Assembly (NCBI GenBank): GCA_028753945.1
Contig: JAPNXP010000016.1
Span: 2,450,001-2,514,000 of the forward strand
Reading direction: 5' to 3'
Origin: Hexactinellida sp. DTS-2022
Taxonomy: Eukaryota; Porifera; Hexactinellida
Length of the DNA stretch: 64,000 nt
In this document: positions 1-64,000 of the stretch, piece after piece
Numbering within the stretch: the first letter of the stretch is position 1
Layout of the letters: every line of letters begins with the position of its first letter
Notes under the pieces: generated by a model
What the model saw: the letters and a program-made list of their open reading frames with translations, nothing else
The model's database searches: none
What the model was told of the DNA's origin: nothing
Translations under genes and position numbers: made by a program

Positions 1-196
1 ATTAATGCAATGTTTCCCAGTTAAATATTTGGTCCCCTAGTGAAATATATCATATGCATAATATAAATAATATCACTACGTATCCCAGTTAATTTAATAT
101 CACTAATATCATTGATAGTGTGGCTGGTTACAACAGTCTATTGAACTTTTTGTTGAAACACTTGTAAATAATTTGGGGTAATTGTGTTAACATGTT

Positions 197-585
197 TTTA
201 ATTATGCCTACGCGATCATTAAGGCAATTAACACAAGTGATATTGTGTAAGAAACTGGTAACAGTTACAGACTTTAAATTTGGCATGGAGGTGGGAAATA
301 CTGTATCTAGAAACAAGTTTAAATATCTAAGAAAAATATTCACATTTTCCATCCCAAAAGGTGACAAAACTAATAGCCAATTAAATTCTAGGGTTGTCCC
401 AGTATGGATTCAGCTAGAATTAAATTAACATAAATTGATTTTGTTAAGTGTGCATTATAGAATGCCTATCTGAGACTGTAATTTAATTGGGCGAGAATAA
501 ATTCATACATCCAATCAGTTATTTGTGTTCTGTCTGTCTAGCCATACATTTCTAACAATCCATTGTGTCTATTTGATATCCAATT
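197..585 (+). mobile_element. Helitron-like repeat fragment
   Basis: This stretch shares long near-identical blocks with 13,980-14,345 (for example the segment around 'acagacttgaaatttggca' and 'ctagaaacaagttctaat'), and in part with 44,990-45,082. At the other copies the family starts with a TCTTATATATTAAA-type 5' end and a TGTT-rich run, which is how many animal non-autonomous Helitrons begin. The 5' end is missing here. Short ORFs within it are not conserved between copies. Confidence 0.5.
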
Positions 586-1082
586 ATTGTGTCATCTGAT
601 ATCCAATTAATTACTGTTTAGTGTCTCAGTACCAAGAATTATTATGAAGTTGTATAATGTATACCAGTTTAGTAAAATTTTACAAATGTTTCCTATGTAT
701 TTAAACAACAGATGTTATTATGTGATATGCCCAGAGTATTGTACCATGAAAGGATTTGTTGGAAAGTATATACCAAGAGGTCGATCAGTCCTCTTGGCTC
801 AATAAGCCTATGAGCTGAATATGATTGAACTCAAAGCAACCATTTTAAATTGTTATAGAATTAACATAAGCATGGTTCGTTACGTAAATCAGGATAAACC
901 TAATTATGATTCACATTCCATACCGCCCTTCCCTGGTAACGTTAGTAACAATTACATTGTACCTGTGATAAAACAATGAAATGACATTTTGCACTAATAA
1001 TGTAGTGCCCAAAACCTATACTTATGAGTATAAACTGGGAAACATCCAATCTTGATTGTACTGCAAGGAGAGATATAATGAG

Positions 1083-1604
1083 TCAGAATTTCCTCTCAGT
1101 ATTATTAGCTAAGGAATTACACGAGAATCCATCAGAGTCAATAGGCTTATAGGGAGCAATAGTGGGAGAATGTAGGTTCAGAGGTCCAATCAGATTTTCC
1201 GCTCCTTCGTTAGGCCTATTAATGATCTGCTGAGTGTAACAAGCAGGTGTATATGAATGAGTGTAATAAGCAGGTATATATGAATGAGTGTAATGAGCAG
1301 GTATATATGAATCAGTGTAATAAGCAGGTGTATATGAATATACTAGCTGACTCGGGAAATAATGTTGTACAGAATGATGGGGTTCAATTTGCTCTGAGTG
1401 CCGTATAGGAATTTGCATAGGGTTCCACTGTCCGATTATAATGGGAGGAAATACCCCATTACTGGATGGGTGTGGGGCGATTTGTATTGGATGACCACTT
1501 GGAAGATATGGGGAGTAAGGCTCGATAAATTCAGAGTGTTTAATTCCAATTTTGTTAATTTCGTAGTCTCCTTCTGAGTAGGTACGTGCTGCGTTATCAG
1601 ACAT
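1083..1604 (-). CDS. Tyr/Pro-rich small protein with 9-residue tandem repeats
   Basis: This 173-residue ORF opens with ATG and has no transmembrane segment or signal peptide. Residues ~90-128 hold four copies of a 9-residue unit of the type YTHSYIPAY, encoded by a 27-bp minisatellite at about 1,230-1,340. The rest is rich in Pro, Tyr, His and Ser with no recognisable domain. The open frame is long for DNA this AT-rich, and the repeat is a multiple of three, so coding is plausible. I recognise no family. It could be an exon of a larger gene or a low-complexity secreted or structural protein lacking its signal exon. Confidence 0.5.
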   Translation of the reverse strand: MSDNAARTYSEGDYEINKIGIKHSEFIEPYSPYLPSGHPIQIAPHPSSNGVFPPIIIGQWNPMQIPIRHSEQIEPHHSVQHYFPSQLVYSYTPAYYTDSYIPAHYTHSYIPAYYTHSYTPACYTQQIINRPNEGAENLIGPLNLHSPTIAPYKPIDSDGFSCNSLANNTERKF

Positions 1605-4282
1605 TGTTAGTTAACAAGAATCTTTGTTTGTTTAATAAAGCAAATTTCAGGTTATTTATAGGTTTAGAGATACTACTTTCAATATGATAATATGATCTAA
1701 TTTTAAAATCGAAATTAAATAAGATATTTCTAGAATCAACTTATATAGGTAACAGTATGCAAGATACGTAGTTTTACATGTAGATGGAAATTAATCATTT
1801 TCATTTTATTTAATTATAGATTAGTTGTGTTGTGTAGTAATCATATTATTGTAATTATAAATAATTATCAGAATTTTTACTACTTGAACTTGACTCAGGT
1901 TATCAAAAATCTGTGATTGATAGACAGATAAATTTATTCTTATACAAGTTGTTTAGACCCCTATAAGCGTAATTGTCTTTGGTTGTGAATCTAACCATAA
2001 AATCATTTTATATATTATATATCACGTATTTGGTATAATTAGATTAATTGTAACTCGCCAGATAATATTTTTAAAATAAATATAATGACAAAATTGTAGC
2101 TACAAACTATAACTAATCTTATTTTCTGATTATTTTTCCAGACGATAAGAACATTTGTATCAGGAATTTATCCCCTGTATGTATCGACACGAGAAATACA
2201 AGTGTTGTTTTCATTCATCAAAATATTCTGAGGTTTTTCAAATGTTGCATAATAAAACCTAATAGCTTTAATTAACCAACCATATTACTGATAGCATTAA
2301 CTATTAGCCAGGTGCTGTAGTGTACATTGACAAGAGTGCAAATAGTTCAACCAATTAACAAACCTAAATAATTAGATGTATCAATATAACCTCAGAATTT
2401 ATATATAAATCTTTTTTCTATAGAAAGAACAGAGAACACTGTCACACACGATAAACCTCCTTAGTATAAATATAATCAGAAAACTACGTATAAGAGCAAG
2501 TAATAAATTTAACTACTGGGATATCACGAATATATACATTTAATTATTAGCAAGTTAAACTCAATAAAAACGGATTCTTATAAAGGGAAAAAATTGTAAA
2601 ATGATTTGCAATGTCAGGTCGCCTCATTGTGAAATGAAAGCAAATATAAAATTCCAATGTACTTGCATCAGGGCATCTTAAATTAGCAATAAATTGATAT
2701 TACTGTAGTTAATAATATTATTTAGAGAGTAAATGATGAACTAATTAGTTCAACTGTTATCTAAAACTATTATTAATATGTTAAATGACTCGTAAACATA
2801 ATGACAAGAATAAAATTATTATACAAAGAATAATCTATAATTATAATGCTTACTTTCCACTTCAAAGCCAAGTTGAGAATATAATACGTGACTCCACTTG
2901 GAAATTTTTTTCACATATTACAAAAAATATGTTCTTAGTTACTTACAGAAGATCTAATTTAGGGAATTTTCCTCTTAGTCGGAAACATTAATATCAATTC
3001 CAATATAATCTTGTTATTAAAAAAAGTAATCAGGCCCATGTCATGAGGTTAAAATTACCCTTAGTATAAGCCTGTATTAATTAATACGTAGAGAAAAGCA
3101 AGCTACTAGTCTGACATAACAAGACCACACGAAATAGATTGTTAGCCATTTAAGTAGAATATCGAATATTTATAGCGAAGGTAATATTATTCCGAATGAT
3201 TTTAGAATAATATTTGCAGTGCAACATGAGGTTGGTTGGTACAGTGGAATTTCGATTATCCGAATTACAATTATACGAACACACCTGGTTGGTCTCAATG
3301 TTTTAATTCCTAAATTAGTTTAGCCATAAATATCCGAACCGTAGATTAGCACAAAAATTCCCTTAAACTCAAATATACAGATCGGGGTAAATTAGTGGTC
3401 AATTAGAATTGTACTCTACACGTAATACTTTATTTAATGCAACTAATATTGGATGTTTATTAAGCCACAGTATGTTATAGAGTTTATAATGAAAATAATA
3501 TATTACGTAGTAAAGTATAGTCAAGTTGGTAAGAGAGTGATTAGTAGAATAATCGTTTACTAAATGATTTAACAACAGGAGTTATTTTGGTTAGATTTTA
3601 GAATCTAGATGGTATTTACGTAAATTTATGGTGTAGGAATCCAATAACTGACAATATTAATTATCAGCTGAATTATAGTAAGTTCAAAGAATTGAGGAAA
3701 AATATGATTTGTAATTAAATGAATATACAAATATTTAATGTACACGTATATTTATTCGTCACAGACTAGTGTAATACTAACTAGGATGTAATTACTTTCT
3801 TAACTTATTTCAATATATAAAGTTAATTTAGATACAATAAATTCATGACATAGTATATAGTAAAAGTAATTAAAATATTTAGTAGAGTTTAGATAACAAA
3901 TTATAATCGAACTCAACTTTCATTTGGAAATAGGAAGTCGGAAAAGAAGGAAATTAACAAACATTTTGTTTTAATCAATTCATTAACAATTCATAACTCA
4001 ACAAAAACTATTTTCTAAATATAAGTAAAATAGGTTTTATGTCATACTCCTTGTTTGGAAATTTTAGAAATTAAATCATTTTTCTGAGTAAAGATTAATA
4101 AGATGAATAATTTATAGTGCAGGTATCTCATTATAATATTCCATAAGTTGTGCTTTAATGCCTGTACAAACACTAACTTTATACAATAGATATTAATTAA
4201 TTCAATATATATATAGTTGTATTAATATGGGATCACAAAATGGGTAGTAAGCCCTAGTGACGATACAAACTCAATAATAATA

Positions 4283-4463
4283 CAGTGTATTCGCGTAATA
4301 ACAAGTCGCATTTTGTACAAAATTTGCTTGCTAACAGGCGAATTTGCTTTTAGAGGAACATAATTAACATTAAATGTTCGCTTGGGGACTGAAAATAACT
4401 TGCAAATAGAGCAATAATAATGTTATAACTTATAAGAGCAATTACTATCAGGCGAACATCACT
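4283..4463. mobile_element. MITE, family with GTTCGCGTAATAGCAAG ends
   Basis: The ends are inverted and begin CAGTGTATTCGCGTAATA and finish with GGCGAACATCACT. The interior (tcgcattttg.acaaaatttgcttgctaa, gggactgaaaata) recurs at 42,707-42,856 and 44,777-44,928. The length (~180 bp) and absence of an ORF make it non-autonomous. Confidence 0.6.
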
Positions 4464-5068
4464 ATAAGGGATTTTAAGTTACTTTACTAATGTCATAAAT
4501 TTACCTAAAATAATCAATAAGTGCAATAAAGCTCTCAAGACAATTAAATAGTAAAATATCTTTGAAATCAGGAAAAGTTATACTGTTTAGAGCAAATCAT
4601 TTTACTGTCTATGACAAATAATGTTATGCTTGCAAGTTATTTAGCGCGTGATATACAGCAACACAAAAGGTTCATAAAAGTGTAATTATAAATTCTCCTT
4701 TGGCAGAATTATTATATTAGCATTTGCATTGAATAAGTGATTAGAAATCATATCATAGGAATTACGCAAAACCAAACAACCAAACAAACATAACATGTAT
4801 ATACGTACGTATTACTATCAAAATGCAGGTTCGGTTACATTCAAAATAAAATATAATTTCTTCATAATATTACATTACTATTTATTATAAAAAGCTAGAA
4901 GGCAATACTTTAACTATAGTAACTATGGATAAGTGTATATAAGTGTATCACTATTAGTTAGAATAAACCGATAAGTTAGAATAAACCGGTTTCGACTATA
5001 AATTATATTAAAATTTGCAAATACCATGGATAGTAGTTAGAAATAAATAACAGATATTTGTGAGATAT

Positions 5069-5237
5069 CTTATATGTAGACCGTCTAGAAATAGACCAGG
5101 TTTTATTCCCTATGCATTAGTATTACCCATAAAAAGCAGGGCAAGTGGTCTACAGAATTTATAGACGGTCTACAAATTTTTGGCTTATTTGTATGGGCTT
5201 TTATAGACCGTCTATTTCTAGACGGTCTACATATAAG
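5069..5237. repeat. Foldback element with tagaccgtcta arms
   Basis: A 28-bp left arm (5,069-5,096, cttatatgtagaccgtctag...) is repeated in inverse orientation at 5,210-5,237. Two further copies of the core gaccgtct lie inside. It could form a long hairpin about 350 bp upstream of the TRIM gene start. Confidence 0.75.
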
Positions 5238-5594
5238 GATGCTCGATATTTGTAGACTATCCAATTACGCTACATTCTTTCTGTTACTGAATACAAAAGA
5301 CCATTACACAATATTAAATACCAATTAATTAATAAACTATTCAAGAGTATTAAATTCCTGAAATAGTTTTAATCTCATTAATTTATTGGGTGTAAATATC
5401 ACAACAATGTATCTATTTCATTGTGGTGTATTATCAAATTGAAATAATGTCCCAAATTAATAATAGTCTTTATTGGTAGAAAATCTCTATAATACATAAT
5501 ACCAGACGTGTGAAAAACAAAGTTGTAATAAGAAAAGCGTATAAATACTAATTAAACAAATTAATCCAATATTTGATAATTATTGAGAGCTAAT

Positions 5595-7400
5595 ATGGAG
5601 ATCGCTTTAGGGGAATTACAATTTGGTAAATTGCTAGCAAGTTGTGTTCAATGTGAACATTTTTCTGACACAACTAAATTACTCCCTTGCAGTCACATAT
5701 TGTGTGTAGACTGCTATAAAGAATTGGGAAGTCTGGATACCTGTATATGTCCACAATGCGGTCATTATATCAGAGAAAACGAATTTGTTGAAGATAATTA
5801 TTTCGCAGAGCTTTTCATTAAATCTGAAGGGATTTTGGATAAACTGAATGCAAACGAAATTTGTTCAAAATGCCAGCATTTAACATCGAGTACGTACTGT
5901 ATTACCTGCGATAACTTTCTATGTTCAGTGGACTTTCATTTAGAGCACAAACAAAATGGAGATTTATACCAACACGATTATATCTGCGTTAATAATAAGA
6001 AAAACGGGAAAGGAGAGGATAATAATGTGCTGCGAGATATTTTCATAAAATCAAACGATCAAAGGAAAAGCGATAAAATCAACAATTTATACCAAGACCT
6101 GTCTGTTTACGAACAGTTATTAGAAATATGGAAAAGTAGATTTAGAAACATAGAATTAAGTTTAGAAGAAACAAACCGACTTGAATTAAACTGCATTAAT
6201 GAAGTTAATAAGTACTACGGGAAAATAATAGATAAAGCGAGAGAGGCAATGGTACAACAATCCAAGAATATAACAAGTTATTATGAAGGGGAACGCAATA
6301 AATTTGCTACTAAATTAGGTCAAACAAGTCGGTTTGTTCAGAAACTCGAACAAACCAAAGGTTTGATTGATATTTACATAGAATTCTCTGACACATACGA
6401 ATTAATTGATAAAAGCTCAGCATTGATTGGTCGCCTCGAGAGAATCGGGAAAGAAATTGTTGAAACAAAATGGGAATATCCAGATATTGTCCCGCTAAAA
6501 TTCAAGAAAAATAAAGTTCGCGAAATCACGAGTAAATTCGGTGTTCTGAATCAATACAGAAACTTTCAAAGTACTTTTTATCCACAAATATCTTTTGGAA
6601 GTTATGGCAACAAACAAGGACAATTCAAAGTTTTACAAGACGTTGCAATCTACAAAGACAAAACACTATTTATACTCGACAGTGGAAATAAGTGTGTAAA
6701 CGCGTTCTCAACAAACGGGCAGTTTCTATTCAAATTCGGTTCACACGGTATAAGGTCATGCCAGTTCCAAGATCCGCGGTATATCACAGTGCATGAGGAT
6801 TATATTTACGTTAGTGATTCTGGGAAATGCGATGTCCAAATATTTAGCTGCCTAGATGGGTGCTATGTTGGGAAATTAGGAATTAAAGGCAATCATTTAG
6901 GCCTTCTAGCATCTCCACATGGAATAGCAGTCTCAAAGAAAAACAATAAAATATTCGTTGTTGACAGACCCAAGCAAAGTATCAAGGTGTACTCACCTAG
7001 TTATGAGTTCCTATCTGAAATATGCAAGGGTTATCTCTTAGAACCGTGTGACATAACAATTGGGTCTAATGGCAACATATTTGTTCTAGATTGTTCTAAC
7101 AAGTGTGTTCATGTATTCGATGAAAATGGGAAACTTTTACTAGAATTCGGAAAGCTAGGAGAAAACCAGGAATTAGTTAACCCGTGCTACTTAACAGTGG
7201 ACAGTCAACACCATTTGATAGTCAGTGACAGAATTGGGAATAAGATTTGTGTGTACACACAACAAGGAGAGTTTGTAAATTCTTTTGGAGGATTTGGAAG
7301 CCAACCTGGAAAAGTAAAGTTTGCGAATGGAATAGCAGTTGATTCGGACGGAAATATCTTCGTTTGTGACACCGCAAATCATAGAATACAAAAGTTCTAA
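5595..7400 (+). CDS. TRIM-type RING/B-box/coiled-coil/NHL protein
   Basis: A 601-residue intronless gene. Residues 17-55 form a C3HC4 RING (CVQC, CSHILC, CPQC), typical of E3 ubiquitin ligases. Residues ~85-125 carry a variant B-box with CSKC, CITC and two later His residues. Residues ~155-290 are charged and helical, as in the TRIM coiled coil. From ~325 to the end I count six NHL repeats (for example NGNIFVLDCSNKCVHVFD), giving a six-bladed propeller. This is the TRIM2/3/71 architecture without the filamin domain, so the likely role is ubiquitin ligation with an RNA- or protein-binding propeller. ATG at 5,595 is chosen because the frame upstream has only a TTG. BBIP1 follows 124 bp downstream on the same strand. 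Confidence 0.93.
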   Translation: MEIALGELQFGKLLASCVQCEHFSDTTKLLPCSHILCVDCYKELGSLDTCICPQCGHYIRENEFVEDNYFAELFIKSEGILDKLNANEICSKCQHLTSSTYCITCDNFLCSVDFHLEHKQNGDLYQHDYICVNNKKNGKGEDNNVLRDIFIKSNDQRKSDKINNLYQDLSVYEQLLEIWKSRFRNIELSLEETNRLELNCINEVNKYYGKIIDKAREAMVQQSKNITSYYEGERNKFATKLGQTSRFVQKLEQTKGLIDIYIEFSDTYELIDKSSALIGRLERIGKEIVETKWEYPDIVPLKFKKNKVREITSKFGVLNQYRNFQSTFYPQISFGSYGNKQGQFKVLQDVAIYKDKTLFILDSGNKCVNAFSTNGQFLFKFGSHGIRSCQFQDPRYITVHEDYIYVSDSGKCDVQIFSCLDGCYVGKLGIKGNHLGLLASPHGIAVSKKNNKIFVVDRPKQSIKVYSPSYEFLSEICKGYLLEPCDITIGSNGNIFVLDCSNKCVHVFDENGKLLLEFGKLGENQELVNPCYLTVDSQHHLIVSDRIGNKICVYTQQGEFVNSFGGFGSQPGKVKFANGIAVDSDGNIFVCDTANHRIQKF

Positions 7401-7524
7401 CAATTATCTTAATTCATCCATATTATTATCGATTGTTGGCGTATTTATAATTAAACCACATTATGTTAATTAAAAACCTTAATACGCTAATTAAATATTA
7501 CAAATCTCTGTTTGTTGGCTTGAA

Positions 7525-7779
7525 ATGAGTGGATTTGATACGTTGGATTTTATTCTCCCGAAACACGGGTTTATTTACAATGAACAAACACCCAATATGG
7601 TATTATGTAAGCCGAAACTGCTACCTCTGAAATCTATCACACTTCAGAAGTTAGAAAGAATGCAAAAAGAGGCAGGAAAACAAGCGAAATTCCACACCGA
7701 AATTATGGCTCGACAAATCCTTGAAGCGCCAGATGACCTCCCAAACTGGTCTGGCAAAGAAGAAAACGAAAATAATTAA
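7525..7779 (+). CDS. BBIP1: BBSome-interacting protein 1 (BBIP10)
   Basis: An 84-residue protein. The central stretch [20 protein letters not shown] followed by ERMQ matches the diagnostic core of animal BBIP1, the smallest subunit of the BBSome, which carries membrane cargo to and from cilia. The length agrees with the family (about 70-95 residues). It is intronless, starts at ATG, and lies between the TRIM gene (same strand) and the 3' end of the ZFYVE26-like gene (opposite strand, stop 185 bp away). It implies a ciliated organism. Confidence 0.85.
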
Positions 7780-7963
7780 TTATTGATTATTTCCCCTATA
7801 TTATGTATACTAATTATGAACGATTAATTAATTATACAATTTAATTACTCAATAACAATAATAGCATTATAACAATTTAGTTCAATAGCGCACGAAACAT
7901 ATACAAATAATAATAACAAATATATTCTCAACAATTTGATGCTACAAACTAATAACAACCGAA

Positions 7964-8131
7964 TTATTTCCTAGCATGTTGCTGCAGGTATCTCTCACAT
8001 ATTTCCTTAATAGCATTGTCTCCTTTCTCGATAGCGAGCTCCCGTATCCGCTTAACTTCCTCTACCATGTTGTTCTTAACCGCAGCCAAATAAGCGTTAC
8101 GTAAACGCCCGAATTGTATGTTGACTTCGAC
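7964..8131 (-). CDS. ZFYVE26: ZFYVE26-like last exon
   Basis: It follows an acceptor ctaag and encodes 55 residues ending ...ICERYLQQHARK and TAA at 7,966-7,964. The run FGRLRNAYLAAVK corresponds to the human CCKLRSAYLIAVK segment near the C terminus. Phase 0 at the acceptor matches the preceding exon. Confidence 0.85.
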   Translation of the reverse strand, partial: VEVNIQFGRLRNAYLAAVKNNMVEEVKRIRELAIEKGDNAIKEICERYLQQHARK

Positions 8132-8559
8132 CTTAGAAACACGATTGTCAATTGGAATTTGATTAATAATATGAGTAATAAGAATATAATTGTAATTTGA
8201 CCCAAGGCCATGTTTGACCTTATAAACACACTTGGTACTTAATTGGAAATATATTACATAATTCAGTCAGGTTATTTTATTATGAAAATTCAAGAGAAAA
8301 TTGCGTTCATAGTAGAGAGACTTTATAATAAGCGAACTCAACTAAATGCAAACCCTATGTAAGTTGTTAAATTGGGACCATAGGGCTTGTTCATAATAAA
8401 ATGTTGTTCACAATAAGCAGACCTGACTGTATGCAATACTATTTAACAAAACATACTTTGCTTATGTCACAAATTAGCGCTCCAACAACCATCTCAGGAT
8501 CCTATAGAAATGAATAGAATAAAACACAATTAAATGTATTTGTTTGTGAATTAACTCAC
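8132..8559. other. ZFYVE26-like intron with a MITE
   Basis: This 428-bp intron holds a MITE at 8,264-8,429 and no gene. Confidence 0.7.
8264..8429. mobile_element. MITE, CAGTCAGG family
   Basis: Terminal inverted repeats run cagtcaggt...acctgactg. The interior (aataagcgaactcaact..atgcaaaccctatgtaagttg) recurs at 28,815-29,005 in inverse orientation and at 38,740-38,873. No ORF. Confidence 0.75.
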
Positions 8560-8739
8560 AAGATTAGCAACAGGGACTTCTTTAATTCCGTTAATAACGA
8601 CTTGATCTCTCTCTGTGTCCGTTATTTTGTAACATTTAGAATATAACTGTAGAGTCTCTTTCAAGTCATCCGACCGCTTAGCTAACAACAAACTAACGGC
8701 TGCTTCGGAGAACACGTCACAGGGCACCAACCGGAATGT
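8560..8739 (-). CDS. ZFYVE26: ZFYVE26-like exon
   Basis: Sixty codons, acceptor tatag and donor GTGAGT, phase 0 at both ends. It encodes TFRLVPCDVFSEAAVSLLLA and continues into a helical stretch ending in EVPVANL. This aligns with the penultimate alpha-helical segment of ZFYVE26 (FRVLQDFQLDAAM in human). Confidence 0.85.
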
Positions 8740-8786
8740 CTATACGATTTAACGAGACATTTAGATAAATAACAATATAGAATCCT

Positions 8787-8940
8787 TATATAGAGCTGAG
8801 CTCTAGTAGAGTTCAGATTTTTTCCCATACTAAAAGGCCAGGCTTACTTTCTAAAGGTCAATTTCAAACTCTGGGGAAACTGACCTTTCTCAGTGCCTGA
8901 ATACACATACTGAAAAACTGAACTACTAGAGCTGTATATA
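8787..8940. mobile_element. MITE with tatatagagct ends
   Basis: The left end (tatatagagctgagctctag, then tagagttcag) is mirrored by the right end (ctgaactactagagctgtat, then ata). It is 154 bp, with no coding capacity, inside the intron that also carries the genes at 9,483 and 10,427. Confidence 0.65.
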
Positions 8941-9482
8941 AGTTATTTGAATAACAATATAGTCAGGTTCTGTAATTATGAACATTAATGGACCAAAAAT
9001 TGTGTTATTCCAAATCATCAGTAAATATCGGTCAATAAGTTATCGCTAAGTTGCCGAGTGAAAGTTAATTGAATTTCAATTTAAAGTGAAAATGAAAGTA
9101 TTTTTTTTTCTATTTATACCTTGGATCCCAGGGCATCCTTAGTTATGATTAAACACTGTTTAAAATCGCAGGACAAATATGCCCATTATATTATATTATA
9201 GGGTCCATGTATTAAAGATGCTCACGAAATTAGTGAGAATTTTAACTTTCAAAGAACACTTCACAGTGTATCATTATCAAACGGATTATTTAAACATTTA
9301 AAGGAGCCATTAAAGGTCTTGCCAGGGTGAAATATAATATACTATCCAAATTGTGATATTCTAGACAGATTTAAATACCTTCAATAAACTTTAAGTATTG
9401 ATTTTAGCAAAGTAGGCATTTGAAAAGACAAATATAAATAATGTAATAATATCTTTAATACAAAAATGAAAAAAATCTTACA

Positions 9483-10010
9483 ATGGTTCCAAGTGATGCA
9501 ATTAAGTTCACAATACTTTGCTTATTTGTTTGTACAATAATAGGAGCTGTGGTATTAGAATTTTTCTCCAGGTTTCAATCAAACAATTCACCAATTCGTA
9601 TTGATAAGATCCCAATTAACATTGAGACACCGGTTCAATTCGACATTGAAAATGACTGTCCATACCAAATCTTTTTTTTACCATCCTATCTATACATTAA
9701 CTTTAATGTGGACTCTCACTCCTCAACGGGAGTAACTCTATCGTTCTATGACGAGTTAGAAAATGGTGAGTATATGAACAGGGTAGATACTTGCTATGCC
9801 CGGCCAGGGAAATCCTGTGTACTCCAAGTACAGAAAGCTGAATACCTCGTAGCCAATGCTGAAAAGATTATCAAAGAGAAAAGTACCACTGACAGTACAG
9901 GAAAATTGTTCTGGACCTGTCAAATACAATATTCCTATGTTTCTCCAATTACAACAACGGCTGTAATATTTATTATAGCACTTGTTTTAGACTATTTTGG
10001 TTTTCATTAA
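9483..10010 (+). CDS. Two-span membrane protein, four-cysteine ectodomain
   Basis: A 175-residue intronless gene nested antisense in a ZFYVE26-like intron. Segment 8-28 is hydrophobic (signal anchor), residues ~30-150 form an ectodomain, and 152-172 is a second membrane segment with almost no tail after it. The ectodomain has DCP (Cys59), TLSFYDEL, DTCYARPGKSC (Cys104, Cys112) and FWTC (Cys146). The same CP / C-x7-C / WxC arrangement recurs in five other genes of this window. An AATAAA lies about 40 bp after the stop. I recognise no named family. The pattern suggests two disulfides and a beta-sandwich-like fold, which is inference. Confidence 0.8.
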   Translation: MVPSDAIKFTILCLFVCTIIGAVVLEFFSRFQSNNSPIRIDKIPINIETPVQFDIENDCPYQIFFLPSYLYINFNVDSHSSTGVTLSFYDELENGEYMNRVDTCYARPGKSCVLQVQKAEYLVANAEKIIKEKSTTDSTGKLFWTCQIQYSYVSPITTTAVIFIIALVLDYFGFH

Positions 10011-10426
10011 AAGCATTGTAATAGTTGTTGCCGTATTTTTTAAATGTAATAAAGTAAAAAATTATATTGTTTATAAATTAAATCAATTAAATGTGAATTT
10101 CGGCCGAATTTTTATCCAAATTTATTACAATTAATTCAAATAAACAGAAAGCATTTTGATAGCGAAAACATAATTAAATTTTTTTATTTACATCAACCGA
10201 TCAAACCGCATTCAAATAGCTTATTCACTGAAATTATAATTATAAATATAAACCCTATTTAACATAAGCAAGCACATCGTATAATACAATTCTATAGGAA
10301 TACAATGAACAGCTACAAAGCATAAAATCACAAGACATAGAGATATTATATACATAACTTCATATACATATAGTAATGAGAATATACACATAGTATATAA
10401 TATAATTAATAAGTGTATATTCGTAC

Positions 10427-11137
10427 ATGCTTTCCAAGCTAAAAATCTGTGTAAATCAAATCAGAATGGGTAAGAAAATAACAATCTCTATATGGGTTAT
10501 TTCAGTGGCTTGTGTGCTAATAGGAATAGCAAGTATTATTATTATTATGCTAGCCAAGATAAGTGAACAGTCTCCTATTGAATACCACGCAAGCGTTTTG
10601 GAAAATGGAATAACACAATTGCAATTCAAAACCAGTAATTGTCCTAGAGTATCCTATTTCTATTCAAACCCGACAGAACACACATTGTATATCAGAATTA
10701 TTCCAAACTCTTTATCTATAGCAGGCATCACACTATCTCTATTCAAGGAATTGATTAACAATAAAACTTTTCACGGTCGCTTAGCTTCTTGTTTCGCAAT
10801 ACCAAATTCACAGTGCTCAATTCAAATACCGAAAAATGTGTTGTTTTACGCTATAGTAAAAGCAGATTCTAATATGGACGATACAGTAGATACAGTGCTA
10901 TTCAGATGGGAGTGTTTGTACACAAAAAATGTTCCGTTAATAACAGGAGTAGTATTCCTATCGGTTAGTATGGTTATACTGCTTATAATTGTGACTTGTA
11001 TATGCTCAAAGGACCGTATAGTAAATGTGCTCACGAAAATAGTGGGAATGTTAAATGAGAGCTTAAACAAAGATTTCAAGACTCCAGTTCAACTAACATT
11101 AGATGAGATGCTATACACTGAATCGATTCATCAATGA
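10427..11137 (+). CDS. Two-span membrane protein, four-cysteine ectodomain
   Basis: This 236-residue relative of the neighbouring gene lies 416 bp downstream on the same strand. Membrane segments lie at 19-43 and 171-193. The ectodomain repeats the signature with NCP (Cys72), ITLSLFKEL, SCFAIPNSQC (Cys122, Cys130) and RWEC (Cys163). It differs in having a ~43-residue cytosolic tail (DRIVNVLTKIVGMLNESL..) and a longer N terminus. Met14 (MGKK) is an alternative start. Function unknown. Confidence 0.8.
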   Translation: MLSKLKICVNQIRMGKKITISIWVISVACVLIGIASIIIIMLAKISEQSPIEYHASVLENGITQLQFKTSNCPRVSYFYSNPTEHTLYIRIIPNSLSIAGITLSLFKELINNKTFHGRLASCFAIPNSQCSIQIPKNVLFYAIVKADSNMDDTVDTVLFRWECLYTKNVPLITGVVFLSVSMVILLIIVTCICSKDRIVNVLTKIVGMLNESLNKDFKTPVQLTLDEMLYTESIHQ

Positions 11138-11237
11138 TAATTAGCAAATAAAATATACTTATTTTTGTTCCCCATGTTAGAGTAGCAAAATTTATATTAT
11201 ATAAATGAGCAAATATTTATGACACTTTAATTCTTAC

Positions 11238-11282
11238 CTTTATAATTTGTAGCATTAACTCTTTATTTCCAGCAACAATAAC
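11238..11282 (-). CDS. ZFYVE26: ZFYVE26-like 45-nt micro-exon
   Basis: Fifteen codons (VIVAGNKELMLQIIK) between acceptor tttgtag and donor GTAAGA, phase 0 on both sides. It aligns with KVMLGGKNVEDGF of human ZFYVE26 and connects the exons at 11,903 and 8,560 without a frame break. Confidence 0.8.
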
Positions 11283-11606
11283 CTACAAACAACACAGTTA
11301 TTAATATTTAGCAATTCCATACATTTAGCCCGTTAGACAGTTATCGATTGTATCAATTATTTACATCTGTTTGTTACGGGCGTTTCAAATCTTTCGCTAG
11401 GATTTACTGTCCTCGCTTATACATTAGATATATTATATGTTGAAATTTTATGGCTAAGTAGACTGAACAATGTCCTAATGATTGGTCTTTTATAGTAGAT
11501 GGCGGATATAAGAACACCGGTTATAAGAACATTCTACTGGAAAAACGGTTGCCATATACCCTATATTATTTATGCCGGTTATAAGTATACATTGTATAAT
11601 ATAATT

Positions 11607-11866
11607 AGTGTTGTAAGGTCGGAAATTTCTGGAAATTTTACATGGAAAAATTATTATATATACGTACCTAGTTTTTTAAATTTTGATACACCATATCTAT
11701 AATGTAGAGTTGTTACTGTGCGCTTGTTATTTTTCCTTATGACAGTCTAACTTAAGTGGCACAAAAATTTTGTCAATTTCAAATAAAGTTCCTAAGCATA
11801 ATATAAAATATGTAATCTTTCCAGAAATTTCCATAGAAAACAAATTTTTGGAAATTTTACAACACT
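11607..11866. mobile_element. MITE with agtgttgtaa ends
   Basis: Inverted ends agtgttgtaa...ttacaacact, each followed by an aaatttc(t/c)ggaaat-type motif. 260 bp, within a 620-bp ZFYVE26-like intron. The short ORF at 11,499 starts in and runs into this element and is not a gene. Confidence 0.6.
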
Positions 11867-11902
11867 GTATATAAATAAGCCCTTGCTATAAATAGTATTA
11901 AC

Positions 11903-12103
11903 CTCAGCTGCTAGTTTGGTTTTGAGCGCGGGAGATCCAAATAAAGTTGGTGTTTGAGTGAGAGGAGGTTTTCCCAGTTTTAAGTTTGTAGCGAATAAAT
12001 TTTTATTTTGACATGATTGGAAGAAGTGAGTGACTTCGATTTGAAGTTTTATGTTTTCAAGATAGGAATTGAGATCTGCAATTGGCTTTACATCTTGTTT
12101 CGG
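11903..12103 (-). CDS. ZFYVE26: ZFYVE26-like exon at the low-coordinate edge of the giant intron
   Basis: Sixty-seven codons from acceptor tttttag to donor GTTAAT, phase 0. It encodes LNSYLENIKLQIEVTHFF and TPTLFGSPALKTKLAAE. Human ZFYVE26 has LQLQMEVTRFLH and LPTLFGNNH at the same place, immediately before the GGKN segment. This identification proves that the gene continues across the 30.4-kb array. Confidence 0.88.
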
Positions 12104-12570
12104 CTAAAAATACAAAAAAAGTTGGTAAACTTATCTGAATTTTTTTTAAATTATGGCAAAGTAGATATAGTTTGCACGTCAATTGAACCCATAAATACCA
12201 AACTTTTTAAGTAATCACACAAACATAAATCAATTATTTAAGTCCATTACATGCAAATGAAGCCCAATTCATTTAATTAACAGAACATATAGAAAGTGTA
12301 AAATGAAATCATTTTTGTAAGATTGCTACAAAAGTACCTAACATGAATATATTCCAATTATTAAATTGAACTATTTTCACTCAAAAAGTCCCCAATTGGT
12401 TGGTTAATGTCTAAGTGGATTCTAGGCCATTATCGAATACATATAAATCTCTAAATAAGTCGAATATGAAAGACAAATTAGGTATAATGCATTAATTGGG
12501 AAGCCAAGATCAATCGAAGCCAAATGTATCAGTACTGTCATAAGAACATGGCATAATCAAAATAGCAGAG

Positions 12571-12578
12571 TATAAAAG
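12571..12578 (+). promoter_or_regulatory. TATA box of the gene at 12,616
   Basis: TATAAAAG lies 45 bp upstream of the ATG, which is a typical spacing for a short 5' UTR. Confidence 0.55.
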
Positions 12579-12615
12579 CATATAATTCAGCTAACAGATA
12601 TTGTATTTATTGAAA

Positions 12616-13074
12616 ATGGGAGGTTGTTGTGATTGCTCTGTTTGCTACAGAAAGAATAGGAGTTGTATTCTATGTTTTTGTATGTTCTTATTCATAATAA
12701 TATCTATAGCAGTAGCTGTAGTAACAATTGCGGGCGTTTTAATGATATTACAGGTTTTCCAGCTTATTAAGGATGCTCAAGATGGCAATAACATCACAAG
12801 AGATGAACTGATCAGTAATTTCAATCGACATTGGTATATCATGTCGGCCTCATTCTTTCTGTTAATTATAATATCAGTATCATATCTTTGTAGCCATTTA
12901 AGCTGTATTTGTAATCTGATAAGAATGAATAGGAAAATAGAAAAGGGAAAGAAGAAAGGAAATATTGAGAAAGGAAGTGAAACGAGTCCGCTGTTAAAGA
13001 AACAAGGGAAATTAGTTGTCGGGAAGGACAGAGGAGTTATCGACATGGATCATGCAAGAGAGGAGGTTTATTAA
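12616..13074 (+). CDS. Cys-rich two-span membrane protein with dileucine tail
   Basis: 152 residues from ATG 12,616 (the frame upstream offers only TTG). A Cys-rich N terminus (GGCCDCSVCYRKNRSC) precedes membrane segments at 17-47 and 73-97, with a 25-residue loop between. The basic tail has an acidic dileucine motif ETSPLL (122-127), of the kind that binds AP adaptors. An AATAAA lies ~75 bp after the stop. It belongs by size and topology with the neighbouring two-span genes but has no PPxY. Function unknown. Confidence 0.75.
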   Translation: MGGCCDCSVCYRKNRSCILCFCMFLFIIISIAVAVVTIAGVLMILQVFQLIKDAQDGNNITRDELISNFNRHWYIMSASFFLLIIISVSYLCSHLSCICNLIRMNRKIEKGKKKGNIEKGSETSPLLKKQGKLVVGKDRGVIDMDHAREEVY

Positions 13075-13456
13075 GATTGTTATTTATTTGTATTTATTTT
13101 GTATTTAACTGAGGGAAGTATATATTTATATATTGCTAAATTGAGATAATAAAGTTTGTGTTCTTAATTTTTGTTATAAATAATGACCTTGCCAGTGCCT
13201 GAAATAACATTAGAAAAGGTGTTGACCGAAGTAATTCCTAACGAGAATTTGATAATAATTATTCCTATAAAATTAGAACAGACAAATAAATACAGTTGTT
13301 TATTGGAGAAAATACTAATCCATAGTTGAAATGAATTATTCAAACTAAAACTAAATACAATTACTAATATTATTCAAAATAATATAGGATACCAAATTCC
13401 TTCACACAACTCATTAAATACACAAAAATATATACATTTATATCAGACCCCAGGCA

Positions 13457-13789
13457 CTAAATACTCGGATAAATGGGTTCATAATAATTAGGTGTTATTC
13501 TAGCTCGCACATTCTCTCTGCTATAAGTTGGAGGAGGGGTACTTGGCCTCTGAAAATAATCACTTTGCGAGAGTTGATTGTATCTCCGGTTAGTATGTTG
13601 ATTTAATTTATTGATCCAAGAGGGTTCAAGTATACTTATGCACATGAAACAACAACAAAAACAACAAGCGCAAATTGATACTGAAACTAGAATTGAAAAA
13701 CTAGCTACGGCAATAAAAGGAGCAATGAAAACAGCAAATATAACTAAGAACAAGAAAATACAAACTTTTTCAAAACTATTTTCAGCCAT
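13457..13789 (-). CDS. Short PPxY membrane protein, internally deleted paralogue of 15,273
   Basis: 110 residues. Residues 9-55 are one long hydrophobic, Cys-rich stretch; the tail has EPSW, KLNQ and PPPTY (PPxY, 86-89), then ENVRARI. Nearly the same tail (SSW, KLNQ, PPPTYS, ENERARI) is found in the gene at 15,273. Relative to that protein, about 35 residues are missing: the end of the first membrane segment, the extracellular loop and the start of the second. This leaves a fused hydrophobic block. The frame is intact and the region upstream still has a TATATA, so it may be expressed with altered topology. Confidence 0.72.
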   Translation of the reverse strand: MAENSFEKVCIFLFLVIFAVFIAPFIAVASFSILVSVSICACCFCCCFMCISILEPSWINKLNQHTNRRYNQLSQSDYFQRPSTPPPTYSRENVRARITPNYYEPIYPSI

Positions 13790-15272
13790 TTTTTGAAGAT
13801 TGAAATTAGAAATAATAATTCAAATATATAAGGAATAAATTAGGGCCTAACTGAATAGGGCATAATATCAATTACAATGAAAGGACTATATATTAATTTA
13901 TGACAACCATGTCTTAATAAGTGGTTATCTTATATATTAAATCACAATGATTTGTTTTTTTGTTTGTTTGTTTGTTTGTTCAGAATTGATTGAGGAATTG
14001 GTAAGAGCTACAGACTTGAAATTTGGCAGGGGGATAGGGAATAGTGTATCTAGAAACAAGTTCTAATATCTAAGAAAAATATTCACATCTTCCTTCCCTA
14101 TAGGTGACAAAACCTTTAGCCTATTAAATTCGAGGGTTTTCCAGTATGGATTAGCAGCTAGCATTCAATTTGTATAAAAGGATTTTAGTGTCTCTATCGA
14201 TTGTTTAGTGTGCGTTATAGAATGCCTATCTGAGACTGTGATTTAATTTGTCGAGAGGAAGTTCATTCATCCAATCAGTTATTGTGTTCCCTCTGTCTAC
14301 CCATACATTTCTAAAATTCCATTGTGTCTATTTGATTATTACCAATCAATACAATAACCTCTCCACAGCCCAAAGTCAGGGGTCCACAGAGTTGTACAGT
14401 TTGTTAGTGATATATATATTTTTTCTATTTGGAGTTAGTTTATTAATATATACATGGACAAGCGATATTATCTAGAAAATTGTCAGTTATAATTAGCATA
14501 AATATTCAACAGTACAGGCGCTGATTAGTATTTTCCAATTTATTTTTCTATCCTTATACGTATATACCTATGCTGGGGCCCACGCATATAAATAGACAGC
14601 TTAGGGGGCACACTCTGAAACAATAGCATTACTGTTACGTGGGTCACTAGCGGTCACCTAAATATTTCCCATATGATTCCCGTAATATAATCAATTTGTG
14701 CTTTTGAATTTAAGTAATGCTCAAGGGGGTAAGTGTTATAACCCGTCCTTTTTATTACAAAATGACAAAAAGCGTGATGTAGGGAGGGGGTATATAATTT
14801 TTTCGTCATTTTTCGTCCATAATCGAAAGTTTTTATAGGAGCCTAGATTTAGTTTAAGTCTATTGGAGTATGTAATTAAATACAACCGACATTTAATTTG
14901 AAAAGGCATGTGTTTTGAATACAAGCGAGGGCCGCAGGCCCGAGTGCAAGTTGTAAGAACGCGCGTAGCGTGGACGAGCAGCTTGTATGTAATAATTCTC
15001 TGAATAATGTTATGTCACTAAATAACATGGTTCAATGTAATTGAAGGTTAATTGGGCAGTATTACTATAGTTTTGATTATAAAAACCCGGCTTCGCAAAG
15101 GTGATTTTTTGATGTAAAAATTAACTAATTTATTGAATTTAAATATAGACAATTGAGCACAATAAAACTTTGTATTATAAAAATATAAAATCTACATATA
15201 TTACTTATTCCTTTCACAAAATTACTATAACATAACAACATCTAATATAGTTATATGAAACTCCATAGCTAT
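13790..15272. other. Gap between paralogous PPxY genes
   Basis: It contains the Helitron-like repeat, then at ~14,918-14,990 a GC-rich segment bounded by atacaagc and gcttgtat (inverted), and at ~15,078 a dispersed 'aaaacccggcttcgcaaagg' repeat also seen near 36,232 and 47,540. I see no gene. Confidence 0.6.
13957..14345 (+). mobile_element. Helitron-like repeat
   Basis: It begins ~13,929 with TCTTATATATTAAATCACAA, then a (TGTT)n run and the block gaattgattgaggaattggt that is shared with 44,985 and, in degraded form, with 232. The same kind of 5' end occurs at 21,418, 23,987 and 44,934. Non-coding. Confidence 0.55.
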
Positions 15273-15719
15273 TCAGGGAATAATTTGGTTATAAGTTGGT
15301 ATTATCCGAGCCCGTTCATTCTCTGCAGAGTATGTAGGTGGAGGCGTTCGGGGAGTGATACCCGCGAAATAATCTTCTGTTTGCGGTTGTTGGTTGGTAA
15401 TAGGCTGATTTAACTTATTCTTTCTCCAAGAAGATTCACGAAACTTTGCATACACAACACAAGAGGAAATTTGACAAGCACAAACAGATACTACAATAAG
15501 TAATGAAAACCCAGCTACGAATAATGATCTATCACAATAAGGGTAGTAATCATAATAATAATTTGGTTCTCTGAAATAACAATCTGTGACTAAGTCAAGT
15601 GACATTGACGCTATGACAATACCAGCTATTGAGACACAAGGAACAATGCATGCGGCAGGTATAAATAGGAATAAATAAACACAGACTTGCTCACATTTGA
15701 GACAACATTTTTTCCCCAT
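15273..15719 (-). CDS. Two-span PPxY membrane protein
   Basis: 148 residues. Membrane segments at 12-38 and 65-91 flank a loop with a Tyr-rich stretch between two cysteines (C47, C62). The cytosolic tail has SSW, then PPPTYS (PPxY at 127-130). PPxY is the ligand of WW domains, as in NEDD4-family ubiquitin ligases. It is the intact parent-type copy of the gene at 13,457. A TATATAAAAG lies 26-35 bp upstream of the ATG. Function unknown; an adaptor or ligase-recruiting role is inference. Confidence 0.8.
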   Translation of the reverse strand: MGKKCCLKCEQVCVYLFLFIPAACIVPCVSIAGIVIASMSLDLVTDCYFREPNYYYDYYPYCDRSLFVAGFSLLIVVSVCACQISSCVVYAKFRESSWRKNKLNQPITNQQPQTEDYFAGITPRTPPPTYSAENERARIIPTYNQIIP

Positions 15720-15744
15720 TTTTAGGTTGAAATGAGAAATAATA

Positions 15745-15754
15745 CTTTTATATA
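15745..15754 (-). promoter_or_regulatory. TATA box of the gene at 15,719
   Basis: TATATAAAAG on the minus strand, directly upstream of the ATG. Confidence 0.5.
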
Positions 15755-16105
15755 AAGGAAGAGATTAGTGCCTAACTTTGTTTGAATAAAGTATCGGTTA
15801 CAAATATTGAAATTAGATAACTTATGACAACATAGTAAATCTTAAAATGTAGTTAATTAAATGAACTAATTATCAGAAGAATTTTCATTATAAGATTTTT
15901 ATCCGTAATAAGAGAGCCAATAAATAATGATAAATTGGATCGTTTAACTTGAACGTAAAAGTATGGATTTTAGAATTGGGCTTATATTTATTATAACGAA
16001 ATACGTTCGTTTTAATATATTAATGTAGAGATACATACATGGTATTATGCTCTATAGGCAAATAATAAAATACTTAAAGGGGGGGTACTGATAATATTAG
16101 AATTA

Positions 16106-16528
16106 TTAGTCAGAATTTCTTCTTAAAGATTGAGATAGCAGAGATGAATATAAGGGGGGTGGGGTGGTTGTTTGAATGAGTGAAGTTGAATCGGAAATTG
16201 TTCTCTCAAAATCTTGATGTAAGTTCATGTGAGCAAAATGCCTTCGTTTTTCCCAACTCTGTTCTCTTAGCTTGTAAAGGCAAGTACATAAGAAACATAC
16301 ACAACCCAGTATTGATACTATTAATAGCATTATAGCACAAAGTATGTATATCTGATAATAAGGACCCACATCATGAGTACAGAATGGTGCTCTGTTAACA
16401 TTATCCGCAATTCCAAGTCCTGATATTATTATCCCAGTTAGAAAACAGAACGGTAAGAAAAGCCCTAATATTAGTATGCATAAAGTTACTATTCTCTCCT
16501 CTAGTGAAATTACAACAATAAATTCCAT
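16106..16528 (-). CDS. Two-span PPxY membrane protein
   Basis: 140 residues. The N terminus ISLEERIVT leads into membrane segment 12-38; a 20-residue loop follows, then membrane segment 60-85, a YKLRE(Q/H)SW juxtamembrane motif, and a tail with PPPLYS (PPLY 124-127). It is closely related to the gene at 17,232 (shared ERIVT, PFC, GLGIADN, CAIMLL, YKLRE, SW.KR) and more distantly, through ESSW/PPxY, to 15,273. Confidence 0.8.
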   Translation of the reverse strand: MEFIVVISLEERIVTLCILILGLFLPFCFLTGIIISGLGIADNVNRAPFCTHDVGPYYQIYILCAIMLLIVSILGCVCFLCTCLYKLREQSWEKRRHFAHMNLHQDFERTISDSTSLIQTTTPPPLYSSLLSQSLRRNSD

Positions 16529-17231
16529 AATTCACAATGGGATTTTTCAAACAAATATTTGATTTGACTAGCCTATAACTGAACAGTATTTATAAGAGAT
16601 TTTAGTGAAAAAATACCCAACGCAATACCAATTGTAGAGAGAAACCATTAAATGTATTAAATTAAACTTGTATTAATATCGCATAAAGGGAAATATTTTA
16701 TAAGGTCCTATATGTATTTAACCATGAATCCTCGCATAAATTAATTCTTTTATTTGCATCATTAACTTATACTATGTAATTTGCATCATTAATTCACTGG
16801 GATAACATACACGATAATGTAAGAATTATCAGTTAATGTATATTTATATATTGCCCACAATTATAATACAATATAAAGCTATTATAGTTAATTGATCAGT
16901 GTAAAACAATTACCGTTAATTATAACGTCAATACAATTACAGTGTAATTAATGGGCTACATATCCTCCATAAATTAAATAAAAATGGCTTCACAAAATGG
17001 CTATAAAATCACTGAACGAACTGTGGCAAATGTGTTCTCACCTAAGTTGACTAATTCATTGAAAATGACAAGAATTATTGATTATTGATGATTCATTGTG
17101 CTCACAATCATTTGGGAACATTTAATACCAGTGATTGTTGTAATATTTGACCCATTTCATTATGGAAATAAATCTTGAGTAATTCATGAATAATTCATGA
17201 ATAATTCATGATTAGTCAACTTAGGTTCTAA

Positions 17232-17663
17232 CTAAGGTAGGCTTAGAGAATCCCTTGCATTCCATGACTCCACTTGTGTAACTGAGTAGATGGGAGCAGG
17301 GGTACGGCCCTGCGGTAGAATAGAAGTATAAATACCTCTCTCGGTCTCACTTCGGGGGTTCAGTCTATCAACATCATTTTGAGCTGCGTCATAAATGTAC
17401 TTTCGCTTCGCCCAACTGTGTTCTCTTAACTTGTATATAACAGTACAGGAATAACATATACAGGCTAATATTGATATTGTTAGTAGCATAATAGCACATG
17501 TTAGGTATATCTGAGAGTAATTTGGTCTATTTATATTATCTGCAATCCCCAGGCTTGAAATTATAATGCCGGAAAGCAAACAGAATGGCAAAATACATCC
17601 GGATAAACAGATACTGACAGTAACTATTCTCTCTTCAATGGAGACTCTACCAAATAATTTCAT
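17232..17663 (-). CDS. Two-span membrane protein, PPxY-decayed paralogue of 16,106
   Basis: 143 residues with the same layout as its neighbour (VSIEERIVTV, GLGIADNINRPNY, YKLREHSW). The tail position occupied by PPPLYS in the paralogue reads TPAPIYS here, so the first Pro-Pro pair is broken (APIY, 123-126) and WW binding may be lost. The loop is also nine residues shorter, without the Cys-Thr-His stretch. Confidence 0.78.
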   Translation of the reverse strand: MKLFGRVSIEERIVTVSICLSGCILPFCLLSGIIISSLGIADNINRPNYSQIYLTCAIMLLTISILACICYSCTVIYKLREHSWAKRKYIYDAAQNDVDRLNPRSETERGIYTSILPQGRTPAPIYSVTQVESWNARDSLSLP

Positions 17664-17929
17664 TGTTAAAATATAAATTGGTGATGGCCACTGATGGGCA
17701 CTTGATGCAACAAAACTTAAATAGGTAAATTAGATAAATTCACGCTTAAATATATCGAAAGATATATTACAGGTAACCATAAAACAATTTGCAAATCATA
17801 CATAAGTAAATTAAAATGCTTGTAAGGTGTAATAATATACTATGTAAGGCCTAATGGGTAATAATTACATGTTACAATTATTTTGTAATATTTTGTAATA
17901 AGTATTAATTGAGTTTATATTTATAAAAA

Positions 17930-18145
17930 AAAACAATTAACCAAATTGCTTATCTGGTATTACTAATTTAGTAATTCGACTCAATTATAGGGAATATAGA
18001 ACTCACCTCATATGTTATATGATAGCTAACTTAGAGGCCTACTTATATATATCCAATATAATATATCCTGATATTTACATTCTATAAGGGATTGAAATAA
18101 AGTAACCACTATTAAAATAAAGTCGTGTTTTACAAGAGTTGAGTT
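17930..18145 (+). promoter_or_regulatory. Conserved upstream block of the gene at 18,146
   Basis: Long segments are shared with 20,637-20,844: 'aattaaccaaattgcttat' followed by 'ctggtatta', and 'gatagctaacttagaggcct', ending in 'cactattaaaataaag'. The two downstream genes are paralogues, so promoter and gene were duplicated together. Confidence 0.6.
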
Positions 18146-18553
18146 ATGAATAGAGATAATGCATGGTTGTTCCTTAATTTGTGGGTTCAATTGGCTGGAT
18201 TGAATCTGAGTATATTTATAATTTGGCACGTTTTTGTAATTATTCTTCTAGCACCTCCCTATGTGAACTATAACAAATTAGTACCGCCAAACAATAGCAT
18301 TTTTGTGAATAAAATAATGTTAATTGTAGGGATTATATATTGGATGCTATTCGCTTTTTTAAATTTAACAGTAGGTATATACACTGTGGTATATTATCAT
18401 AAAAGCATTTATGATGCTAAGGAAGATATTTGCAGACAGGAGAGAAAAATCGCTGTACTACAGAGACAGCTGAATCTGAGACCCAGGCTCAATTTAGTGA
18501 GTACGGATAATGAAGTGGCTGCTGATACAGAAATAGGACAAGCTCAAAACTAA
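18146..18553 (+). CDS. Two-span membrane protein with coiled-coil tail (alpha copy 1)
   Basis: 135 residues. Membrane segments at ~12-36 and 56-82, then a charged helical tail (DAKEDICRQERKIAVLQRQL) that looks coiled-coil, and an acidic end with DNEVAADTEIGQ. The tail and DNEVAA.TEIGQ.QN recur in the gene at 20,845. No PPxY. AATAAA lies ~18 bp beyond the stop. Function unknown. Confidence 0.75.
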   Translation: MNRDNAWLFLNLWVQLAGLNLSIFIIWHVFVIILLAPPYVNYNKLVPPNNSIFVNKIMLIVGIIYWMLFAFLNLTVGIYTVVYYHKSIYDAKEDICRQERKIAVLQRQLNLRPRLNLVSTDNEVAADTEIGQAQN

Positions 18554-18684
18554 CTACTCATCTAAGGAGTAAATAAACTACTTTGTTGAATTCTAATTAT
18601 ACCCTAATTTATGCTTTGTTATACAATTATGATTCATATTATGTAGCTGTTTCTTGTATTTGATGTAAAGTGAAATTAAAATCT

Positions 18685-18797
18685 AAAATTACAGCTGTGC
18701 CGACAGCATGTTCCTTTAAAGGTAGTATACTACACTTTGGTGGTTGGTAATTAATAGTGCCTCCAAAAGAAAATGCTGTCTGCACAGCTGTAATTTT
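18685..18797. repeat. Inverted repeat (aaaattacagctgtg arms)
   Basis: The left arm aaaattacagctgtg-cc-gacagcat is mirrored by atgctgtc-tg-cacagctgtaatttt at the right end. A 113-bp MITE-sized hairpin. Confidence 0.7.
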
Positions 18798-19432
18798 ACA
18801 TTTTTTGTCATGCCATTATCACTATAAAGGTGTTAAACCATTTAGTATAATAGCAGATGAGTCAGTATTTTCCCAGTATGTGTTAAGTGGTCACTATACT
18901 CTAACCAAACTTTCGAAATATCAAGTTCACAAAATTGTAACAAAAATTCGATGATGTCATCACCTCAAGGTGTTAAGACCCATTTGTAGAGGTGTTACGT
19001 GCAGGGGTTTATCCAGGAGCGCGCCATACGCCATAGAGGCGTATAAATTGGGATATGTTTGTGTTTAGGAGCGCGAAAACTGCAGAAAGTTCCCATAGAG
19101 TAATACAAAACTAACCTTTTAGGCGTACAAAATTCATATTCTAGTGACCTTAGGACAATTAGGAGTGTTCGATTCTACTCCTGTATAATACCCTGGTCAC
19201 GTGGCATAGGGAGCAATTGATATATTGGTAGTTTGTTTCTATCTTATATCATCTCTGAGATTGAGGATATTTCGTTATATTCCACTTCGTGATAACGGGA
19301 GTTCGTTGTACTTTAAGTATATCAAGCGTTTTTTCCTGTGTGGCGTGTTTTCCGTAGATGGCATAGCGGTGAAACTTTGCGTACATAATTCAGGTGCGAA
19401 TAATTTATTGAAAGATAACGAGAGATTAGAAT

Positions 19433-19600
19433 TGTTGATCTGGTATTTTGTAATATAATGAATTTGTTGATCTGGTATTATGTAATTTTAATGGGTAAGT
19501 TGATCTGGTATTACGCAATATAATGAATTTGTTGATCTGGTATTATGTAATTTTAATGAGTTAGTTTACTGGTATATTACGTAATATAATTGATTAGGTT
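19433..19600 (+). repeat. Tandem repeat ~34 bp, gttgatctggtattatgtaa
   Basis: About five degenerate copies of a unit reading gttgatctggtatta(t/c)g(t/c)aat..taatg lie in tandem upstream of the gene at 19,752. One or two copies also precede the paralogue at 22,195-22,260. Confidence 0.7.
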
Positions 19601-19751
19601 AAACTTTACAGAATAGTTTATATTATGCACTCTATAGGTTAGAATACGGATAGTATTAATTACATACTGTGTCAGTGCCTACTATATTGACATAAACATC
19701 CCAATAAATACAGCAGAGATTGTAACACATATAGAATTCCAAATACCCAAA
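19600..19751 (+). promoter_or_regulatory. Conserved upstream block of the gene at 19,752
   Basis: 'ggttaaactttacagaatag', 'actgtgtcagtgc' and 'cacataaacat/caataaatacagc' type segments are shared with 22,255-22,409, upstream of the paralogue. Confidence 0.55.
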
Positions 19752-20249
19752 ATGCAATCAACGAATCAAAAGATTAAAACCTGTCTAAGTGTTTGGTTTA
19801 TAATAGTTGTAATGAATATTGGCATATTTCAATTGTTGGAGTGGTTAGTATTAGCTAATTTATTCGATTATACAACCTACATTTGTTATGGAAATAGTAC
19901 ACATGTGGGTAAAACAAATAGCTCTTATTGTACAATGAACATTGTTGTATTGAGTGGAACTTTTGTAACTTGGGCATGTACATCTGTAATTGAGCTTTGT
20001 TGGATATCAATTCTAACTTTAAGTAGAAAAAAACTTGAAACTGAGCAAGTAAAGAGTGCAAATCTAGGGCTACAGGTAACAGAGTTGCAGAGACAACTGA
20101 ATGAGAGGCCTAATAGGAATAATATTCGCATAGAAAGGCCGAATAACGATGAACCTAGGTACATAGAGCTACCCAATGAAAGGAGACAGTTGCTGACACA
20201 AAGTCAGCAGCCGAATTACCAAGCTACTAACACGTTACCAGAGCAATAG
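19752..20249 (+). CDS. Two-span membrane protein with dileucine tail (beta copy 1)
   Basis: 165 residues. Membrane segments at ~13-37 and 63-90. The loop has Asn-rich glycosylation-like sites (NSTH, NSSY). The tail has a short coiled coil, then RPNNDEPRYIELPNERRQLL, an ExxxLL dileucine motif, and QPNYQ. The block PNERxQLLTxxQxPNYQ is also present in the genes at 22,410, 23,215, 25,482 and 26,852, showing common descent. AATAAA is ~70 bp beyond the stop. A role in endocytic sorting is inference from the motif. Confidence 0.78.
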   Translation: MQSTNQKIKTCLSVWFIIVVMNIGIFQLLEWLVLANLFDYTTYICYGNSTHVGKTNSSYCTMNIVVLSGTFVTWACTSVIELCWISILTLSRKKLETEQVKSANLGLQVTELQRQLNERPNRNNIRIERPNNDEPRYIELPNERRQLLTQSQQPNYQATNTLPEQ

Positions 20250-20574
20250 CTAACTACATTGCTACTTGTGTGCATAATATAAGTTATATGTTGAATGTTA
20301 ATATTGTACATGATTACCTAATAAAATATTTTTTTGTACTAAAAACCATTTATAAATATAGTTAGGATTCAGATGGTTTATCAAAATCATCCCCAGTACT
20401 TTGGAATCAGCATACTTATTAAATTAGATCTTCCCCCATTCATATTGATTCCTTCAAAAAAAACAAACGTGTTAAGTACAATAATCCTATAATCGAAGGG
20501 CCGAATGGTTTTTAACATATCTGCTATCTAATTAAATTTCATAATTAAAAGAGCATAAATTATAATTAAGAGGA

Positions 20575-20610
20575 CAATCTTCCTTAATATTAGAATATTA
20601 AGGAAGATTG
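20575..20610. repeat. Perfect 17-bp palindrome with 2-nt loop
   Basis: caatcttccttaatatt - ag - aatattaaggaagattg. Weaker symmetry continues outward (ataaattataattaa/ttaattgagctataatttat). It lies in the promoter region of the gene at 20,845. Confidence 0.8.
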
Positions 20611-20636
20611 ACGTGTTAATTGAGCTATAATTTATA

Positions 20637-20844
20637 AAACAACAATTAACCAAATTGCTTATCTGGTATTATTACTAATATATTAATTCGACTCAATTTT
20701 AAGGAATATTGTAAAAACTGACATACGATAGCTAACTTAGAGGCCTACATATATTTCCAATATAATATAGACTATTCAATTATATAAAAAATATAATTAA
20801 ACTAAACACTATTAAAATAAAGCTGTCTTCAGAAGAGTTGATTT
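20637..20844 (+). promoter_or_regulatory. Conserved upstream block of the gene at 20,845
   Basis: Second copy of the block at 17,930-18,145. Confidence 0.6.
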
Positions 20845-21327
20845 ATGGAGGAAAAAAATGGAAATGATTCTGTGTGGTTTTTTTATTGGAATAAGTTAAT
20901 TTTGTTTAATTTGAAAATATTTATATTTTGGCAATTAATGGTATGGTTTATTCTAATAGTTCAAATCTCGGAATTACCTGACTCTATGAACTATAGTTAC
21001 TATACCAATTCACAGGGTACAGAAAATTCACCAAACAATGTAACAAATAATGAACAAAATACTTCGGTGTATAATATAATATTAATTGTAGGAATGTTGT
21101 GCATAATGGTATTCTTTTTTGTTGTTGAATTGGGATCGTATTTCGTTACAATTAATTATTTTAGAAAAATCGAAAAGGTTAATGAAGATATTTGCGAGCA
21201 GGAGATAGAAATCGAAGAACTGCAGGGAGAGCTGAATCAGACATCCAGACTCAATTCCGTTAGACCGGACAATGAAGTGGCTGCTAATACAGAAATAGGG
21301 CAAACTCAAAACCAATTAACCATCTAA
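20845..21327 (+). CDS. Two-span membrane protein with coiled-coil tail (alpha copy 2)
   Basis: 160 residues. Membrane segments ~15-38 and 77-104. The loop is longer than in copy 1 and Asn-rich with several N-glycosylation sequons (NYS, NVT, NTS). The tail NEDICEQEIEIEELQGEL is strongly acidic where copy 1 is basic/neutral, then DNEVAANTEIGQTQN. Unit order (alpha-beta-alpha-beta) shows it arose by duplication of a two-gene block. Confidence 0.77.
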   Translation: MEEKNGNDSVWFFYWNKLILFNLKIFIFWQLMVWFILIVQISELPDSMNYSYYTNSQGTENSPNNVTNNEQNTSVYNIILIVGMLCIMVFFFVVELGSYFVTINYFRKIEKVNEDICEQEIEIEELQGELNQTSRLNSVRPDNEVAANTEIGQTQNQLTI

Positions 21328-21417
21328 GCTTGAGTAAATAAACTACTTTGCTCAATAGTCCCTATCTATGTTTTGTATTGTTATATTCCTGACAATTGTT
21401 TCTTGTACTTTGAGTAT

Positions 21418-21640
21418 TCTATATATTAAAAACACAATTGTTCTTGTTTGTTTTTCCGGAATTAATTGAAAGACCATACAACCTAGAGAGCTGAAATTTG
21501 GTATATAGGTGTAGTTTGTCATAGCGACATGGGTCCATTAGTTTTCTAAGCGAAATATTGTGAGTATGACATCACACGGCAACCTTTGTCTTAATAACAT
21601 TACAAATTTTACTCGATTGGTATAAATGTATATAAAATAT
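21418..21640 (+). mobile_element. Helitron-like 5' fragment
   Basis: Starts near TTCTATATATTAAAAACACA, then ttgtttgtttttccggaatt. The interior (ccattagttttctaagcgaaat, gacatcac) matches the element at 23,987-24,300. Confidence 0.5.
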
Positions 21641-22254
21641 ACAACACATAATGAATTACCTTTGTGATAATTATCGATTTTTACGAACTTACTTAACGAG
21701 GTTATTAGCTAAAATGTGTTCTATTATTAATAATGTGTGTGATCTGATTTGTTTGGTCAACAGGAATGCACTAGAGTAGTTGACTTCTTTAATGCATTGT
21801 ATTTTCAATACACATAACTTTGACTTCTCCAATAATTTATCAATGAATTACGTAATTTACTATACAGGATAAGTTTCTACATAATAAATGGTATAATGAA
21901 AAGTAGAAGATAAATCCTTGGGTAAGTAAGTGTGCTGTATGATTATTTATTCCCGGATTTTCCTAATTAACTACTTAGATGTAGGTATAATAAGCATTTA
22001 TTCTCGATTATGAATTTTAAACCGCCATTATAATGTAAGTAGGGGCTACTATTCGAGTAAATACGGATAGTTTCTAAAATAACTATTCTGTTGTTATTAC
22101 TTACTATTCCCAACATTGTGTGTTCAATATTTCAAGGCATGCAATAATGCATAATCCAGGTGCCTAATTTATTGAAAGACAGCAAGAGATTATAATTATC
22201 GATCTGGTATTACATAATGTAATGGATTTGTTGAATGGTATTACGTAAAATTAA

Positions 22255-22409
22255 TTGATTTTAGGTTAAACTTTACAGAATAGTATAATGCGCATACTAT
22301 GGTTAGAGTATGGACAGTATTAGTGTATACTGTGTCAGTGCTTACAATATTCACATAAACATTTCAATAAATACAGCGGAGACCTAACATAGAATTGCAA
22401 TCTTCAAAA
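22255..22409 (+). promoter_or_regulatory. Conserved upstream block of the gene at 22,410
   Basis: Second copy of the block at 19,600-19,751. Confidence 0.55.
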
Positions 22410-22889
22410 ATGCAACCAAAAAAGAATAAGATTGGATCCTGTGTAAAAATTTGGTTAATTATAGTTGTGGTATATCTTTGCTTATTTCAGTTGGTGCAGT
22501 GTTCAGTATTAGCTAATGTATTCGATAATATCTATCATACAAACAGTTCGATTAATACTAGTGCCCCCTATATCCTCAAAATTGTTGTACTGAGTGGAAC
22601 TTTTGCTTCTTGTGTGTGTACTTCTGTAATTGAGCTATTTTGGATATCAATAATATGTTTCCATGGAAAAAAAATTGGAATTATGCGAGTAAAAAGTGCA
22701 AAACTAGGATTACTTGTCATAGAACTGTGGAGACAACTGGATGAGAGGCCTAATAGGAATATTATTCGCATAGTAAGGCCGAATAACGATGAATTTATGG
22801 ACACAGAGCTACCCAATGAAAGGGAACAGTTGCTGACACAAGGTCAGCTGCCGAATTACCAAGCTACTAACACGTTACCAGAGCAATAG
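22410..22889 (+). CDS. Two-span membrane protein with dileucine tail (beta copy 2)
   Basis: 159 residues from ATG 22,410; the codon five positions upstream is TTG and is not used as the start. It is the paralogue of the gene at 19,752: the membrane segments, RPNRN.IRI.RPNNDE, ELPNEREQLL (ExxxLL) and QLPNYQATNTLPEQ are shared to the last residue. In the juxtamembrane region ICFHGKKIG replaces LTLSRKKLE. Loop sequons (NSSINTS) are kept. The 3' flank is also conserved for ~60 bp. Confidence 0.78.
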   Translation: MQPKKNKIGSCVKIWLIIVVVYLCLFQLVQCSVLANVFDNIYHTNSSINTSAPYILKIVVLSGTFASCVCTSVIELFWISIICFHGKKIGIMRVKSAKLGLLVIELWRQLDERPNRNIIRIVRPNNDEFMDTELPNEREQLLTQGQLPNYQATNTLPEQ

Positions 22890-23101
22890 CTAACTACATT
22901 GCTACTTGTGTACATAATATAGTTATCTGTGTTTGTCTGTTAATATTGTACATAATTACCCATTAAACTGTTTGAATATTTTAGGATTAATTAATAGATT
23001 AACATCGATAAATAAAGTTATTAGTTAGGTATTCTGAGGTATTATATAACTGTTTGTTAATCAGGAATTTTCAATATACTGTAAGAGAATTAAACTCATT
23101 A

Positions 23102-23214
23102 TAGTCAGTAATTAAATATACCCTAAATAGGATAGGGAAATTCAATACCCTAGCTATAATTTACTAATATATAAATTAGTCTCAAATCTTTTTGAATCAA
23201 ATTATATTCAAAAG
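23102..23214 (+). promoter_or_regulatory. Promoter block 1 of the triplicated genes, with CArG box
   Basis: Nearly identical to 25,363-25,481 and 26,720-26,851. It contains CCTAAATAGG at 23,122-23,131, a perfect CC(A/T)6GG serum-response-factor-type CArG box 84 bp before the ATG, and a TATATAAAT-like element ~40 bp before the ATG. Confidence 0.6.
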
Positions 23215-23727
23215 ATGTCGGAAAGAAGTTGTTACAGTTTAGCATTTGTGTGGATGACGTTAGCATTTATGTTTCCTTACTTTAACGGTGTTTGGCAATT
23301 AATGGTTTTTAATAATCTAATGGATTATATGAACAATACTTGTAATATCAACCAAACTACAAGCTATATAGGCTCATCTATTAATCTAACGAATATCACG
23401 ATCGCGAGCGAATCAGATTGTGTGTATACTCAAATATTAGCTTTTGGAGTAATCATTTTTTCTGGTTTATTAGTGCTAGGGACATGGGTATGGGTTTTTT
23501 TAGCCTATTTTTATATAATTAAATCAAATAAATTGCAGAAGGAAATAATAAGATTGGATAGAGAAGATAGACCTCAATCGATAGCACAAGTTAATAGAAG
23601 GATTGGGAATGATATAGGAAGGCCGAATAATGATCTACCTGCATACACAGAACTACCAAACGAAAGAGGACAACTTCTTACAAGGAACCAACTACCAAAC
23701 TATCAAGATATAATAGATAATAACTAA
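23215..23727 (+). CDS. Two-span LPxY/dileucine membrane protein (triplet copy 1)
   Basis: 170 residues. Membrane segments ~9-32 and 74-102 flank a loop with two cysteines (C43, C69) and N-glycosylation sequons (NQT, NLT, NIT). The tail carries LPAYTELPNERGQLL: an LPxY motif (141-144), a dileucine ERGQLL (150-155), and then LPNYQDI (160-163). LPxY is a variant WW-ligand; ExxxLL binds AP adaptors. The stop codon lies in a (TAAC)n microsatellite. Function unknown; endosomal sorting or ligase recruitment is inference. Confidence 0.82.
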   Translation: MSERSCYSLAFVWMTLAFMFPYFNGVWQLMVFNNLMDYMNNTCNINQTTSYIGSSINLTNITIASESDCVYTQILAFGVIIFSGLLVLGTWVWVFLAYFYIIKSNKLQKEIIRLDREDRPQSIAQVNRRIGNDIGRPNNDLPAYTELPNERGQLLTRNQLPNYQDIIDNN

Positions 23728-23745
23728 CTAACTAACTAACTAACT
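23723..23745 (+). repeat. (CTAA)n microsatellite at the stop codon
   Basis: Short tandem CTAA units supply the stop of copy 1. Copy 3 has a much longer array and copy 2 none. Confidence 0.9.
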
Positions 23746-23986
23746 GAGCTTGTATAATTTGTTGTTTTTAATATTATACCTACGTATTTTGTAAATTAGT
23801 AAATGCTTTGAGTGTTTCATGATTAGTTCAATAATTGTATTTGTGCTATTGTATGATAGTTTAATTAAGTTAAATAAGAAAAACGCTAAAAGTGTACTGT
23901 CATAGTTTTAATATTGTGCAAAATAATTCAGTAAAGATCATCGAGTAGTAATTACGTCATGGATAGTGGAAATCCATGCTACATCT

Positions 23987-24899
23987 GTATATTAAAAGCG
24001 GAATTGTTGTGTGTGTGTGTGTTTGTCCAGAATTAATAGGAAAGACTACGAGTCCTAGAAAGCTGAAAATTGGCATGCAGGGGTAACTTTGTACTGCGAC
24101 AACGATCTATTGGTTTTCTAAGCGAAATAACGGGATTATGACGTCATAAACGCACATATTTGGTAATAACTCTTTCAGTTTTTATCCGATTCGGCCACAA
24201 TTCTAAATGATAACACAACATACAATGAGACACACGTGTTCCGATTTATGGGAATGTGACGCCACGTGGGATCTAATTTGGATTCAGCTCTTACACTTTT
24301 GGTTCAATCGACAAATAATTTTGTCACATTATAAAACAGAATGTATTTCATGTCTCTAGAAATTTTTATAATTTTCACATTTTATCTGAGCCAGGCCATA
24401 ACAAAAATGTAACTTCCAATTGCTGCATCATTGCATATATTGAGGTTTATGACTTAATCTTCACCTACAATATTTCCGAAATTGCATACTTGATTAATCC
24501 GTTTGGCTTCCATCAGTTTATTTCTATTCATGATGTATTTAGCTTACGTCAATCTCATAAGCATAATATTACATATCAAAGTAATTCAACTATTTACAAA
24601 CAATTTACTATGCAGTAAAATTTCATGGTTAGTAAATAATAACATGAATGAATGAATGAATTAATATATTGACATACTGGGGTCCCAAATAGCAGCATAC
24701 TGAATTGAGTACGTGTAATTCACTAGCCACAGATGAACTCATTAGTAATATTATAGCTTTTTGGGAAGGCAAAGGCCGCGAAGCGGCCGTTAATTGTATC
24801 GCGTAGTCCCTAACACGAACGAAAAAAAGTCGCGAAGCGACTTTTGTGAGAGAGTGATCCGTCGCGAAGCGACCGAGACCGAAGGGCTCGTACTAGTAA
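23987..24899 (+). mobile_element. Helitron-like insertion in triplet unit 1
   Basis: Compared with units 2 and 3, about 900 bp is inserted after 'gtggaaatccatg.taca'. The insert opens TCTGTATATTAAAAGCGG followed by a TG-rich run and 'tttgtccagaattaatagga'. It closes with the hairpins GTCGCGAAGCGAC and GAGACCGAAGGGCTC, then GTACTAG before T. TC start, 3' hairpin and CTAG end are Helitron hallmarks. No Rep/helicase ORF, so non-autonomous. Palindromes at 24,774-24,788 and 24,825-24,845 (aaaagtcgcgaagcgactttt) lie inside. Confidence 0.6.
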
Positions 24900-25214
24900 T
24901 ACAGTTAGTTTTTTTCTCAAATTCCAGGGTTTGTTAGTATGGATTAGCTAGACTTCATCAATTAGTAAGACTTCATCAATTAGTATAAATAGACTGTGCA
25001 TAATAGAAAGAATTTCTGAAGCTGCAATCTGATTGAGTGAAAATATATTCATTTAACCAATCAATCATTTGTCTATTCTATTGCATGTTTTTCTTTGAAT
25101 ATCCCAAACAAATTACATTGTATAGCATTCTTATTAAGGGGACTTTATGAGGAATATATTTAATACACCACAGAGATTAATTCTAAATGTTAAGTTTCAA
25201 GGTAGTCAAATGAG

Positions 25215-25285
25215 GCGTGAAGCTCCAAACCGTCGCAAAGCGACCGAGATCGAAGGGCTCGTGGTATTAATACTAGCATTGAAGC
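25215..25285 (+). mobile_element. Helitron-like 3' end relic
   Basis: GTCGCaaaGCGAC, then CGAGATCGAAGGGCTCG and ...taatactag, as at the 3' end of the element at 23,987-24,899. A near copy lies at ~26,596-26,637 in the next tandem unit. Confidence 0.5.
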
Positions 25286-25362
25286 ACTAAAATACAATAT
25301 AACCTCGTTAGTACGGTGAATCAATAATTTTAGGATAATTAAACTCATAGTACGCCCATTGC

Positions 25363-25481
25363 GTTGGGAAAGTAATTAAATATACCCTAAATAGGATAGG
25401 GAAATTCAATACCCTAGCTTTAATTAATTTCACTAATATATAATGTAGTCTCAAATCTTTTTAAATCAAATTATATTCAAG
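25363..25481 (+). promoter_or_regulatory. Promoter block 2 of the triplicated genes, with CArG box
   Basis: Perfect CArG box CCTAAATAGG at 25,386-25,395, 87 bp before the ATG; otherwise as block 1. Confidence 0.6.
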
Positions 25482-26015
25482 ATGTCGGAAACAAATAGTT
25501 CAGTTTTACCATTTCTGTGGATGGCGTTATCATTTGGGTTTTCTGCCTTTAGCGCTAGTTGGCAATTCATGGCGTTTAGTAATCTAATGGATTATATGAA
25601 CATTACTTGTAAAAGCAACCAAAGTATGAGCTATATAGGCTCATCTATTAATCTAACGAATATCACGAGCGCGAGCGAATCAGATTGTGTGTATACTCAA
25701 ATATTAGCTATTGGAGTAGGCATTCTTTCTACATTATTAGTGCTAGGGACATGGGTATGGATCTTTTTAGCCTATTTTTATATAAATAAATCAAATCTAT
25801 TGCAGAAGGAAATAAAAAGAATACGATTGGAGAGAGAGGCTAGAACTCAATCGATAGCACAAGTTAATAGAAGGATTGCGAATAATATGGGAAGGCCGAA
25901 TAATGACCTACCTGCATACACAGAACTACCAAACGAAAGAGGACAACTTCTTACAAGGAACCAACTACCAAACTATCAAGATATAGATAATAACCAGCTA
26001 ACTAATCTTGTATAA
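25482..26015 (+). CDS. Two-span LPxY/dileucine membrane protein (triplet copy 2)
   Basis: 177 residues, very close to copies 1 and 3: MSETNSS start, Trp-rich membrane segments (WMALSFGFSAFSASW), loop sequence SYIGSSINLTNIT, tail LPAYTELPNERGQLL and LPNYQDI. It lacks the TAAC array, so translation reads on to NNQLTNLV. The juxtamembrane stretch has a three-residue insertion (KRIRLER) shared with copy 3 but not copy 1, so copies 2 and 3 are the younger pair. Confidence 0.82.
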   Translation: MSETNSSVLPFLWMALSFGFSAFSASWQFMAFSNLMDYMNITCKSNQSMSYIGSSINLTNITSASESDCVYTQILAIGVGILSTLLVLGTWVWIFLAYFYINKSNLLQKEIKRIRLEREARTQSIAQVNRRIANNMGRPNNDLPAYTELPNERGQLLTRNQLPNYQDIDNNQLTNLV

Positions 26016-26719
26016 TTTGTTGTTTTTAATATTTATACCTACGTATTTTGTTTATTAGTAAATGATTTGATTGTTTAGGAATAGTTCAATAGTTGTACTA
26101 ATTGTGCTGTTTTATGATAGTTAATTAAATAAGAAAAACGTTAAAAGTGTACTGTCATAGTTTTTAATATTGTGCAAAATAATTCATTAAAGATCATCGA
26201 GTAGTAATTACGTCATGGATAGTGGAAATCCATGGTACATACTAGTAATACAGTTAGTTTTTCTCTCAAATTCGAGGTTTTGTTAGTATGGATTAGCTAG
26301 ACTTCATCAATTAGCTTAGACATCATCAATTAGTATAAATAGACTGTGCATAATAGAAAGAATTTCTGGAGCTGCAATCTGATTGAGTGAAAATATATTC
26401 ATTCAACCAATAAATTATTTGTCTATTCTATTGCATGTTTTTCTTTGAATATCCCAAACAAATTACATTACATTGTATAGCATTCTTATTATGGAGGGGG
26501 ACTTTATGAGGAATATATTTAATACACCACAGAGATTAATTCTAAATGTTAAGTTTCAAGGTAGTCAAATGAGGCGTGAAGCTCCAAACCGTCGCAAAGC
26601 GACCGAGACCGAAGGGCTCGTGGTATTAAAACTGGCATTGAAGCACTAAAATACAATAGAACCTCGTTAGTACGGTTAATCAATAATTTTAGGATAATTA
26701 AACTTATTCATAGTACGCC

Positions 26720-26851
26720 CATTGCATAGGGAAAGTAATTAAATATACCCTAAATAGGATAGGGAAATTCAATACTCTAGCTTTATTTAATTCACTAATA
26801 TATAACGTAGTAAGTTAGTCTCAAATCTTTTTAAATCAAATTATATTTAAG
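26720..26851 (+). promoter_or_regulatory. Promoter block 3 of the triplicated genes, with CArG box
   Basis: CArG box CCTAAATAGG at 26,749-26,758, ~94 bp before the ATG, in the same surrounding sequence as blocks 1 and 2. Confidence 0.6.
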
Positions 26852-27360
26852 ATGTCGGAAACAAATTGTTCAATGTTACCATTTCTATGGATGGTGTTAT
26901 CATTTGGGTTTTCTGCCTTTAACTGGAGTTTCCAACAAATGGTGTTTGTCAGTCTATTGTATTATGTGCAAAATACTTGTAATAGCAAACAAACTACGGG
27001 CTATATAGGCTCATCTATTAATCTAAGGAATATCACGAGCGCGAGCGAATCGGATTGTGTGTATACCCTCATATTAGCTGTTGGAGTAGGCATTCTTTCT
27101 ACATTATTACTGCTAGGGACGTTTGCATGGAACTTTGTAGCCTATTTTTATATAAATAAATCAAATCTATTGCAGAAGGAAATAAAAAGAATACGATTGG
27201 AGAGAGAGGCTAGAACTCAATCGATAGCACAAGTTAATAGAAGGATTGGGAATGATATAGGAAGGCCGAATAATGATCTAACTGCTTACACAGAACTACA
27301 AAACGAAAGAGGACAACTTCTTACAAGGAACCAACCACCAAACTATCAAGATATAGATAA

Positions 27361-27367
<7 letters not shown>
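26852..27367 (+). CDS. Two-span dileucine membrane protein (triplet copy 3)
   Basis: 171 residues. Same plan as copies 1 and 2 with MSETNCS at the start. The tail reads LTAYTELQNERGQLL: the LPxY proline is lost (LTAY), the dileucine is kept, and the distal motif is PPNYQDI, a new PPxY. So the WW-ligand site has moved rather than vanished. The membrane-proximal half (NWSFQQMVFVSLLYYVQ) is the most divergent part. The stop is inside a long (TAAC)n array. Confidence 0.8.
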
Positions 27368-27393
<26 letters not shown>

Positions 27394-27445
27394 GACTAAC
27401 TAACTAACTAACTAGCTAACTAGTAATTAACTAACTAACTAACTG
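27362..27445 (+). repeat. (TAAC)n microsatellite at the stop codon
   Basis: About 20 TAAC units with a few changes begin at the last codon of copy 3 and supply several in-frame stops. Confidence 0.9.
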
Positions 27446-27715
27446 AGCTTGTATAATTTCCTGTTTTTAATATTATACCTTCGTATTTTGTTTATTAGTA
27501 ATGCTTTGAGTGTTTTATGAAAATTCAATAGTTGCATTTGTGCTGTTGTATGATAGGTTAATTAAATAAAAAAAGTTTTTAATATTGTGCAAAATAATTC
27601 AGTAATGATCATCGAGTAGTAAATACGCATGGATAGTGGAAATCCATGGTACATACTAGTAATACAGTTAGTAAGTCTCTCATGGTATTAAAACTGTCAT
27701 TCAAGTACTAAAATA

Positions 27716-27864
27716 CAGTAGAACCTCGTTAGTACGAACACGGTTAATACAAAATTTCATCCCCTTTAAAGCCCTTTCAATACAAATGACACCAGTTAAT
27801 ATAAATTCCGGTTAAGGCGAACGCATTTGAAGGTCCCTTGGTGTTTATACAACGAGGTTCTACT
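27716..27864. mobile_element. pogo/Tigger-like MITE (CAGTAGAACCTCGTT)
   Basis: Perfect-type terminal inverted repeats CAGTAGAACCTCGTT...AACGAGGTTCTACTG flanked by TA on both sides, the target of pogo/Tc1-mariner transposases. 149 bp and non-coding. Confidence 0.8.
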
Positions 27865-28167
27865 GTAATTAAATTACTTCATACAGAGTTCGCTTATAAC
27901 ATATTAACCATAGAAATTGTATGGATTTATTTAGAATAATAAATACCCATTAGTTTACAAATCTACTAATAAGGGACTTTTTGAAAATATTATCACTGAC
28001 ATTACACAGTATTAAAGGTATAAGTTTAATAAAATTCATCCCCGAAATTAGCAATACCACATTACAGCAATTGAGGAGAAATAAATACATAGCATGTATC
28101 AAGTTACAAATAGGCAAACTGTGCCATCAATAAAAGAGAGAATTTAATAAATTAGACAACTTTTAAG

Positions 28168-28665
28168 ATGGTTAATGTTAATGTTTCTATTCACACTAAA
28201 ACACAGATTTTCTATTGCCTAGTAACTCCATTAACGCTTATAAGTTGGATTGTTTTAGTACTGTCGTGTTCTTGGTCAATAACTCAACTTCAATCACGGC
28301 ATACTTGCAATAATAAGGGTGATAATCCCATCGAGTATTTAGAAGATAACTGCCAAAAGCTAATTATAGGTGCAGTGTGTAATATTTTGCTCTCAGTTAT
28401 AATAATTGGATACTGCACAGTTACTTTACCGTTCATTTGGTACTTACAACGCGTGGTACGAACATTCTCACTACAAACTTCAGATAACAGCTATACACAG
28501 TACATAGACTCTGCTAATAGGAATATAGGCATAGAGTATAGGCATAGAGAGAGCTTTCTTCCTTCTTACAGGACCGCTACAATGACAGCAGATACCACAG
28601 ATATAAACAGAAACCTGCTAACAGATGAATCCATGGTTGCAGAGGGGTATAGCATGAGAAATTAA
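28168..28665 (+). CDS. Two-span LPxY membrane protein
   Basis: 165 residues. Membrane segments ~13-36 and 66-93; loop with C47 and C62 (HTCNN, DNCQK). The tail has FLPSYRTAT (LPxY) and a late dileucine-like NLLTDE. It shares the plan of the triplet genes but little sequence. No duplicate in the window. Function unknown. Confidence 0.75.
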   Translation: MVNVNVSIHTKTQIFYCLVTPLTLISWIVLVLSCSWSITQLQSRHTCNNKGDNPIEYLEDNCQKLIIGAVCNILLSVIIIGYCTVTLPFIWYLQRVVRTFSLQTSDNSYTQYIDSANRNIGIEYRHRESFLPSYRTATMTADTTDINRNLLTDESMVAEGYSMRN

Positions 28666-28814
28666 GACGTTTATAAGAGTAAATTGTATCCTTTGATTTT
28701 GCAAATCTATAATATTAAAGGATGGTGTTTTAATGCATATTTAGTAAGGTCAATACGCTGTATGTTAATTACCAGGAAATTAAATTTTATGAGCTTTCTA
28801 ACAATATTAAAATA

Positions 28815-29005
28815 CAGTCAGGTCTGCTTATTGTGAACTATTTCCGTCTGCTTAATGTGAAAGCTTCTTATATGAACAAGTCCTATGGTCCCAATTTAAC
28901 AACTTATATAGGGTTTGTATTAAGTTGAGTTCGCTTATTATGAATTCCCTTATTATGAACACAATTATTGGTCCCTTGAACGTTTTTAATAAAAGAACCT
29001 GACTG
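28815..29005. mobile_element. MITE, CAGTCAGG family
   Basis: Inverse-orientation relative of 8,264-8,429, with ends cagtcaggtctgctta and aagaacctgactg. It lies just after the gene at 28,168. Confidence 0.75.
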
Positions 29006-29404
29006 TAGTATACGTATACTACGTAATCATAGAAACTACACATAATTAGGTCTGGACTTGCATATACAAACTATACCTACATTTACAATCTGGACATATA
29101 CAATTGGACATAAATTACAAATTTATGATAATTACTCCATACTGATCAAATTACAAAACCAGTAGATTTGTATTGCCAACCTTCTAGGAATATAAATGAT
29201 ATTTGAAAGTAATAATTGCAACATAATTTATAGGCCTTAATTAAGCTATTAGTGCCAATATATAATTATCTGTCCATTTAAAGTTATGTGATTAATCCTA
29301 TTGACAAACTTCATTTCTACTATTAGAAGTTATTTACTTAGCACTTTGTAGCTAACCCTAGTTATTACTAATACTGTCTAATACTGTTGAATAAAATACT
29401 ATTA

Positions 29405-29563
29405 CTGTAGAACCTCGTTAGCACGAACTAATTTAATACGAATTCCGGTTAATAAATACACTTTTAAGCCCCCTTCGAAGCCTTTCGTTACAAATCATTT
29501 GTTAACACGAATTTACGGATATTTTGACGGTCCCTTGGTATACCTTATAACAAGGTTCTACTG
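29405..29563. mobile_element. pogo/Tigger-like MITE
   Basis: Ends ctgtagaacctcgttag and caaggttctactg, interior 'ttaatacgaattccggttaa' and 'ggtcccttggta' as in 27,716-27,864. Flanked by TA. Confidence 0.75.
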
Positions 29564-29604
29564 TAATTATAATTCTTTTCTCAATATGTATAGATACCCT
29601 CATA

Positions 29605-30069
29605 ATGTGTAACTCTTCCGTACGGCTAATACTATTCGCCTGTGTATTTGGGTTTATAACAATCCTACTTACCCTAACTATAATATGCGGACTATACCTA
29701 TTCGTGCTAAGCTGGTCTCAATTCTGTCAAACGATTCCTATTGGCTGCGAAGACTGCCATGCAATAACTACAAACTGTGATTATCTCGTCGCTTCTACTA
29801 CACTACTTTCTGGGCAATCAGCTTTGGTTATAATCTGTTTCTATTCTATAATATGTTTCTACGCATCAATCAGAAGGACTGGTGATAATAGTAATGGGAT
29901 ATTAGATGGGGAATCTACACCGGAAATAGCAACACCTTTCATAATGTCTAATCCTGTGAGAGGTCCAGTTAACACCCCTGGGGCCCTACCCCCCTATTCG
30001 GAGGCGCCTAGTGACAGAGAGTGTCTCGTTAGGCCGAGACAACCCCCAACCTACGATGATATAAACTAG
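29605..30069 (+). CDS. Two-span membrane protein with two PPxY motifs
   Basis: 154 residues. Membrane segments ~7-35 and 67-90; the 30-residue loop has five cysteines (CQ, GCEDC, NC...). The tail has ALPPYSEAPSD and ends RQPPTYDDIN: two classical PPxY motifs, the second at the extreme C terminus as in many WW-ligand proteins. The coding sequence is less AT-rich than its neighbours. The start lies only 41 bp after a MITE. Confidence 0.8.
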   Translation: MCNSSVRLILFACVFGFITILLTLTIICGLYLFVLSWSQFCQTIPIGCEDCHAITTNCDYLVASTTLLSGQSALVIICFYSIICFYASIRRTGDNSNGILDGESTPEIATPFIMSNPVRGPVNTPGALPPYSEAPSDRECLVRPRQPPTYDDIN

Positions 30070-30314
30070 TCTGATGTGTTTGTATAACTAATTTGATAAT
30101 ATAACTGTATTTTATGTTAATAATTAAGCAATAGTAAGTTGATTAATTAATTAGATACATTAAAAACTTCTGATATAACGAAGTTATACAGTATATATTC
30201 TCCAGACAATAAAAGTATATTATTATACTCGTCGACGGACGGCAGTAAGAGGTCCACAAGATCTCAAATTTTTTATTACGGTAAATGGGAGGGGGGTCCA
30301 CAGAATGTCTAATA

Positions 30315-30400
30315 CAGTCGATTCCGATTAATAGATTTCTCCGCTTAATGGGGTCAAAGTAACCTGGTCCCGAGGTGACTCTATTAAGCGGAGTCAACTG
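30315..30400. mobile_element. MITE, CAGTTGACTCCGCTTAATAG family
   Basis: An 86-bp palindromic element with TA flanks. Its ends match 40,045-40,144 and 43,459-43,625. Confidence 0.75.
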
Positions 30401-30885
30401 TATTTGTTGCTATAGGGTCCAGGCTTGGAAATGGTTGGGAATCGCTGGCCCTTTATACTGAATAATGATACACTATAATGATTCCGGTTATAACAACTGT
30501 ATTCCGGTATTATATGACCAACAGTTGCATAAACACACGAAATCTTTACTATGGACAGTTAAATGTCGGACAAAATTCAGGCCCGTAGCCAGGGGGGATT
30601 TTGGCCCACTGAAAATACTTTCAAATTAAAAGTTGGATATACCTATGGTTTTCAAAATACATATGACTTAGTCCCCCCTCCAACTCTCCATTTCTTGCTA
30701 CAGGCCTGACGCAATAAGGAAAGTTCTCATAACTGTATTAATTGTACAAATAAAATAATAAAATATAAATCAATCGGTTCAAATCACAGAACTGAAAAGA
30801 GTATTAATACACTTTATAATAAAGGGACATAAAAATAATTACTCCAACTATACTAATACTAATCAGTAAAGTTAATCAATCTCTT

Positions 30886-31467
30886 TTACAGACGGGAATC
30901 TTTTACAGACGGGAATCTTTCCAGGGCTTCCTTATTATCGACATTAGATTGATTAACAACAGAACCGTAATTAGGCAGGTTATCCGAGAGGTGTAGTAAC
31001 TCGCGATTTGCGTTTGGGGGAACAAACACATTTCTGTAAGATTCATTTTCTCGCGGTATATGTATGTTTTGTACTTGAGGCTTCATAGTCAATCTTTGAT
31101 TTTCAAATTGCAAGTTTGTATTACACTCCTGCATAGTTGCAATTTCATTTTTAAGAGAATTTATTTTGAAATTAATTTTTTTCTTATTAGCTTTAAATAT
31201 GTTCCAACATATTATTACCAAGAAAACCGAAGTAACAACAAGTGCAATTGCGAATAGGTTATTCAGTATAGCAGTTGCAGGTAAGAAACATTGAGTCAAA
31301 CCGTAATTAGTAGAATACTCCTTATAATGCAAACAGGTCTGCTTAATGTCACTGAAATTAATGTTGGTGAGTACGAGTAAGGTTGGAGAAGATACTGTTA
31401 CGAATAATATCGAAGCAATGAAAGGGATTGAGCATACTATGAGAGCTATATTTACGTTTTTACACAT
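30886..31467 (-). CDS. Two-span coiled-coil membrane protein with LPxY
   Basis: 193 residues, the longest of this group. Membrane segments ~7-31 and 63-88; loop with C45 and C60. A basic/heptad helix (KKKINFKINSLKNEIATMQE) predicts a coiled coil, followed by a tail with ELLHLSDNLPNYGS (LPxY). The last codons are altered by a 17-bp tandem duplication at 30,884-30,917. Opposite in strand to the triplet genes. Confidence 0.78.
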   Translation of the reverse strand: MCKNVNIALIVCSIPFIASILFVTVSSPTLLVLTNINFSDIKQTCLHYKEYSTNYGLTQCFLPATAILNNLFAIALVVTSVFLVIICWNIFKANKKKINFKINSLKNEIATMQECNTNLQFENQRLTMKPQVQNIHIPRENESYRNVFVPPNANRELLHLSDNLPNYGSVVNQSNVDNKEALERFPSVKDSRL

Positions 31468-31718
31468 TATAAGTCAAGGGAAATATTGTCGAAACAATCG
31501 ATGTTTTAATATATTGTGAGAAATATATATAGGGGCTTATATATAACATTGAGTCACGAGACATGCTATATAGTATTTCAAGATACACAATATGTATTGT
31601 ATATTGTATTACTCAGAAATGGGAGTTATATCCAAGTTAATTTGATATATTACGTAACTCAAAATTAAAATCTTATATATGTAATTCCCCTGATAATTTA
31701 AAAGGAGCAGTAATTATA

Positions 31719-31830
31719 CAGTAGAACCTCGTTAGACGAACACCAAAGGGGAGATAGTTTAAGGCGTACCCCCAATTGACTGTCTAATTACCACACTAAA
31801 AAGAATTTTCTTATGCGAGGTTTTTTAATA
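31719..31830. mobile_element. Truncated pogo/Tigger-like MITE
   Basis: Left end cagtagaacctcgttagacg is intact; the right end has decayed (tatgcgaggtttttt). It sits between two divergently spaced small genes. Confidence 0.5.
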
Positions 31831-31958
31831 CAAACGCCGATGATCGGTGGATAAGTAAACTCCTAAAACAATATAATAAGGATTGATAAAAAGTTAGTAA
31901 TTGGTGCAGTGATAAAAATAACTAAGGGTATATTAGAATAAATAAGTGTTTATGTTTA

Positions 31959-32402
31959 TTAGAAAAGTACATCAGTTGTTCTGTCAGATTGCTCAACAAT
32001 AATATCCAAATAGGCCGGTGGTCCCGTTATAGGAGAGTTTACGTCATCAAAGTTATAAGAAGGAAGACTTTGCGAAGTCGGAATACTATCTCTGGTCCTG
32101 CGCCTGTGATGCCTCCTTCTTGAAGCCATTATTTTCTGTAAAGTTTCAATTTTGTATTCTTTTTGTTGGACAGCAATAATTAGCCCACCTGAAAGTGCTA
32201 TAAAGCATATTAACCCTACTGTAGTGAATGCTAGCACAGTTGTTACGAGATATTTCCATGCATAATGCTGGCAATTCTCTTCAGTCCAAACAGAATAAAG
32301 ATAAGCAAGCTGGGCTGGAACAGAACAAATTGTCCACAGAACAAGAACACTGAAAATAGCGAGAGAGCAAGCAAATTTACACGTATTACAGCGAGATGAC
32401 AT
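31959..32402 (-). CDS. Two-span membrane protein with LPxY and PPxY
   Basis: 147 residues. Membrane segments ~10-36 and 50-78 with a very short loop. An Arg/His-rich juxtamembrane run (SRRRHHRRRTR) follows, then SLPSYNFDD and TGPPAYLDI, one LPxY and one PPxY. Upstream on the minus strand a TTTTATAAC lies ~30 bp before the ATG. Function unknown. Confidence 0.78.
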   Translation of the reverse strand: MSSRCNTCKFACSLAIFSVLVLWTICSVPAQLAYLYSVWTEENCQHYAWKYLVTTVLAFTTVGLICFIALSGGLIIAVQQKEYKIETLQKIMASRRRHHRRRTRDSIPTSQSLPSYNFDDVNSPITGPPAYLDIIVEQSDRTTDVLF

Positions 32403-32739
32403 ACGTGTTTTGTTAGCAGATTATTGGATCGTTATAAAAGCAACCACAAATAGACAGTATTTACGATAGTTTCAATTTGAAATCAGTATTTTTGGTTGAA
32501 TAATAATGAGTATAGAAAGGATTTATTTTTGTAGATTTCTAATGACTCGTATCTACTCAGCAATTTTCAAGGTTTGTATTTGCTTAGAAATTAGTTATTA
32601 TTTCATACAACTAGTTTATTCTGTCCCGTGTAAGTATGGAAGAATAATCTGTTATATTAACATTAGGAAGTAAGCGTTATGAAATAAAAACAGATATTAA
32701 TATTACTAGTTAAATTGCCATTTAATTAAATAAACAGAC

Positions 32740-32919
32740 AATGAACACGGTTAATACGAATTACTAGTTAATACGAAGGGACCGTCAAAATGCGTTCACC
32801 TTATCCGGAATTCGTATTAATCAATGTAATTTGTATTGAAAAGGCTTTGAAAGGACTGAAATAGTGTTCGTATTAACCGGAATCGTATTAACCGTGTTCG
32901 TACTAACGAGGTTATACTG
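32740..32919. mobile_element. pogo/Tigger-like MITE
   Basis: Right end gtactaacgaggttatactg, interior gaccgtcaaaatgcgttc and ttcgtattaaccggaat. The left end is degraded. Confidence 0.65.
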
Positions 32920-33013
32920 TACATTGAGAAAGCGTTAAAACAAAAGGCAGTAAGAGATAAGAATTTCCTTTTTAAGTCACAAGATAAAAAATAAACAAAA
33001 GCAAATACAAGTC

Positions 33014-33463
33014 TCAGTTACTTTGTGCAAACTGTGTATAGGAGGGTGGACTGGTTTCTGAAAACTCTCTGTTATCAGTGAAAGGTACGTAACCTTGAAA
33101 AGGTAAAGTTAAACTGCTGTTATTGAATAACCGGCTGCTCGCTCTAAAAGACGCGATTTCATCGTCTCCCCAAGAATCTCCGAAATTGGAACGAATTTCA
33201 TGCGTGTCGGTCCAAATAGCAAGTGTGAAACAACAACAACAAATGGCCAGACAGGCAAACAGTAATCCGATTATAAACTGAGCTCCTAATACGGTTAAAA
33301 TCGCGATGAGACATTGCTGTACATCTTTAATACTTCGCGGTTCACTTAGACCGCCTATTGCGAAATATACTGCTATGACCAGAGTAGATACTTCCAATAT
33401 TAATGTACAAAAACAAAATGAAATTGCACAACAAGAAATACAACATTTCGGCGATTTAGCCAT
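33014..33463 (-). CDS. Two-span Cys-rich PPxY membrane protein
   Basis: 149 residues from ATG 33,463; the frame extends ten codons upstream only from a TTG. A Cys-rich N terminus (KCCISCCAISFCFC) enters membrane segment one; segment two (~53-80) ends in CCCCF, so both ends are probably palmitoylation-like clusters. The tail has SETSPPSYTQF, a PPxY. Both the N-terminal cysteines and the tail recall the gene at 15,273. Confidence 0.78.
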   Translation of the reverse strand: MAKSPKCCISCCAISFCFCTLILEVSTLVIAVYFAIGGLSEPRSIKDVQQCLIAILTVLGAQFIIGLLFACLAICCCCFTLAIWTDTHEIRSNFGDSWGDDEIASFRASSRLFNNSSLTLPFQGYVPFTDNREFSETSPPSYTQFAQSN

Positions 33464-33805
33464 AGCTTGATAATTATAAGATAAATTAATCAATTCGATT
33501 TAAATTGTTTTTATAGCTCCAATTTCAGTGCCTATCAATTGAACTTATTATCCAAGAAATTAGCCTATGTAAGCAGTTAACTGGGGAAATCAATAATAAG
33601 TTTACAGTAAAGCTCTTAGGTAATATTTATTATGTATTCATTGTATAATATTAAAGGGTAAATCTATTTAAATTGCATATGCTATAATTTGTCCTAGTTA
33701 CAAATTTCCGTATAGCTAAGGAGTAAATTACCCTGTAGACTTCAAAAAAAATTATTCATGGATTTCTAAAGTCACCAATATTTTTGTTTATTCTGTTTTA
33801 TAATA

Positions 33806-33980
33806 CAGTGAACTCCCGTTATAACGAAGTCAGATATAACGAAATAACCGCTTATAACGAAATGGATATTTTCCCCCAGAGCACTAGATGCATTAATTAT
33901 TATCCGCTTATAACGAATATCCGGATATAACGAAGGAATTTACAGGTCCCAAGCACTTCGTTATAAACGGGAGTTCACTG
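33806..33980. mobile_element. MITE, CAGTGAACTCCCGTTATAACG family
   Basis: Near-perfect inverted ends (cagtgaactcccgttataac / ataaacgggagttcactg). The interior with 'attattatccgcttataacg' is repeated at 47,625-47,781. Confidence 0.8.
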
Positions 33981-34112
33981 GATATTAGAAACTGAAAATA
34001 GGAATTGTGTACATTATAAACAACCAACAGTCTTACAAAGCAATAAATAATGTGATATGAACTGTGATAAATTATAAATGCAAAAACACTGAAGGCACAA
34101 ACACTAACAAAC

Positions 34113-34445
34113 ATGCCAATAACAACAACTTACAAGAGTGGAACAAGCGAAATTATGGAATTGAGTCTCAATCCTAAATTGTTACTAACATATTATGTTT
34201 ACTTGTGTTTGTTAGTTTTTTTACAAATCATAATATTTGCTCTGAAAGGACAATCGAACTTTGAATGGAATTGTTATCTGGATGTAATTCTTCTGATGTT
34301 ACTGATAATATCAAATGTTCCTATCGCAATTGTTAACTTATTTCTTATCCGCAAAATGCAAGGGGCAAACGCTGTAATGAAATTAGACAAGAAAACAATC
34401 TATGTTCATTCGAGGATGGTTGAATTCAGAACAACTTATTTCTAA
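34113..34445 (+). CDS. Small two-span membrane protein
   Basis: 110 residues. Membrane segments ~22-45 and 54-79, a short loop (KGQSNFEWN) and a basic tail without PPxY. The start follows the inverted MITE by 130 bp. No relative recognised; could be a shortened member of the array. Confidence 0.6.
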   Translation: MPITTTYKSGTSEIMELSLNPKLLLTYYVYLCLLVFLQIIIFALKGQSNFEWNCYLDVILLMLLIISNVPIAIVNLFLIRKMQGANAVMKLDKKTIYVHSRMVEFRTTYF

Positions 34446-35038
34446 AGTTTATTTTCTATTATTATTTTATTAAATATATCTACCATTTCTTACAAAGTAT
34501 TAATTAAATTCACAGGAAAGAGGAATAAGCAGATTAATTAGGAAATCTCGAATATTTTGGGGGAAAAGTAAATATTTTTAGTTTATATTCCGTAATTTCA
34601 TAATTTGCTCAATAAGTGAACACATTATTTGAACCCAAATATCAAATTAATTTTTTTAAAAATTATTAATACCTCATCAACTAATGCGACATTAATATTA
34701 ATATTTCCGTATTACGTATTCTAATAAGCAAATACTACTGCTAATCATATTGATAGAGAAACACTATTCAAAATAATTCATCCGAAATTATATTATTAAT
34801 TACAAACTATCTTTTTTCGAAAGTTAGACTTACTATAATTAGAATTGAAGAATAATTTTTAATAAAAAGATTCTCTTACTTTGCGAAATCAACCATGAGT
34901 TGTTTTTCATTATTATAATTCACTGGCATGAAATACAATATCTGTATAAAAAGTAAGCTTTTAATACATGATATATAAAGCCATAATTTATGAATATAAC
35001 AAAAAATCACCAAAAAATATCAAAAAAGTCGAAAAGAA
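34446..35038. other. AT-rich gap
   Basis: No gene or clear repeat seen; A/T homopolymer-rich. Confidence 0.5.
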
Positions 35039-35293
35039 ATGCTGAAAGAAACTCTCTATCTATTAATCATATCCTTATATGGAGTGATGTCAGAAATATC
35101 GCTTAACCTAGATGAAGTATCTGCAGAAATAAATACAGTTAATTTAGGATTATTATTTGGAGGCGGGAGTTCACTTCTAATTGTGTTTGTTATGCTAGTT
35201 GTTGCAATCTGCTTTATTATTATGGTGGGATCATTTATTGGCTGTTGTTGCAGTCATATGGTTCATGAAACAGAGTCTAAAATCCATTTGTAA
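35039..35293 (+). CDS. Small type I-like membrane protein
   Basis: 84 residues. A hydrophobic start (KETLYLLIISLYGVMS) looks like a signal peptide, then ~20 residues of acidic ectodomain, one membrane segment at ~40-70 and CCCSHMVHETESKIHL as a tail. It may be a much reduced member of the array or an independent gene. AATAAA occurs ~105 bp after the stop. Confidence 0.5.
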   Translation: MLKETLYLLIISLYGVMSEISLNLDEVSAEINTVNLGLLFGGGSSLLIVFVMLVVAICFIIMVGSFIGCCCSHMVHETESKIHL

Positions 35294-35595
35294 TATGGAA
35301 ATATGACAGCTCATTATTTATCTGTGATTGTGTGTCAATTTATTGTATTTATTTCATTAAATGTTTGAGTTTGAAAATAGATAATTAAGATAAATTAAAT
35401 AAAACTGGGTGAAATTAACTATAGTATCTTGAATTGGGTTATTCTGTAGAAAGTAAATAGATTACTTGGCATTATTATAATACGTGGAAGTTAAACACCC
35501 TTATAAAAGCGGTCAATATAAGACAATAACAGAGCAAATAAACACAACAAACAAGCAAACAAACGGAGTTATCAATCAGAATCTACTAAAACTCT

Positions 35596-35988
35596 CTAAG
35601 AATACTTAGAAACTCTCATTTTCTCTCCCACCACTACATTAGTCCCATCAGCTGCGATTATCCTTTCATTCTCAACAACAGTTAATCTTCCGCTCTCAGT
35701 TATCCCCCCTACAGTCGTAACCTCTTTAACCAACAAAACTCCGTCAACAACAACACCTTCAACACGCTGTTCGACTAACAAAGGCTGTCTCGCTTGTTGG
35801 TTGGAACGTCTCGCTATTTGATTATTATACGACCTCTGAGTGGGCCTTGATACCTGTGATTCGCTAGGATTTGTTTGGCGGCAACAAAGACAACAACAAC
35901 AACCGTAGTATATGCAACATATAATTAATCCAATCCTGATTATGTGGCTAATAATATAATTACTATAGATATAGCAGGTTATTATTGC
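35596..35988 (-). pseudogene. 5'-truncated relative of the gene at 36,414
   Basis: The frame is open from an in-frame TAG at 35,991-35,989 to the stop at 35,596 and has no ATG before the membrane segment. It encodes the second membrane segment (IIRIGLIICC.. then CCCCLCC) and a tail with QPLLVEQRVE, VVVDGV, TTVGGITESGR. The neighbour at 36,414 has TPLVIQQHVE, YVDGA, STVGGKTNGR at the same place. The ectodomain and first membrane segment are missing. A tatag at the break could be a splice acceptor, so a spliced gene is not excluded. Confidence 0.6.
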
Positions 35989-36413
35989 CTATATTTATGT
36001 AACTTAATATGTAATCATATGAACATTTGAACTAACGTATTATTCATAGATTTGAGATATTATTAGAGCCATTTAAATCACTTATATAATTATGGCACAA
36101 GGTAATTTAGCTATTCTAGGACGAATTACATTCAAGTTATTTTGATAAGTCAAGGATAATTTATTTTCATTTACATAATGATAATAAACAATGAGATTAC
36201 TTATATATTTCCCAACATATTTTTAATATAAAAACCCGGCTTCACAAAGGTGTTTTTGATACTAGAAATGAACTTTCCAGTATCTGAAAATTACAAAAAA
36301 AGTGTTGGCCGATATATAAGTAATTCCTTAAAAATTAAACCAAACTAAAGTTATCTCATAAACAATTAACCAAATAAAACAAACAAACACTAATCACTCC
36401 TAATTAAATACGC

Positions 36414-37214
36414 CTAGGGATTAGTAGTAGAATCATCAGTTATAAAGTTTTCACTCGCTCTACCATTGGTTTTCCCTCCAACAGTAGAATAATGTCTGAT
36501 CACTTTAGCCCCATCTACATACCCTGTTTCTACGTGCTGTTGAATAACCAAAGGAGTTTTATCGCTTGTCACTGTTCTACTGTTTCTGTTGGTAGATAGA
36601 GTGCGATGCGAACCCTGGGGGGACACGAATCTTGCTCCCTTGTGATCTCCTAGCTCTTCGTCACACGAGCAAGTTAGACAGCAGATAATAGCACAGCAGA
36701 AACTCAATAGGAAAATACAAACGGATGTGCCTAATACTGCGTATGATACGATTATAGGAATGTTTATGTAATAGCATCCCCAGTCAACGTTTGTAGAAGA
36801 GTTGGTGCTATTAGCGAGTGATATGAATGCAGATATATTATTGTTGTTCAGTGGAATAGGCAAAGCACAATGTTCATTTTCTTCTACCTCACAGTGAGAT
36901 ATCTCAGTGGAATCAGTGGAGTTAGTTTCATGAAGGTAGAGGGTGACTGATGAATGTTTTGGAGCTGTAACTTGCAAGAAAGTTAGAATCCGATTTTCGT
37001 AGAACTGAGACATATTTTCCGGACAACGAAGAGGAGAAAATTGAATTAATTGTTTGATGTTTGGTAGAATTAAATCGGTATTATTATTATAACCAGCATT
37101 AATATTTCTATCTCTGGTTATTCCCCATATAATGCTACTCGTTATAATCAGTAGCAAACTAAATATAAGAAAACCAGTGCTACAAATGAATCCGACAAAA
37201 GAAATCGTCCCCAT
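36414..37214 (-). CDS. Two-span membrane protein, four-cysteine ectodomain
   Basis: 266 residues from ATG 37,214 (the longer frame needs a TTG). Membrane segments 6-30 and 152-182. Ectodomain: RCP (C64), SVTLYLHE, HCEVEENEHC (C108, C116), DWGC (C147), with several N-glycosylation sequons. A Cys-rich membrane exit leads to an 80-residue cytosolic tail ending VETGYVDGAKVIRHYSTVGG... The cysteine positions 64/108/116 are identical to those in the gene at 37,921, its closest relative. Confidence 0.82.
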   Translation of the reverse strand: MGTISFVGFICSTGFLIFSLLLIITSSIIWGITRDRNINAGYNNNTDLILPNIKQLIQFSPLRCPENMSQFYENRILTFLQVTAPKHSSVTLYLHETNSTDSTEISHCEVEENEHCALPIPLNNNNISAFISLANSTNSSTNVDWGCYYINIPIIVSYAVLGTSVCIFLLSFCCAIICCLTCSCDEELGDHKGARFVSPQGSHRTLSTNRNSRTVTSDKTPLVIQQHVETGYVDGAKVIRHYSTVGGKTNGRASENFITDDSTTNP

Positions 37215-37920
37215 TTCAAATTCAAATAATTCCAACTTTCAACGTATTTATTTAACTGAGGGCCTACTAAATAGCTTTGTGAATAATCAGCAATTTAAAT
37301 GCAAAGTATCAGACTAATACCAGTGAGATCTGTAATACAATATTATACCACAATTTATATTATAAAGACAATGTAAATCATATTAGTAGGCACACACAAT
37401 CTCGATATATGCAAACTGGAAGAACACTGTTTAATACAAGCGTTTTCGACGCGCCTTCAGGAGCATAATTGGAAAGGAAAAAAAATTCTAGGCGCGCGAA
37501 AATTGAGAAATGCTCCCATAGACGTAATACAAATTGAGTAACTTAGGCGCGTGTGAGCGAGCTGAAACTTAATCTAGGCGCGCAGATATTTTTGTCTGGA
37601 TGAAAGCCTGAGTAAGAATATAGTTTGTAAGCGAAACGAAACGATCACCCTACAATAATAACAGTATTTTTTCCAAGATGTATAATTTAATTTCATAATT
37701 AATCAAGTCATAAATAAGAGTTTGTGAATAAACAAAATGCTAAAAATAACCCAGATCCAAATCTGATAGAAACTACATTCTTATAATCTCGTCTTTAATT
37801 TTGATGTATTTGGCCATGGGGTCATTTTCCCAGTAAGATTATAATACAATTAGTTATACTTTATAAAAAAATTCATTTTAACAATAGTACGTATTATTTA
37901 TTATTAAATAACAGATGAAT

Positions 37921-38529
37921 TTATGTCAGACTATTGTACGGTGTTCTTTCAGGCGATTTAATGTCAGGATCCAGTCTTTCATTCAAGCATTTCCGAATTG
38001 GAATTCCGAAAAAGAAACAACAACTTGTGAATAGACATATGCCTGCTATAAATAGAACTACAATAGAAAATACGAACGGCAAATTCAGATAGTAACAACC
38101 CCAATCAACAGTGTACATAGGATCTCTTCCTTGAGCCAAAACGAAAGCGAATATATTATCCAAATTAGGAATATTCAGGGCACAAGTGGATTGACTTTCT
38201 GTTTGACAAGAATCTAGTTCGTTGCCATTTCGAGGCATACTTGTGTTGTAAAGAGTTAAAGTTAATCGAGCGTCAAAATGAGATTCTATTTTGAGGTATA
38301 TTAAGAAAGGTTGGGAATAGAAATATGTAATATTAGGACAGTTAAGATTCGGGTTGAAAGGTAATAAAGTATTAACTCTGGTTGTCACTGTTGTTTTATT
38401 CCATGAAATTCCCGCTTCGAGATTATGTTCAGAAAGTATAAAAATAGCAATACTCGTTACAAGGAAAAATAATGAGAAACAAATAATTATAAATAAACAG
38501 AATAAACAACAATATTCTTTCTTTTTCAT
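37921..38529 (-). CDS. Two-span membrane protein, four-cysteine ectodomain
   Basis: 202 residues. A KKKEYCC start precedes membrane segment 9-32; ectodomain NCP (C64), RLTLTLYN, SCQTESQSTC (C108, C116), VDWGCYYLNLPF (C145); membrane segment 151-176, then a short tail with SPERTPYNSLT. VDWGCYY(I/L)N(I/L)P is shared with the gene at 36,414. Confidence 0.82.
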   Translation of the reverse strand: MKKKEYCCLFCLFIIICFSLFFLVTSIAIFILSEHNLEAGISWNKTTVTTRVNTLLPFNPNLNCPNITYFYSQPFLIYLKIESHFDARLTLTLYNTSMPRNGNELDSCQTESQSTCALNIPNLDNIFAFVLAQGRDPMYTVDWGCYYLNLPFVFSIVVLFIAGICLFTSCCFFFGIPIRKCLNERLDPDIKSPERTPYNSLT

Positions 38530-38739
38530 GTCTCGATTAGGTTTGATTAAAAATTATGGTACAATTTGTAATTAAATACTTATTTATAGTTTCAACCCTG
38601 TGGATCCATAGTGAGTATTATTCTAAAGCTAACTAACTTCCCAATAAACTAATGCAGTAATACTTCTGACTATTTCATCCTATTTATTGTTATTTTCAAG
38701 AGGTTATTTATCAATATTGTATTTAATAATTTTAATTAT

Positions 38740-38873
38740 AGTCGGGTCCTTTTATTATGAACATTCAAGGGACCAAAATTGTGTTCACAATAGAGAGACT
38801 TCATAATAAGCGAACTCAACTTAATACAAACCCTATGTAAGTTGCTAAATTGGGACCATAAGGCTTATGTAAT
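38740..38873. mobile_element. Truncated CAGTCAGG-family MITE
   Basis: It matches 8,264-8,429 from 'agtcgggtcctttta' to 'gggaccataaggcttatg', where it breaks into a (taatg/aattt)n run. Confidence 0.6.
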
Positions 38874-39340
38874 GTAATGTAATTTAATTTAATTTAAATT
38901 AATTTAATTTATTTTGTAACAAATAAAGATTTAATCTAAAAATGTAATTCCATCATCATTTCCTGTGGCACAATTGAATTCTGAAAAACATTTAATAGGA
39001 ATTCATTAATTGGATCATAATATTAGACAACTTCGTTAAGTTAACATTTTACTTTCACAAAAAAACAAAAACGCACTATTGCACAAATAAAAAAGTCAGT
39101 GATTTCAATACTAACCCAACAACGTTAGTAGTCGGCACAGTAAAGAGTTGTAGATTTTAAGAAACAGATAAATTCCTGTTAATCTTTAAGTCAGTATGTA
39201 GTTTACAGTTTTACTAAAGAGCTGTAAATATTATGATTATATAAACGTTTTCAATGGAGAAGAAAAAATAACTATAAATAAGTATTCTTGCAATTAAAAT
39301 ATATACTCTTATACTCACAATTAATTTGTAAAGAACACAC

Positions 39341-39649
39341 ATGGAAGAATCTGGAAGTTTAGGCAATTGTGAAATATGCAAGATTCCATTTGGCAGAAAT
39401 AAAGTATTCCTGAAATTAATCCTCACAATATTAATTGGATTTGTACTAACTTGTATTACATTTGCATTAGCAATTGCAGTTATAATCACTATTGAAAATC
39501 CGTTAACTTTAAGAGATATTATTCTAATAATCTTTATGAATATTTGTGGGTTAGTTTGCTGTGGTTATTACGTGATAGTGAGCTTATATTGTATTTGTTC
39601 ATTCGTAATAGTTGTATGTTATAACGTAATGTTTAACTCTGATGACTAG
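39341..39649 (+). CDS. Small two-span membrane protein
   Basis: 102 residues. N terminus MEESGSLGNCEICKIPFGRN has a CxxC pair; membrane segments ~22-48 and 59-92; a very short end (MFNSDD). No tail motifs. Sits between two four-cysteine genes but has no such ectodomain. Unrecognised. Confidence 0.6.
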   Translation: MEESGSLGNCEICKIPFGRNKVFLKLILTILIGFVLTCITFALAIAVIITIENPLTLRDIILIIFMNICGLVCCGYYVIVSLYCICSFVIVVCYNVMFNSDD

Positions 39650-39814
39650 CTCATTTATTCTGTATAGTACTACATATAAACCTCAAGTCAATAATTGGAT
39701 ATTCAGGTTAAGTAAATTGTTGTTCTTTCAATGTTTAAATTGTATAATTTAATGTTATTGTTTTGATGAAGTAATTATGGCATTGTATGTATATAAATAA
39801 GTATTACTTAACTA

Positions 39815-39970
39815 CAGTTGAACATTGTTAGTACAAACACGGATAATACGAAATTCGGTTAATACGAACACTATTCAGTCCCATTCAAAGCCTTTTCAAT
39901 ACTTGGATAATACGAATTCCGGATTAAATCGAACGCATTTTGACGGTTAGTACAAACGAGGGATAACTTA
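39815..39970. mobile_element. Degenerate pogo/Tigger-like MITE
   Basis: Left end cagttgaacattgttagtac; interior 'cggttaatacgaacactatt' and 'gaacgcattttgacgg'. Confidence 0.6.
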
Positions 39971-40044
39971 ATAATTATATAATAAAGTTTATTTTAAGAA
40001 ATTCCGAGTGATAATTATTTGGTTATATTTAAAGCTTTTTACTA

Positions 40045-40144
40045 CAGTATACTCCGCTTAATAGAGCCACCGGTTAATTGGGTTTCCGCTTAATTGGGTC
40101 AAACTACCCTTGGACCAAATGACCCAATTAAGTGGAGTGAATTG
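40045..40144. mobile_element. MITE, CAGTATACTCCGCTTAATAG family
   Basis: Inverted ends cagtatactccgcttaatag / aattaagtggagtgaattg. 100 bp. Confidence 0.7.
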
Positions 40145-40699
40145 TACTTAGTAACACCTGTTAATACTTTTCGGGAAAAGGTGAACAAATTTAGAAGGCT
40201 TCTGAATTTTAAATTCAGAAGAATAATCATATTATTTACCTAATTAATTTTAATTAGAATAATAATATAATTGTTATTAGTTACATAACAAACATTAATC
40301 TATTTATTATAAGATTGTGGTTTTAATCAGTAAGGTTTAAATTAACTATGAACCCATTATTAGTACATAATATTACCTAGCAATTAACTAAACCATTATA
40401 GTCAACATAACCGTACTTTACCTATTAGTCTTCAAACACTGGTTTGACTACAGTTAAACTGTTCTCTGTTATTAGCTAAAGTAATGAAGACTTAATTATA
40501 TTTCACATATGTTGGTTATTGATTAGTAAATCTACATAACCAGTTTACATTAGTAAATCACACAAGAAAACAGAACAGTGAAACCATTAAAATATCGCGA
40601 CTTGGAACGAACAGTGACTTTATTGAAAAGTCTTATAAAGTCGATCACAAGACTAAACTTTTTGTATAAAAATATGAAATGAGATCGTTTTGAAGCAAA

Positions 40700-41302
40700 A
40701 TGGAGAAAAGTAGATATATTTTTGTAATAACTTTTGTTATTTGTATTTTATTGTTACTTATCTCTATGTTGGTTTGTGGAGGATTGTGTATTTTAATCCT
40801 ATCTCTCGTCAACAACAACAACAACAACAATAATTCTTTCAGACAAAGTATAAATTTAACTAGCAACCAGACTCTACAATTGGAATTGAAAGCAAAAGAT
40901 TGTCCAAGTTACATATTGGACAACAAACAAACATATATTCCCCTCAAACTCTCAATCTCAAATCCAATTATATCAAAATTCAGTGTTTACCTTACCGCGG
41001 AAAGTAACGAATCAAATTTCAACAAAAGTTGTTCAACACTTCCAGGCGAGAAATGTATTATTATCCTTGACAACAGCGAAATATTCACTCTCACAATCCA
41101 TTCTACCAAATCGGTTGCTAACAACACTCAAAGCATAGAGCTTGTACTAACATGTGCTTCCAATACAAATCATTTGTTAATCGTAGGAGCAATTCTATTG
41201 GTTATTGGGGTTATTGTTGGTATCGGTTTGTTGTTGTTTATTTTTATAATTCTGTTTGACTGGTGTTTTTTCCAAGACAACACAAATGCTGTTTATGGAT
41301 AA
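40700..41302 (+). CDS. Two-span membrane protein, four-cysteine ectodomain
   Basis: 200 residues. Membrane segment 8-36, a polyasparagine run (38-45, from an AAC microsatellite), then ectodomain DCP (C68), SVYLTAESN, SCSTLPGEKC (C111, C119) and LTC (C152, the usual Trp is absent); membrane segment 159-187 and a short tail. C-x7-C spacing is conserved with the other members. Confidence 0.8.
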   Translation: MEKSRYIFVITFVICILLLLISMLVCGGLCILILSLVNNNNNNNNSFRQSINLTSNQTLQLELKAKDCPSYILDNKQTYIPLKLSISNPIISKFSVYLTAESNESNFNKSCSTLPGEKCIIILDNSEIFTLTIHSTKSVANNTQSIELVLTCASNTNHLLIVGAILLVIGVIVGIGLLLFIFIILFDWCFFQDNTNAVYG

Positions 41303-41510
41303 TACAGTGTATTCTAATTAATGGATTGTTTGTTACACAAATATATTTATATTATATATTCAATTATTATTTCATTTTTCCATTTGTGTATAAGTTAGTA
41401 AAATTTTACTAGTGATAAAATTTGCCAGTTTGTCATTCAAGTATATTTTAACAATCTCAAAATAATTCCATTAAACCTCAAATACAATAATGAGCAACAA
41501 ATATAAAGCA

Positions 41511-42290
41511 TTAAACATATTTAATCTGACTTTCAACTGGTGTACTTTCAACAAACGGAGTCGTAGAAGGGAAATCTGGACAAGCGAATTCCTCTCTATA
41601 TTCCATAGCAACCGTAGTAGAATTAAATTCTTTTTGAGTTCCTAAATAATTTATCTTTTCTTCTAAATACTTGGCGCAACGAATCGATAGACAACTGTAG
41701 TATACTAACACAAATATTAGCAGTAGTGTTAGTGAAATGACTAGAAAACAAATTGAAGATGTTTTGGCAGGGTTTATCCAGAAATCACAGTACCAAATGA
41801 ATTGTATGGAATTATTACGGATATTTCTCGTGGAGGTTGGTACAACTAATGCGAAAAAATGTGAATGTGAAAGTGGGAATCTGAGTGTACAAACCGAACC
41901 AGGGACGGAAGCACAAGTTGAAATGAGATTTGTGTAAATATTATTCTTATCTTTCCCTTCGTAATAATGCAATAATAAACTCTCACTTGATTCTGAATCT
42001 GTTTGTAAATTCAATTGTAAAATACGGTACACATCGTCAAATGGAAAAGTATTCATTTTTGGACAAACGTCGGTTTTGAAATTCAAATCACTTGGTTCAC
42101 CATTTTTAATTTCACCAACATAAAAATTTGTTGGATCAGTAGTTAATGATGTCATTGTCAAAATAACCGAAGAAATAATTGCTCCGAACAATAAAAATAT
42201 TGACACGAGTGTGGAAATAAGGAAACAACACTGAACAGTGAATTTCTTACATTCACAAATAGTAGCGATATATGTCAAGAAATAAACCAT
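41511..42290 (-). CDS. Two-span membrane protein, four-cysteine ectodomain
   Basis: 259 residues. A 20-residue N terminus, membrane segment 21-46, ectodomain VCP (C76), SLLLHYYEG, TCASVPGSVC (C126, C134), WYC (C168), membrane segment 177-200 and a ~55-residue tail with FPSTTPFVESTPVES. It is convergent with the gene at 40,700 and the last nested gene before the next ZFYVE26-like exon (236 bp away). Confidence 0.82.
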   Translation of the reverse strand: MVYFLTYIATICECKKFTVQCCFLISTLVSIFLLFGAIISSVILTMTSLTTDPTNFYVGEIKNGEPSDLNFKTDVCPKMNTFPFDDVYRILQLNLQTDSESSESLLLHYYEGKDKNNIYTNLISTCASVPGSVCTLRFPLSHSHFFALVVPTSTRNIRNNSIQFIWYCDFWINPAKTSSICFLVISLTLLLIFVLVYYSCLSIRCAKYLEEKINYLGTQKEFNSTTVAMEYREEFACPDFPSTTPFVESTPVESQIKYV

Positions 42291-42526
42291 TAGGTCAATT
42301 ATAAAATTATAAAATATGAACCTCTATTCATGCATTAACATTAATTAAATATACGTACACTATTTCTATTATATACATATACATATATATACGCACATGT
42401 TTTTACCATTGAATGAATCCACCACAAAAATCATGTTGAATAAGAATAAACCATGCAAAAGTGGGAAGCCCATTTATATTAAAATTACCCACAATTAAAT
42501 TCCAATCAACAAATGTGTTAACTCAC

Positions 42527-42682
42527 ACGAGGCACTTTGCTATCCATTGCCTGTGATAAATGTCTCTTGGCTTCCTCTAGAAAATTTAATCTCGAGTATA
42601 GAGTTTTGTATGTAACTAATGGTTCGTTAGGTTTTTGGCTTTGGTAGAATAGAATACACGTTTTGGCAGCTTCAACATGATC
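42527..42682 (-). CDS. ZFYVE26: ZFYVE26-like exon at the high-coordinate edge of the giant intron
   Basis: Fifty-two codons (DHVEAAKTCILFYQ..., LNFLEEAKRHLSQAM), acceptor attag, donor GTGAGT, phase 0. Human ZFYVE26 has RAAMTCIRFF and LLKAKDHLKIYL in this order. The next exon in protein order is 30.4 kb away at 12,103. Confidence 0.88.
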
Positions 42683-42706
42683 CTAATTGAAAGTGCAATA
42701 AAAACA

Positions 42707-42856
42707 TTGGTGTTTGCGTAATAGCAAGTCGCATTTTGCACGAAATTTGCTTGCTAATAGGCGAACTTGCTATTAGGGGGACAGAATTAACAATAAATCT
42801 TTCCTAGGGACTGAAAATAGCTTGCTATATAATATTGTTATTGGGCGAACACCACT
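42707..42856. mobile_element. MITE, GTTTGCGTAATAGCAAG family
   Basis: Relative of 4,283-4,463, with ends ggtgtttgcgtaatagcaag and gggcgaacacca, in a ZFYVE26-like intron. Confidence 0.65.
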
Positions 42857-43074
42857 TTGCATAAAATTGGGTCAATTTACTCTAACAAATTAAGCTAGTT
42901 TATTCAATTATAACAAGGAATTACTTATATTTCGGCCAACACCTTTCTAATTGGATTTAAGGTACTACTGAAAGGTCATAAGTTAGCCCTTATAATAAAT
43001 CTTACAGATTAATAAGGTATTATGTGAATTCAAGTTCATACAAATTAACTCTGATAGAATATACCCCAACTTAC

Positions 43075-43275
43075 TTTTATGAAATTCTGAAGCTCATAAG
43101 CGATATAATACATATTTCGCTTTATGATGAAATAATCACAACACTCTTTGAATAGAATTTTCCAATATCTCAAACTTGGATCATTTGTTGTTATTTCCTT
43201 CTTCAGTTCTTCCCAAAGACTCAACTTCATGCAGGGAATCAGTACGCCTTCGCGAAATATCTCTGATGAACAGTT
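43075..43275 (-). CDS. ZFYVE26: ZFYVE26-like exon
   Basis: Sixty-seven codons, phase 0: SSEIFREGVLIPCMKL, DPSLRYWKILFKECCDYF, MYYIAYELQNFIK. Human has EVFIEGIFQPSYK, DPTLESWGKYL and YYHILYELQQFMK at these places, one of the best-conserved stretches. Acceptor ttttag, donor GTAAGT. Confidence 0.92.
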
Positions 43276-43295
43276 CTAAAAATAGAATTAATTAT

Positions 43296-43411
43296 CAGTA
43301 GACTCTCGTTAATAGGAACACGAATAAGGCGAATATCGGTTAAGGAGTACAAGGTTTAATTCCCCTATAAGTTTCAACGGTCCCCTGGTGTTCCCATTAA
43401 CGAATCTACTG
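43296..43411. mobile_element. MITE, CAGTAGACTCTCGTTAATAGG family
   Basis: Ends cagtagactctcgttaatag / cattaacgaatctactg. Relative at 45,597-45,757. Confidence 0.75.
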
Positions 43412-43458
43412 TATAGTATTTACACAGTTAGTATCAGGAAACTTTATATTTTATACTA

Positions 43459-43625
43459 CAGTTGACTCCGCTTAATAGGGCCAGTTTTGTTCCAGGTTAT
43501 TTTAACCCATTAACCGAAAATATTTTAAGCCAAACTGTCATTCAGTTCTATAAATCCTGTGAAATTTTGACCCCATTAAGCGGAGAAATCTATTAACCGG
43601 TGGCTCTAATAAGCGGAGTATACTG
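43459..43625. mobile_element. MITE, CAGTTGACTCCGCTTAATAGG family
   Basis: Long inverted ends (cagttgactccgcttaatag / ctaataagcggagtatactg), TA flanks; in the same intron as 43,296-43,411. Confidence 0.75.
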
Positions 43626-43654
43626 TAATTATGTATAATTATACTAAAACTAAC

Positions 43655-43950
43655 ATGTGACTGTAGATAGATACAAGCTCTTTTCACCATTTTATACTTA
43701 ACCAGGAATTCTAGCATTTGCTTATGAGTTCCATAGCTCTTCAGATAATACTGTACTTCCTCAAACTGTTGTTGGTTCATATGTGTATTTCCAGCTGGCT
43801 TATTGTCCGCTTCTATAATAGTGTTAAGAGACTGGATATTGTCCTTTCTGATGGAAAGTAGAATCTCATCAGAGTTCCACATAGAGAAGATGGAACTCTC
43901 GATTTGCTCGACTATCTGGCTAACCAGCGCCTGGTGTTGTTGCGACGGCA
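43655..43950 (-). CDS. ZFYVE26: ZFYVE26-like exon
   Basis: 296 nt, enters in phase 1, leaves in phase 0 (donor GTTAGT). It encodes QIVEQIESSIFSMW, LLSIRKDNIQSLNTIIEADN, QFEEVQYYLKSYGTHKQMLE and KMVKRACIYLQSH, matching the human EVVEYLEST..., YYQECLFYLHNYST and HSCLREALLHLL segments. Confidence 0.88.
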
Positions 43951-44038
43951 CTAGAAATGTATTCGTATTATTAATTGTAAACAACAACAAATGTTTGTTA
44001 TAAATACTACTATACCAGGGGACTTATTTACTAAATTA

Positions 44039-44214
44039 CAGTAGAACCTTGTTAGTACGAATATCAAGGGACGTTAAATTGTGTACTCATCTGAATTTCG
44101 TAATTTAACCAGTGTTATTTGTATTGAAAAAGCTTTGAAGGGGACTGAAATAGTGTACTTATTAACCGGAAATTCGTATTAACCGTACTAGTATTAATTA
44201 ACTAGAGTCTACTA
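44039..44214. mobile_element. pogo/Tigger-like MITE
   Basis: Left end cagtagaaccttgttagtac, interior cgtattaaccgtac, decayed right end (agagtctactata). Confidence 0.65.
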
Positions 44215-44343
44215 TAGTTGTTACTTAGTTAAAGTTAAGTTAGTATAGTAAATAAGGACCTAGGTATTTCAAACAAAATTTTACGGATTATTAGGAGTAT
44301 ATTTTTCATTATTAAAACTATTCCTACATTCCTACTACCCTAC

Positions 44344-44656
44344 CTTGTTGCTGGGGTGTGCTCCCTATAGGTTGCAGACAATGCTTCATCTTGTCTCTCG
44401 CCGCGTCATAGCGGCCGTCCTTCAGACAGGAGAGCCCCCAGGACACCCACACACTGTGTGTATCCAGCATACACTTAGTGCTAATGTCTAGTGCCAGGTT
44501 CCAATAACTGTAGCGGATAAGGGAGTCCCTGAGGTATCTGGTCTCTTCTGTGGAGGAGAGCTGGGGGAGCGAGGGGATGGGGATCTCGCTGTCTTGTATA
44601 GAGATTATAGACTGGATTAAGTTGATACGCTCAAGGAACAGATCACACTTATTTAC
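44344..44656 (-). CDS. ZFYVE26: ZFYVE26-like exon, GC-rich
   Basis: 313 nt, phase 0 in and phase 1 out (donor GTAGGG). It encodes LIRYSYWNLALDISTKCMLD, then VWVSWGLSCLKDGRYDAARDKM, matching human VEVSTKTGLDTTGAWHAWGM and ACLKAGNLTAAREKF. It is much richer in G+C than the surrounding DNA and than the other exons. Confidence 0.92.
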
Positions 44657-44776
44657 CTATAAGTAATAATAATAATAACATGGCCCACTTATATATGGGC
44701 CAAAGCGTTATCAATATAAAACCCGACTTCGAAAAGTTGATTTTTGTGTAAAGAGATATGAATTAAAATTTACAGT

Positions 44777-44928
44777 CCTTCTGATAACAATATATATTGC
44801 TCTATTATAAATTATTTTCAGTCCCCAAGCGAGCATTTAATGTTAATTATGTTCCACTAATAGCAAGTTCGCCATAAGCAAGCAAAATTTCGTGCAAAAT
44901 GCGACTTCCTATTACGCGAACACCACTG
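44777..44928. mobile_element. MITE, GTGGTGTTCGCGTAATAG family
   Basis: Right end attacgcgaacaccactg; interior inverse of 4,283-4,463. Confidence 0.6.
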
Positions 44929-44933
44929 TAATC

Positions 44934-45082
44934 TTATATATTAAACCACAAAGATTTTGTTTGTTTGTTTGTTTGTTTGTTCGGAATTGATTGAGGAACT
45001 GGTAAGAGCTACAAACTTGAAATTTAGCAGGGGGATAGGGAATACTGTATCTAGCAACAAGTTCTAATATCTAAGAAAAATA
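44934..45082 (+). mobile_element. Helitron-like 5' fragment beside an exon
   Basis: Starts TCTTATATATTAAACCACAA with a (TTTG)n run and the family block to 'ctaagaaaaatat', then breaks off 16 bp from the exon at 45,099. Confidence 0.55.
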
Positions 45083-45098
45083 TAAACAAACAACTCGC

Positions 45099-45576
45099 CC
45101 ACTCAGTCGACTCTGTCATAGAAGCTAACAGCTTAGACTTGTTGAGTAGTTTCTTCATCATATCCACTACATAGAGACAGTCTACTTCTGTAGAGTCAAA
45201 TACCTCTCTTAACTTCTCCGAAAGCTTAACAGCCAGGTCTAATAGGAATTTGGAAACTTTATCGTGATTAGAGTGCAGCATAGCAATGTTAATGCAGAGA
45301 TCTGGGTTAGGAGCTTGCTCGAAATAGAAATCCGATCTAAGTTTCGTGTTTTTCTCGCGGTTATTCTTGTTTAATTCCCAAAAATAAGATTGTCTCGGTT
45401 TGAAAAGCGAATCTGGGTTTTCTCGCTCAATAAATGAGGAACTTAGACTGCTGGCCTTTTTGTGGCCTTTCATTTTGAGTCCCGAATCTTGTGTTTCAGT
45501 TGTAGACTTTGAATAGAAAGTTTTATTACAAGAATCACAGACCCGAACCAACCCTTGATATCCGTCTACATGATAC
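45099..45576 (-). CDS. ZFYVE26: ZFYVE26-like exon: end of the FYVE finger and linker
   Basis: 478 nt; the first base completes a split Lys codon, and the exon leaves in phase 0. It encodes YHVDGYQGLVRVCDSCNKTF, giving the RVC motif and last zinc cysteines of the FYVE finger, then a Ser-rich linker, LRSDFYFEQAPNPDLCINIA and VVDMMKKLLNKSKLL (human SEFYYEQAPSASLCIAI, DIMKQLLFSAKM). In frame, the only phase-compatible 5' splice site is GCGAGT, a GC-AG intron. Confidence 0.9.
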
Positions 45577-45596
45577 CTAACGGAGAAATAATAGTA

Positions 45597-45757
45597 CAGT
45601 AGACTCTCGTTAAGGGACTATCGAAATATGTTCGTATTATCCGAATTTGGATTAACTGGTGTCACTTGCATGCATTTGTATAGGCTAGGGGAATTATACC
45701 TTGTACTCCTTAACAGATATTTCCCTTATCCGTGTTCCTATTAACGAGAATCTACTG
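45597..45757. mobile_element. MITE, CAGTAGACTCTCGTTAAG family
   Basis: Ends cagtagactctcgttaagg / attaacgagaatctactg, in the intron that splits the FYVE finger. Confidence 0.75.
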
Positions 45758-45936
45758 TAAATACGAATTACGTTCATCGGCCAATAGTTTTCCAAGTGTA
45801 ATTTTCAGACACTGGTAAGGACATTTTAAAAATCATAAATTAACCTTTGTGAATCTGGGTTTAATATTGAATAAGTGTTTGTTAATATATAAGTAAGCCT
45901 TTTGAATAAATATATTAATTTGAGTTATTAACATAC

Positions 45937-46144
45937 TTGTGTGGAGAACATTCTCTGCAAACAACTCTCCCACATTTCCTGCAATGGTGTTTCCTGTTAA
46001 TAATCCCAAAGCAGATGTTCCTACATATCTGACACCTCTCTACGTCATTGTCCGGCGTCCACTCAGCCCGTTTTGACACCTTTATTCCCTGTACAGCTTC
46101 CGGCTTAACCAGAATCTGTCCCACCTCCAACACACTCTCTTGCA
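45937..46144 (-). CDS. ZFYVE26: ZFYVE26-like exon: FYVE zinc finger
   Basis: 208 nt, acceptor ccttag, donor GTATGT. It encodes the FYVE core with all PI3P-binding signatures: WTPD (WxxD), CQIC, RKHHCRKCGR (R+HHCR) and CREC; RVC follows in the next exon. Human ZFYVE26 has the same order with NRRHHCRRCGR. This targets the protein to PI3P-rich endosomal and lysosomal membranes. Confidence 0.94.
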
Positions 46145-46189
46145 CTAAGGATAGATATATAGATAGTCATTATATTGTAACTGTTTATA

Positions 46190-46346
46190 CAGTAGAACTC
46201 GCTTATAACGTACACCCCCTAAGGAATGGGAATAGTACGTACTAACCGAGTTTACCCTATATAGAAATACATACTGCTTTATAGATTTTGCTAAAAATTA
46301 CTAGTAACTACTAACTCTGGTAAGTTAATTAAACCGAGTTCTATTG
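46190..46346. mobile_element. pogo-like MITE (CAGTAGAACTCGCTTATAACG)
   Basis: Ends cagtagaactcgcttataac / aattaaaccgagttctattg with TA flanks. Confidence 0.6.
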
Positions 46347-46848
46347 TATTATAACTGTAAACTTATATGTTCGTTGTCACGAAGTATAATATACAACTAA
46401 ATATTCAAATATAACTAGAATATTTTAAGTATGCTTTGTAATATAGCAATTTTAACGAGTCTACTGTAGCTATAGTATTATAAAATTATTTATCCTAGTA
46501 TAAATTGTTCTAGTATAGTCAATTCATCTTATATTACACTATAGTCATTATATTGCAACCAAATGCTTTCAATATAATCTCAATACACAGCCTTATTCAA
46601 ATAATATTTAGTGTATAATAGTATTGTAGCTTGTTTGTGTGAATTTGTTTATAATATATTGATATTTCCAGCTGGTAAGGAAGGTAATTTATTGATTTAT
46701 ATTTTGATTTTGATTTTGAGGAAAAAAACTTATTATTTTCCATATTTTCTCAATAGAGAAACCAATTTTATTCCTATATAAACTTCTACATTTATAAATT
46801 CGATGGAGTAGTTGATTTTTCGTAGTTCAAATTATAAAATTTACTCAC

Positions 46849-46966
46849 ACAAGTCACTATATTTACTTGTCTCATAATATGATAAATCAGTTATAAACTG
46901 AAACTCAAATATCGATAAAGCACCGATCGTCTCTAGAAGGCGAATGCAAAGAAAGTTCCAAAATCT
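46849..46966 (-). CDS. ZFYVE26: ZFYVE26-like exon upstream of the FYVE exon
   Basis: 118 nt from acceptor cgttag to donor GTGAGT. It encodes RFWNFLCIRLLETIGALSIF and FQFITDLSYYETSKYSDL, leaving in the phase (1) that the FYVE exon needs. I do not recognise the exact human counterpart; the assignment rests on phase, splice sites and position. A further 57-nt candidate exon (47,354-47,410, VGITVCSHLYFGFYNAF) with good splice signals and phase 0 lies upstream but is uncertain. Confidence 0.65.
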
Positions 46967-47074
46967 CTAACGGCTAATTATAAATGAATAATGCTTCACA
47001 AATTATGCAAGTTCCTTTCCAAAGAAATAAATGATGGCAAGTAACATTATTATATGAGATACTATCAAGATAAT

Positions 47075-47103
47075 AATAACAACAACAACAACAACAACAA
47101 CAA
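47075..47103 (+). repeat. (AAC)n microsatellite
   Basis: About nine AAC/AAT triplets in non-coding DNA. Confidence 0.9.
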
Positions 47104-47492
47104 ATTGCACTTCACAATATTGGTTGATGGTTTTCTGGAATAATATTACATTGAAGATCTAATAGCCTCATAAACCATCAAAGCAGATACATTCAAATGA
47201 ATCGATCTTTTTATGATATTAATAAATAATAAATGATAACTCTTCAAGAATATTTCTCGTCTTTTTCACTTCTCGCATGGAAAACGCACTTTATTCGTTC
47301 AAGAAAACGTTAGAAGATTAAATGGAACAGTCGTGTTGAGTAGAAAACCTCACAAAAGCATTATAAAAGCCAAAATAGAGATGGGAACAAACCGTTATAC
47401 CTACATGCCTCTAGAGATGACGGTGTAAACAAATGCAAATTATAATCGAATCAATAAATTGAATAATATACTGAAATTCCAAATAATTACTA

Positions 47493-47607
47493 TATATCGG
47501 CCAACACCTTTTCTAAAATATAATTTTCAGACTTCAATATTCACCTTTGTGAAGCGGGGTTTTTATATTGAATAGGTATTGGCCGATATATAAGTAAGCC
47601 CTAATTC
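47493..47607. mobile_element. Dispersed element with ttggccgatatataagta ends
   Basis: The ends tatatatcggccaacacctttt and aggtattggccgatatataa are inverted. The interior 'cacctttgtgaagcggggttt' recurs at ~15,078, 36,232-36,330, 44,712 and 45,780-45,890, partly in the opposite orientation. Confidence 0.6.
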
Positions 47608-47624
47608 CAATATAATAGTACGTA

Positions 47625-47781
47625 CAGTGGACTCCCATTATAACGAAATAACTGCTTATAACGAAATGATATTTTCCCCCTGAGCACCAAATGCATTAAT
47701 TATTATCCGCTTATAACGAATATCCGGATATAACGAATGAATTTAAAGTCCCAAGCATTTCGTTATAACGATAGTTGACTG
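47625..47781. mobile_element. MITE, CAGTGGACTCCCATTATAACG family
   Basis: Close relative of 33,806-33,980 with TA flanks. Confidence 0.75.
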
Positions 47782-47883
47782 TATTACAAACTATTTTATT
47801 CAAGTTTATAATCCATAAATATCGCTTTCCAATAGAAACACATCTCAACTGATTATAGGATTCAATCAACCAATTATACGATA

Positions 47884-48028
47884 CACAGTTCTCTCTAATA
47901 GTCCACCAGTGGGAAATTGGCCCAAAGTGGACTATTAGAGAATATGGACTATTCCAGATATATAAATAGTTGATTTGGACAAGTAAATAAGTGGACTATT
48001 ATAAAAGTTTACTATTAGAGAGAACAGA
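47884..48028. mobile_element. MITE in the NXF promoter
   Basis: Inverted ends acagttctctctaatagtcc / agtttactattagagagaac, with further copies of gtggactatta inside. It ends only 70 bp before the NXF ATG, so it must supply part of the promoter or 5' UTR. Confidence 0.7.
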
Positions 48029-48097
48029 CTAGTATAATTGGTTGATCGCATCGTATAATTTGCAATAACTCCTTAGCTTACTTACAAACAAACAAAC

Positions 48098-50245
48098 ATG
48101 TCGTATCACCATGACGATAGAGGAGACAGAGACAAAGACAGAGACAATAGAGACAGGGGATTATATAGCAACACCAGGGGCAGTAGAGGGCGTTCCTCCT
48201 ATCACGACTGGGATCGTGACGGGGGTCACTCAGGTCAAGGGGGTCACTCAGGTCAAGGGAGTCACGGGAATCAAGGGGGTCACGGGGGCCACGGAGGAGG
48301 AGATCGGTCCTCTGAGAGGGGGTACAGGGGCCGGGGGCGGGGCAGGGGGGACCTAAGAGAGAATTTAGGTTCCAGAAGAGGCGGCGGCGGTGGGGGTGGG
48401 GGAGATTTCGAGGATAGAGGGTCGAGACGAAGTCGCGGCCCTAGAATGAGGAGGCGAGGAGGTAGCTTTAGGTCAAGTGGCAGCGATTTGAGACGGTCGA
48501 GGAGCCGTAGTAGGAGCAAGTCCCCTAGTATGGGGGGGCAGTGGTATAAGGTAACTGTTCACGAGGGAACTAAACATGAGAAAGATTGGCTATTCAGTCA
48601 GCTGAGCTCTTCGACTGGAATTGATTTCGAACCGGTATCATACCATGTGTTAGGTGACAAAGTTCTATTCTATATTCAAGATTCGGAATTAGCACAGGCG
48701 CTGAAAAGAGTTTCTATTCCTACAAACTCAGGGAAACTCTGGTTAAAGGTTTGGGAATCTGAGGCACCAAGGTCAAGGGACCAATCTTCTCACGGCGGGA
48801 ACCAACAGAACCAGTATAATAACCCGGGCAGCTCACTGGGATCAATGGAAGTAGATTCAACTGAGGTTGTACAAGATATCCTCTTTGCTTGTTACGATAC
48901 TTACAATAAAACTCTAAATATGGAGAATATTTCTCGAAACGAAACAGCGAAACAACATAATTTACGTGTCTTCTTTAATGATTCTGTGTTAGTGAACACA
49001 ATGTTGAATTTGATCGGTAGCAAATGCCCTGATTTAACTGGTCTCAATATTAGCGGTAACTGCATACAGAATTTGAATCATTTGGTAGAATTGCCAAGCC
49101 GAGCTCCTGAACTGAGAGAATTGAATCTAAGCAATAACCGAATTACTAATGTGCAGGAACTTGATAAGTTGAAAGGGTTGTATCAGTTGAAAGCCCTTTC
49201 TTTTAGTGAGAATCCTTGTTGCAAACGCTATAAAGACATGAACGATTATAGGAGAGACATTCGTGCTATTTTCCCTCAGTTGATGCTCCTGGATAACGAA
49301 CAGCTGTCAGAGCCTATTATACTCGGAACTGGAACTATCTGTGGTTCCATTCCTACTTCGAAATCTAGCTTTCTCGGGCCGGACAATACAAGCAAAATAG
49401 TGCTAGCTTTTATTGAGAATTATTATAAAGTGTTCGATTCTGGAAAACGAGACGATTTAATCATGGGTTACGATTCCAACTCTTTCTTTTCAATCTCGGT
49501 TAACACAGATTCTACTGTTAGACGAGGCCCTGGATTAACAGAATATACGAAATATTCAAGAAACTTGGTTCGCTGCAAAGACTCAAACAAACGTAGATCT
49601 CTTTTGCTTTCTGGCAGAATCGATATTGTACACCAATTAAGACAACTCCCGCAAACACAACATAATCCAGATTCATTTATTGTTGACGTTATGTGTGCCT
49701 CTCAAAACTCAATCGTGTTTAATGTGTGGGGAGTTTTCTATGAGAATTCGGCCGAACAGAATCGAGGCATTATGCGTGGGTTCTCTCGTACATTCCATAT
49801 TGCCATTAACGGAGATAGCATTCTCATTAAAAACGACCAACTAACTCTCCACCAGGCAACAGACGCAACCAACAACGCACCAATGCGATTACTACTCAGA
49901 GACAATGATACTCCTAACACTATATTAACTCAAACGCTACCTACTTTAGCACCTCCACCGGTTATCCCAACATTAACCTATCCCATACCAACACCTTCTA
50001 ACTTCGGAATAACACACACTCTCCCACAAACAGACATACACACACCTATATTAGACCCTCATGGCATTAAGAGCGCGCTAAATCCACAGGAACAGCTTAT
50101 ACAAAGACTGAGTCAGGACACCCGATTGAAGCCAGGTTGGGCTCAGAGCTGCCTCGAACAGAATGAGTGGGATTATGAAAATGCTCTTGAAGCTTTTAGG
50201 ATTCTACAACAGCAGAACAATATACCTCCAGACGCTATTAATTAA
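48098..50245 (+). CDS. NXF1: Nuclear RNA export factor (NXF1/TAP)
   Basis: A 715-residue intronless gene, the receptor that carries spliced mRNA through nuclear pores with NXT1. Residues 1-145 are RGG/RS- and Gly/His-rich (adaptor and RNA binding). 147-222 are the Tap RNA-binding RRM-like fold (QWYKVTVHEGTKHEKDWLF). ~265-385 are leucine-rich repeats (LTGLNISGNCIQ, LRELNLSNNRI, LSFSENPCC). ~420-590 are the NTF2-like domain (IVLAFIENYYKVFDSGKRDD, FVVDVM-type core, FSRTF). A Pro-rich linker follows, and ~655-711 are the TAP-C UBA-like domain with the FG-nucleoporin surface (RLKPGWAQSCLEQNEWDYEN). The first 450 bp are GC-rich, unlike everything around. The closest family member is NXF1, but NXF2-type cannot be excluded. 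Confidence 0.95.
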   Translation: MSYHHDDRGDRDKDRDNRDRGLYSNTRGSRGRSSYHDWDRDGGHSGQGGHSGQGSHGNQGGHGGHGGGDRSSERGYRGRGRGRGDLRENLGSRRGGGGGGGGDFEDRGSRRSRGPRMRRRGGSFRSSGSDLRRSRSRSRSKSPSMGGQWYKVTVHEGTKHEKDWLFSQLSSSTGIDFEPVSYHVLGDKVLFYIQDSELAQALKRVSIPTNSGKLWLKVWESEAPRSRDQSSHGGNQQNQYNNPGSSLGSMEVDSTEVVQDILFACYDTYNKTLNMENISRNETAKQHNLRVFFNDSVLVNTMLNLIGSKCPDLTGLNISGNCIQNLNHLVELPSRAPELRELNLSNNRITNVQELDKLKGLYQLKALSFSENPCCKRYKDMNDYRRDIRAIFPQLMLLDNEQLSEPIILGTGTICGSIPTSKSSFLGPDNTSKIVLAFIENYYKVFDSGKRDDLIMGYDSNSFFSISVNTDSTVRRGPGLTEYTKYSRNLVRCKDSNKRRSLLLSGRIDIVHQLRQLPQTQHNPDSFIVDVMCASQNSIVFNVWGVFYENSAEQNRGIMRGFSRTFHIAINGDSILIKNDQLTLHQATDATNNAPMRLLLRDNDTPNTILTQTLPTLAPPPVIPTLTYPIPTPSNFGITHTLPQTDIHTPILDPHGIKSALNPQEQLIQRLSQDTRLKPGWAQSCLEQNEWDYENALEAFRILQQQNNIPPDAIN

Positions 50246-50486
50246 AGATTTGTTGTTTTGTTGTTGTTTACTGTGTGTAGTTATCTTATGTTTAGTTTTC
50301 TTATTAGGATGGAAATTTGAAAGACTCATTGTATGCTCCCATATTAGTTAATTAATTAAGATTAAAGTTATTAATAATATCTAAATATTAATTATAGCAG
50401 AAATTATTACATCAAATTCAATCGGTTGGGTACAGTTTACCTAGGAATGCGGACCAATTTAAACCTGATATTCCAATATGAAATTA

Positions 50487-50581
50487 CAGCAACATCCTTT
50501 AATTCGAACTCTCACGGGAAAATAAAAATGGTCGAATCAGCGAAAGTTCAAATTAAATGGATGTTAAGAGATTGTTGACTG
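50487..50581. mobile_element. MITE (CAGCAACATCCTTTAATTCG)
   Basis: Ends cagcaacatcctttaattcg / tggatgttaagagattgttgactg. Also present at 58,114-58,183 in the duplicate, so it predates the duplication. Confidence 0.6.
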
Positions 50582-50637
50582 TAATTATAATTTGAATATT
50601 CTCAACGGACTTCTACTAAATAAATGTTAACAATTTA

Positions 50638-50901
50638 TGGTCCTGACACGGAAATTTTGGTCCCCTTGGAAATTTGGTCCTTCTGTGGAAAATTGGTTCC
50701 TATGAGGTTTAGGTTTATTTAGTTACTCAATAATTAATTAAAATCAACTTAGTGGAAGATGAGATTTGGGAGACTCAAGATCTGATGCAAGACGTGTACC
50801 AGTACCTGAAAAGGCCTGTCACTGGAAAATTGATCTCCGGAAAAATTGGTCCACGGGGGAAATTGGTCCACAGGACCATTTTTTCCAGTGACAGTCCAAT
50901 G
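50638..50901. mobile_element. MITE with GGTCCTGACACGGAAA ends
   Basis: Inverted ends ggtcctgacacggaaatttt / attttttccagtgacagtcc, an inner perfect hairpin ctgtcactggaaaa...ttttccagtgacag at 50,817-50,897, and repeated gaaatttggtcc units. It is absent from the duplicate near 58,235. Confidence 0.75.
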
Positions 50902-51017
50902 GCCATATTGCTCATCCCTCTGTTGTCCAAGTTCATATGTCATTAATATACAACCATTTTAATGAGAATCAATGTATGGATATACTATATAATTTGCATT
51001 TGAGTATCTATATTAGT

Positions 51018-52205
51018 ATGGCAACTCAATGCCCCAGAGGTGAAAATCCCGATATATTCCTGGCGGTAGAACGACAGATAATAGAAACATTCGATAATCT
51101 CATTGGTCGCATTGCAAACAGGAAAGACGAACTAGTCGAAGAAATGCGAAAATTGAAATTAACATTTCAAGAAAAGATCAAATCTCAAGAGAGAACACTA
51201 AAAGAACTTGAGAATATTCGTATACAGCAGGTACAAGATTCTAATGAGAAGGAAAATCCGACTTCAAACATTCTTCAGGCCACTCTAGGCCCAATAAACC
51301 AACAGTTATCTAATCTCAAAACTTCGCTAATACAACCACCTAACTTACACTTTTCTTGTCAAACTCAAATAATATGTGAATTGATTGAGAATCTGGGAAA
51401 GTTAGATTACGAAGGGAAGGCTATTGACTATGCTAGCAAGGGCAAGGCTAGATATTTAATTGATAGGTCATGGGTAGATAATTTCTATATCGACGATACA
51501 CATCTTTATGCTATTTATAGGGACACTCTCTTAAAATACAATACAACCGACTGGCAACTGATGCAAACCTATAATGTGAAGGGATATACTATAAATGCTG
51601 TAGCAACAACAGAGAATAATTTCTATTTATTAACAAATACCAATTTAAGTTATAGTCAGCATGAAATGATCAAACTAACCAAAGATGAATTTAAAACTGT
51701 GAAGACTCAACGAGCAACAGGAGGATCAAATAGTAAACCTTGCATATTTACTAGAATTGCAGTTGCATCTGAAGATGAACTATTCGTAGCGGATAAGAAT
51801 AACAACAGAATTTGTGTGTTCGACTTAAATCTCTTTTATAGAAAGGAATTTGGAACTGAAACTTTAAAGAATCCCACTTTAATTATCATAAAAGAAGACA
51901 GAGTTATAATTAAAGATGAGTCCAAGGAATTACACCTCTTCAACAGAGAAGGAGATCACATAGGGAATCTCCCAGAGTACGGAGATATTAGTGCCATTAG
52001 ATGGTTCTGTTTCGATACAGCTGAAAATATTATATTCTCGTATAAAAATAGTGTCAGGATAATGTCCCCCAACGGAAAGCTGTTGAAGGTAATTGGAAGT
52101 GGAACCAAAAGAAGCGAAGATGTAACTGGTTGTGGCCCTATAGCTCCCTATAAGGACAGTATAATAGTGGCTTGTAGTTATCTTAGCTGTATCAAGATAT
52201 TCTAG
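51018..52205 (+). CDS. Coiled-coil/NHL-like propeller protein, copy 1
   Basis: 395 residues. ATG 51,018 is chosen because all four paralogues begin MAT.(Y/C)P(K/R); the frame is open upstream. Residues ~12-85 are a heptad-rich coiled coil (IETFDNLIGRIANRKDELVE). From ~130 follow weak NHL-like blades; the clearest is VASEDELFVADKNNNRICVF at ~250. This is the C-terminal half of a TRIM2/3/71-type protein without RING or B-box, so ligase activity is not expected from this chain. Intronless; 773 bp after NXF on the same strand. Role unknown; partner binding or modulation of TRIM proteins is inference. Confidence 0.88.
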   Translation: MATQCPRGENPDIFLAVERQIIETFDNLIGRIANRKDELVEEMRKLKLTFQEKIKSQERTLKELENIRIQQVQDSNEKENPTSNILQATLGPINQQLSNLKTSLIQPPNLHFSCQTQIICELIENLGKLDYEGKAIDYASKGKARYLIDRSWVDNFYIDDTHLYAIYRDTLLKYNTTDWQLMQTYNVKGYTINAVATTENNFYLLTNTNLSYSQHEMIKLTKDEFKTVKTQRATGGSNSKPCIFTRIAVASEDELFVADKNNNRICVFDLNLFYRKEFGTETLKNPTLIIIKEDRVIIKDESKELHLFNREGDHIGNLPEYGDISAIRWFCFDTAENIIFSYKNSVRIMSPNGKLLKVIGSGTKRSEDVTGCGPIAPYKDSIIVACSYLSCIKIF

Positions 52206-52459
52206 AAGACAGATTCTAAGACTAGACTTAGATATCTGTAGTAGTTATTGATAGAAGCATGGCTTACTATATATACGGCTGTGTATGTTCCCGACTTGGC
52301 CTTCAAACAAGAAGGCCAGTTTTAAATTTCATTCAAAGCTAAACCATGCCTTCTATTGTGGTTTATTGGATTGTGTATGGGGTAATCAACCATTGTGAAT
52401 CCATTGGAACCACTTTTGAGAATCTCAGATTTGTGGTTAAGCTATTTAGGCGCCATAAA

Positions 52460-52980
52460 TGGTGGGAAATTGTTCAAATTGAAAAAAATCGCAGATATAG
52501 TAATGGTTTCCCATTCTCTATCGTTTTCAATCATAAAATCATTTTTTTCAAATTTTATGATGATGTGACATAAGTGACATCTGCCACTTCGCTGTTACCT
52601 TAATTTGAGAAGAGGAAATGTAGAATTTGGACTGTGCAAGTCAGTGTAGTAAAGTAATTCGATGTATTGCCACTTTTTGAGATATTTGGTGGTGTTATTA
52701 ACGCAAAAGAATTGTAGTAATTTAAATATTCATGAAAAGCTTAGGTGAGTATATTCGATATATGGCCTAATGTTTAGGCTTATTGCTAGCTAAATATGGC
52801 TTTGAATGTTGCAAATGCTACGTACGCAAAACCCCGAAAATTAGGCACCCCTATTATGTCACGATTTTGACTATTTTGTAATTCAAAAGGATTTTGTCAC
52901 ACATTGGAAATTAGAGGAACACTACTTTTATCAATAACTACTACAAATAAGGTGATAGATACATAAGCTAGACTAAGAAT
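52460..52980. repeat. Duplicated flank, copy A
   Basis: Repeated at 54,726-55,303: 'cataaatggtgggaaa', 'gaagaggaaatgtagaattt' and 'ggactgtgcaagtcagtgta' in order. It is the 3' flank of the minus-strand copies 2 and 3, so gene plus flank moved as a ~2.2-kb unit. Confidence 0.8.
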
Positions 52981-52987
52981 TTGTCTT

Positions 52988-54166
52988 TTAGAATATCTTA
53001 ATACAGCCAAGACCGTTACAAGCCACTATTATATTGTCCTTATAGAGAGCTATAGGGCCACAACCAGTTACATCTTCACTTTCTTTGGCTCCAATTCCAA
53101 TTACCTTCAACAGTTTTCCTTCTGGGGACATTATTTTGACACAATTGTAAAATGTGCATATAATATTCTCAGCAGCATCGAAACATAACCATCTAATGGC
53201 ACTAATGTCTCCGTACTCTGGGAGATTCCCTATGTGATCTCCTTCTCTGTTGAAGAGGTGTAATTCCTTGGATTTATCTTTAATTATAACTCTGTCTTCT
53301 TTTACGATAATTAAAGTGGGACTCTTTAAAGTTTCAGTTCCAAATTCTCTTCTAAAATAGAGATTAAGGTTAAACACACAAATTTTGTTGTTATTCTGAT
53401 CCGCTACGAATAGTTCATCTTCAGATGCAACTGCAATACTAGTGAAAATACAAAAGTTGAAATTTGATGCCCCTGTTTTCCGTTGCTGGTCAACACATTT
53501 AAATCCGTCTTTGGTTAGTTTGAGTATCATTTGACGCCGATAACTTTCGTTAACTGTCAAATAGAAATGATTCTTTGTTGTCGCTATAGCATTTATACGA
53601 GATTCATCCACATTATAGGTTTGCATCAGTTGCCAGTTGGCTGTATTGTACTTTAAGAGAGTGTCCCCAGTAATCATATAAAGATGTGTATCGTCGATAT
53701 GGAATTTAGATGCGCATGGCCTCTCAATCAAATATCTAGCCTTGCTCTTGCTAGCATAGTCAATAGCCTTCTCTTCATATTCCAACTTTCCCAGATTCCC
53801 AATCAATTCACTTATTATTTGAATTTGACAAGAGAAGCGTAAGTTAGGAGGTTGGATTAGCGAAGTTTTGAGATTAGATAACTTTTGGTCTATTGGACCT
53901 AAAGTGGCCTGAAGAATGTTTGAAGTCGTATTTTCCTTCTGATGAATATCTTGTAGCTGTATACGGATATTCTCAAGCTCTTTTTGTGTTTTCTCTTGAG
54001 ATATGATTTTTTCTTGAAATGTTAATTTCAATTTTCGTAATTCTTCGAGTAGTTCATTTTTCCTGTTTGTAATACGACCAATGAGATTATCGAATGTTTC
54101 TATTATCTGTCGTTCTACCGTCAGGAATATATCGGGATTTTCACCTTTGGGGTATTGAGTTGCCAT
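52988..54166 (-). CDS. Coiled-coil/NHL-like propeller protein, copy 2
   Basis: 392 residues, the same plan as copy 1. The coiled coil (LKLTFQEKIISQEKTQKELE) and the blades from VASEDELFVADQNNNKICVF onward are nearly unchanged, while ~150-240 differs in sequence and length. It is convergent with copy 1 (782 bp apart). Confidence 0.88.
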   Translation of the reverse strand: MATQYPKGENPDIFLTVERQIIETFDNLIGRITNRKNELLEELRKLKLTFQEKIISQEKTQKELENIRIQLQDIHQKENTTSNILQATLGPIDQKLSNLKTSLIQPPNLRFSCQIQIISELIGNLGKLEYEEKAIDYASKSKARYLIERPCASKFHIDDTHLYMITGDTLLKYNTANWQLMQTYNVDESRINAIATTKNHFYLTVNESYRRQMILKLTKDGFKCVDQQRKTGASNFNFCIFTSIAVASEDELFVADQNNNKICVFNLNLYFRREFGTETLKSPTLIIVKEDRVIIKDKSKELHLFNREGDHIGNLPEYGDISAIRWLCFDAAENIICTFYNCVKIMSPEGKLLKVIGIGAKESEDVTGCGPIALYKDNIIVACNGLGCIKIF

Positions 54167-54250
54167 AGTATCTCGTATAGAGACTCAAATGCAAATTATA
54201 TTAAGTATATCTATATACTGATTCTCATTATAGTGGTTGTATATTAATAT
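54167..54250 (-). promoter_or_regulatory. Shared proximal promoter of the NHL-like genes
   Basis: The ~80 bp upstream of the ATG, including the tract 'tttgcatttgagtctctata', is common to copies 2, 3 (56,495-56,575) and 4 (58,290-58,366), and degraded in copy 1. Confidence 0.55.
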
Positions 54251-54725
54251 TAACCTGATCAACTATGGCATAATATGAATACCTAACCAACTATGCAGCA
54301 GATAATACAGTTAGTAGGGTTTCAACCTAACCAACTATGCAGCAGATAATACAGTTAGTATGGTTTCAACCTTGACTAAATTAAATCTGGCCGATAATGC
54401 CTTGCAGTTTGATTCAATAGAGCAGCCTACACTAGATTTATTGCTTATACAATATGTATGACTATTGAACTAGAATTATACTAACTATACTAGTTATGTT
54501 TTATCCGTGTTACTTGCCTGACAACAGAATAGTGTTTAGCACGAGAATGTTAACACTCCGCGATGGGTCTGATAAAGCAGGAACTTGTTTGACTTGGGAT
54601 AATAATGTCATTATTGAAAAAGAATAAATTAATCGCGCCCCCAGTACGTATTTCTAAAATCTGAACAATAAGCAAGTAATTAATGTTTAACCGTAGACTG
54701 CCCACAACACAGTGTTGACGTTGCA

Positions 54726-55303
54726 TAAATGGTGGGAAAAATTATTCAAATTAAAAAAAATCTCAGATATAGACATGGTCTCTCATTCTCCATCGTTTTC
54801 AATCATAAATCATTTTTTCAAATTTATGATGATGATGATGATGATGTAACATAAAATGACATCTGCCACTTCAATGCCACCTTAATTTGAGAAGAGGAAA
54901 TGTAGAATTTGGACTGTGCAAGTCAGTGTAGTAAAGTTATTCAATGTATTGCACTTTTTGAGAAATTTTGGGGTGTTATTAACGCAAAATAATTGTAGTA
55001 ATTTAGATATTCATGAAAAGCTTTGGTCAGTATTCAGTATATGACCAAATGTTTTGACTTAATGCCAGCTAAATATGGCTTTGGATCTCAGTTTAGGTAT
55101 GGTGTTAGGACCGTTCAAACGTTATGTGACGCAAACCACGAAAATTAGGCACCCCTCCCTATGTCATGCTTTTTGACCATTTTTCAATTAAAAAAGAAAC
55201 TCCTCTTGGATTGCCCCTAATTAAATTCCGAGATACTACTTCTATCAATAACTACTACAAATAGGGTAATAGATATCTAAGTCTAATAATAATAATTTGT
55301 CTT
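54726..55303. repeat. Duplicated flank, copy B
   Basis: Counterpart of 52,460-52,980, with a (GAT)n expansion at ~54,828. Confidence 0.8.
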
Positions 55304-56494
55304 CTAGAATATCTTGATACAGCCAATAGTGCTACAACCCACTATGATATTGTCCTTATATAGAGCTATAGGGCCACAACCACTCAAATCATCACTTCCT
55401 TTGGTTCCACTTCCAATGACCTTCAACAGCTCTCCTTTTGGGGATATTATTCTAACACAATTGTTAAATGTGTATATAATATTTTCAGCTGTATCGAAAC
55501 AGAACCATCTAATGGCACTAATGTCTCCGTACTCTGGGAGATTCCCTATGTGATCTCCTTCTCTGTTGAAGAGGTGTAATTCCTTGGACTTATCTTTAAT
55601 TATAACTCTGTCTTCTTTTATGATAATTAAAGTGGGACTCTTTAAAGTTTCAGTTCCAAATTCCTTTCTATAATGGAGATTTGAGTCGAAGACACAAATT
55701 CTGTTGTTTTTCTTATCCGCTACGAATAGTTCATCTTCAGATGCAACTGCAATACTAGTGAATATGCAAGGTTTACTATTTGATCCTCCTGTCTCTTGTT
55801 GAGTCTTCACAGTTTTAAATTCATCTTTAGTTAGTTTGATTATCTCGTAGCATTGATAATTGTTTGCACCAGTGAAATAGGTAGTTGTTAAATAGAAATG
55901 ATTCTCTGTTGTCGCTACAGCATTTATATTAGATTCCTTGAGATAATAGGTTCCCATCAGTTGCCAGTTGGTTATATTATACCTAGAGATCGTTCTCGCA
56001 TCAATAGCATAAAGATGTGCATCGTCGATATGGAAATTATCTAAGCTTGGCATATCAATCAAATATCTAGCCTTGCTCTTGCTAGCATAGTCAATAGCCT
56101 TCCCTTCGTAATCTAACTTTCCCAGATTCCCAATCAATTCATTTATTATTTGAGTTTGACAAGAGAAGTGTAAGTTAGGCGGTTGGATAATCGAAGTTTT
56201 GAGATCAGATATCTGTTGTTCTATTGGGCCTAGAGTAGACTGAAGAATGTTTGAAGTCGTATTTTCAGTCTGATTAATATCTTGTAGCTGTATACGGATA
56301 TTCTCAAGCTTTTTTAGTGTTTTCTCTTGAGAACTGATTTTTTCTTGAAATGTTAATTTCAATTTTCGCAAATCTTCGAGTAGTTCGTCTTTCCTGTTTG
56401 TAATGCGACCAATCAGATTATCGAATGTTTCTATTATCTGTCGTTCTACCGTAAATATATCGGGATTTTCATCTTTGGGATATTCAGTTGCCAT
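55304..56494 (-). CDS. Coiled-coil/NHL-like propeller protein, copy 3
   Basis: 396 residues. The N terminus lacks one codon (NPDIFTVERQ where the others have NPDIFLxVERQ). The central blades have an insertion (TTTYFTGANNYQCYEIIKL). The C-terminal half matches the others almost exactly. Same strand as copy 2, from which or with which it was tandemly duplicated. Confidence 0.88.
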   Translation of the reverse strand: MATEYPKDENPDIFTVERQIIETFDNLIGRITNRKDELLEDLRKLKLTFQEKISSQEKTLKKLENIRIQLQDINQTENTTSNILQSTLGPIEQQISDLKTSIIQPPNLHFSCQTQIINELIGNLGKLDYEGKAIDYASKSKARYLIDMPSLDNFHIDDAHLYAIDARTISRYNITNWQLMGTYYLKESNINAVATTENHFYLTTTYFTGANNYQCYEIIKLTKDEFKTVKTQQETGGSNSKPCIFTSIAVASEDELFVADKKNNRICVFDSNLHYRKEFGTETLKSPTLIIIKEDRVIIKDKSKELHLFNREGDHIGNLPEYGDISAIRWFCFDTAENIIYTFNNCVRIISPKGELLKVIGSGTKGSDDLSGCGPIALYKDNIIVGCSTIGCIKIF

Positions 56495-56599
56495 AGTATC
56501 TCGTATAGAGACTCAAATGCAAATTATATGATGTATATTTTGACATTCTTATTAAAGTGGTTGTATATTAATGTGAACCTGACCAATAATGGTATATTA

Positions 56600-56880
56600 A
56601 CTGTAAGTATGACACAACCTGACCAACTTTGCAGCAGATAATACAGTTAGTAGGGTTTCAACTTGACTGATTTAAATTTGGCCGATAATGCCCTGCAGTT
56701 TGATTCAATAGAGCAGCCTACACTAGATTTATTGCTTATACAATATGTATGACTAGGGAACTAGGATTATACTAACTATACTAGTTATGCTTCATCTGTG
56801 TTACTAGCCTAACAACAGAATAGTGTTTAGCACGATAATAAGTACACTCAAAGATGGGTTAGATAAGGAACTTTGTGGGT
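56600..56880. repeat. Duplicated 5' flank of the NHL-like genes
   Basis: 'gcagcagataatacagttag', 'gagcagcctacactagattt' and 'attgcttatacaatatgtat' recur at 54,290-54,600 and, in changed form, at 59,690-59,960. Confidence 0.75.
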
Positions 56881-56906
56881 AACTCATAATGTAATTATCA
56901 GTAAAT

Positions 56907-57855
56907 TTGAATAGGTCACCTCTCGGAACTAAATGCAACTTAGAAGCACTGAGAAAAGCAAATGTCCAGCTAGCGAGACAAGTCCGCCTTTGGATATCCC
57001 GAAGGAGAGTTTGTCGGACAAATCATTTCAAAGGAAGGTCACCGTCCAACCCCCAGACTGGTCGAAAAATCAAGAACGTGGACAGCCCTAGGACGAAGAA
57101 AGAAATATCGAGATTTTTCGGGTTAGTGAATCATCATCGAGGCCAGGGCTTTTTAAGGCCGATCTTGGTGTAAATTTTGCACCAAGATTTTTGGGAGTTA
57201 CACCACGATTCGAGTCGGCCGCGGCAGCTGCAGAGTTACACCAAGGTCTCAACCTTTAAAAAACCTGATCGAGACACGTTGAAGGAATTGCAGACAGTCA
57301 GAGCCGCTGTAGCCTAAGACGAGATTCTGTCGAATGCACTTGGGGCTCAGCCGAAGAGATCCCTTCAGGGACTTAAGGATAAACTGATTAAGCCATCTGT
57401 GACTCTGGATTTTCCCATTGGAATTCAGAGTTTGTGCAACAGGTAGACGCTTCCGTGACAGCCATTGAGGGCATAGGTGCCGAAAGAGGGGGGGTCAGGG
57501 GGGGGTTCACACCTCCTGGTCAGGGTGGGCATACTTATTAGACTTTCTTTAATGTTGCACGTATAGAACATAGACCCACAGAAAATTATATTTTCATAAG
57601 GAGATTTTCCAAATAACATTGGATTTTTATATACGTATACAATTATACCCGTCCAACATAATTGATTTTTAGCAACCATAGGCATCATTTTTTTTACCTT
57701 TCACATTTTAATGTAAAGTTACACCTATCGCATATTATCGCATATTCTCGTCTGGGCTCACATCTTCCCAGAAGAACTATTCAGCAGGAGAGCTCGAATG
57801 TTGGGCATTATTCGCGGCTAGTAGAAAATTCTAGAAGTATGCACAACGAAATAAG
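56907..57855 (+). pseudogene. Decayed Ty3/Gypsy reverse transcriptase/RNase H fragment
   Basis: Frameshifted remains of a pol gene. In two adjoining frames I read FGYPEGEFVGQIISKEGHRP and then NVDSPRTKKEISRFFGLVNH, the end of the reverse transcriptase. Further on are LKDKLIKPSVTLDF and EFVQQVDASVTAIEGIGA, the start of RNase H. After ~240 bp of unrelated sequence come IAY-SR and SSQKNYSAGELECWALFAAS, the next RNase H motif. No LTRs, gag or integrase are visible. At least three frame changes plus a stop make it inactive. Confidence 0.8.
57485..57725. mobile_element. Insertion within the RNase H remnant
   Basis: About 240 bp separate two RNase H motifs that are normally 15-30 residues apart. 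It starts in a G-rich run (gggggggtcaggggggggtt). Origin not recognised. Confidence 0.45.
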
Positions 57856-58366
57856 ATTTACTGTTGCTGTTGTTTACTGTGTGTAGTTATCTTATGTTTA
57901 GTTTTTCTTAGTAAATTTGAAAGACTCATTGCATGCTTCCATTTTAGTTAATTAATTACAATTAAAGTTATCATTAATATCTAAATATTTATTTCTAGCA
58001 AAAATTATGACCTCAAATTTAATCGGTTGGGTACAGTATCTACCTAGGAACATTATTAAGCAAATGGAATGTTACGCGGGCCAATTCAAACTTGTTATTC
58101 CAAAATGAAATCACAGTCAACATACATTAATAATTCGAACTCCCAAGGGAAATAAATTTGATTGAATTAACGGATGTTGACTGTAATTAGAATATTCTCA
58201 ACGCACCTCTACTAAATACAGTTTAGAAATCTATGGTACAAATGGCCATAAATTGTTCATCCCTGTCAATTGTCAAAGTTCATATGTCATTATTATACAA
58301 CCACTTTAATAAGAATGTCAAAATATACATCATATAATTTGCATTTGAGTCTCTATACGAGATACT
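57850..58366 (+). repeat. Segmental duplication, copy B
   Basis: Counterpart of 50,244-51,017 without the 264-bp MITE; includes the older MITE at 58,114-58,183. Confidence 0.8.
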
Positions 58367-59566
58367 ATGGCAACTCAATACCCCAAAGGTGAAAATCCCG
58401 ATATATTCCTGACGGTAGAACGACAGATAATAGAAACATTCGATAATCTGATTGGTCGCATTACAAACAGGAAAGACGAACTACTCGAAGAATTGCGAAA
58501 ATTGAAATTAACATTTCTAGAAAAAATCATTTCTCAAGAGAAAACACTAAAAGAGCTTGAGAATATCCGTATACAGCTACAAGATATTAATCAGACTGAA
58601 AATACGACTTCAAACATACTTCAGTCTACTCTAGGCCCAATGGAACAACAGTTATCTGATCTCAAATCTTCGCTTATACAACCACCTAACTTACGCTTCT
58701 CTTGTCAAACTCGGATAATATGTGAATTGATTGGGAATCTAGGAAAGTTAGATTATGGAGAGAAGGCTATTGACTATGCTAGCAAGAGCAAGGCTAGAAA
58801 TTTGATTGATATGCCAAGTGAAGGCCTACGGTCAAACCTAAATATTTTGCATATCGACGATACACATCTTTATATGATTATTAGGGGCACTCTCTTAAAG
58901 TATAATACAACCAACTGGCAACTGATGCAAACTTATGAAGTCGAGAAATCTATTATAGATGCTATAGTAACAACAATGAGTCATTTCTATTTGACAATTG
59001 TTAGCAAACGTTATCAAAATTATGAGATAATCAAATTTATCAAAGGTGGATTTAAAACTGTCAAGACTCAACAAGAGACAGGAGGATCAAATATTAAATC
59101 TTGCGCATTCACTAGCATTGCAATTGCATCTGAAGATGAACTATTCGTGGCGGATAAGAATAACAACAGAATTTGTGTGTTCGACTTAAATCTCTTTTAT
59201 AGAAAGGAATTTGGAACTGAAACTTTAAAGAGTCCCACTTTAATTATCATAAAAGAAGACAGAGTTATAATTAAAGATGAGTGCAAGGAACTACACCTCT
59301 TCAACAGAGAAGGAGATCACATAGGGAATCTCCCAGAGTACGGAGACATTAGTGCCATTAGATGGTTCTGTTTCGATGCAGCTGAAAATATTATATTCAC
59401 ATTTGAGGATAATGTTAGGATAATGTCCCCAAAAGGAGAGCTGTTGAAGGTAATTGGAAGAGGAACCAAAGGAAGCGAAGATGTAACTGGTTGTGGCCCT
59501 ATAGCTCTATATAAGGACAGTATAATAGTGGGTTGTAACGATCTTGGCTGTATCAAGATATTCTAG
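58367..59566 (+). CDS. Coiled-coil/NHL-like propeller protein, copy 4
   Basis: 399 residues, the longest copy. The N terminus and coiled coil match copies 2 and 3 (MATQYPKGENPDIFL). The segment ~160-235 is unique (DMPSEGLRSNLNILHID, VTTMSHFYLTIVSKRYQ). From ~250 the DNA is almost identical to copy 1. Its upstream region is the duplicate of the NXF 3' flank. Confidence 0.88.
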   Translation: MATQYPKGENPDIFLTVERQIIETFDNLIGRITNRKDELLEELRKLKLTFLEKIISQEKTLKELENIRIQLQDINQTENTTSNILQSTLGPMEQQLSDLKSSLIQPPNLRFSCQTRIICELIGNLGKLDYGEKAIDYASKSKARNLIDMPSEGLRSNLNILHIDDTHLYMIIRGTLLKYNTTNWQLMQTYEVEKSIIDAIVTTMSHFYLTIVSKRYQNYEIIKFIKGGFKTVKTQQETGGSNIKSCAFTSIAIASEDELFVADKNNNRICVFDLNLFYRKEFGTETLKSPTLIIIKEDRVIIKDECKELHLFNREGDHIGNLPEYGDISAIRWFCFDAAENIIFTFEDNVRIMSPKGELLKVIGRGTKGSEDVTGCGPIALYKDSIIVGCNDLGCIKIF

Positions 59567-60019
59567 AAGACAGATTCTTAGACTAGACTTAGATATCTAC
59601 TAACTATTCTATTCTTAGATTCTACTGTAGAATAGTTATGACTAATATTTACTGTGTACTGACCTTAGTTCGGTACAATTAATATGAACCTGACCAGCTA
59701 TAGTATCATATGAATACTGCAAGTAGTATGATACAACCTGACCAATATAAATCTGGTCGCAAATTCCCTGCAGTTTGATTCAATCAGGAAACTACATCAT
59801 ATTTATGGCTTATAGAATATGTATGAGACTAGTGAACTATGTAGAATTGTACTAACTACTATAGCACTAGTCATATCCGTGTTCTTAGCCTAACAACATA
59901 ATAACGTTTAGCATGGTAATAAAGTACACTCCATGATGGGTTTGATAAAGCAGAAAGTTAACTCATAATGTAATTAGTAAATTTTAACTACATGTATATT
60001 TAAATAGTATATATGTTGT

Positions 60020-60120
60020 AGGCGAAATTGAGTACCAGGCGAGATTGAGTCTCAATTTCGCCTGGTACTCAATTTCGCCTGCGAGGGTCAGGCGAGATTG
60101 AGTACCAGGCGAAATGGAGT
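60020..60120. repeat. Palindrome with aggcgaaattgagtaccagg units
   Basis: Arms of 30 bp at 60,020-60,049 and 60,051-60,080 are inverse copies with one mismatch and a one-base loop. A further direct unit follows at 60,090-60,117. Confidence 0.85.
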
Positions 60121-60502
60121 CATAATACTTATAGAAAATTTATAACTAAATATTATGGGTTGTTAAAAATTGATTATATTCCAGATCTAATCCAGTTATT
60201 CGTTCACTTATCATACTAGGTAAACAAAGTATGCTGAATACGAATTTGACACTCACAAGTTTCTAATCCAAATATTTATTGTTGTTATTGACAATATAGG
60301 TAAACAAGTTTGTAAAATATTTGAATTTACATAGAGATTAGACGATTATTTTAAGTAATTGCATATGCTAAATACGAATTTAGAATTAACTACTTGCAAA
60401 TAAGGGCTGTTTGTTGTTAAAGTTGGGGAATTAATGACTAAGAATAAGATTGACATATTAAATTATAAGTAAGTAAGCAAACTAGTATCACATAGTACGT
60501 AT

Positions 60503-61022
60503 ATATGTTGCAGTCCAAGTGCGTTTCAACGCCAAACGCGTTTGGCGCATTTTAATTCAGCCAAACGCGTTTGGCGTGTTTATATAAACCATTCGCATTT
60601 CTAACATTATATTTCTTTTTATTTGTTGTTATTTAATTAATGCAGTTAGATTATTCACAAACAGAGTATCTAATTAATATTCAAATATCTGTTCTACAAT
60701 ATTTACTGTTAATTTTAATCTCTGTACTAAAATAATACCATTCCGACTTATACTAAATATTTAAAACCATTGTGAATTTAAAACAATTCACGTTCAAAAC
60801 TAAGTAATTGAACAATATGTACCTCGCCTTAGAGGGAAATATAATTCCGAATAATTCAAAATTATTTGTATTGTTGAACAACATTTGAATTAAATAACAA
60901 CAAATATAAAGAAATAATGTTAGAAACGCGAATGGCATATATAATCACGCCAAACGCGTTTGGCTGAATTAAAATGCGCCAAACGCGTTTGGCGTTGAAA
61001 CGCACTTGGACTGCAACATATA
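60503..61022. mobile_element. 520-bp foldback element with four gCCAAACGCGTTTGGc palindromes
   Basis: The ~140-bp left arm (tatatgttgcagtccaagtg...) is repeated inversely at the right end (...cacttggactgcaacata). Each arm holds two copies of the 16-bp palindrome (60,531-60,546; 60,560-60,575; 60,949-60,964; 60,978-60,993). The centre is AT-rich without a convincing ORF. Confidence 0.82.
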
Positions 61023-64000
61023 GAATAATATTGAAGACTTGACAAAATGAATACGAGTCCTTTTGTAGGTTAATTATATTGCGTGGTAAAAGTGTAAATT
61101 AGACATGTTAATGAATTAAGTGGAATAGTTAATTAAGTATTCCCTAGCAAAAGCAAACGAGATTATAGGCACGTAATAATATTTTCCTAATCTACTCGCG
61201 AATTCAAACCATTTAACTCAAGCCACCAGTTTAATCTCCAATACATATAATTTTCAATACATTCACCATAAACAGAACATAATTAATCGCGACACATTCT
61301 CAAATTAATGAGTTTATTGATAAGCTGGTTGTGTTGTTAGTTGGTTTAATAGCTGGTTTTGCTGTTAAATCAGCATATCAATATCACTCAGTTGAGAATG
61401 TATAGTGAGTAAATGAGTAATTACCTTCTAATTATGTAGTAAATGTGTTTAAATGTGCATCTATAAATTAACAATACAAACGCGTAGGCTCTGGTATGGT
61501 TGGTAGGGCCATGGACATACAAAAGTTTGCCAATTGAAATACCAATGTGCAATGGCCTCACAATGTCACGTAATGGACTAACCTATGGGCCCTACTAATC
61601 CCATTCCGAGACTACGTCAAACTCCGTATGTGGGAATTCTCCGAATCTAAGATGTTGACATTTTTCAGACTACTTTCTCAATATTGGAAAAATAGTCTAA
61701 AAATAACAATTGTTATAATATGCAACCAGAGATGGGGCCAAATCCCTATGGAAATTATAGTTTTAAAGATTTTAAGATTAATCCCAGTCCATTCAGAATG
61801 GGATTGGGAATTAATCAGAAAATCTCAAACTCAAGGTCAGTGTGTGGGAATTAAGGAACTTCTAAATGATATTATTTCGAAACTGCTCTGAATTGGTGAA
61901 TGACAAATACGAATGTTAATCCAAGTTGTTTAAATTTAATGCGGCAATCTACACCAATTTGCATTGTACAGGGTCTGAAAGTCATTTCGTTTCTCGTACC
62001 TTCAAACAAACAATAAATGTGTATTGTAATTATATGTAATATAAATTATATAATTGATAATAAAAATTATTTCGAAGCTTCATTACATTTTACTTTCACT
62101 AAGTAATATAATCTTTGGACAGGTGCGAAGTCAGCCCTAACTATAGTGGGTGTCAAGTGCGTAGGAGTAAGTATAGCCAGCGACCCTAATGGGTGCTCAG
62201 CAGAAAACCTCTTACACACTAAGAGGCCTTGTTAAATGTTAATTCAGGAGCACTTTCTATAAAAAAGGTGCTATGTAACGACTGAAAAAGAAATAGCACA
62301 GTAACACATATTGACTGTGAAAGCTAACTAATATGATTACATTCTTGACTGAGCTTAGCTAAAAAGAGCACAAGCCTAGTATATTGATTATCTTTCTTTT
62401 GGATACAAACAACTTGTGACCTTCATATGTTCTATATTTTGAACAGCGATTTTATTTATATTGAGCCAAAGTAAAATCCATGTTAATTTAAATATCAATT
62501 ACTAAATAGCATTAATCATAGCCTATGCATTAATATATTTATTATACGTATTCTATTATTAGCCAATATATCATGTTTAAATAAAACACAAGATCTGAAA
62601 AGTACATATATCAACAAAAATTGTGTTGAGTGAAAACATAAATAAATTACAACTGTTATTGAATACTCACATTGCGATACTTAATAAACAGTCGGAGAAA
62701 TGCCAGCATAAACATAGAGGCAAAGTAGTCGGAAAATTCTAAACATTTGATATTTGGAATTTTTGACAAATGCCGACATACGGAGCCGGACAAATGCAGG
62801 CCTCTAGTTAGTTTTTATCTCAAATAGAGATGCGTTTTTTATCTCCCAATTACTTTAATGTAATCCGGACAAACACATACCTACTCACACACACACACAC
62901 TCACAAAGAACTATTGTGCTTTTAATATATATATTATTGTGGTCTGCTTAAGCACTGCCGGATTTGGTAGCCCGCGAGACCATAGGCGGGCTAACAATAG
63001 TGCATTCTTTAGGATAAGGTTATCCACCAGTTGTAATTCTGGTAGTTCAATAATTGTTTTGCTATCTCGTAACGCTTCTTATTCAAGAGGTTTTGATCCG
63101 GGGTGGCTGTCTATTAACGGCCACCCCAAATAATATTATGAGGGGCGAAACGATACCTACAGACTAGACTCAATTCACAGGTCTAGACTAAATTCGGTTA
63201 GCCGGGTGACCGCTTAACCGCTGCTAATATTGGTTAACTGTTACAGATTTAATTGAGCAGTTAACCGCTCTGTTAATCTAGTTAAATAATATCAATGTAA
63301 TTGCGTATATAAAACACTAATTTAAATTATATTAATTTTGTTAGAATATGGTAATCTTAAATATATGCAATTCCATATGTATGTAGTAAATTCCTATAAA
63401 CCAAGGGTGGGGTTGTTAACCGTTCTGAGGCTACAATTATTATTCGTTTTGTTTATACTACAGTGTAGGACTCAGTATTATAAAGTATTACTCCATAAGT
63501 AGTCATTAACTAATACATTTCGCAATTTGGGCAAGTTAGAAACAGTGTAGTTACAGAAAATATATAATGGGTCATTGTAGTGATGAGAAATGGATTTATG
63601 ATCATCATTTTCAACAAAATTCAGATATTTTAATTATTTATAAGTACTTCCTCGCTAATCCCAACAGAGGTGTTCCGATTTAAAAATTTCTGTTCCGATT
63701 AGTGAAGTAATACATTTTCTATTGGCCTCTATTACATGAGATTCCGATAATTTGGATCAAACTTGTCCAAAGCATTTTAATCCAACTAAACATGTAGTAT
63801 ACTACCTAATTTATTGTCTGAGACTTATTAATTTAGGATTCCATTGTAATATACGTTGGATCTCCTGTTCGGACTAGCGAGGATGTACTGTAAGATAATT
63901 TCCAAATAATACTGCTAGCTGCTGATTATCAACAGGCCGGCTAACTGGTTAACGAAATATGCAACCGCTAGCCAGCTGGTTAACAAATCCAGCCTTGTAT
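61023..64000. other. Repeat-rich gap without a supported gene
   Basis: Contains a ~59-bp imperfect hairpin at 61,767-61,825, a (CA)n run near 62,885, and clusters of ggttaacc-type motifs at 63,200-63,260 and 63,930-63,990. ORFs at 61,628 and 62,939 have no recognisable content. Confidence 0.55.

What the first reader, a model, noticed from the sequence alone, without database searches (positions are those of the whole stretch)
12104..42526. A ~30-kb intron of a ZFYVE26/spastizin gene houses an array of 24 small membrane-protein genes
Seen: exons at 42,527-42,682 and 11,903-12,103 are both phase 0, have good splice signals, and encode segments adjacent in animal ZFYVE26. Between them lie 24 intronless genes on both strands, against 270-860 bp for most other introns. 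A lineage-specific family has expanded inside a housekeeping lysosomal gene. Transcribing the host across antisense and sense nested promoters raises questions of interference and co-regulation.
Basis: partly seen in the sequence, partly recalled or inferred. Interest (0 to 1): 0.9.

Follow-up and report, generated by a model that had tools for sequence, protein, structure and literature searches.

The report
Membrane-gene array inside a ZFYVE26 intron
In a compact animal genome, one intron of the lysosomal gene ZFYVE26 holds about two dozen small membrane-protein genes, and other large introns of the same gene hold further gene families, which makes the locus an unusually crowded natural test of how genes live inside other genes.

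Summary
Window 12,104-42,526 is a 30,423-bp gap between two phase-0 exons of a minus-strand ZFYVE26 gene that align to adjacent parts of human ZFYVE26. It contains 24 ORFs of 84-266 aa with predicted membrane segments, 14 on + and 10 on -; 23 ORFs of >=100 aa are seen against a shuffled mean of 0.36. Two related ORFs lie in the next intron. Three contig lengths in public assemblies recur for relatives of nested genes and of a ZFYVE26 exon, which argues against a misjoin.

The finding is larger than reported. Parts of ZFYVE26's N-terminal half lie upstream of the window on the same strand, so the host spans about 124 kb. Two more gaps, 37.5 and 20.3 kb, hold NXF1, an NHL array, Ig-type ORFs and others: 43 nested ORFs in four introns.

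The array is several families, not one. Tails carry PY motifs (12 of 26) and acidic dileucines (9 of 26), suggesting endolysosomal Nedd4-type adaptors; that function is inferred. Nested clusters are known (GMC genes in Flo-2, TipE), so this is a large new variant. No RNA was available.

The parts
45937..46144 (-). host exon with FYVE domain; its acceptor ends large gap B
   Evidence: FYVE 6.1e-13; splice sites read by hand
45099..45576 (-). host exon; single copy in genome; apparent GC donor
44344..44656 (-). host exon
43655..43950 (-). host exon
43075..43275 (-). host exon
42527..42682 (-). host exon upstream of the giant intron, donor GTGAGT
12104..42526 (-). giant intron C of ZFYVE26, 30,423 bp
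11903..12103 (-). host exon downstream of the giant intron; no Met
11238..11282 (-). host exon, 15 codons
8740..11237 (-). intron D, 2,498 bp, holds two family-A genes; its acceptor lacks a clear T-rich tract
8560..8739 (-). host exon
7964..8266 (-). terminal host exon region (acceptor not fixed), end of TPR_ZFYVE26 domain
9483..10010 (+). nested family A gene, 175 aa
   Evidence: P0016 62%
10427..11137 (+). nested family A gene, 236 aa
12616..13074 (+). nested two-TM gene, ETSPLL tail
   Evidence: P0006-P0009 70-88%
13457..13789 (-). nested family C gene, PPTY
15273..15719 (-). nested family C gene, PPTY
16106..16528 (-). nested family C gene, DSTSLI + PPLY
17232..17663 (-). nested family C gene
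18146..18553 (+). nested family B gene
19752..20249 (+). nested family B gene, ERRQLL
20845..21327 (+). nested family B gene
22410..22889 (+). nested family B gene, EREQLL + LPNY
23215..23727 (+). nested family B gene, LPAY + ERGQLL + LPNY
25482..26015 (+). nested family B gene, LPAY + ERGQLL + LPNY
26852..27367 (+). nested family B gene, ERGQLL + PPNY
28168..28665 (+). nested two-TM gene, LPSY
29605..30069 (+). nested two-TM gene, LPPY + DRECLV + PPTY
30886..31467 (-). nested two-TM gene, LPNY, weak family B similarity
31959..32402 (-). nested two-TM gene, LPSY + PPAY
33014..33463 (-). nested two-TM gene, PPSY
   Evidence: P0004 74%, P0005 62%
34113..34445 (+). nested short ORF with two TM, 110 aa (less secure)
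35039..35293 (+). nested short ORF with one TM, 84 aa (less secure)
36414..37214 (-). nested family A gene: TM, beta-sandwich ectodomain, TM, DKTPLV tail
   Evidence: (P0010-P0012 61-82%)
37921..38529 (-). nested family A gene
39341..39649 (+). nested short ORF with three hydrophobic segments, 102 aa (less secure)
40700..41302 (+). nested family A gene
   Evidence: P0013-P0015 64-69%
41511..42290 (-). nested family A gene
46145..64000 (-). window part of large gap B (C8:2496145-2533694, 37,550 bp) between ZFYVE26 exons
48098..50245 (+). NXF1 as one ORF, 715 aa, nested in gap B
50937..52205 (+). nested NHL-array gene
52988..54166 (-). nested NHL-array gene
55304..56494 (-). nested NHL-array gene
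58367..59566 (+). nested NHL-array gene

Best explanation
This is a real cluster of 24 small membrane-protein genes nested in one intron of an intact-looking, single-copy ZFYVE26 gene. It is one of four gene-bearing introns of a host spanning about 124 kb. Shown: exon collinearity with human ZFYVE26 on one strand; plausible splice signals with matching phase at all four gaps; ORFs far beyond chance; relatives of several nested genes and of a host exon in other assemblies. Inferred: a few single-exon genes entered the introns and multiplied by local duplication. Each nested gene is transcribed from its own promoter on either strand. The host polymerase reads through, and the 30-kb intron is removed as ordinary intron RNA, ignoring nested poly(A) sites. 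Inferred with less confidence (about 0.35): many of the nested proteins are short, mostly two-pass membrane proteins whose cytosolic tails recruit WW-domain (Nedd4-type) ubiquitin ligases through PPxY/LPxY and AP adaptors through acidic dileucines, sorting partner proteins to endosomes and lysosomes.
For: Host: E 3.3e-68, human 1805-2447; E 2e-16, four stretches in order between human 343 and 1580, two of them weak alone; human 1531-1745, 1805-1989; PF25569 TPR_ZFYVE26 42.9 bits, cutoff 27; one copy of the exon tested. Splice sites. ORFs. Confinement: (and 23 with one clear exception). Relatives; contig lengths 566854, 293435 and 1378725 each occur for nested-type proteins and for the ZFYVE26 exon. 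Motifs: (PY in 12 of 26 tails, shuffle mean 0.54, maximum 4; dileucine in 9 of 26, mean 2.3, reached in 2 of 2000 shuffles; recent duplicates are counted singly, so the counts are not fully independent); recurrence in relatives.
Against: No RNA evidence. Five recent paralog pairs have Ka/Ks of 0.86-1.63, so some copies may be relaxed or diversifying; two older pairs give 0.24 and 0.31, one is saturated. No enrichment of U1-type donor sequences (GTRAGT 9 against 12.7 shuffled) and no recursive splice sites on the host strand. Contig identity in relatives rests on equal lengths; 2 of 5 host-exon contigs and 4 of 7 nested-type contig lengths have no counterpart in the other list; gene order was not seen. 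Pfam Comm and WBP-1 matches are below cutoff. 14 of 26 tails lack a PY motif. Human 1-342 was not found, about 1000-1529 was not identified, and an undetected small exon could lie in gaps A or B. Intron D's acceptor is weak.
Confidence: 0.75

Rival explanations
1. ZFYVE26 is split into two or more transcription units that are joined by trans-splicing or make separate proteins; the nested genes then lie between, not inside, genes.
For: Three gaps of 20-38 kb are unusual next to introns of about 360-620 bp. No RNA was available. Trans-spliced leaders are reported for a ctenophore (PMC8527503).
Against: The parts found lie on one strand in collinear order. Phase matches at each gap, and the exons after gaps B and C have no start codon of their own before their conserved part. 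Trans-splicing would not need collinearity.
Confidence: 0.12
2. The interval is an assembly misjoin that put a separate gene cluster between two ZFYVE26 exons.
For: The five genes tested have nearly all relatives at this locus, and the intron is 50 or more times longer than most of its neighbours.
Against: A misjoin would have to fall within an intron with strand and phase kept. Family A occurs on both sides of two host exons. Three contig lengths recur for both gene sets in other assemblies. Contig C8 is 3.08 Mb.
Confidence: 0.03
3. The nested proteins are fast-diversifying surface receptors (recognition or immune type) rather than trafficking adaptors; the tails are only their internalisation signals.
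For: Heads of the recent triplet change faster than tails (Ka 0.18-0.24 against 0.07-0.11), with head Ka at or above Ks. Family A has a predicted beta-sandwich ectodomain between two TM helices. Recent tandem duplication is visible.
Against: Predicted loops of families B and C are short. Ks of the heads is also raised in two of three comparisons, which fits mosaic gene conversion as well as selection. Genes 12616, 33014 and 36414 are 61-88% identical in relatives.
Confidence: 0.25
4. Many of the 24 ORFs are decaying copies or chance AT-rich ORFs with spurious TM segments.
For: Ka/Ks near or above 1 in five pairs. Short ORFs 34113, 35039 and 39341 have no paralog hit at E 1e-3 and were not searched in other genomes.
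Against: 23 ORFs of >=100 aa against 0.36 in shuffles, 20 of >=130 aa against none. tblastn at E 1e-3 found no fragments outside the ORFs. Relatives exist for genes or groups at six positions.
Confidence: 0.07

Closest known systems
[quoted passage not shown] melanogaster and other insects (PMC1891103; abstract and passages)
   Same: A gene family clustered in one large intron of a conserved membrane-associated host, kept in several species, with relatives elsewhere.
   Different: In D. melanogaster 12 GMC genes plus one other in an 83-kb intron, GMC genes all in one orientation, opposite to the host. Here 24 ORFs in 30 kb, both strands, several families, and further families in other gaps of the same host.
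TipE cluster in the last intron of CG18675 (PMC3240667; passages)
   Same: Two-TM proteins with an extracellular loop nested in an intron of a conserved host, largely stable across insects.
   Different: Four TipE-family genes plus VhaM9.7-c in D. melanogaster; sodium-channel auxiliary subunits. No relation in sequence to the present families was detected in the limited tests made.
Nested intronic genes of the ctenophore Hormiphora (PMC8527503; abstract and passages) and of the glass sponge Aphrocallistes (PMC10282587; abstract and passages)
   Same: Compact early-animal genomes with many nested genes; parallel ones are reported for Hormiphora, and single-exon genes are common in Aphrocallistes.
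   Different: 2357 nested genes in 1654 hosts (about 1.4 per host) and 2432 nested genes; no host with tens of nested genes appears in the passages read.
Commissureless / PRRG4 / CYYR1-type PY-motif membrane proteins (PMC5578492, PMC11399591; listing and start of abstract only)
   Same: Short membrane proteins linked to Nedd4-family ligases; that this runs through PPxY/LPxY tails is in part recalled.
   Different: Pfam Comm and WBP-1 scores fall below cutoff; here most proteins have two TM segments and some also carry acidic dileucines.

Membership tests
ZFYVE26 ortholog (host) | FYVE zinc finger followed by the ZFYVE26 C-terminal region | tested here: met
   PF25569 TPR_ZFYVE26 42.9 bits against cutoff 27
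ZFYVE26 ortholog (host) | Long N-terminal part collinear with the human protein | tested here: met
   Parts only: human 343-395 (i-E 3.6e-6), 675-747 (2.6), 819-1000 (0.0011), 1529-1580 (1e3), total E 2e-16; 1531-1745 (2e-9). The 1529-1580 exon alone had no hit. Human 1-342 not found, about 1000-1529 not identified
Nested intronic gene cluster | All nested ORFs lie between splice sites of consecutive host exons | tested here: met
   For intron C. For gaps A and B an undetected small host exon is not excluded
Nested intronic gene cluster | Nested genes have transcripts of their own and the host is spliced across them | not testable with these tools
   no RNA data
PY-motif Nedd4 adaptor | PPxY/LPxY in a predicted tail, conserved in relatives | tested here: met
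   12 of 26 genes; present in 5 of 5 relatives of PY-bearing genes, P0001-P0005. 14 of 26 lack it; sidedness of the tail is assumed
PY-motif Nedd4 adaptor | Membership in Pfam Comm or WBP-1 | tested here: not met
   Best Comm 19.5 against 27 bits, WBP-1 17.1 against 28.1; 12 of 26 genes scanned
PY-motif Nedd4 adaptor | Binding to WW domains | not testable with these tools
   none
TipE-like two-TM subunits | Sequence or fold relation to known two-TM subunits | tested here: inconclusive
   No Pfam hit at E 1 for 3 of 6 family A genes, best PDB sequence E 0.72, generic beta-sandwich matches with tied Z

The most novel reading that the evidence does not exclude
ZFYVE26 in this lineage is a 'hotel gene': about 43 single-ORF genes live in four of its introns, with a family expanding locally in each of the three large ones. 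The membrane-protein array may form one expression domain with its lysosomal host, supplying endolysosomal sorting adaptors matched to it. The host works because nested poly(A) sites on its own strand (18 of 43 ORFs are sense) are suppressed.
Probability: 0.12. Interest if true: 0.85.

Novelty: new variant of a known kind. Interest (0 to 1): 0.58.

Why it matters
Nested genes are common, but tens of ORFs inside one single-copy trafficking gene, on both strands, with relatives on contigs of the same lengths as ZFYVE26 in three other assemblies, is an extreme case. It offers a test of how a polymerase passes many sense and antisense genes with their own ends, whether nested and host genes interfere or share control, and how introns become sites of gene-family birth. 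Of the 12 nested genes scanned against Pfam none reached a cutoff.
Full report
THE OBSERVATION. The window is C8:2450001-2514000 of a 112.4-Mb, 18-contig genome. A minus-strand gene runs through it. The donor after 42,527 is GTGAGT, the acceptor before 12,103 follows a T-rich tract, and both are phase 0. The exon at 12,103 has no Met and opens right after an in-frame stop that belongs to the acceptor; the exon at 42,527 runs into a stop after two codons. The joined C-terminal exons carry Pfam TPR_ZFYVE26 above cutoff. The exon ORF 45,054-45,617 has one match in the genome.

THE ARRAY. Of 32 ORFs of >=60 aa in the 30,423-bp interval, 29 have a predicted membrane segment; I count 24 and leave out five of 63-89 aa. 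Fourteen are on plus, ten on minus. Shuffling gives 0.36 ORFs of >=100 aa on average against 23. Two more genes lie in the next intron, 8,740-11,237. BLAST among the 26 groups them as family A (9483, 10427, 36414, 37921, 40700, 41511; two TM with a cysteine-bearing ectodomain), family B (18146, 19752, 20845, 22410, 23215, 25482, 26852, weakly 30886 and, by its tail, 29605), family C (13457, 15273, 16106, 17232, weakly 12616), and genes without a paralog hit. Family A lies at both ends and across two host exons; B and C lie in the middle.

CONFINEMENT. Single-protein searches of the whole genome with 25482, 10427, 15276, 29605 and 37924 found relatives only in these introns, except one 283-aa family-A ORF on C15, with kinase-like ORFs in the flanking 10-kb stretches, and two marginal C1 hits (E about 0.7). 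The other 21 ORFs were not searched singly.

RELATIVES. Profile searches gave 9 and 7 proteins, without names. They are nearest to 12616 (70-88%), 33014 (62, 74%), 36414 (61-82%), 40700 (64-69%), 9483 (62%) and the 23215/25482/26852 group (about 47-67% to its nearest members). A third search with a ZFYVE26 exon gave 5 proteins, 77-89% identical. Longest-contig lengths 566854 (five nested-type proteins), 293435 (two) and 1378725 (one) recur in that list. Lengths 443390, 472265, 785562 and 8521 of nested-type proteins, and 78619 and 2473602 of host-exon proteins, do not recur. Equal length is taken as the same contig; gene order was not seen. No protein search was left for the remaining genes.

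SELECTION. Of eight paralog pairs, Ka/Ks was 1.25, 1.63, 1.05, 0.86 and 1.01 for recent ones, 0.24 and 0.31 for older ones, and not computable for one with saturated Ks. In the triplet, heads change faster than tails, in Ka in three of three comparisons and in Ks in two of three; 600 bp upstream of 25482 and 26852 differ by only 3.6%. This fits mosaic conversion or diversifying heads; the data do not separate them.

TAILS AND FOLD. 12 of 26 tails carry PPxY/LPxY (shuffled mean 0.54, maximum 4) and 9 of 26 carry [DE]xxxL[LIV] (mean 2.3, reached in 2 of 2000). Recent duplicates count separately there. The reading of these as Nedd4-type and AP-binding motifs is recalled. P0001-P0005 keep the PY motif; of P0006-P0009, two keep E[ST]SPLL and two have SPLM; P0010-P0012 keep DKTPLV. 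The family A model (mean pLDDT 71.5) is helix, beta sandwich, helix; structure matches are generic.

BEYOND THE WINDOW. The FYVE exon has an acceptor at 46,144 and no Met before its conserved part. Exons of the N-terminal half were found on the same strand upstream: human 343-395, 675-747, 819-1000 and 1529-1580 in L019, L018 and L017 (total E 2e-16, the only PDB sequence at E 1 or better; the second and fourth stretches are weak, and the fourth had no hit alone), and human 1531-1745 from L017, L015 and L011 (i-E 2e-9). So the host runs from about C8:2582087 to 2457964, about 124 kb. Four gene-bearing introns or gaps follow, with positions read. A, C8:2534985-2555326 (20,342 bp), has 6 ORFs of >=110 aa: five match one another, one of these passes a Pfam Ig cutoff, and the sixth is Ig-like by eye. 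B, 2496145-2533694 (37,550 bp), has 11 ORFs of >=110 aa: NXF1, 7 NHL-type, a 606-aa ORF, a PY single-TM ORF and a Q-rich ORF. C is the finding, 24. D, 2,498 bp, has 2. Total 43, with different length thresholds for A/B and C/D; 18 are sense and 25 antisense to the host. Human 1580-1605 and 1745-1805 align poorly, so a small exon could be missed in A or B. NXF1 here is one ORF and gives the best NXF_NTF2 match in the genome (1.4e-37); a second match on C16 is weak (6e-4) but counted over cutoff with its neighbours. The NHL genes form a close local group within a large genome-wide family (139 matches), and 10 of 15 Ig matches lie elsewhere.

MECHANISM. Shown by sequence: collinearity, splice signals, ORFs, motifs. 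Inferred: readthrough transcription and removal of the large introns, own promoters for nested genes, birth by local duplication, and adaptor function of the tails. The lack of a strong strand bias suggests that the host tolerates sense genes with their own ends; no U1-site enrichment was seen to explain this.

COMPARISON. Insect GMC genes in Flo-2 (12 genes plus one in 83 kb in D. melanogaster) and TipE in CG18675 (four family genes plus one) are the nearest precedents found. A sponge and a ctenophore are reported with more than 2000 nested genes each. This locus differs in density, both-strand mixing, several families and several introns. I cannot claim a record.

Noticed in passing
C8:2496145-2533694 and C8:2534985-2555326 (window 46145-64000 and loci L010, L011, L015, L016, L017): Two further large gaps between ZFYVE26 exons hold NXF1, an NHL array, a PY single-TM ORF, Ig-type ORFs and others.
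   Followed up: yes
window 48098-50245: NXF1 as one 715-aa ORF inside ZFYVE26; best NXF_NTF2 match in the genome, with one weak second match on C16.
   Followed up: partly
window 7525-7779: BBIP10 (BBSome subunit) ORF tail to tail with the ZFYVE26 3' end (PF14777, 5.3e-23).
   Followed up: no
L009:4328-5179: A 283-aa family-A paralog on C15, the only clear one found outside the ZFYVE26 introns; kinase-like ORFs lie in the neighbouring stretches.
   Followed up: partly
L018:1812-2204: DUF547-like minus-strand ORF (E 0.0018, below cutoff) lying between host exons; host exon or another nested gene, unresolved.
   Followed up: partly
window 23081-27655: Triplet 23215/25482/26852: 25482 and 26852 have nearly identical upstream flanks, and tails are closer than heads, suggesting conversion or diversification.
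   Followed up: partly
window 45093-45099: A host intron there seems to start with GC (TGG|GCGAGT). P0017 reads Ala-Ser at that point as here; P0018 reads Val-Ser, which would fit GTGAGT.
   Followed up: no
L011:2003-2443: Single-TM protein with PPNY and LPSY in gap B, Pfam Comm below cutoff, no clear relation to the array.
   Followed up: partly
C8:2518995-2520113 (L010): One NHL-array gene ends earlier than its neighbours; the aligned stretch holds one stop.
   Followed up: no
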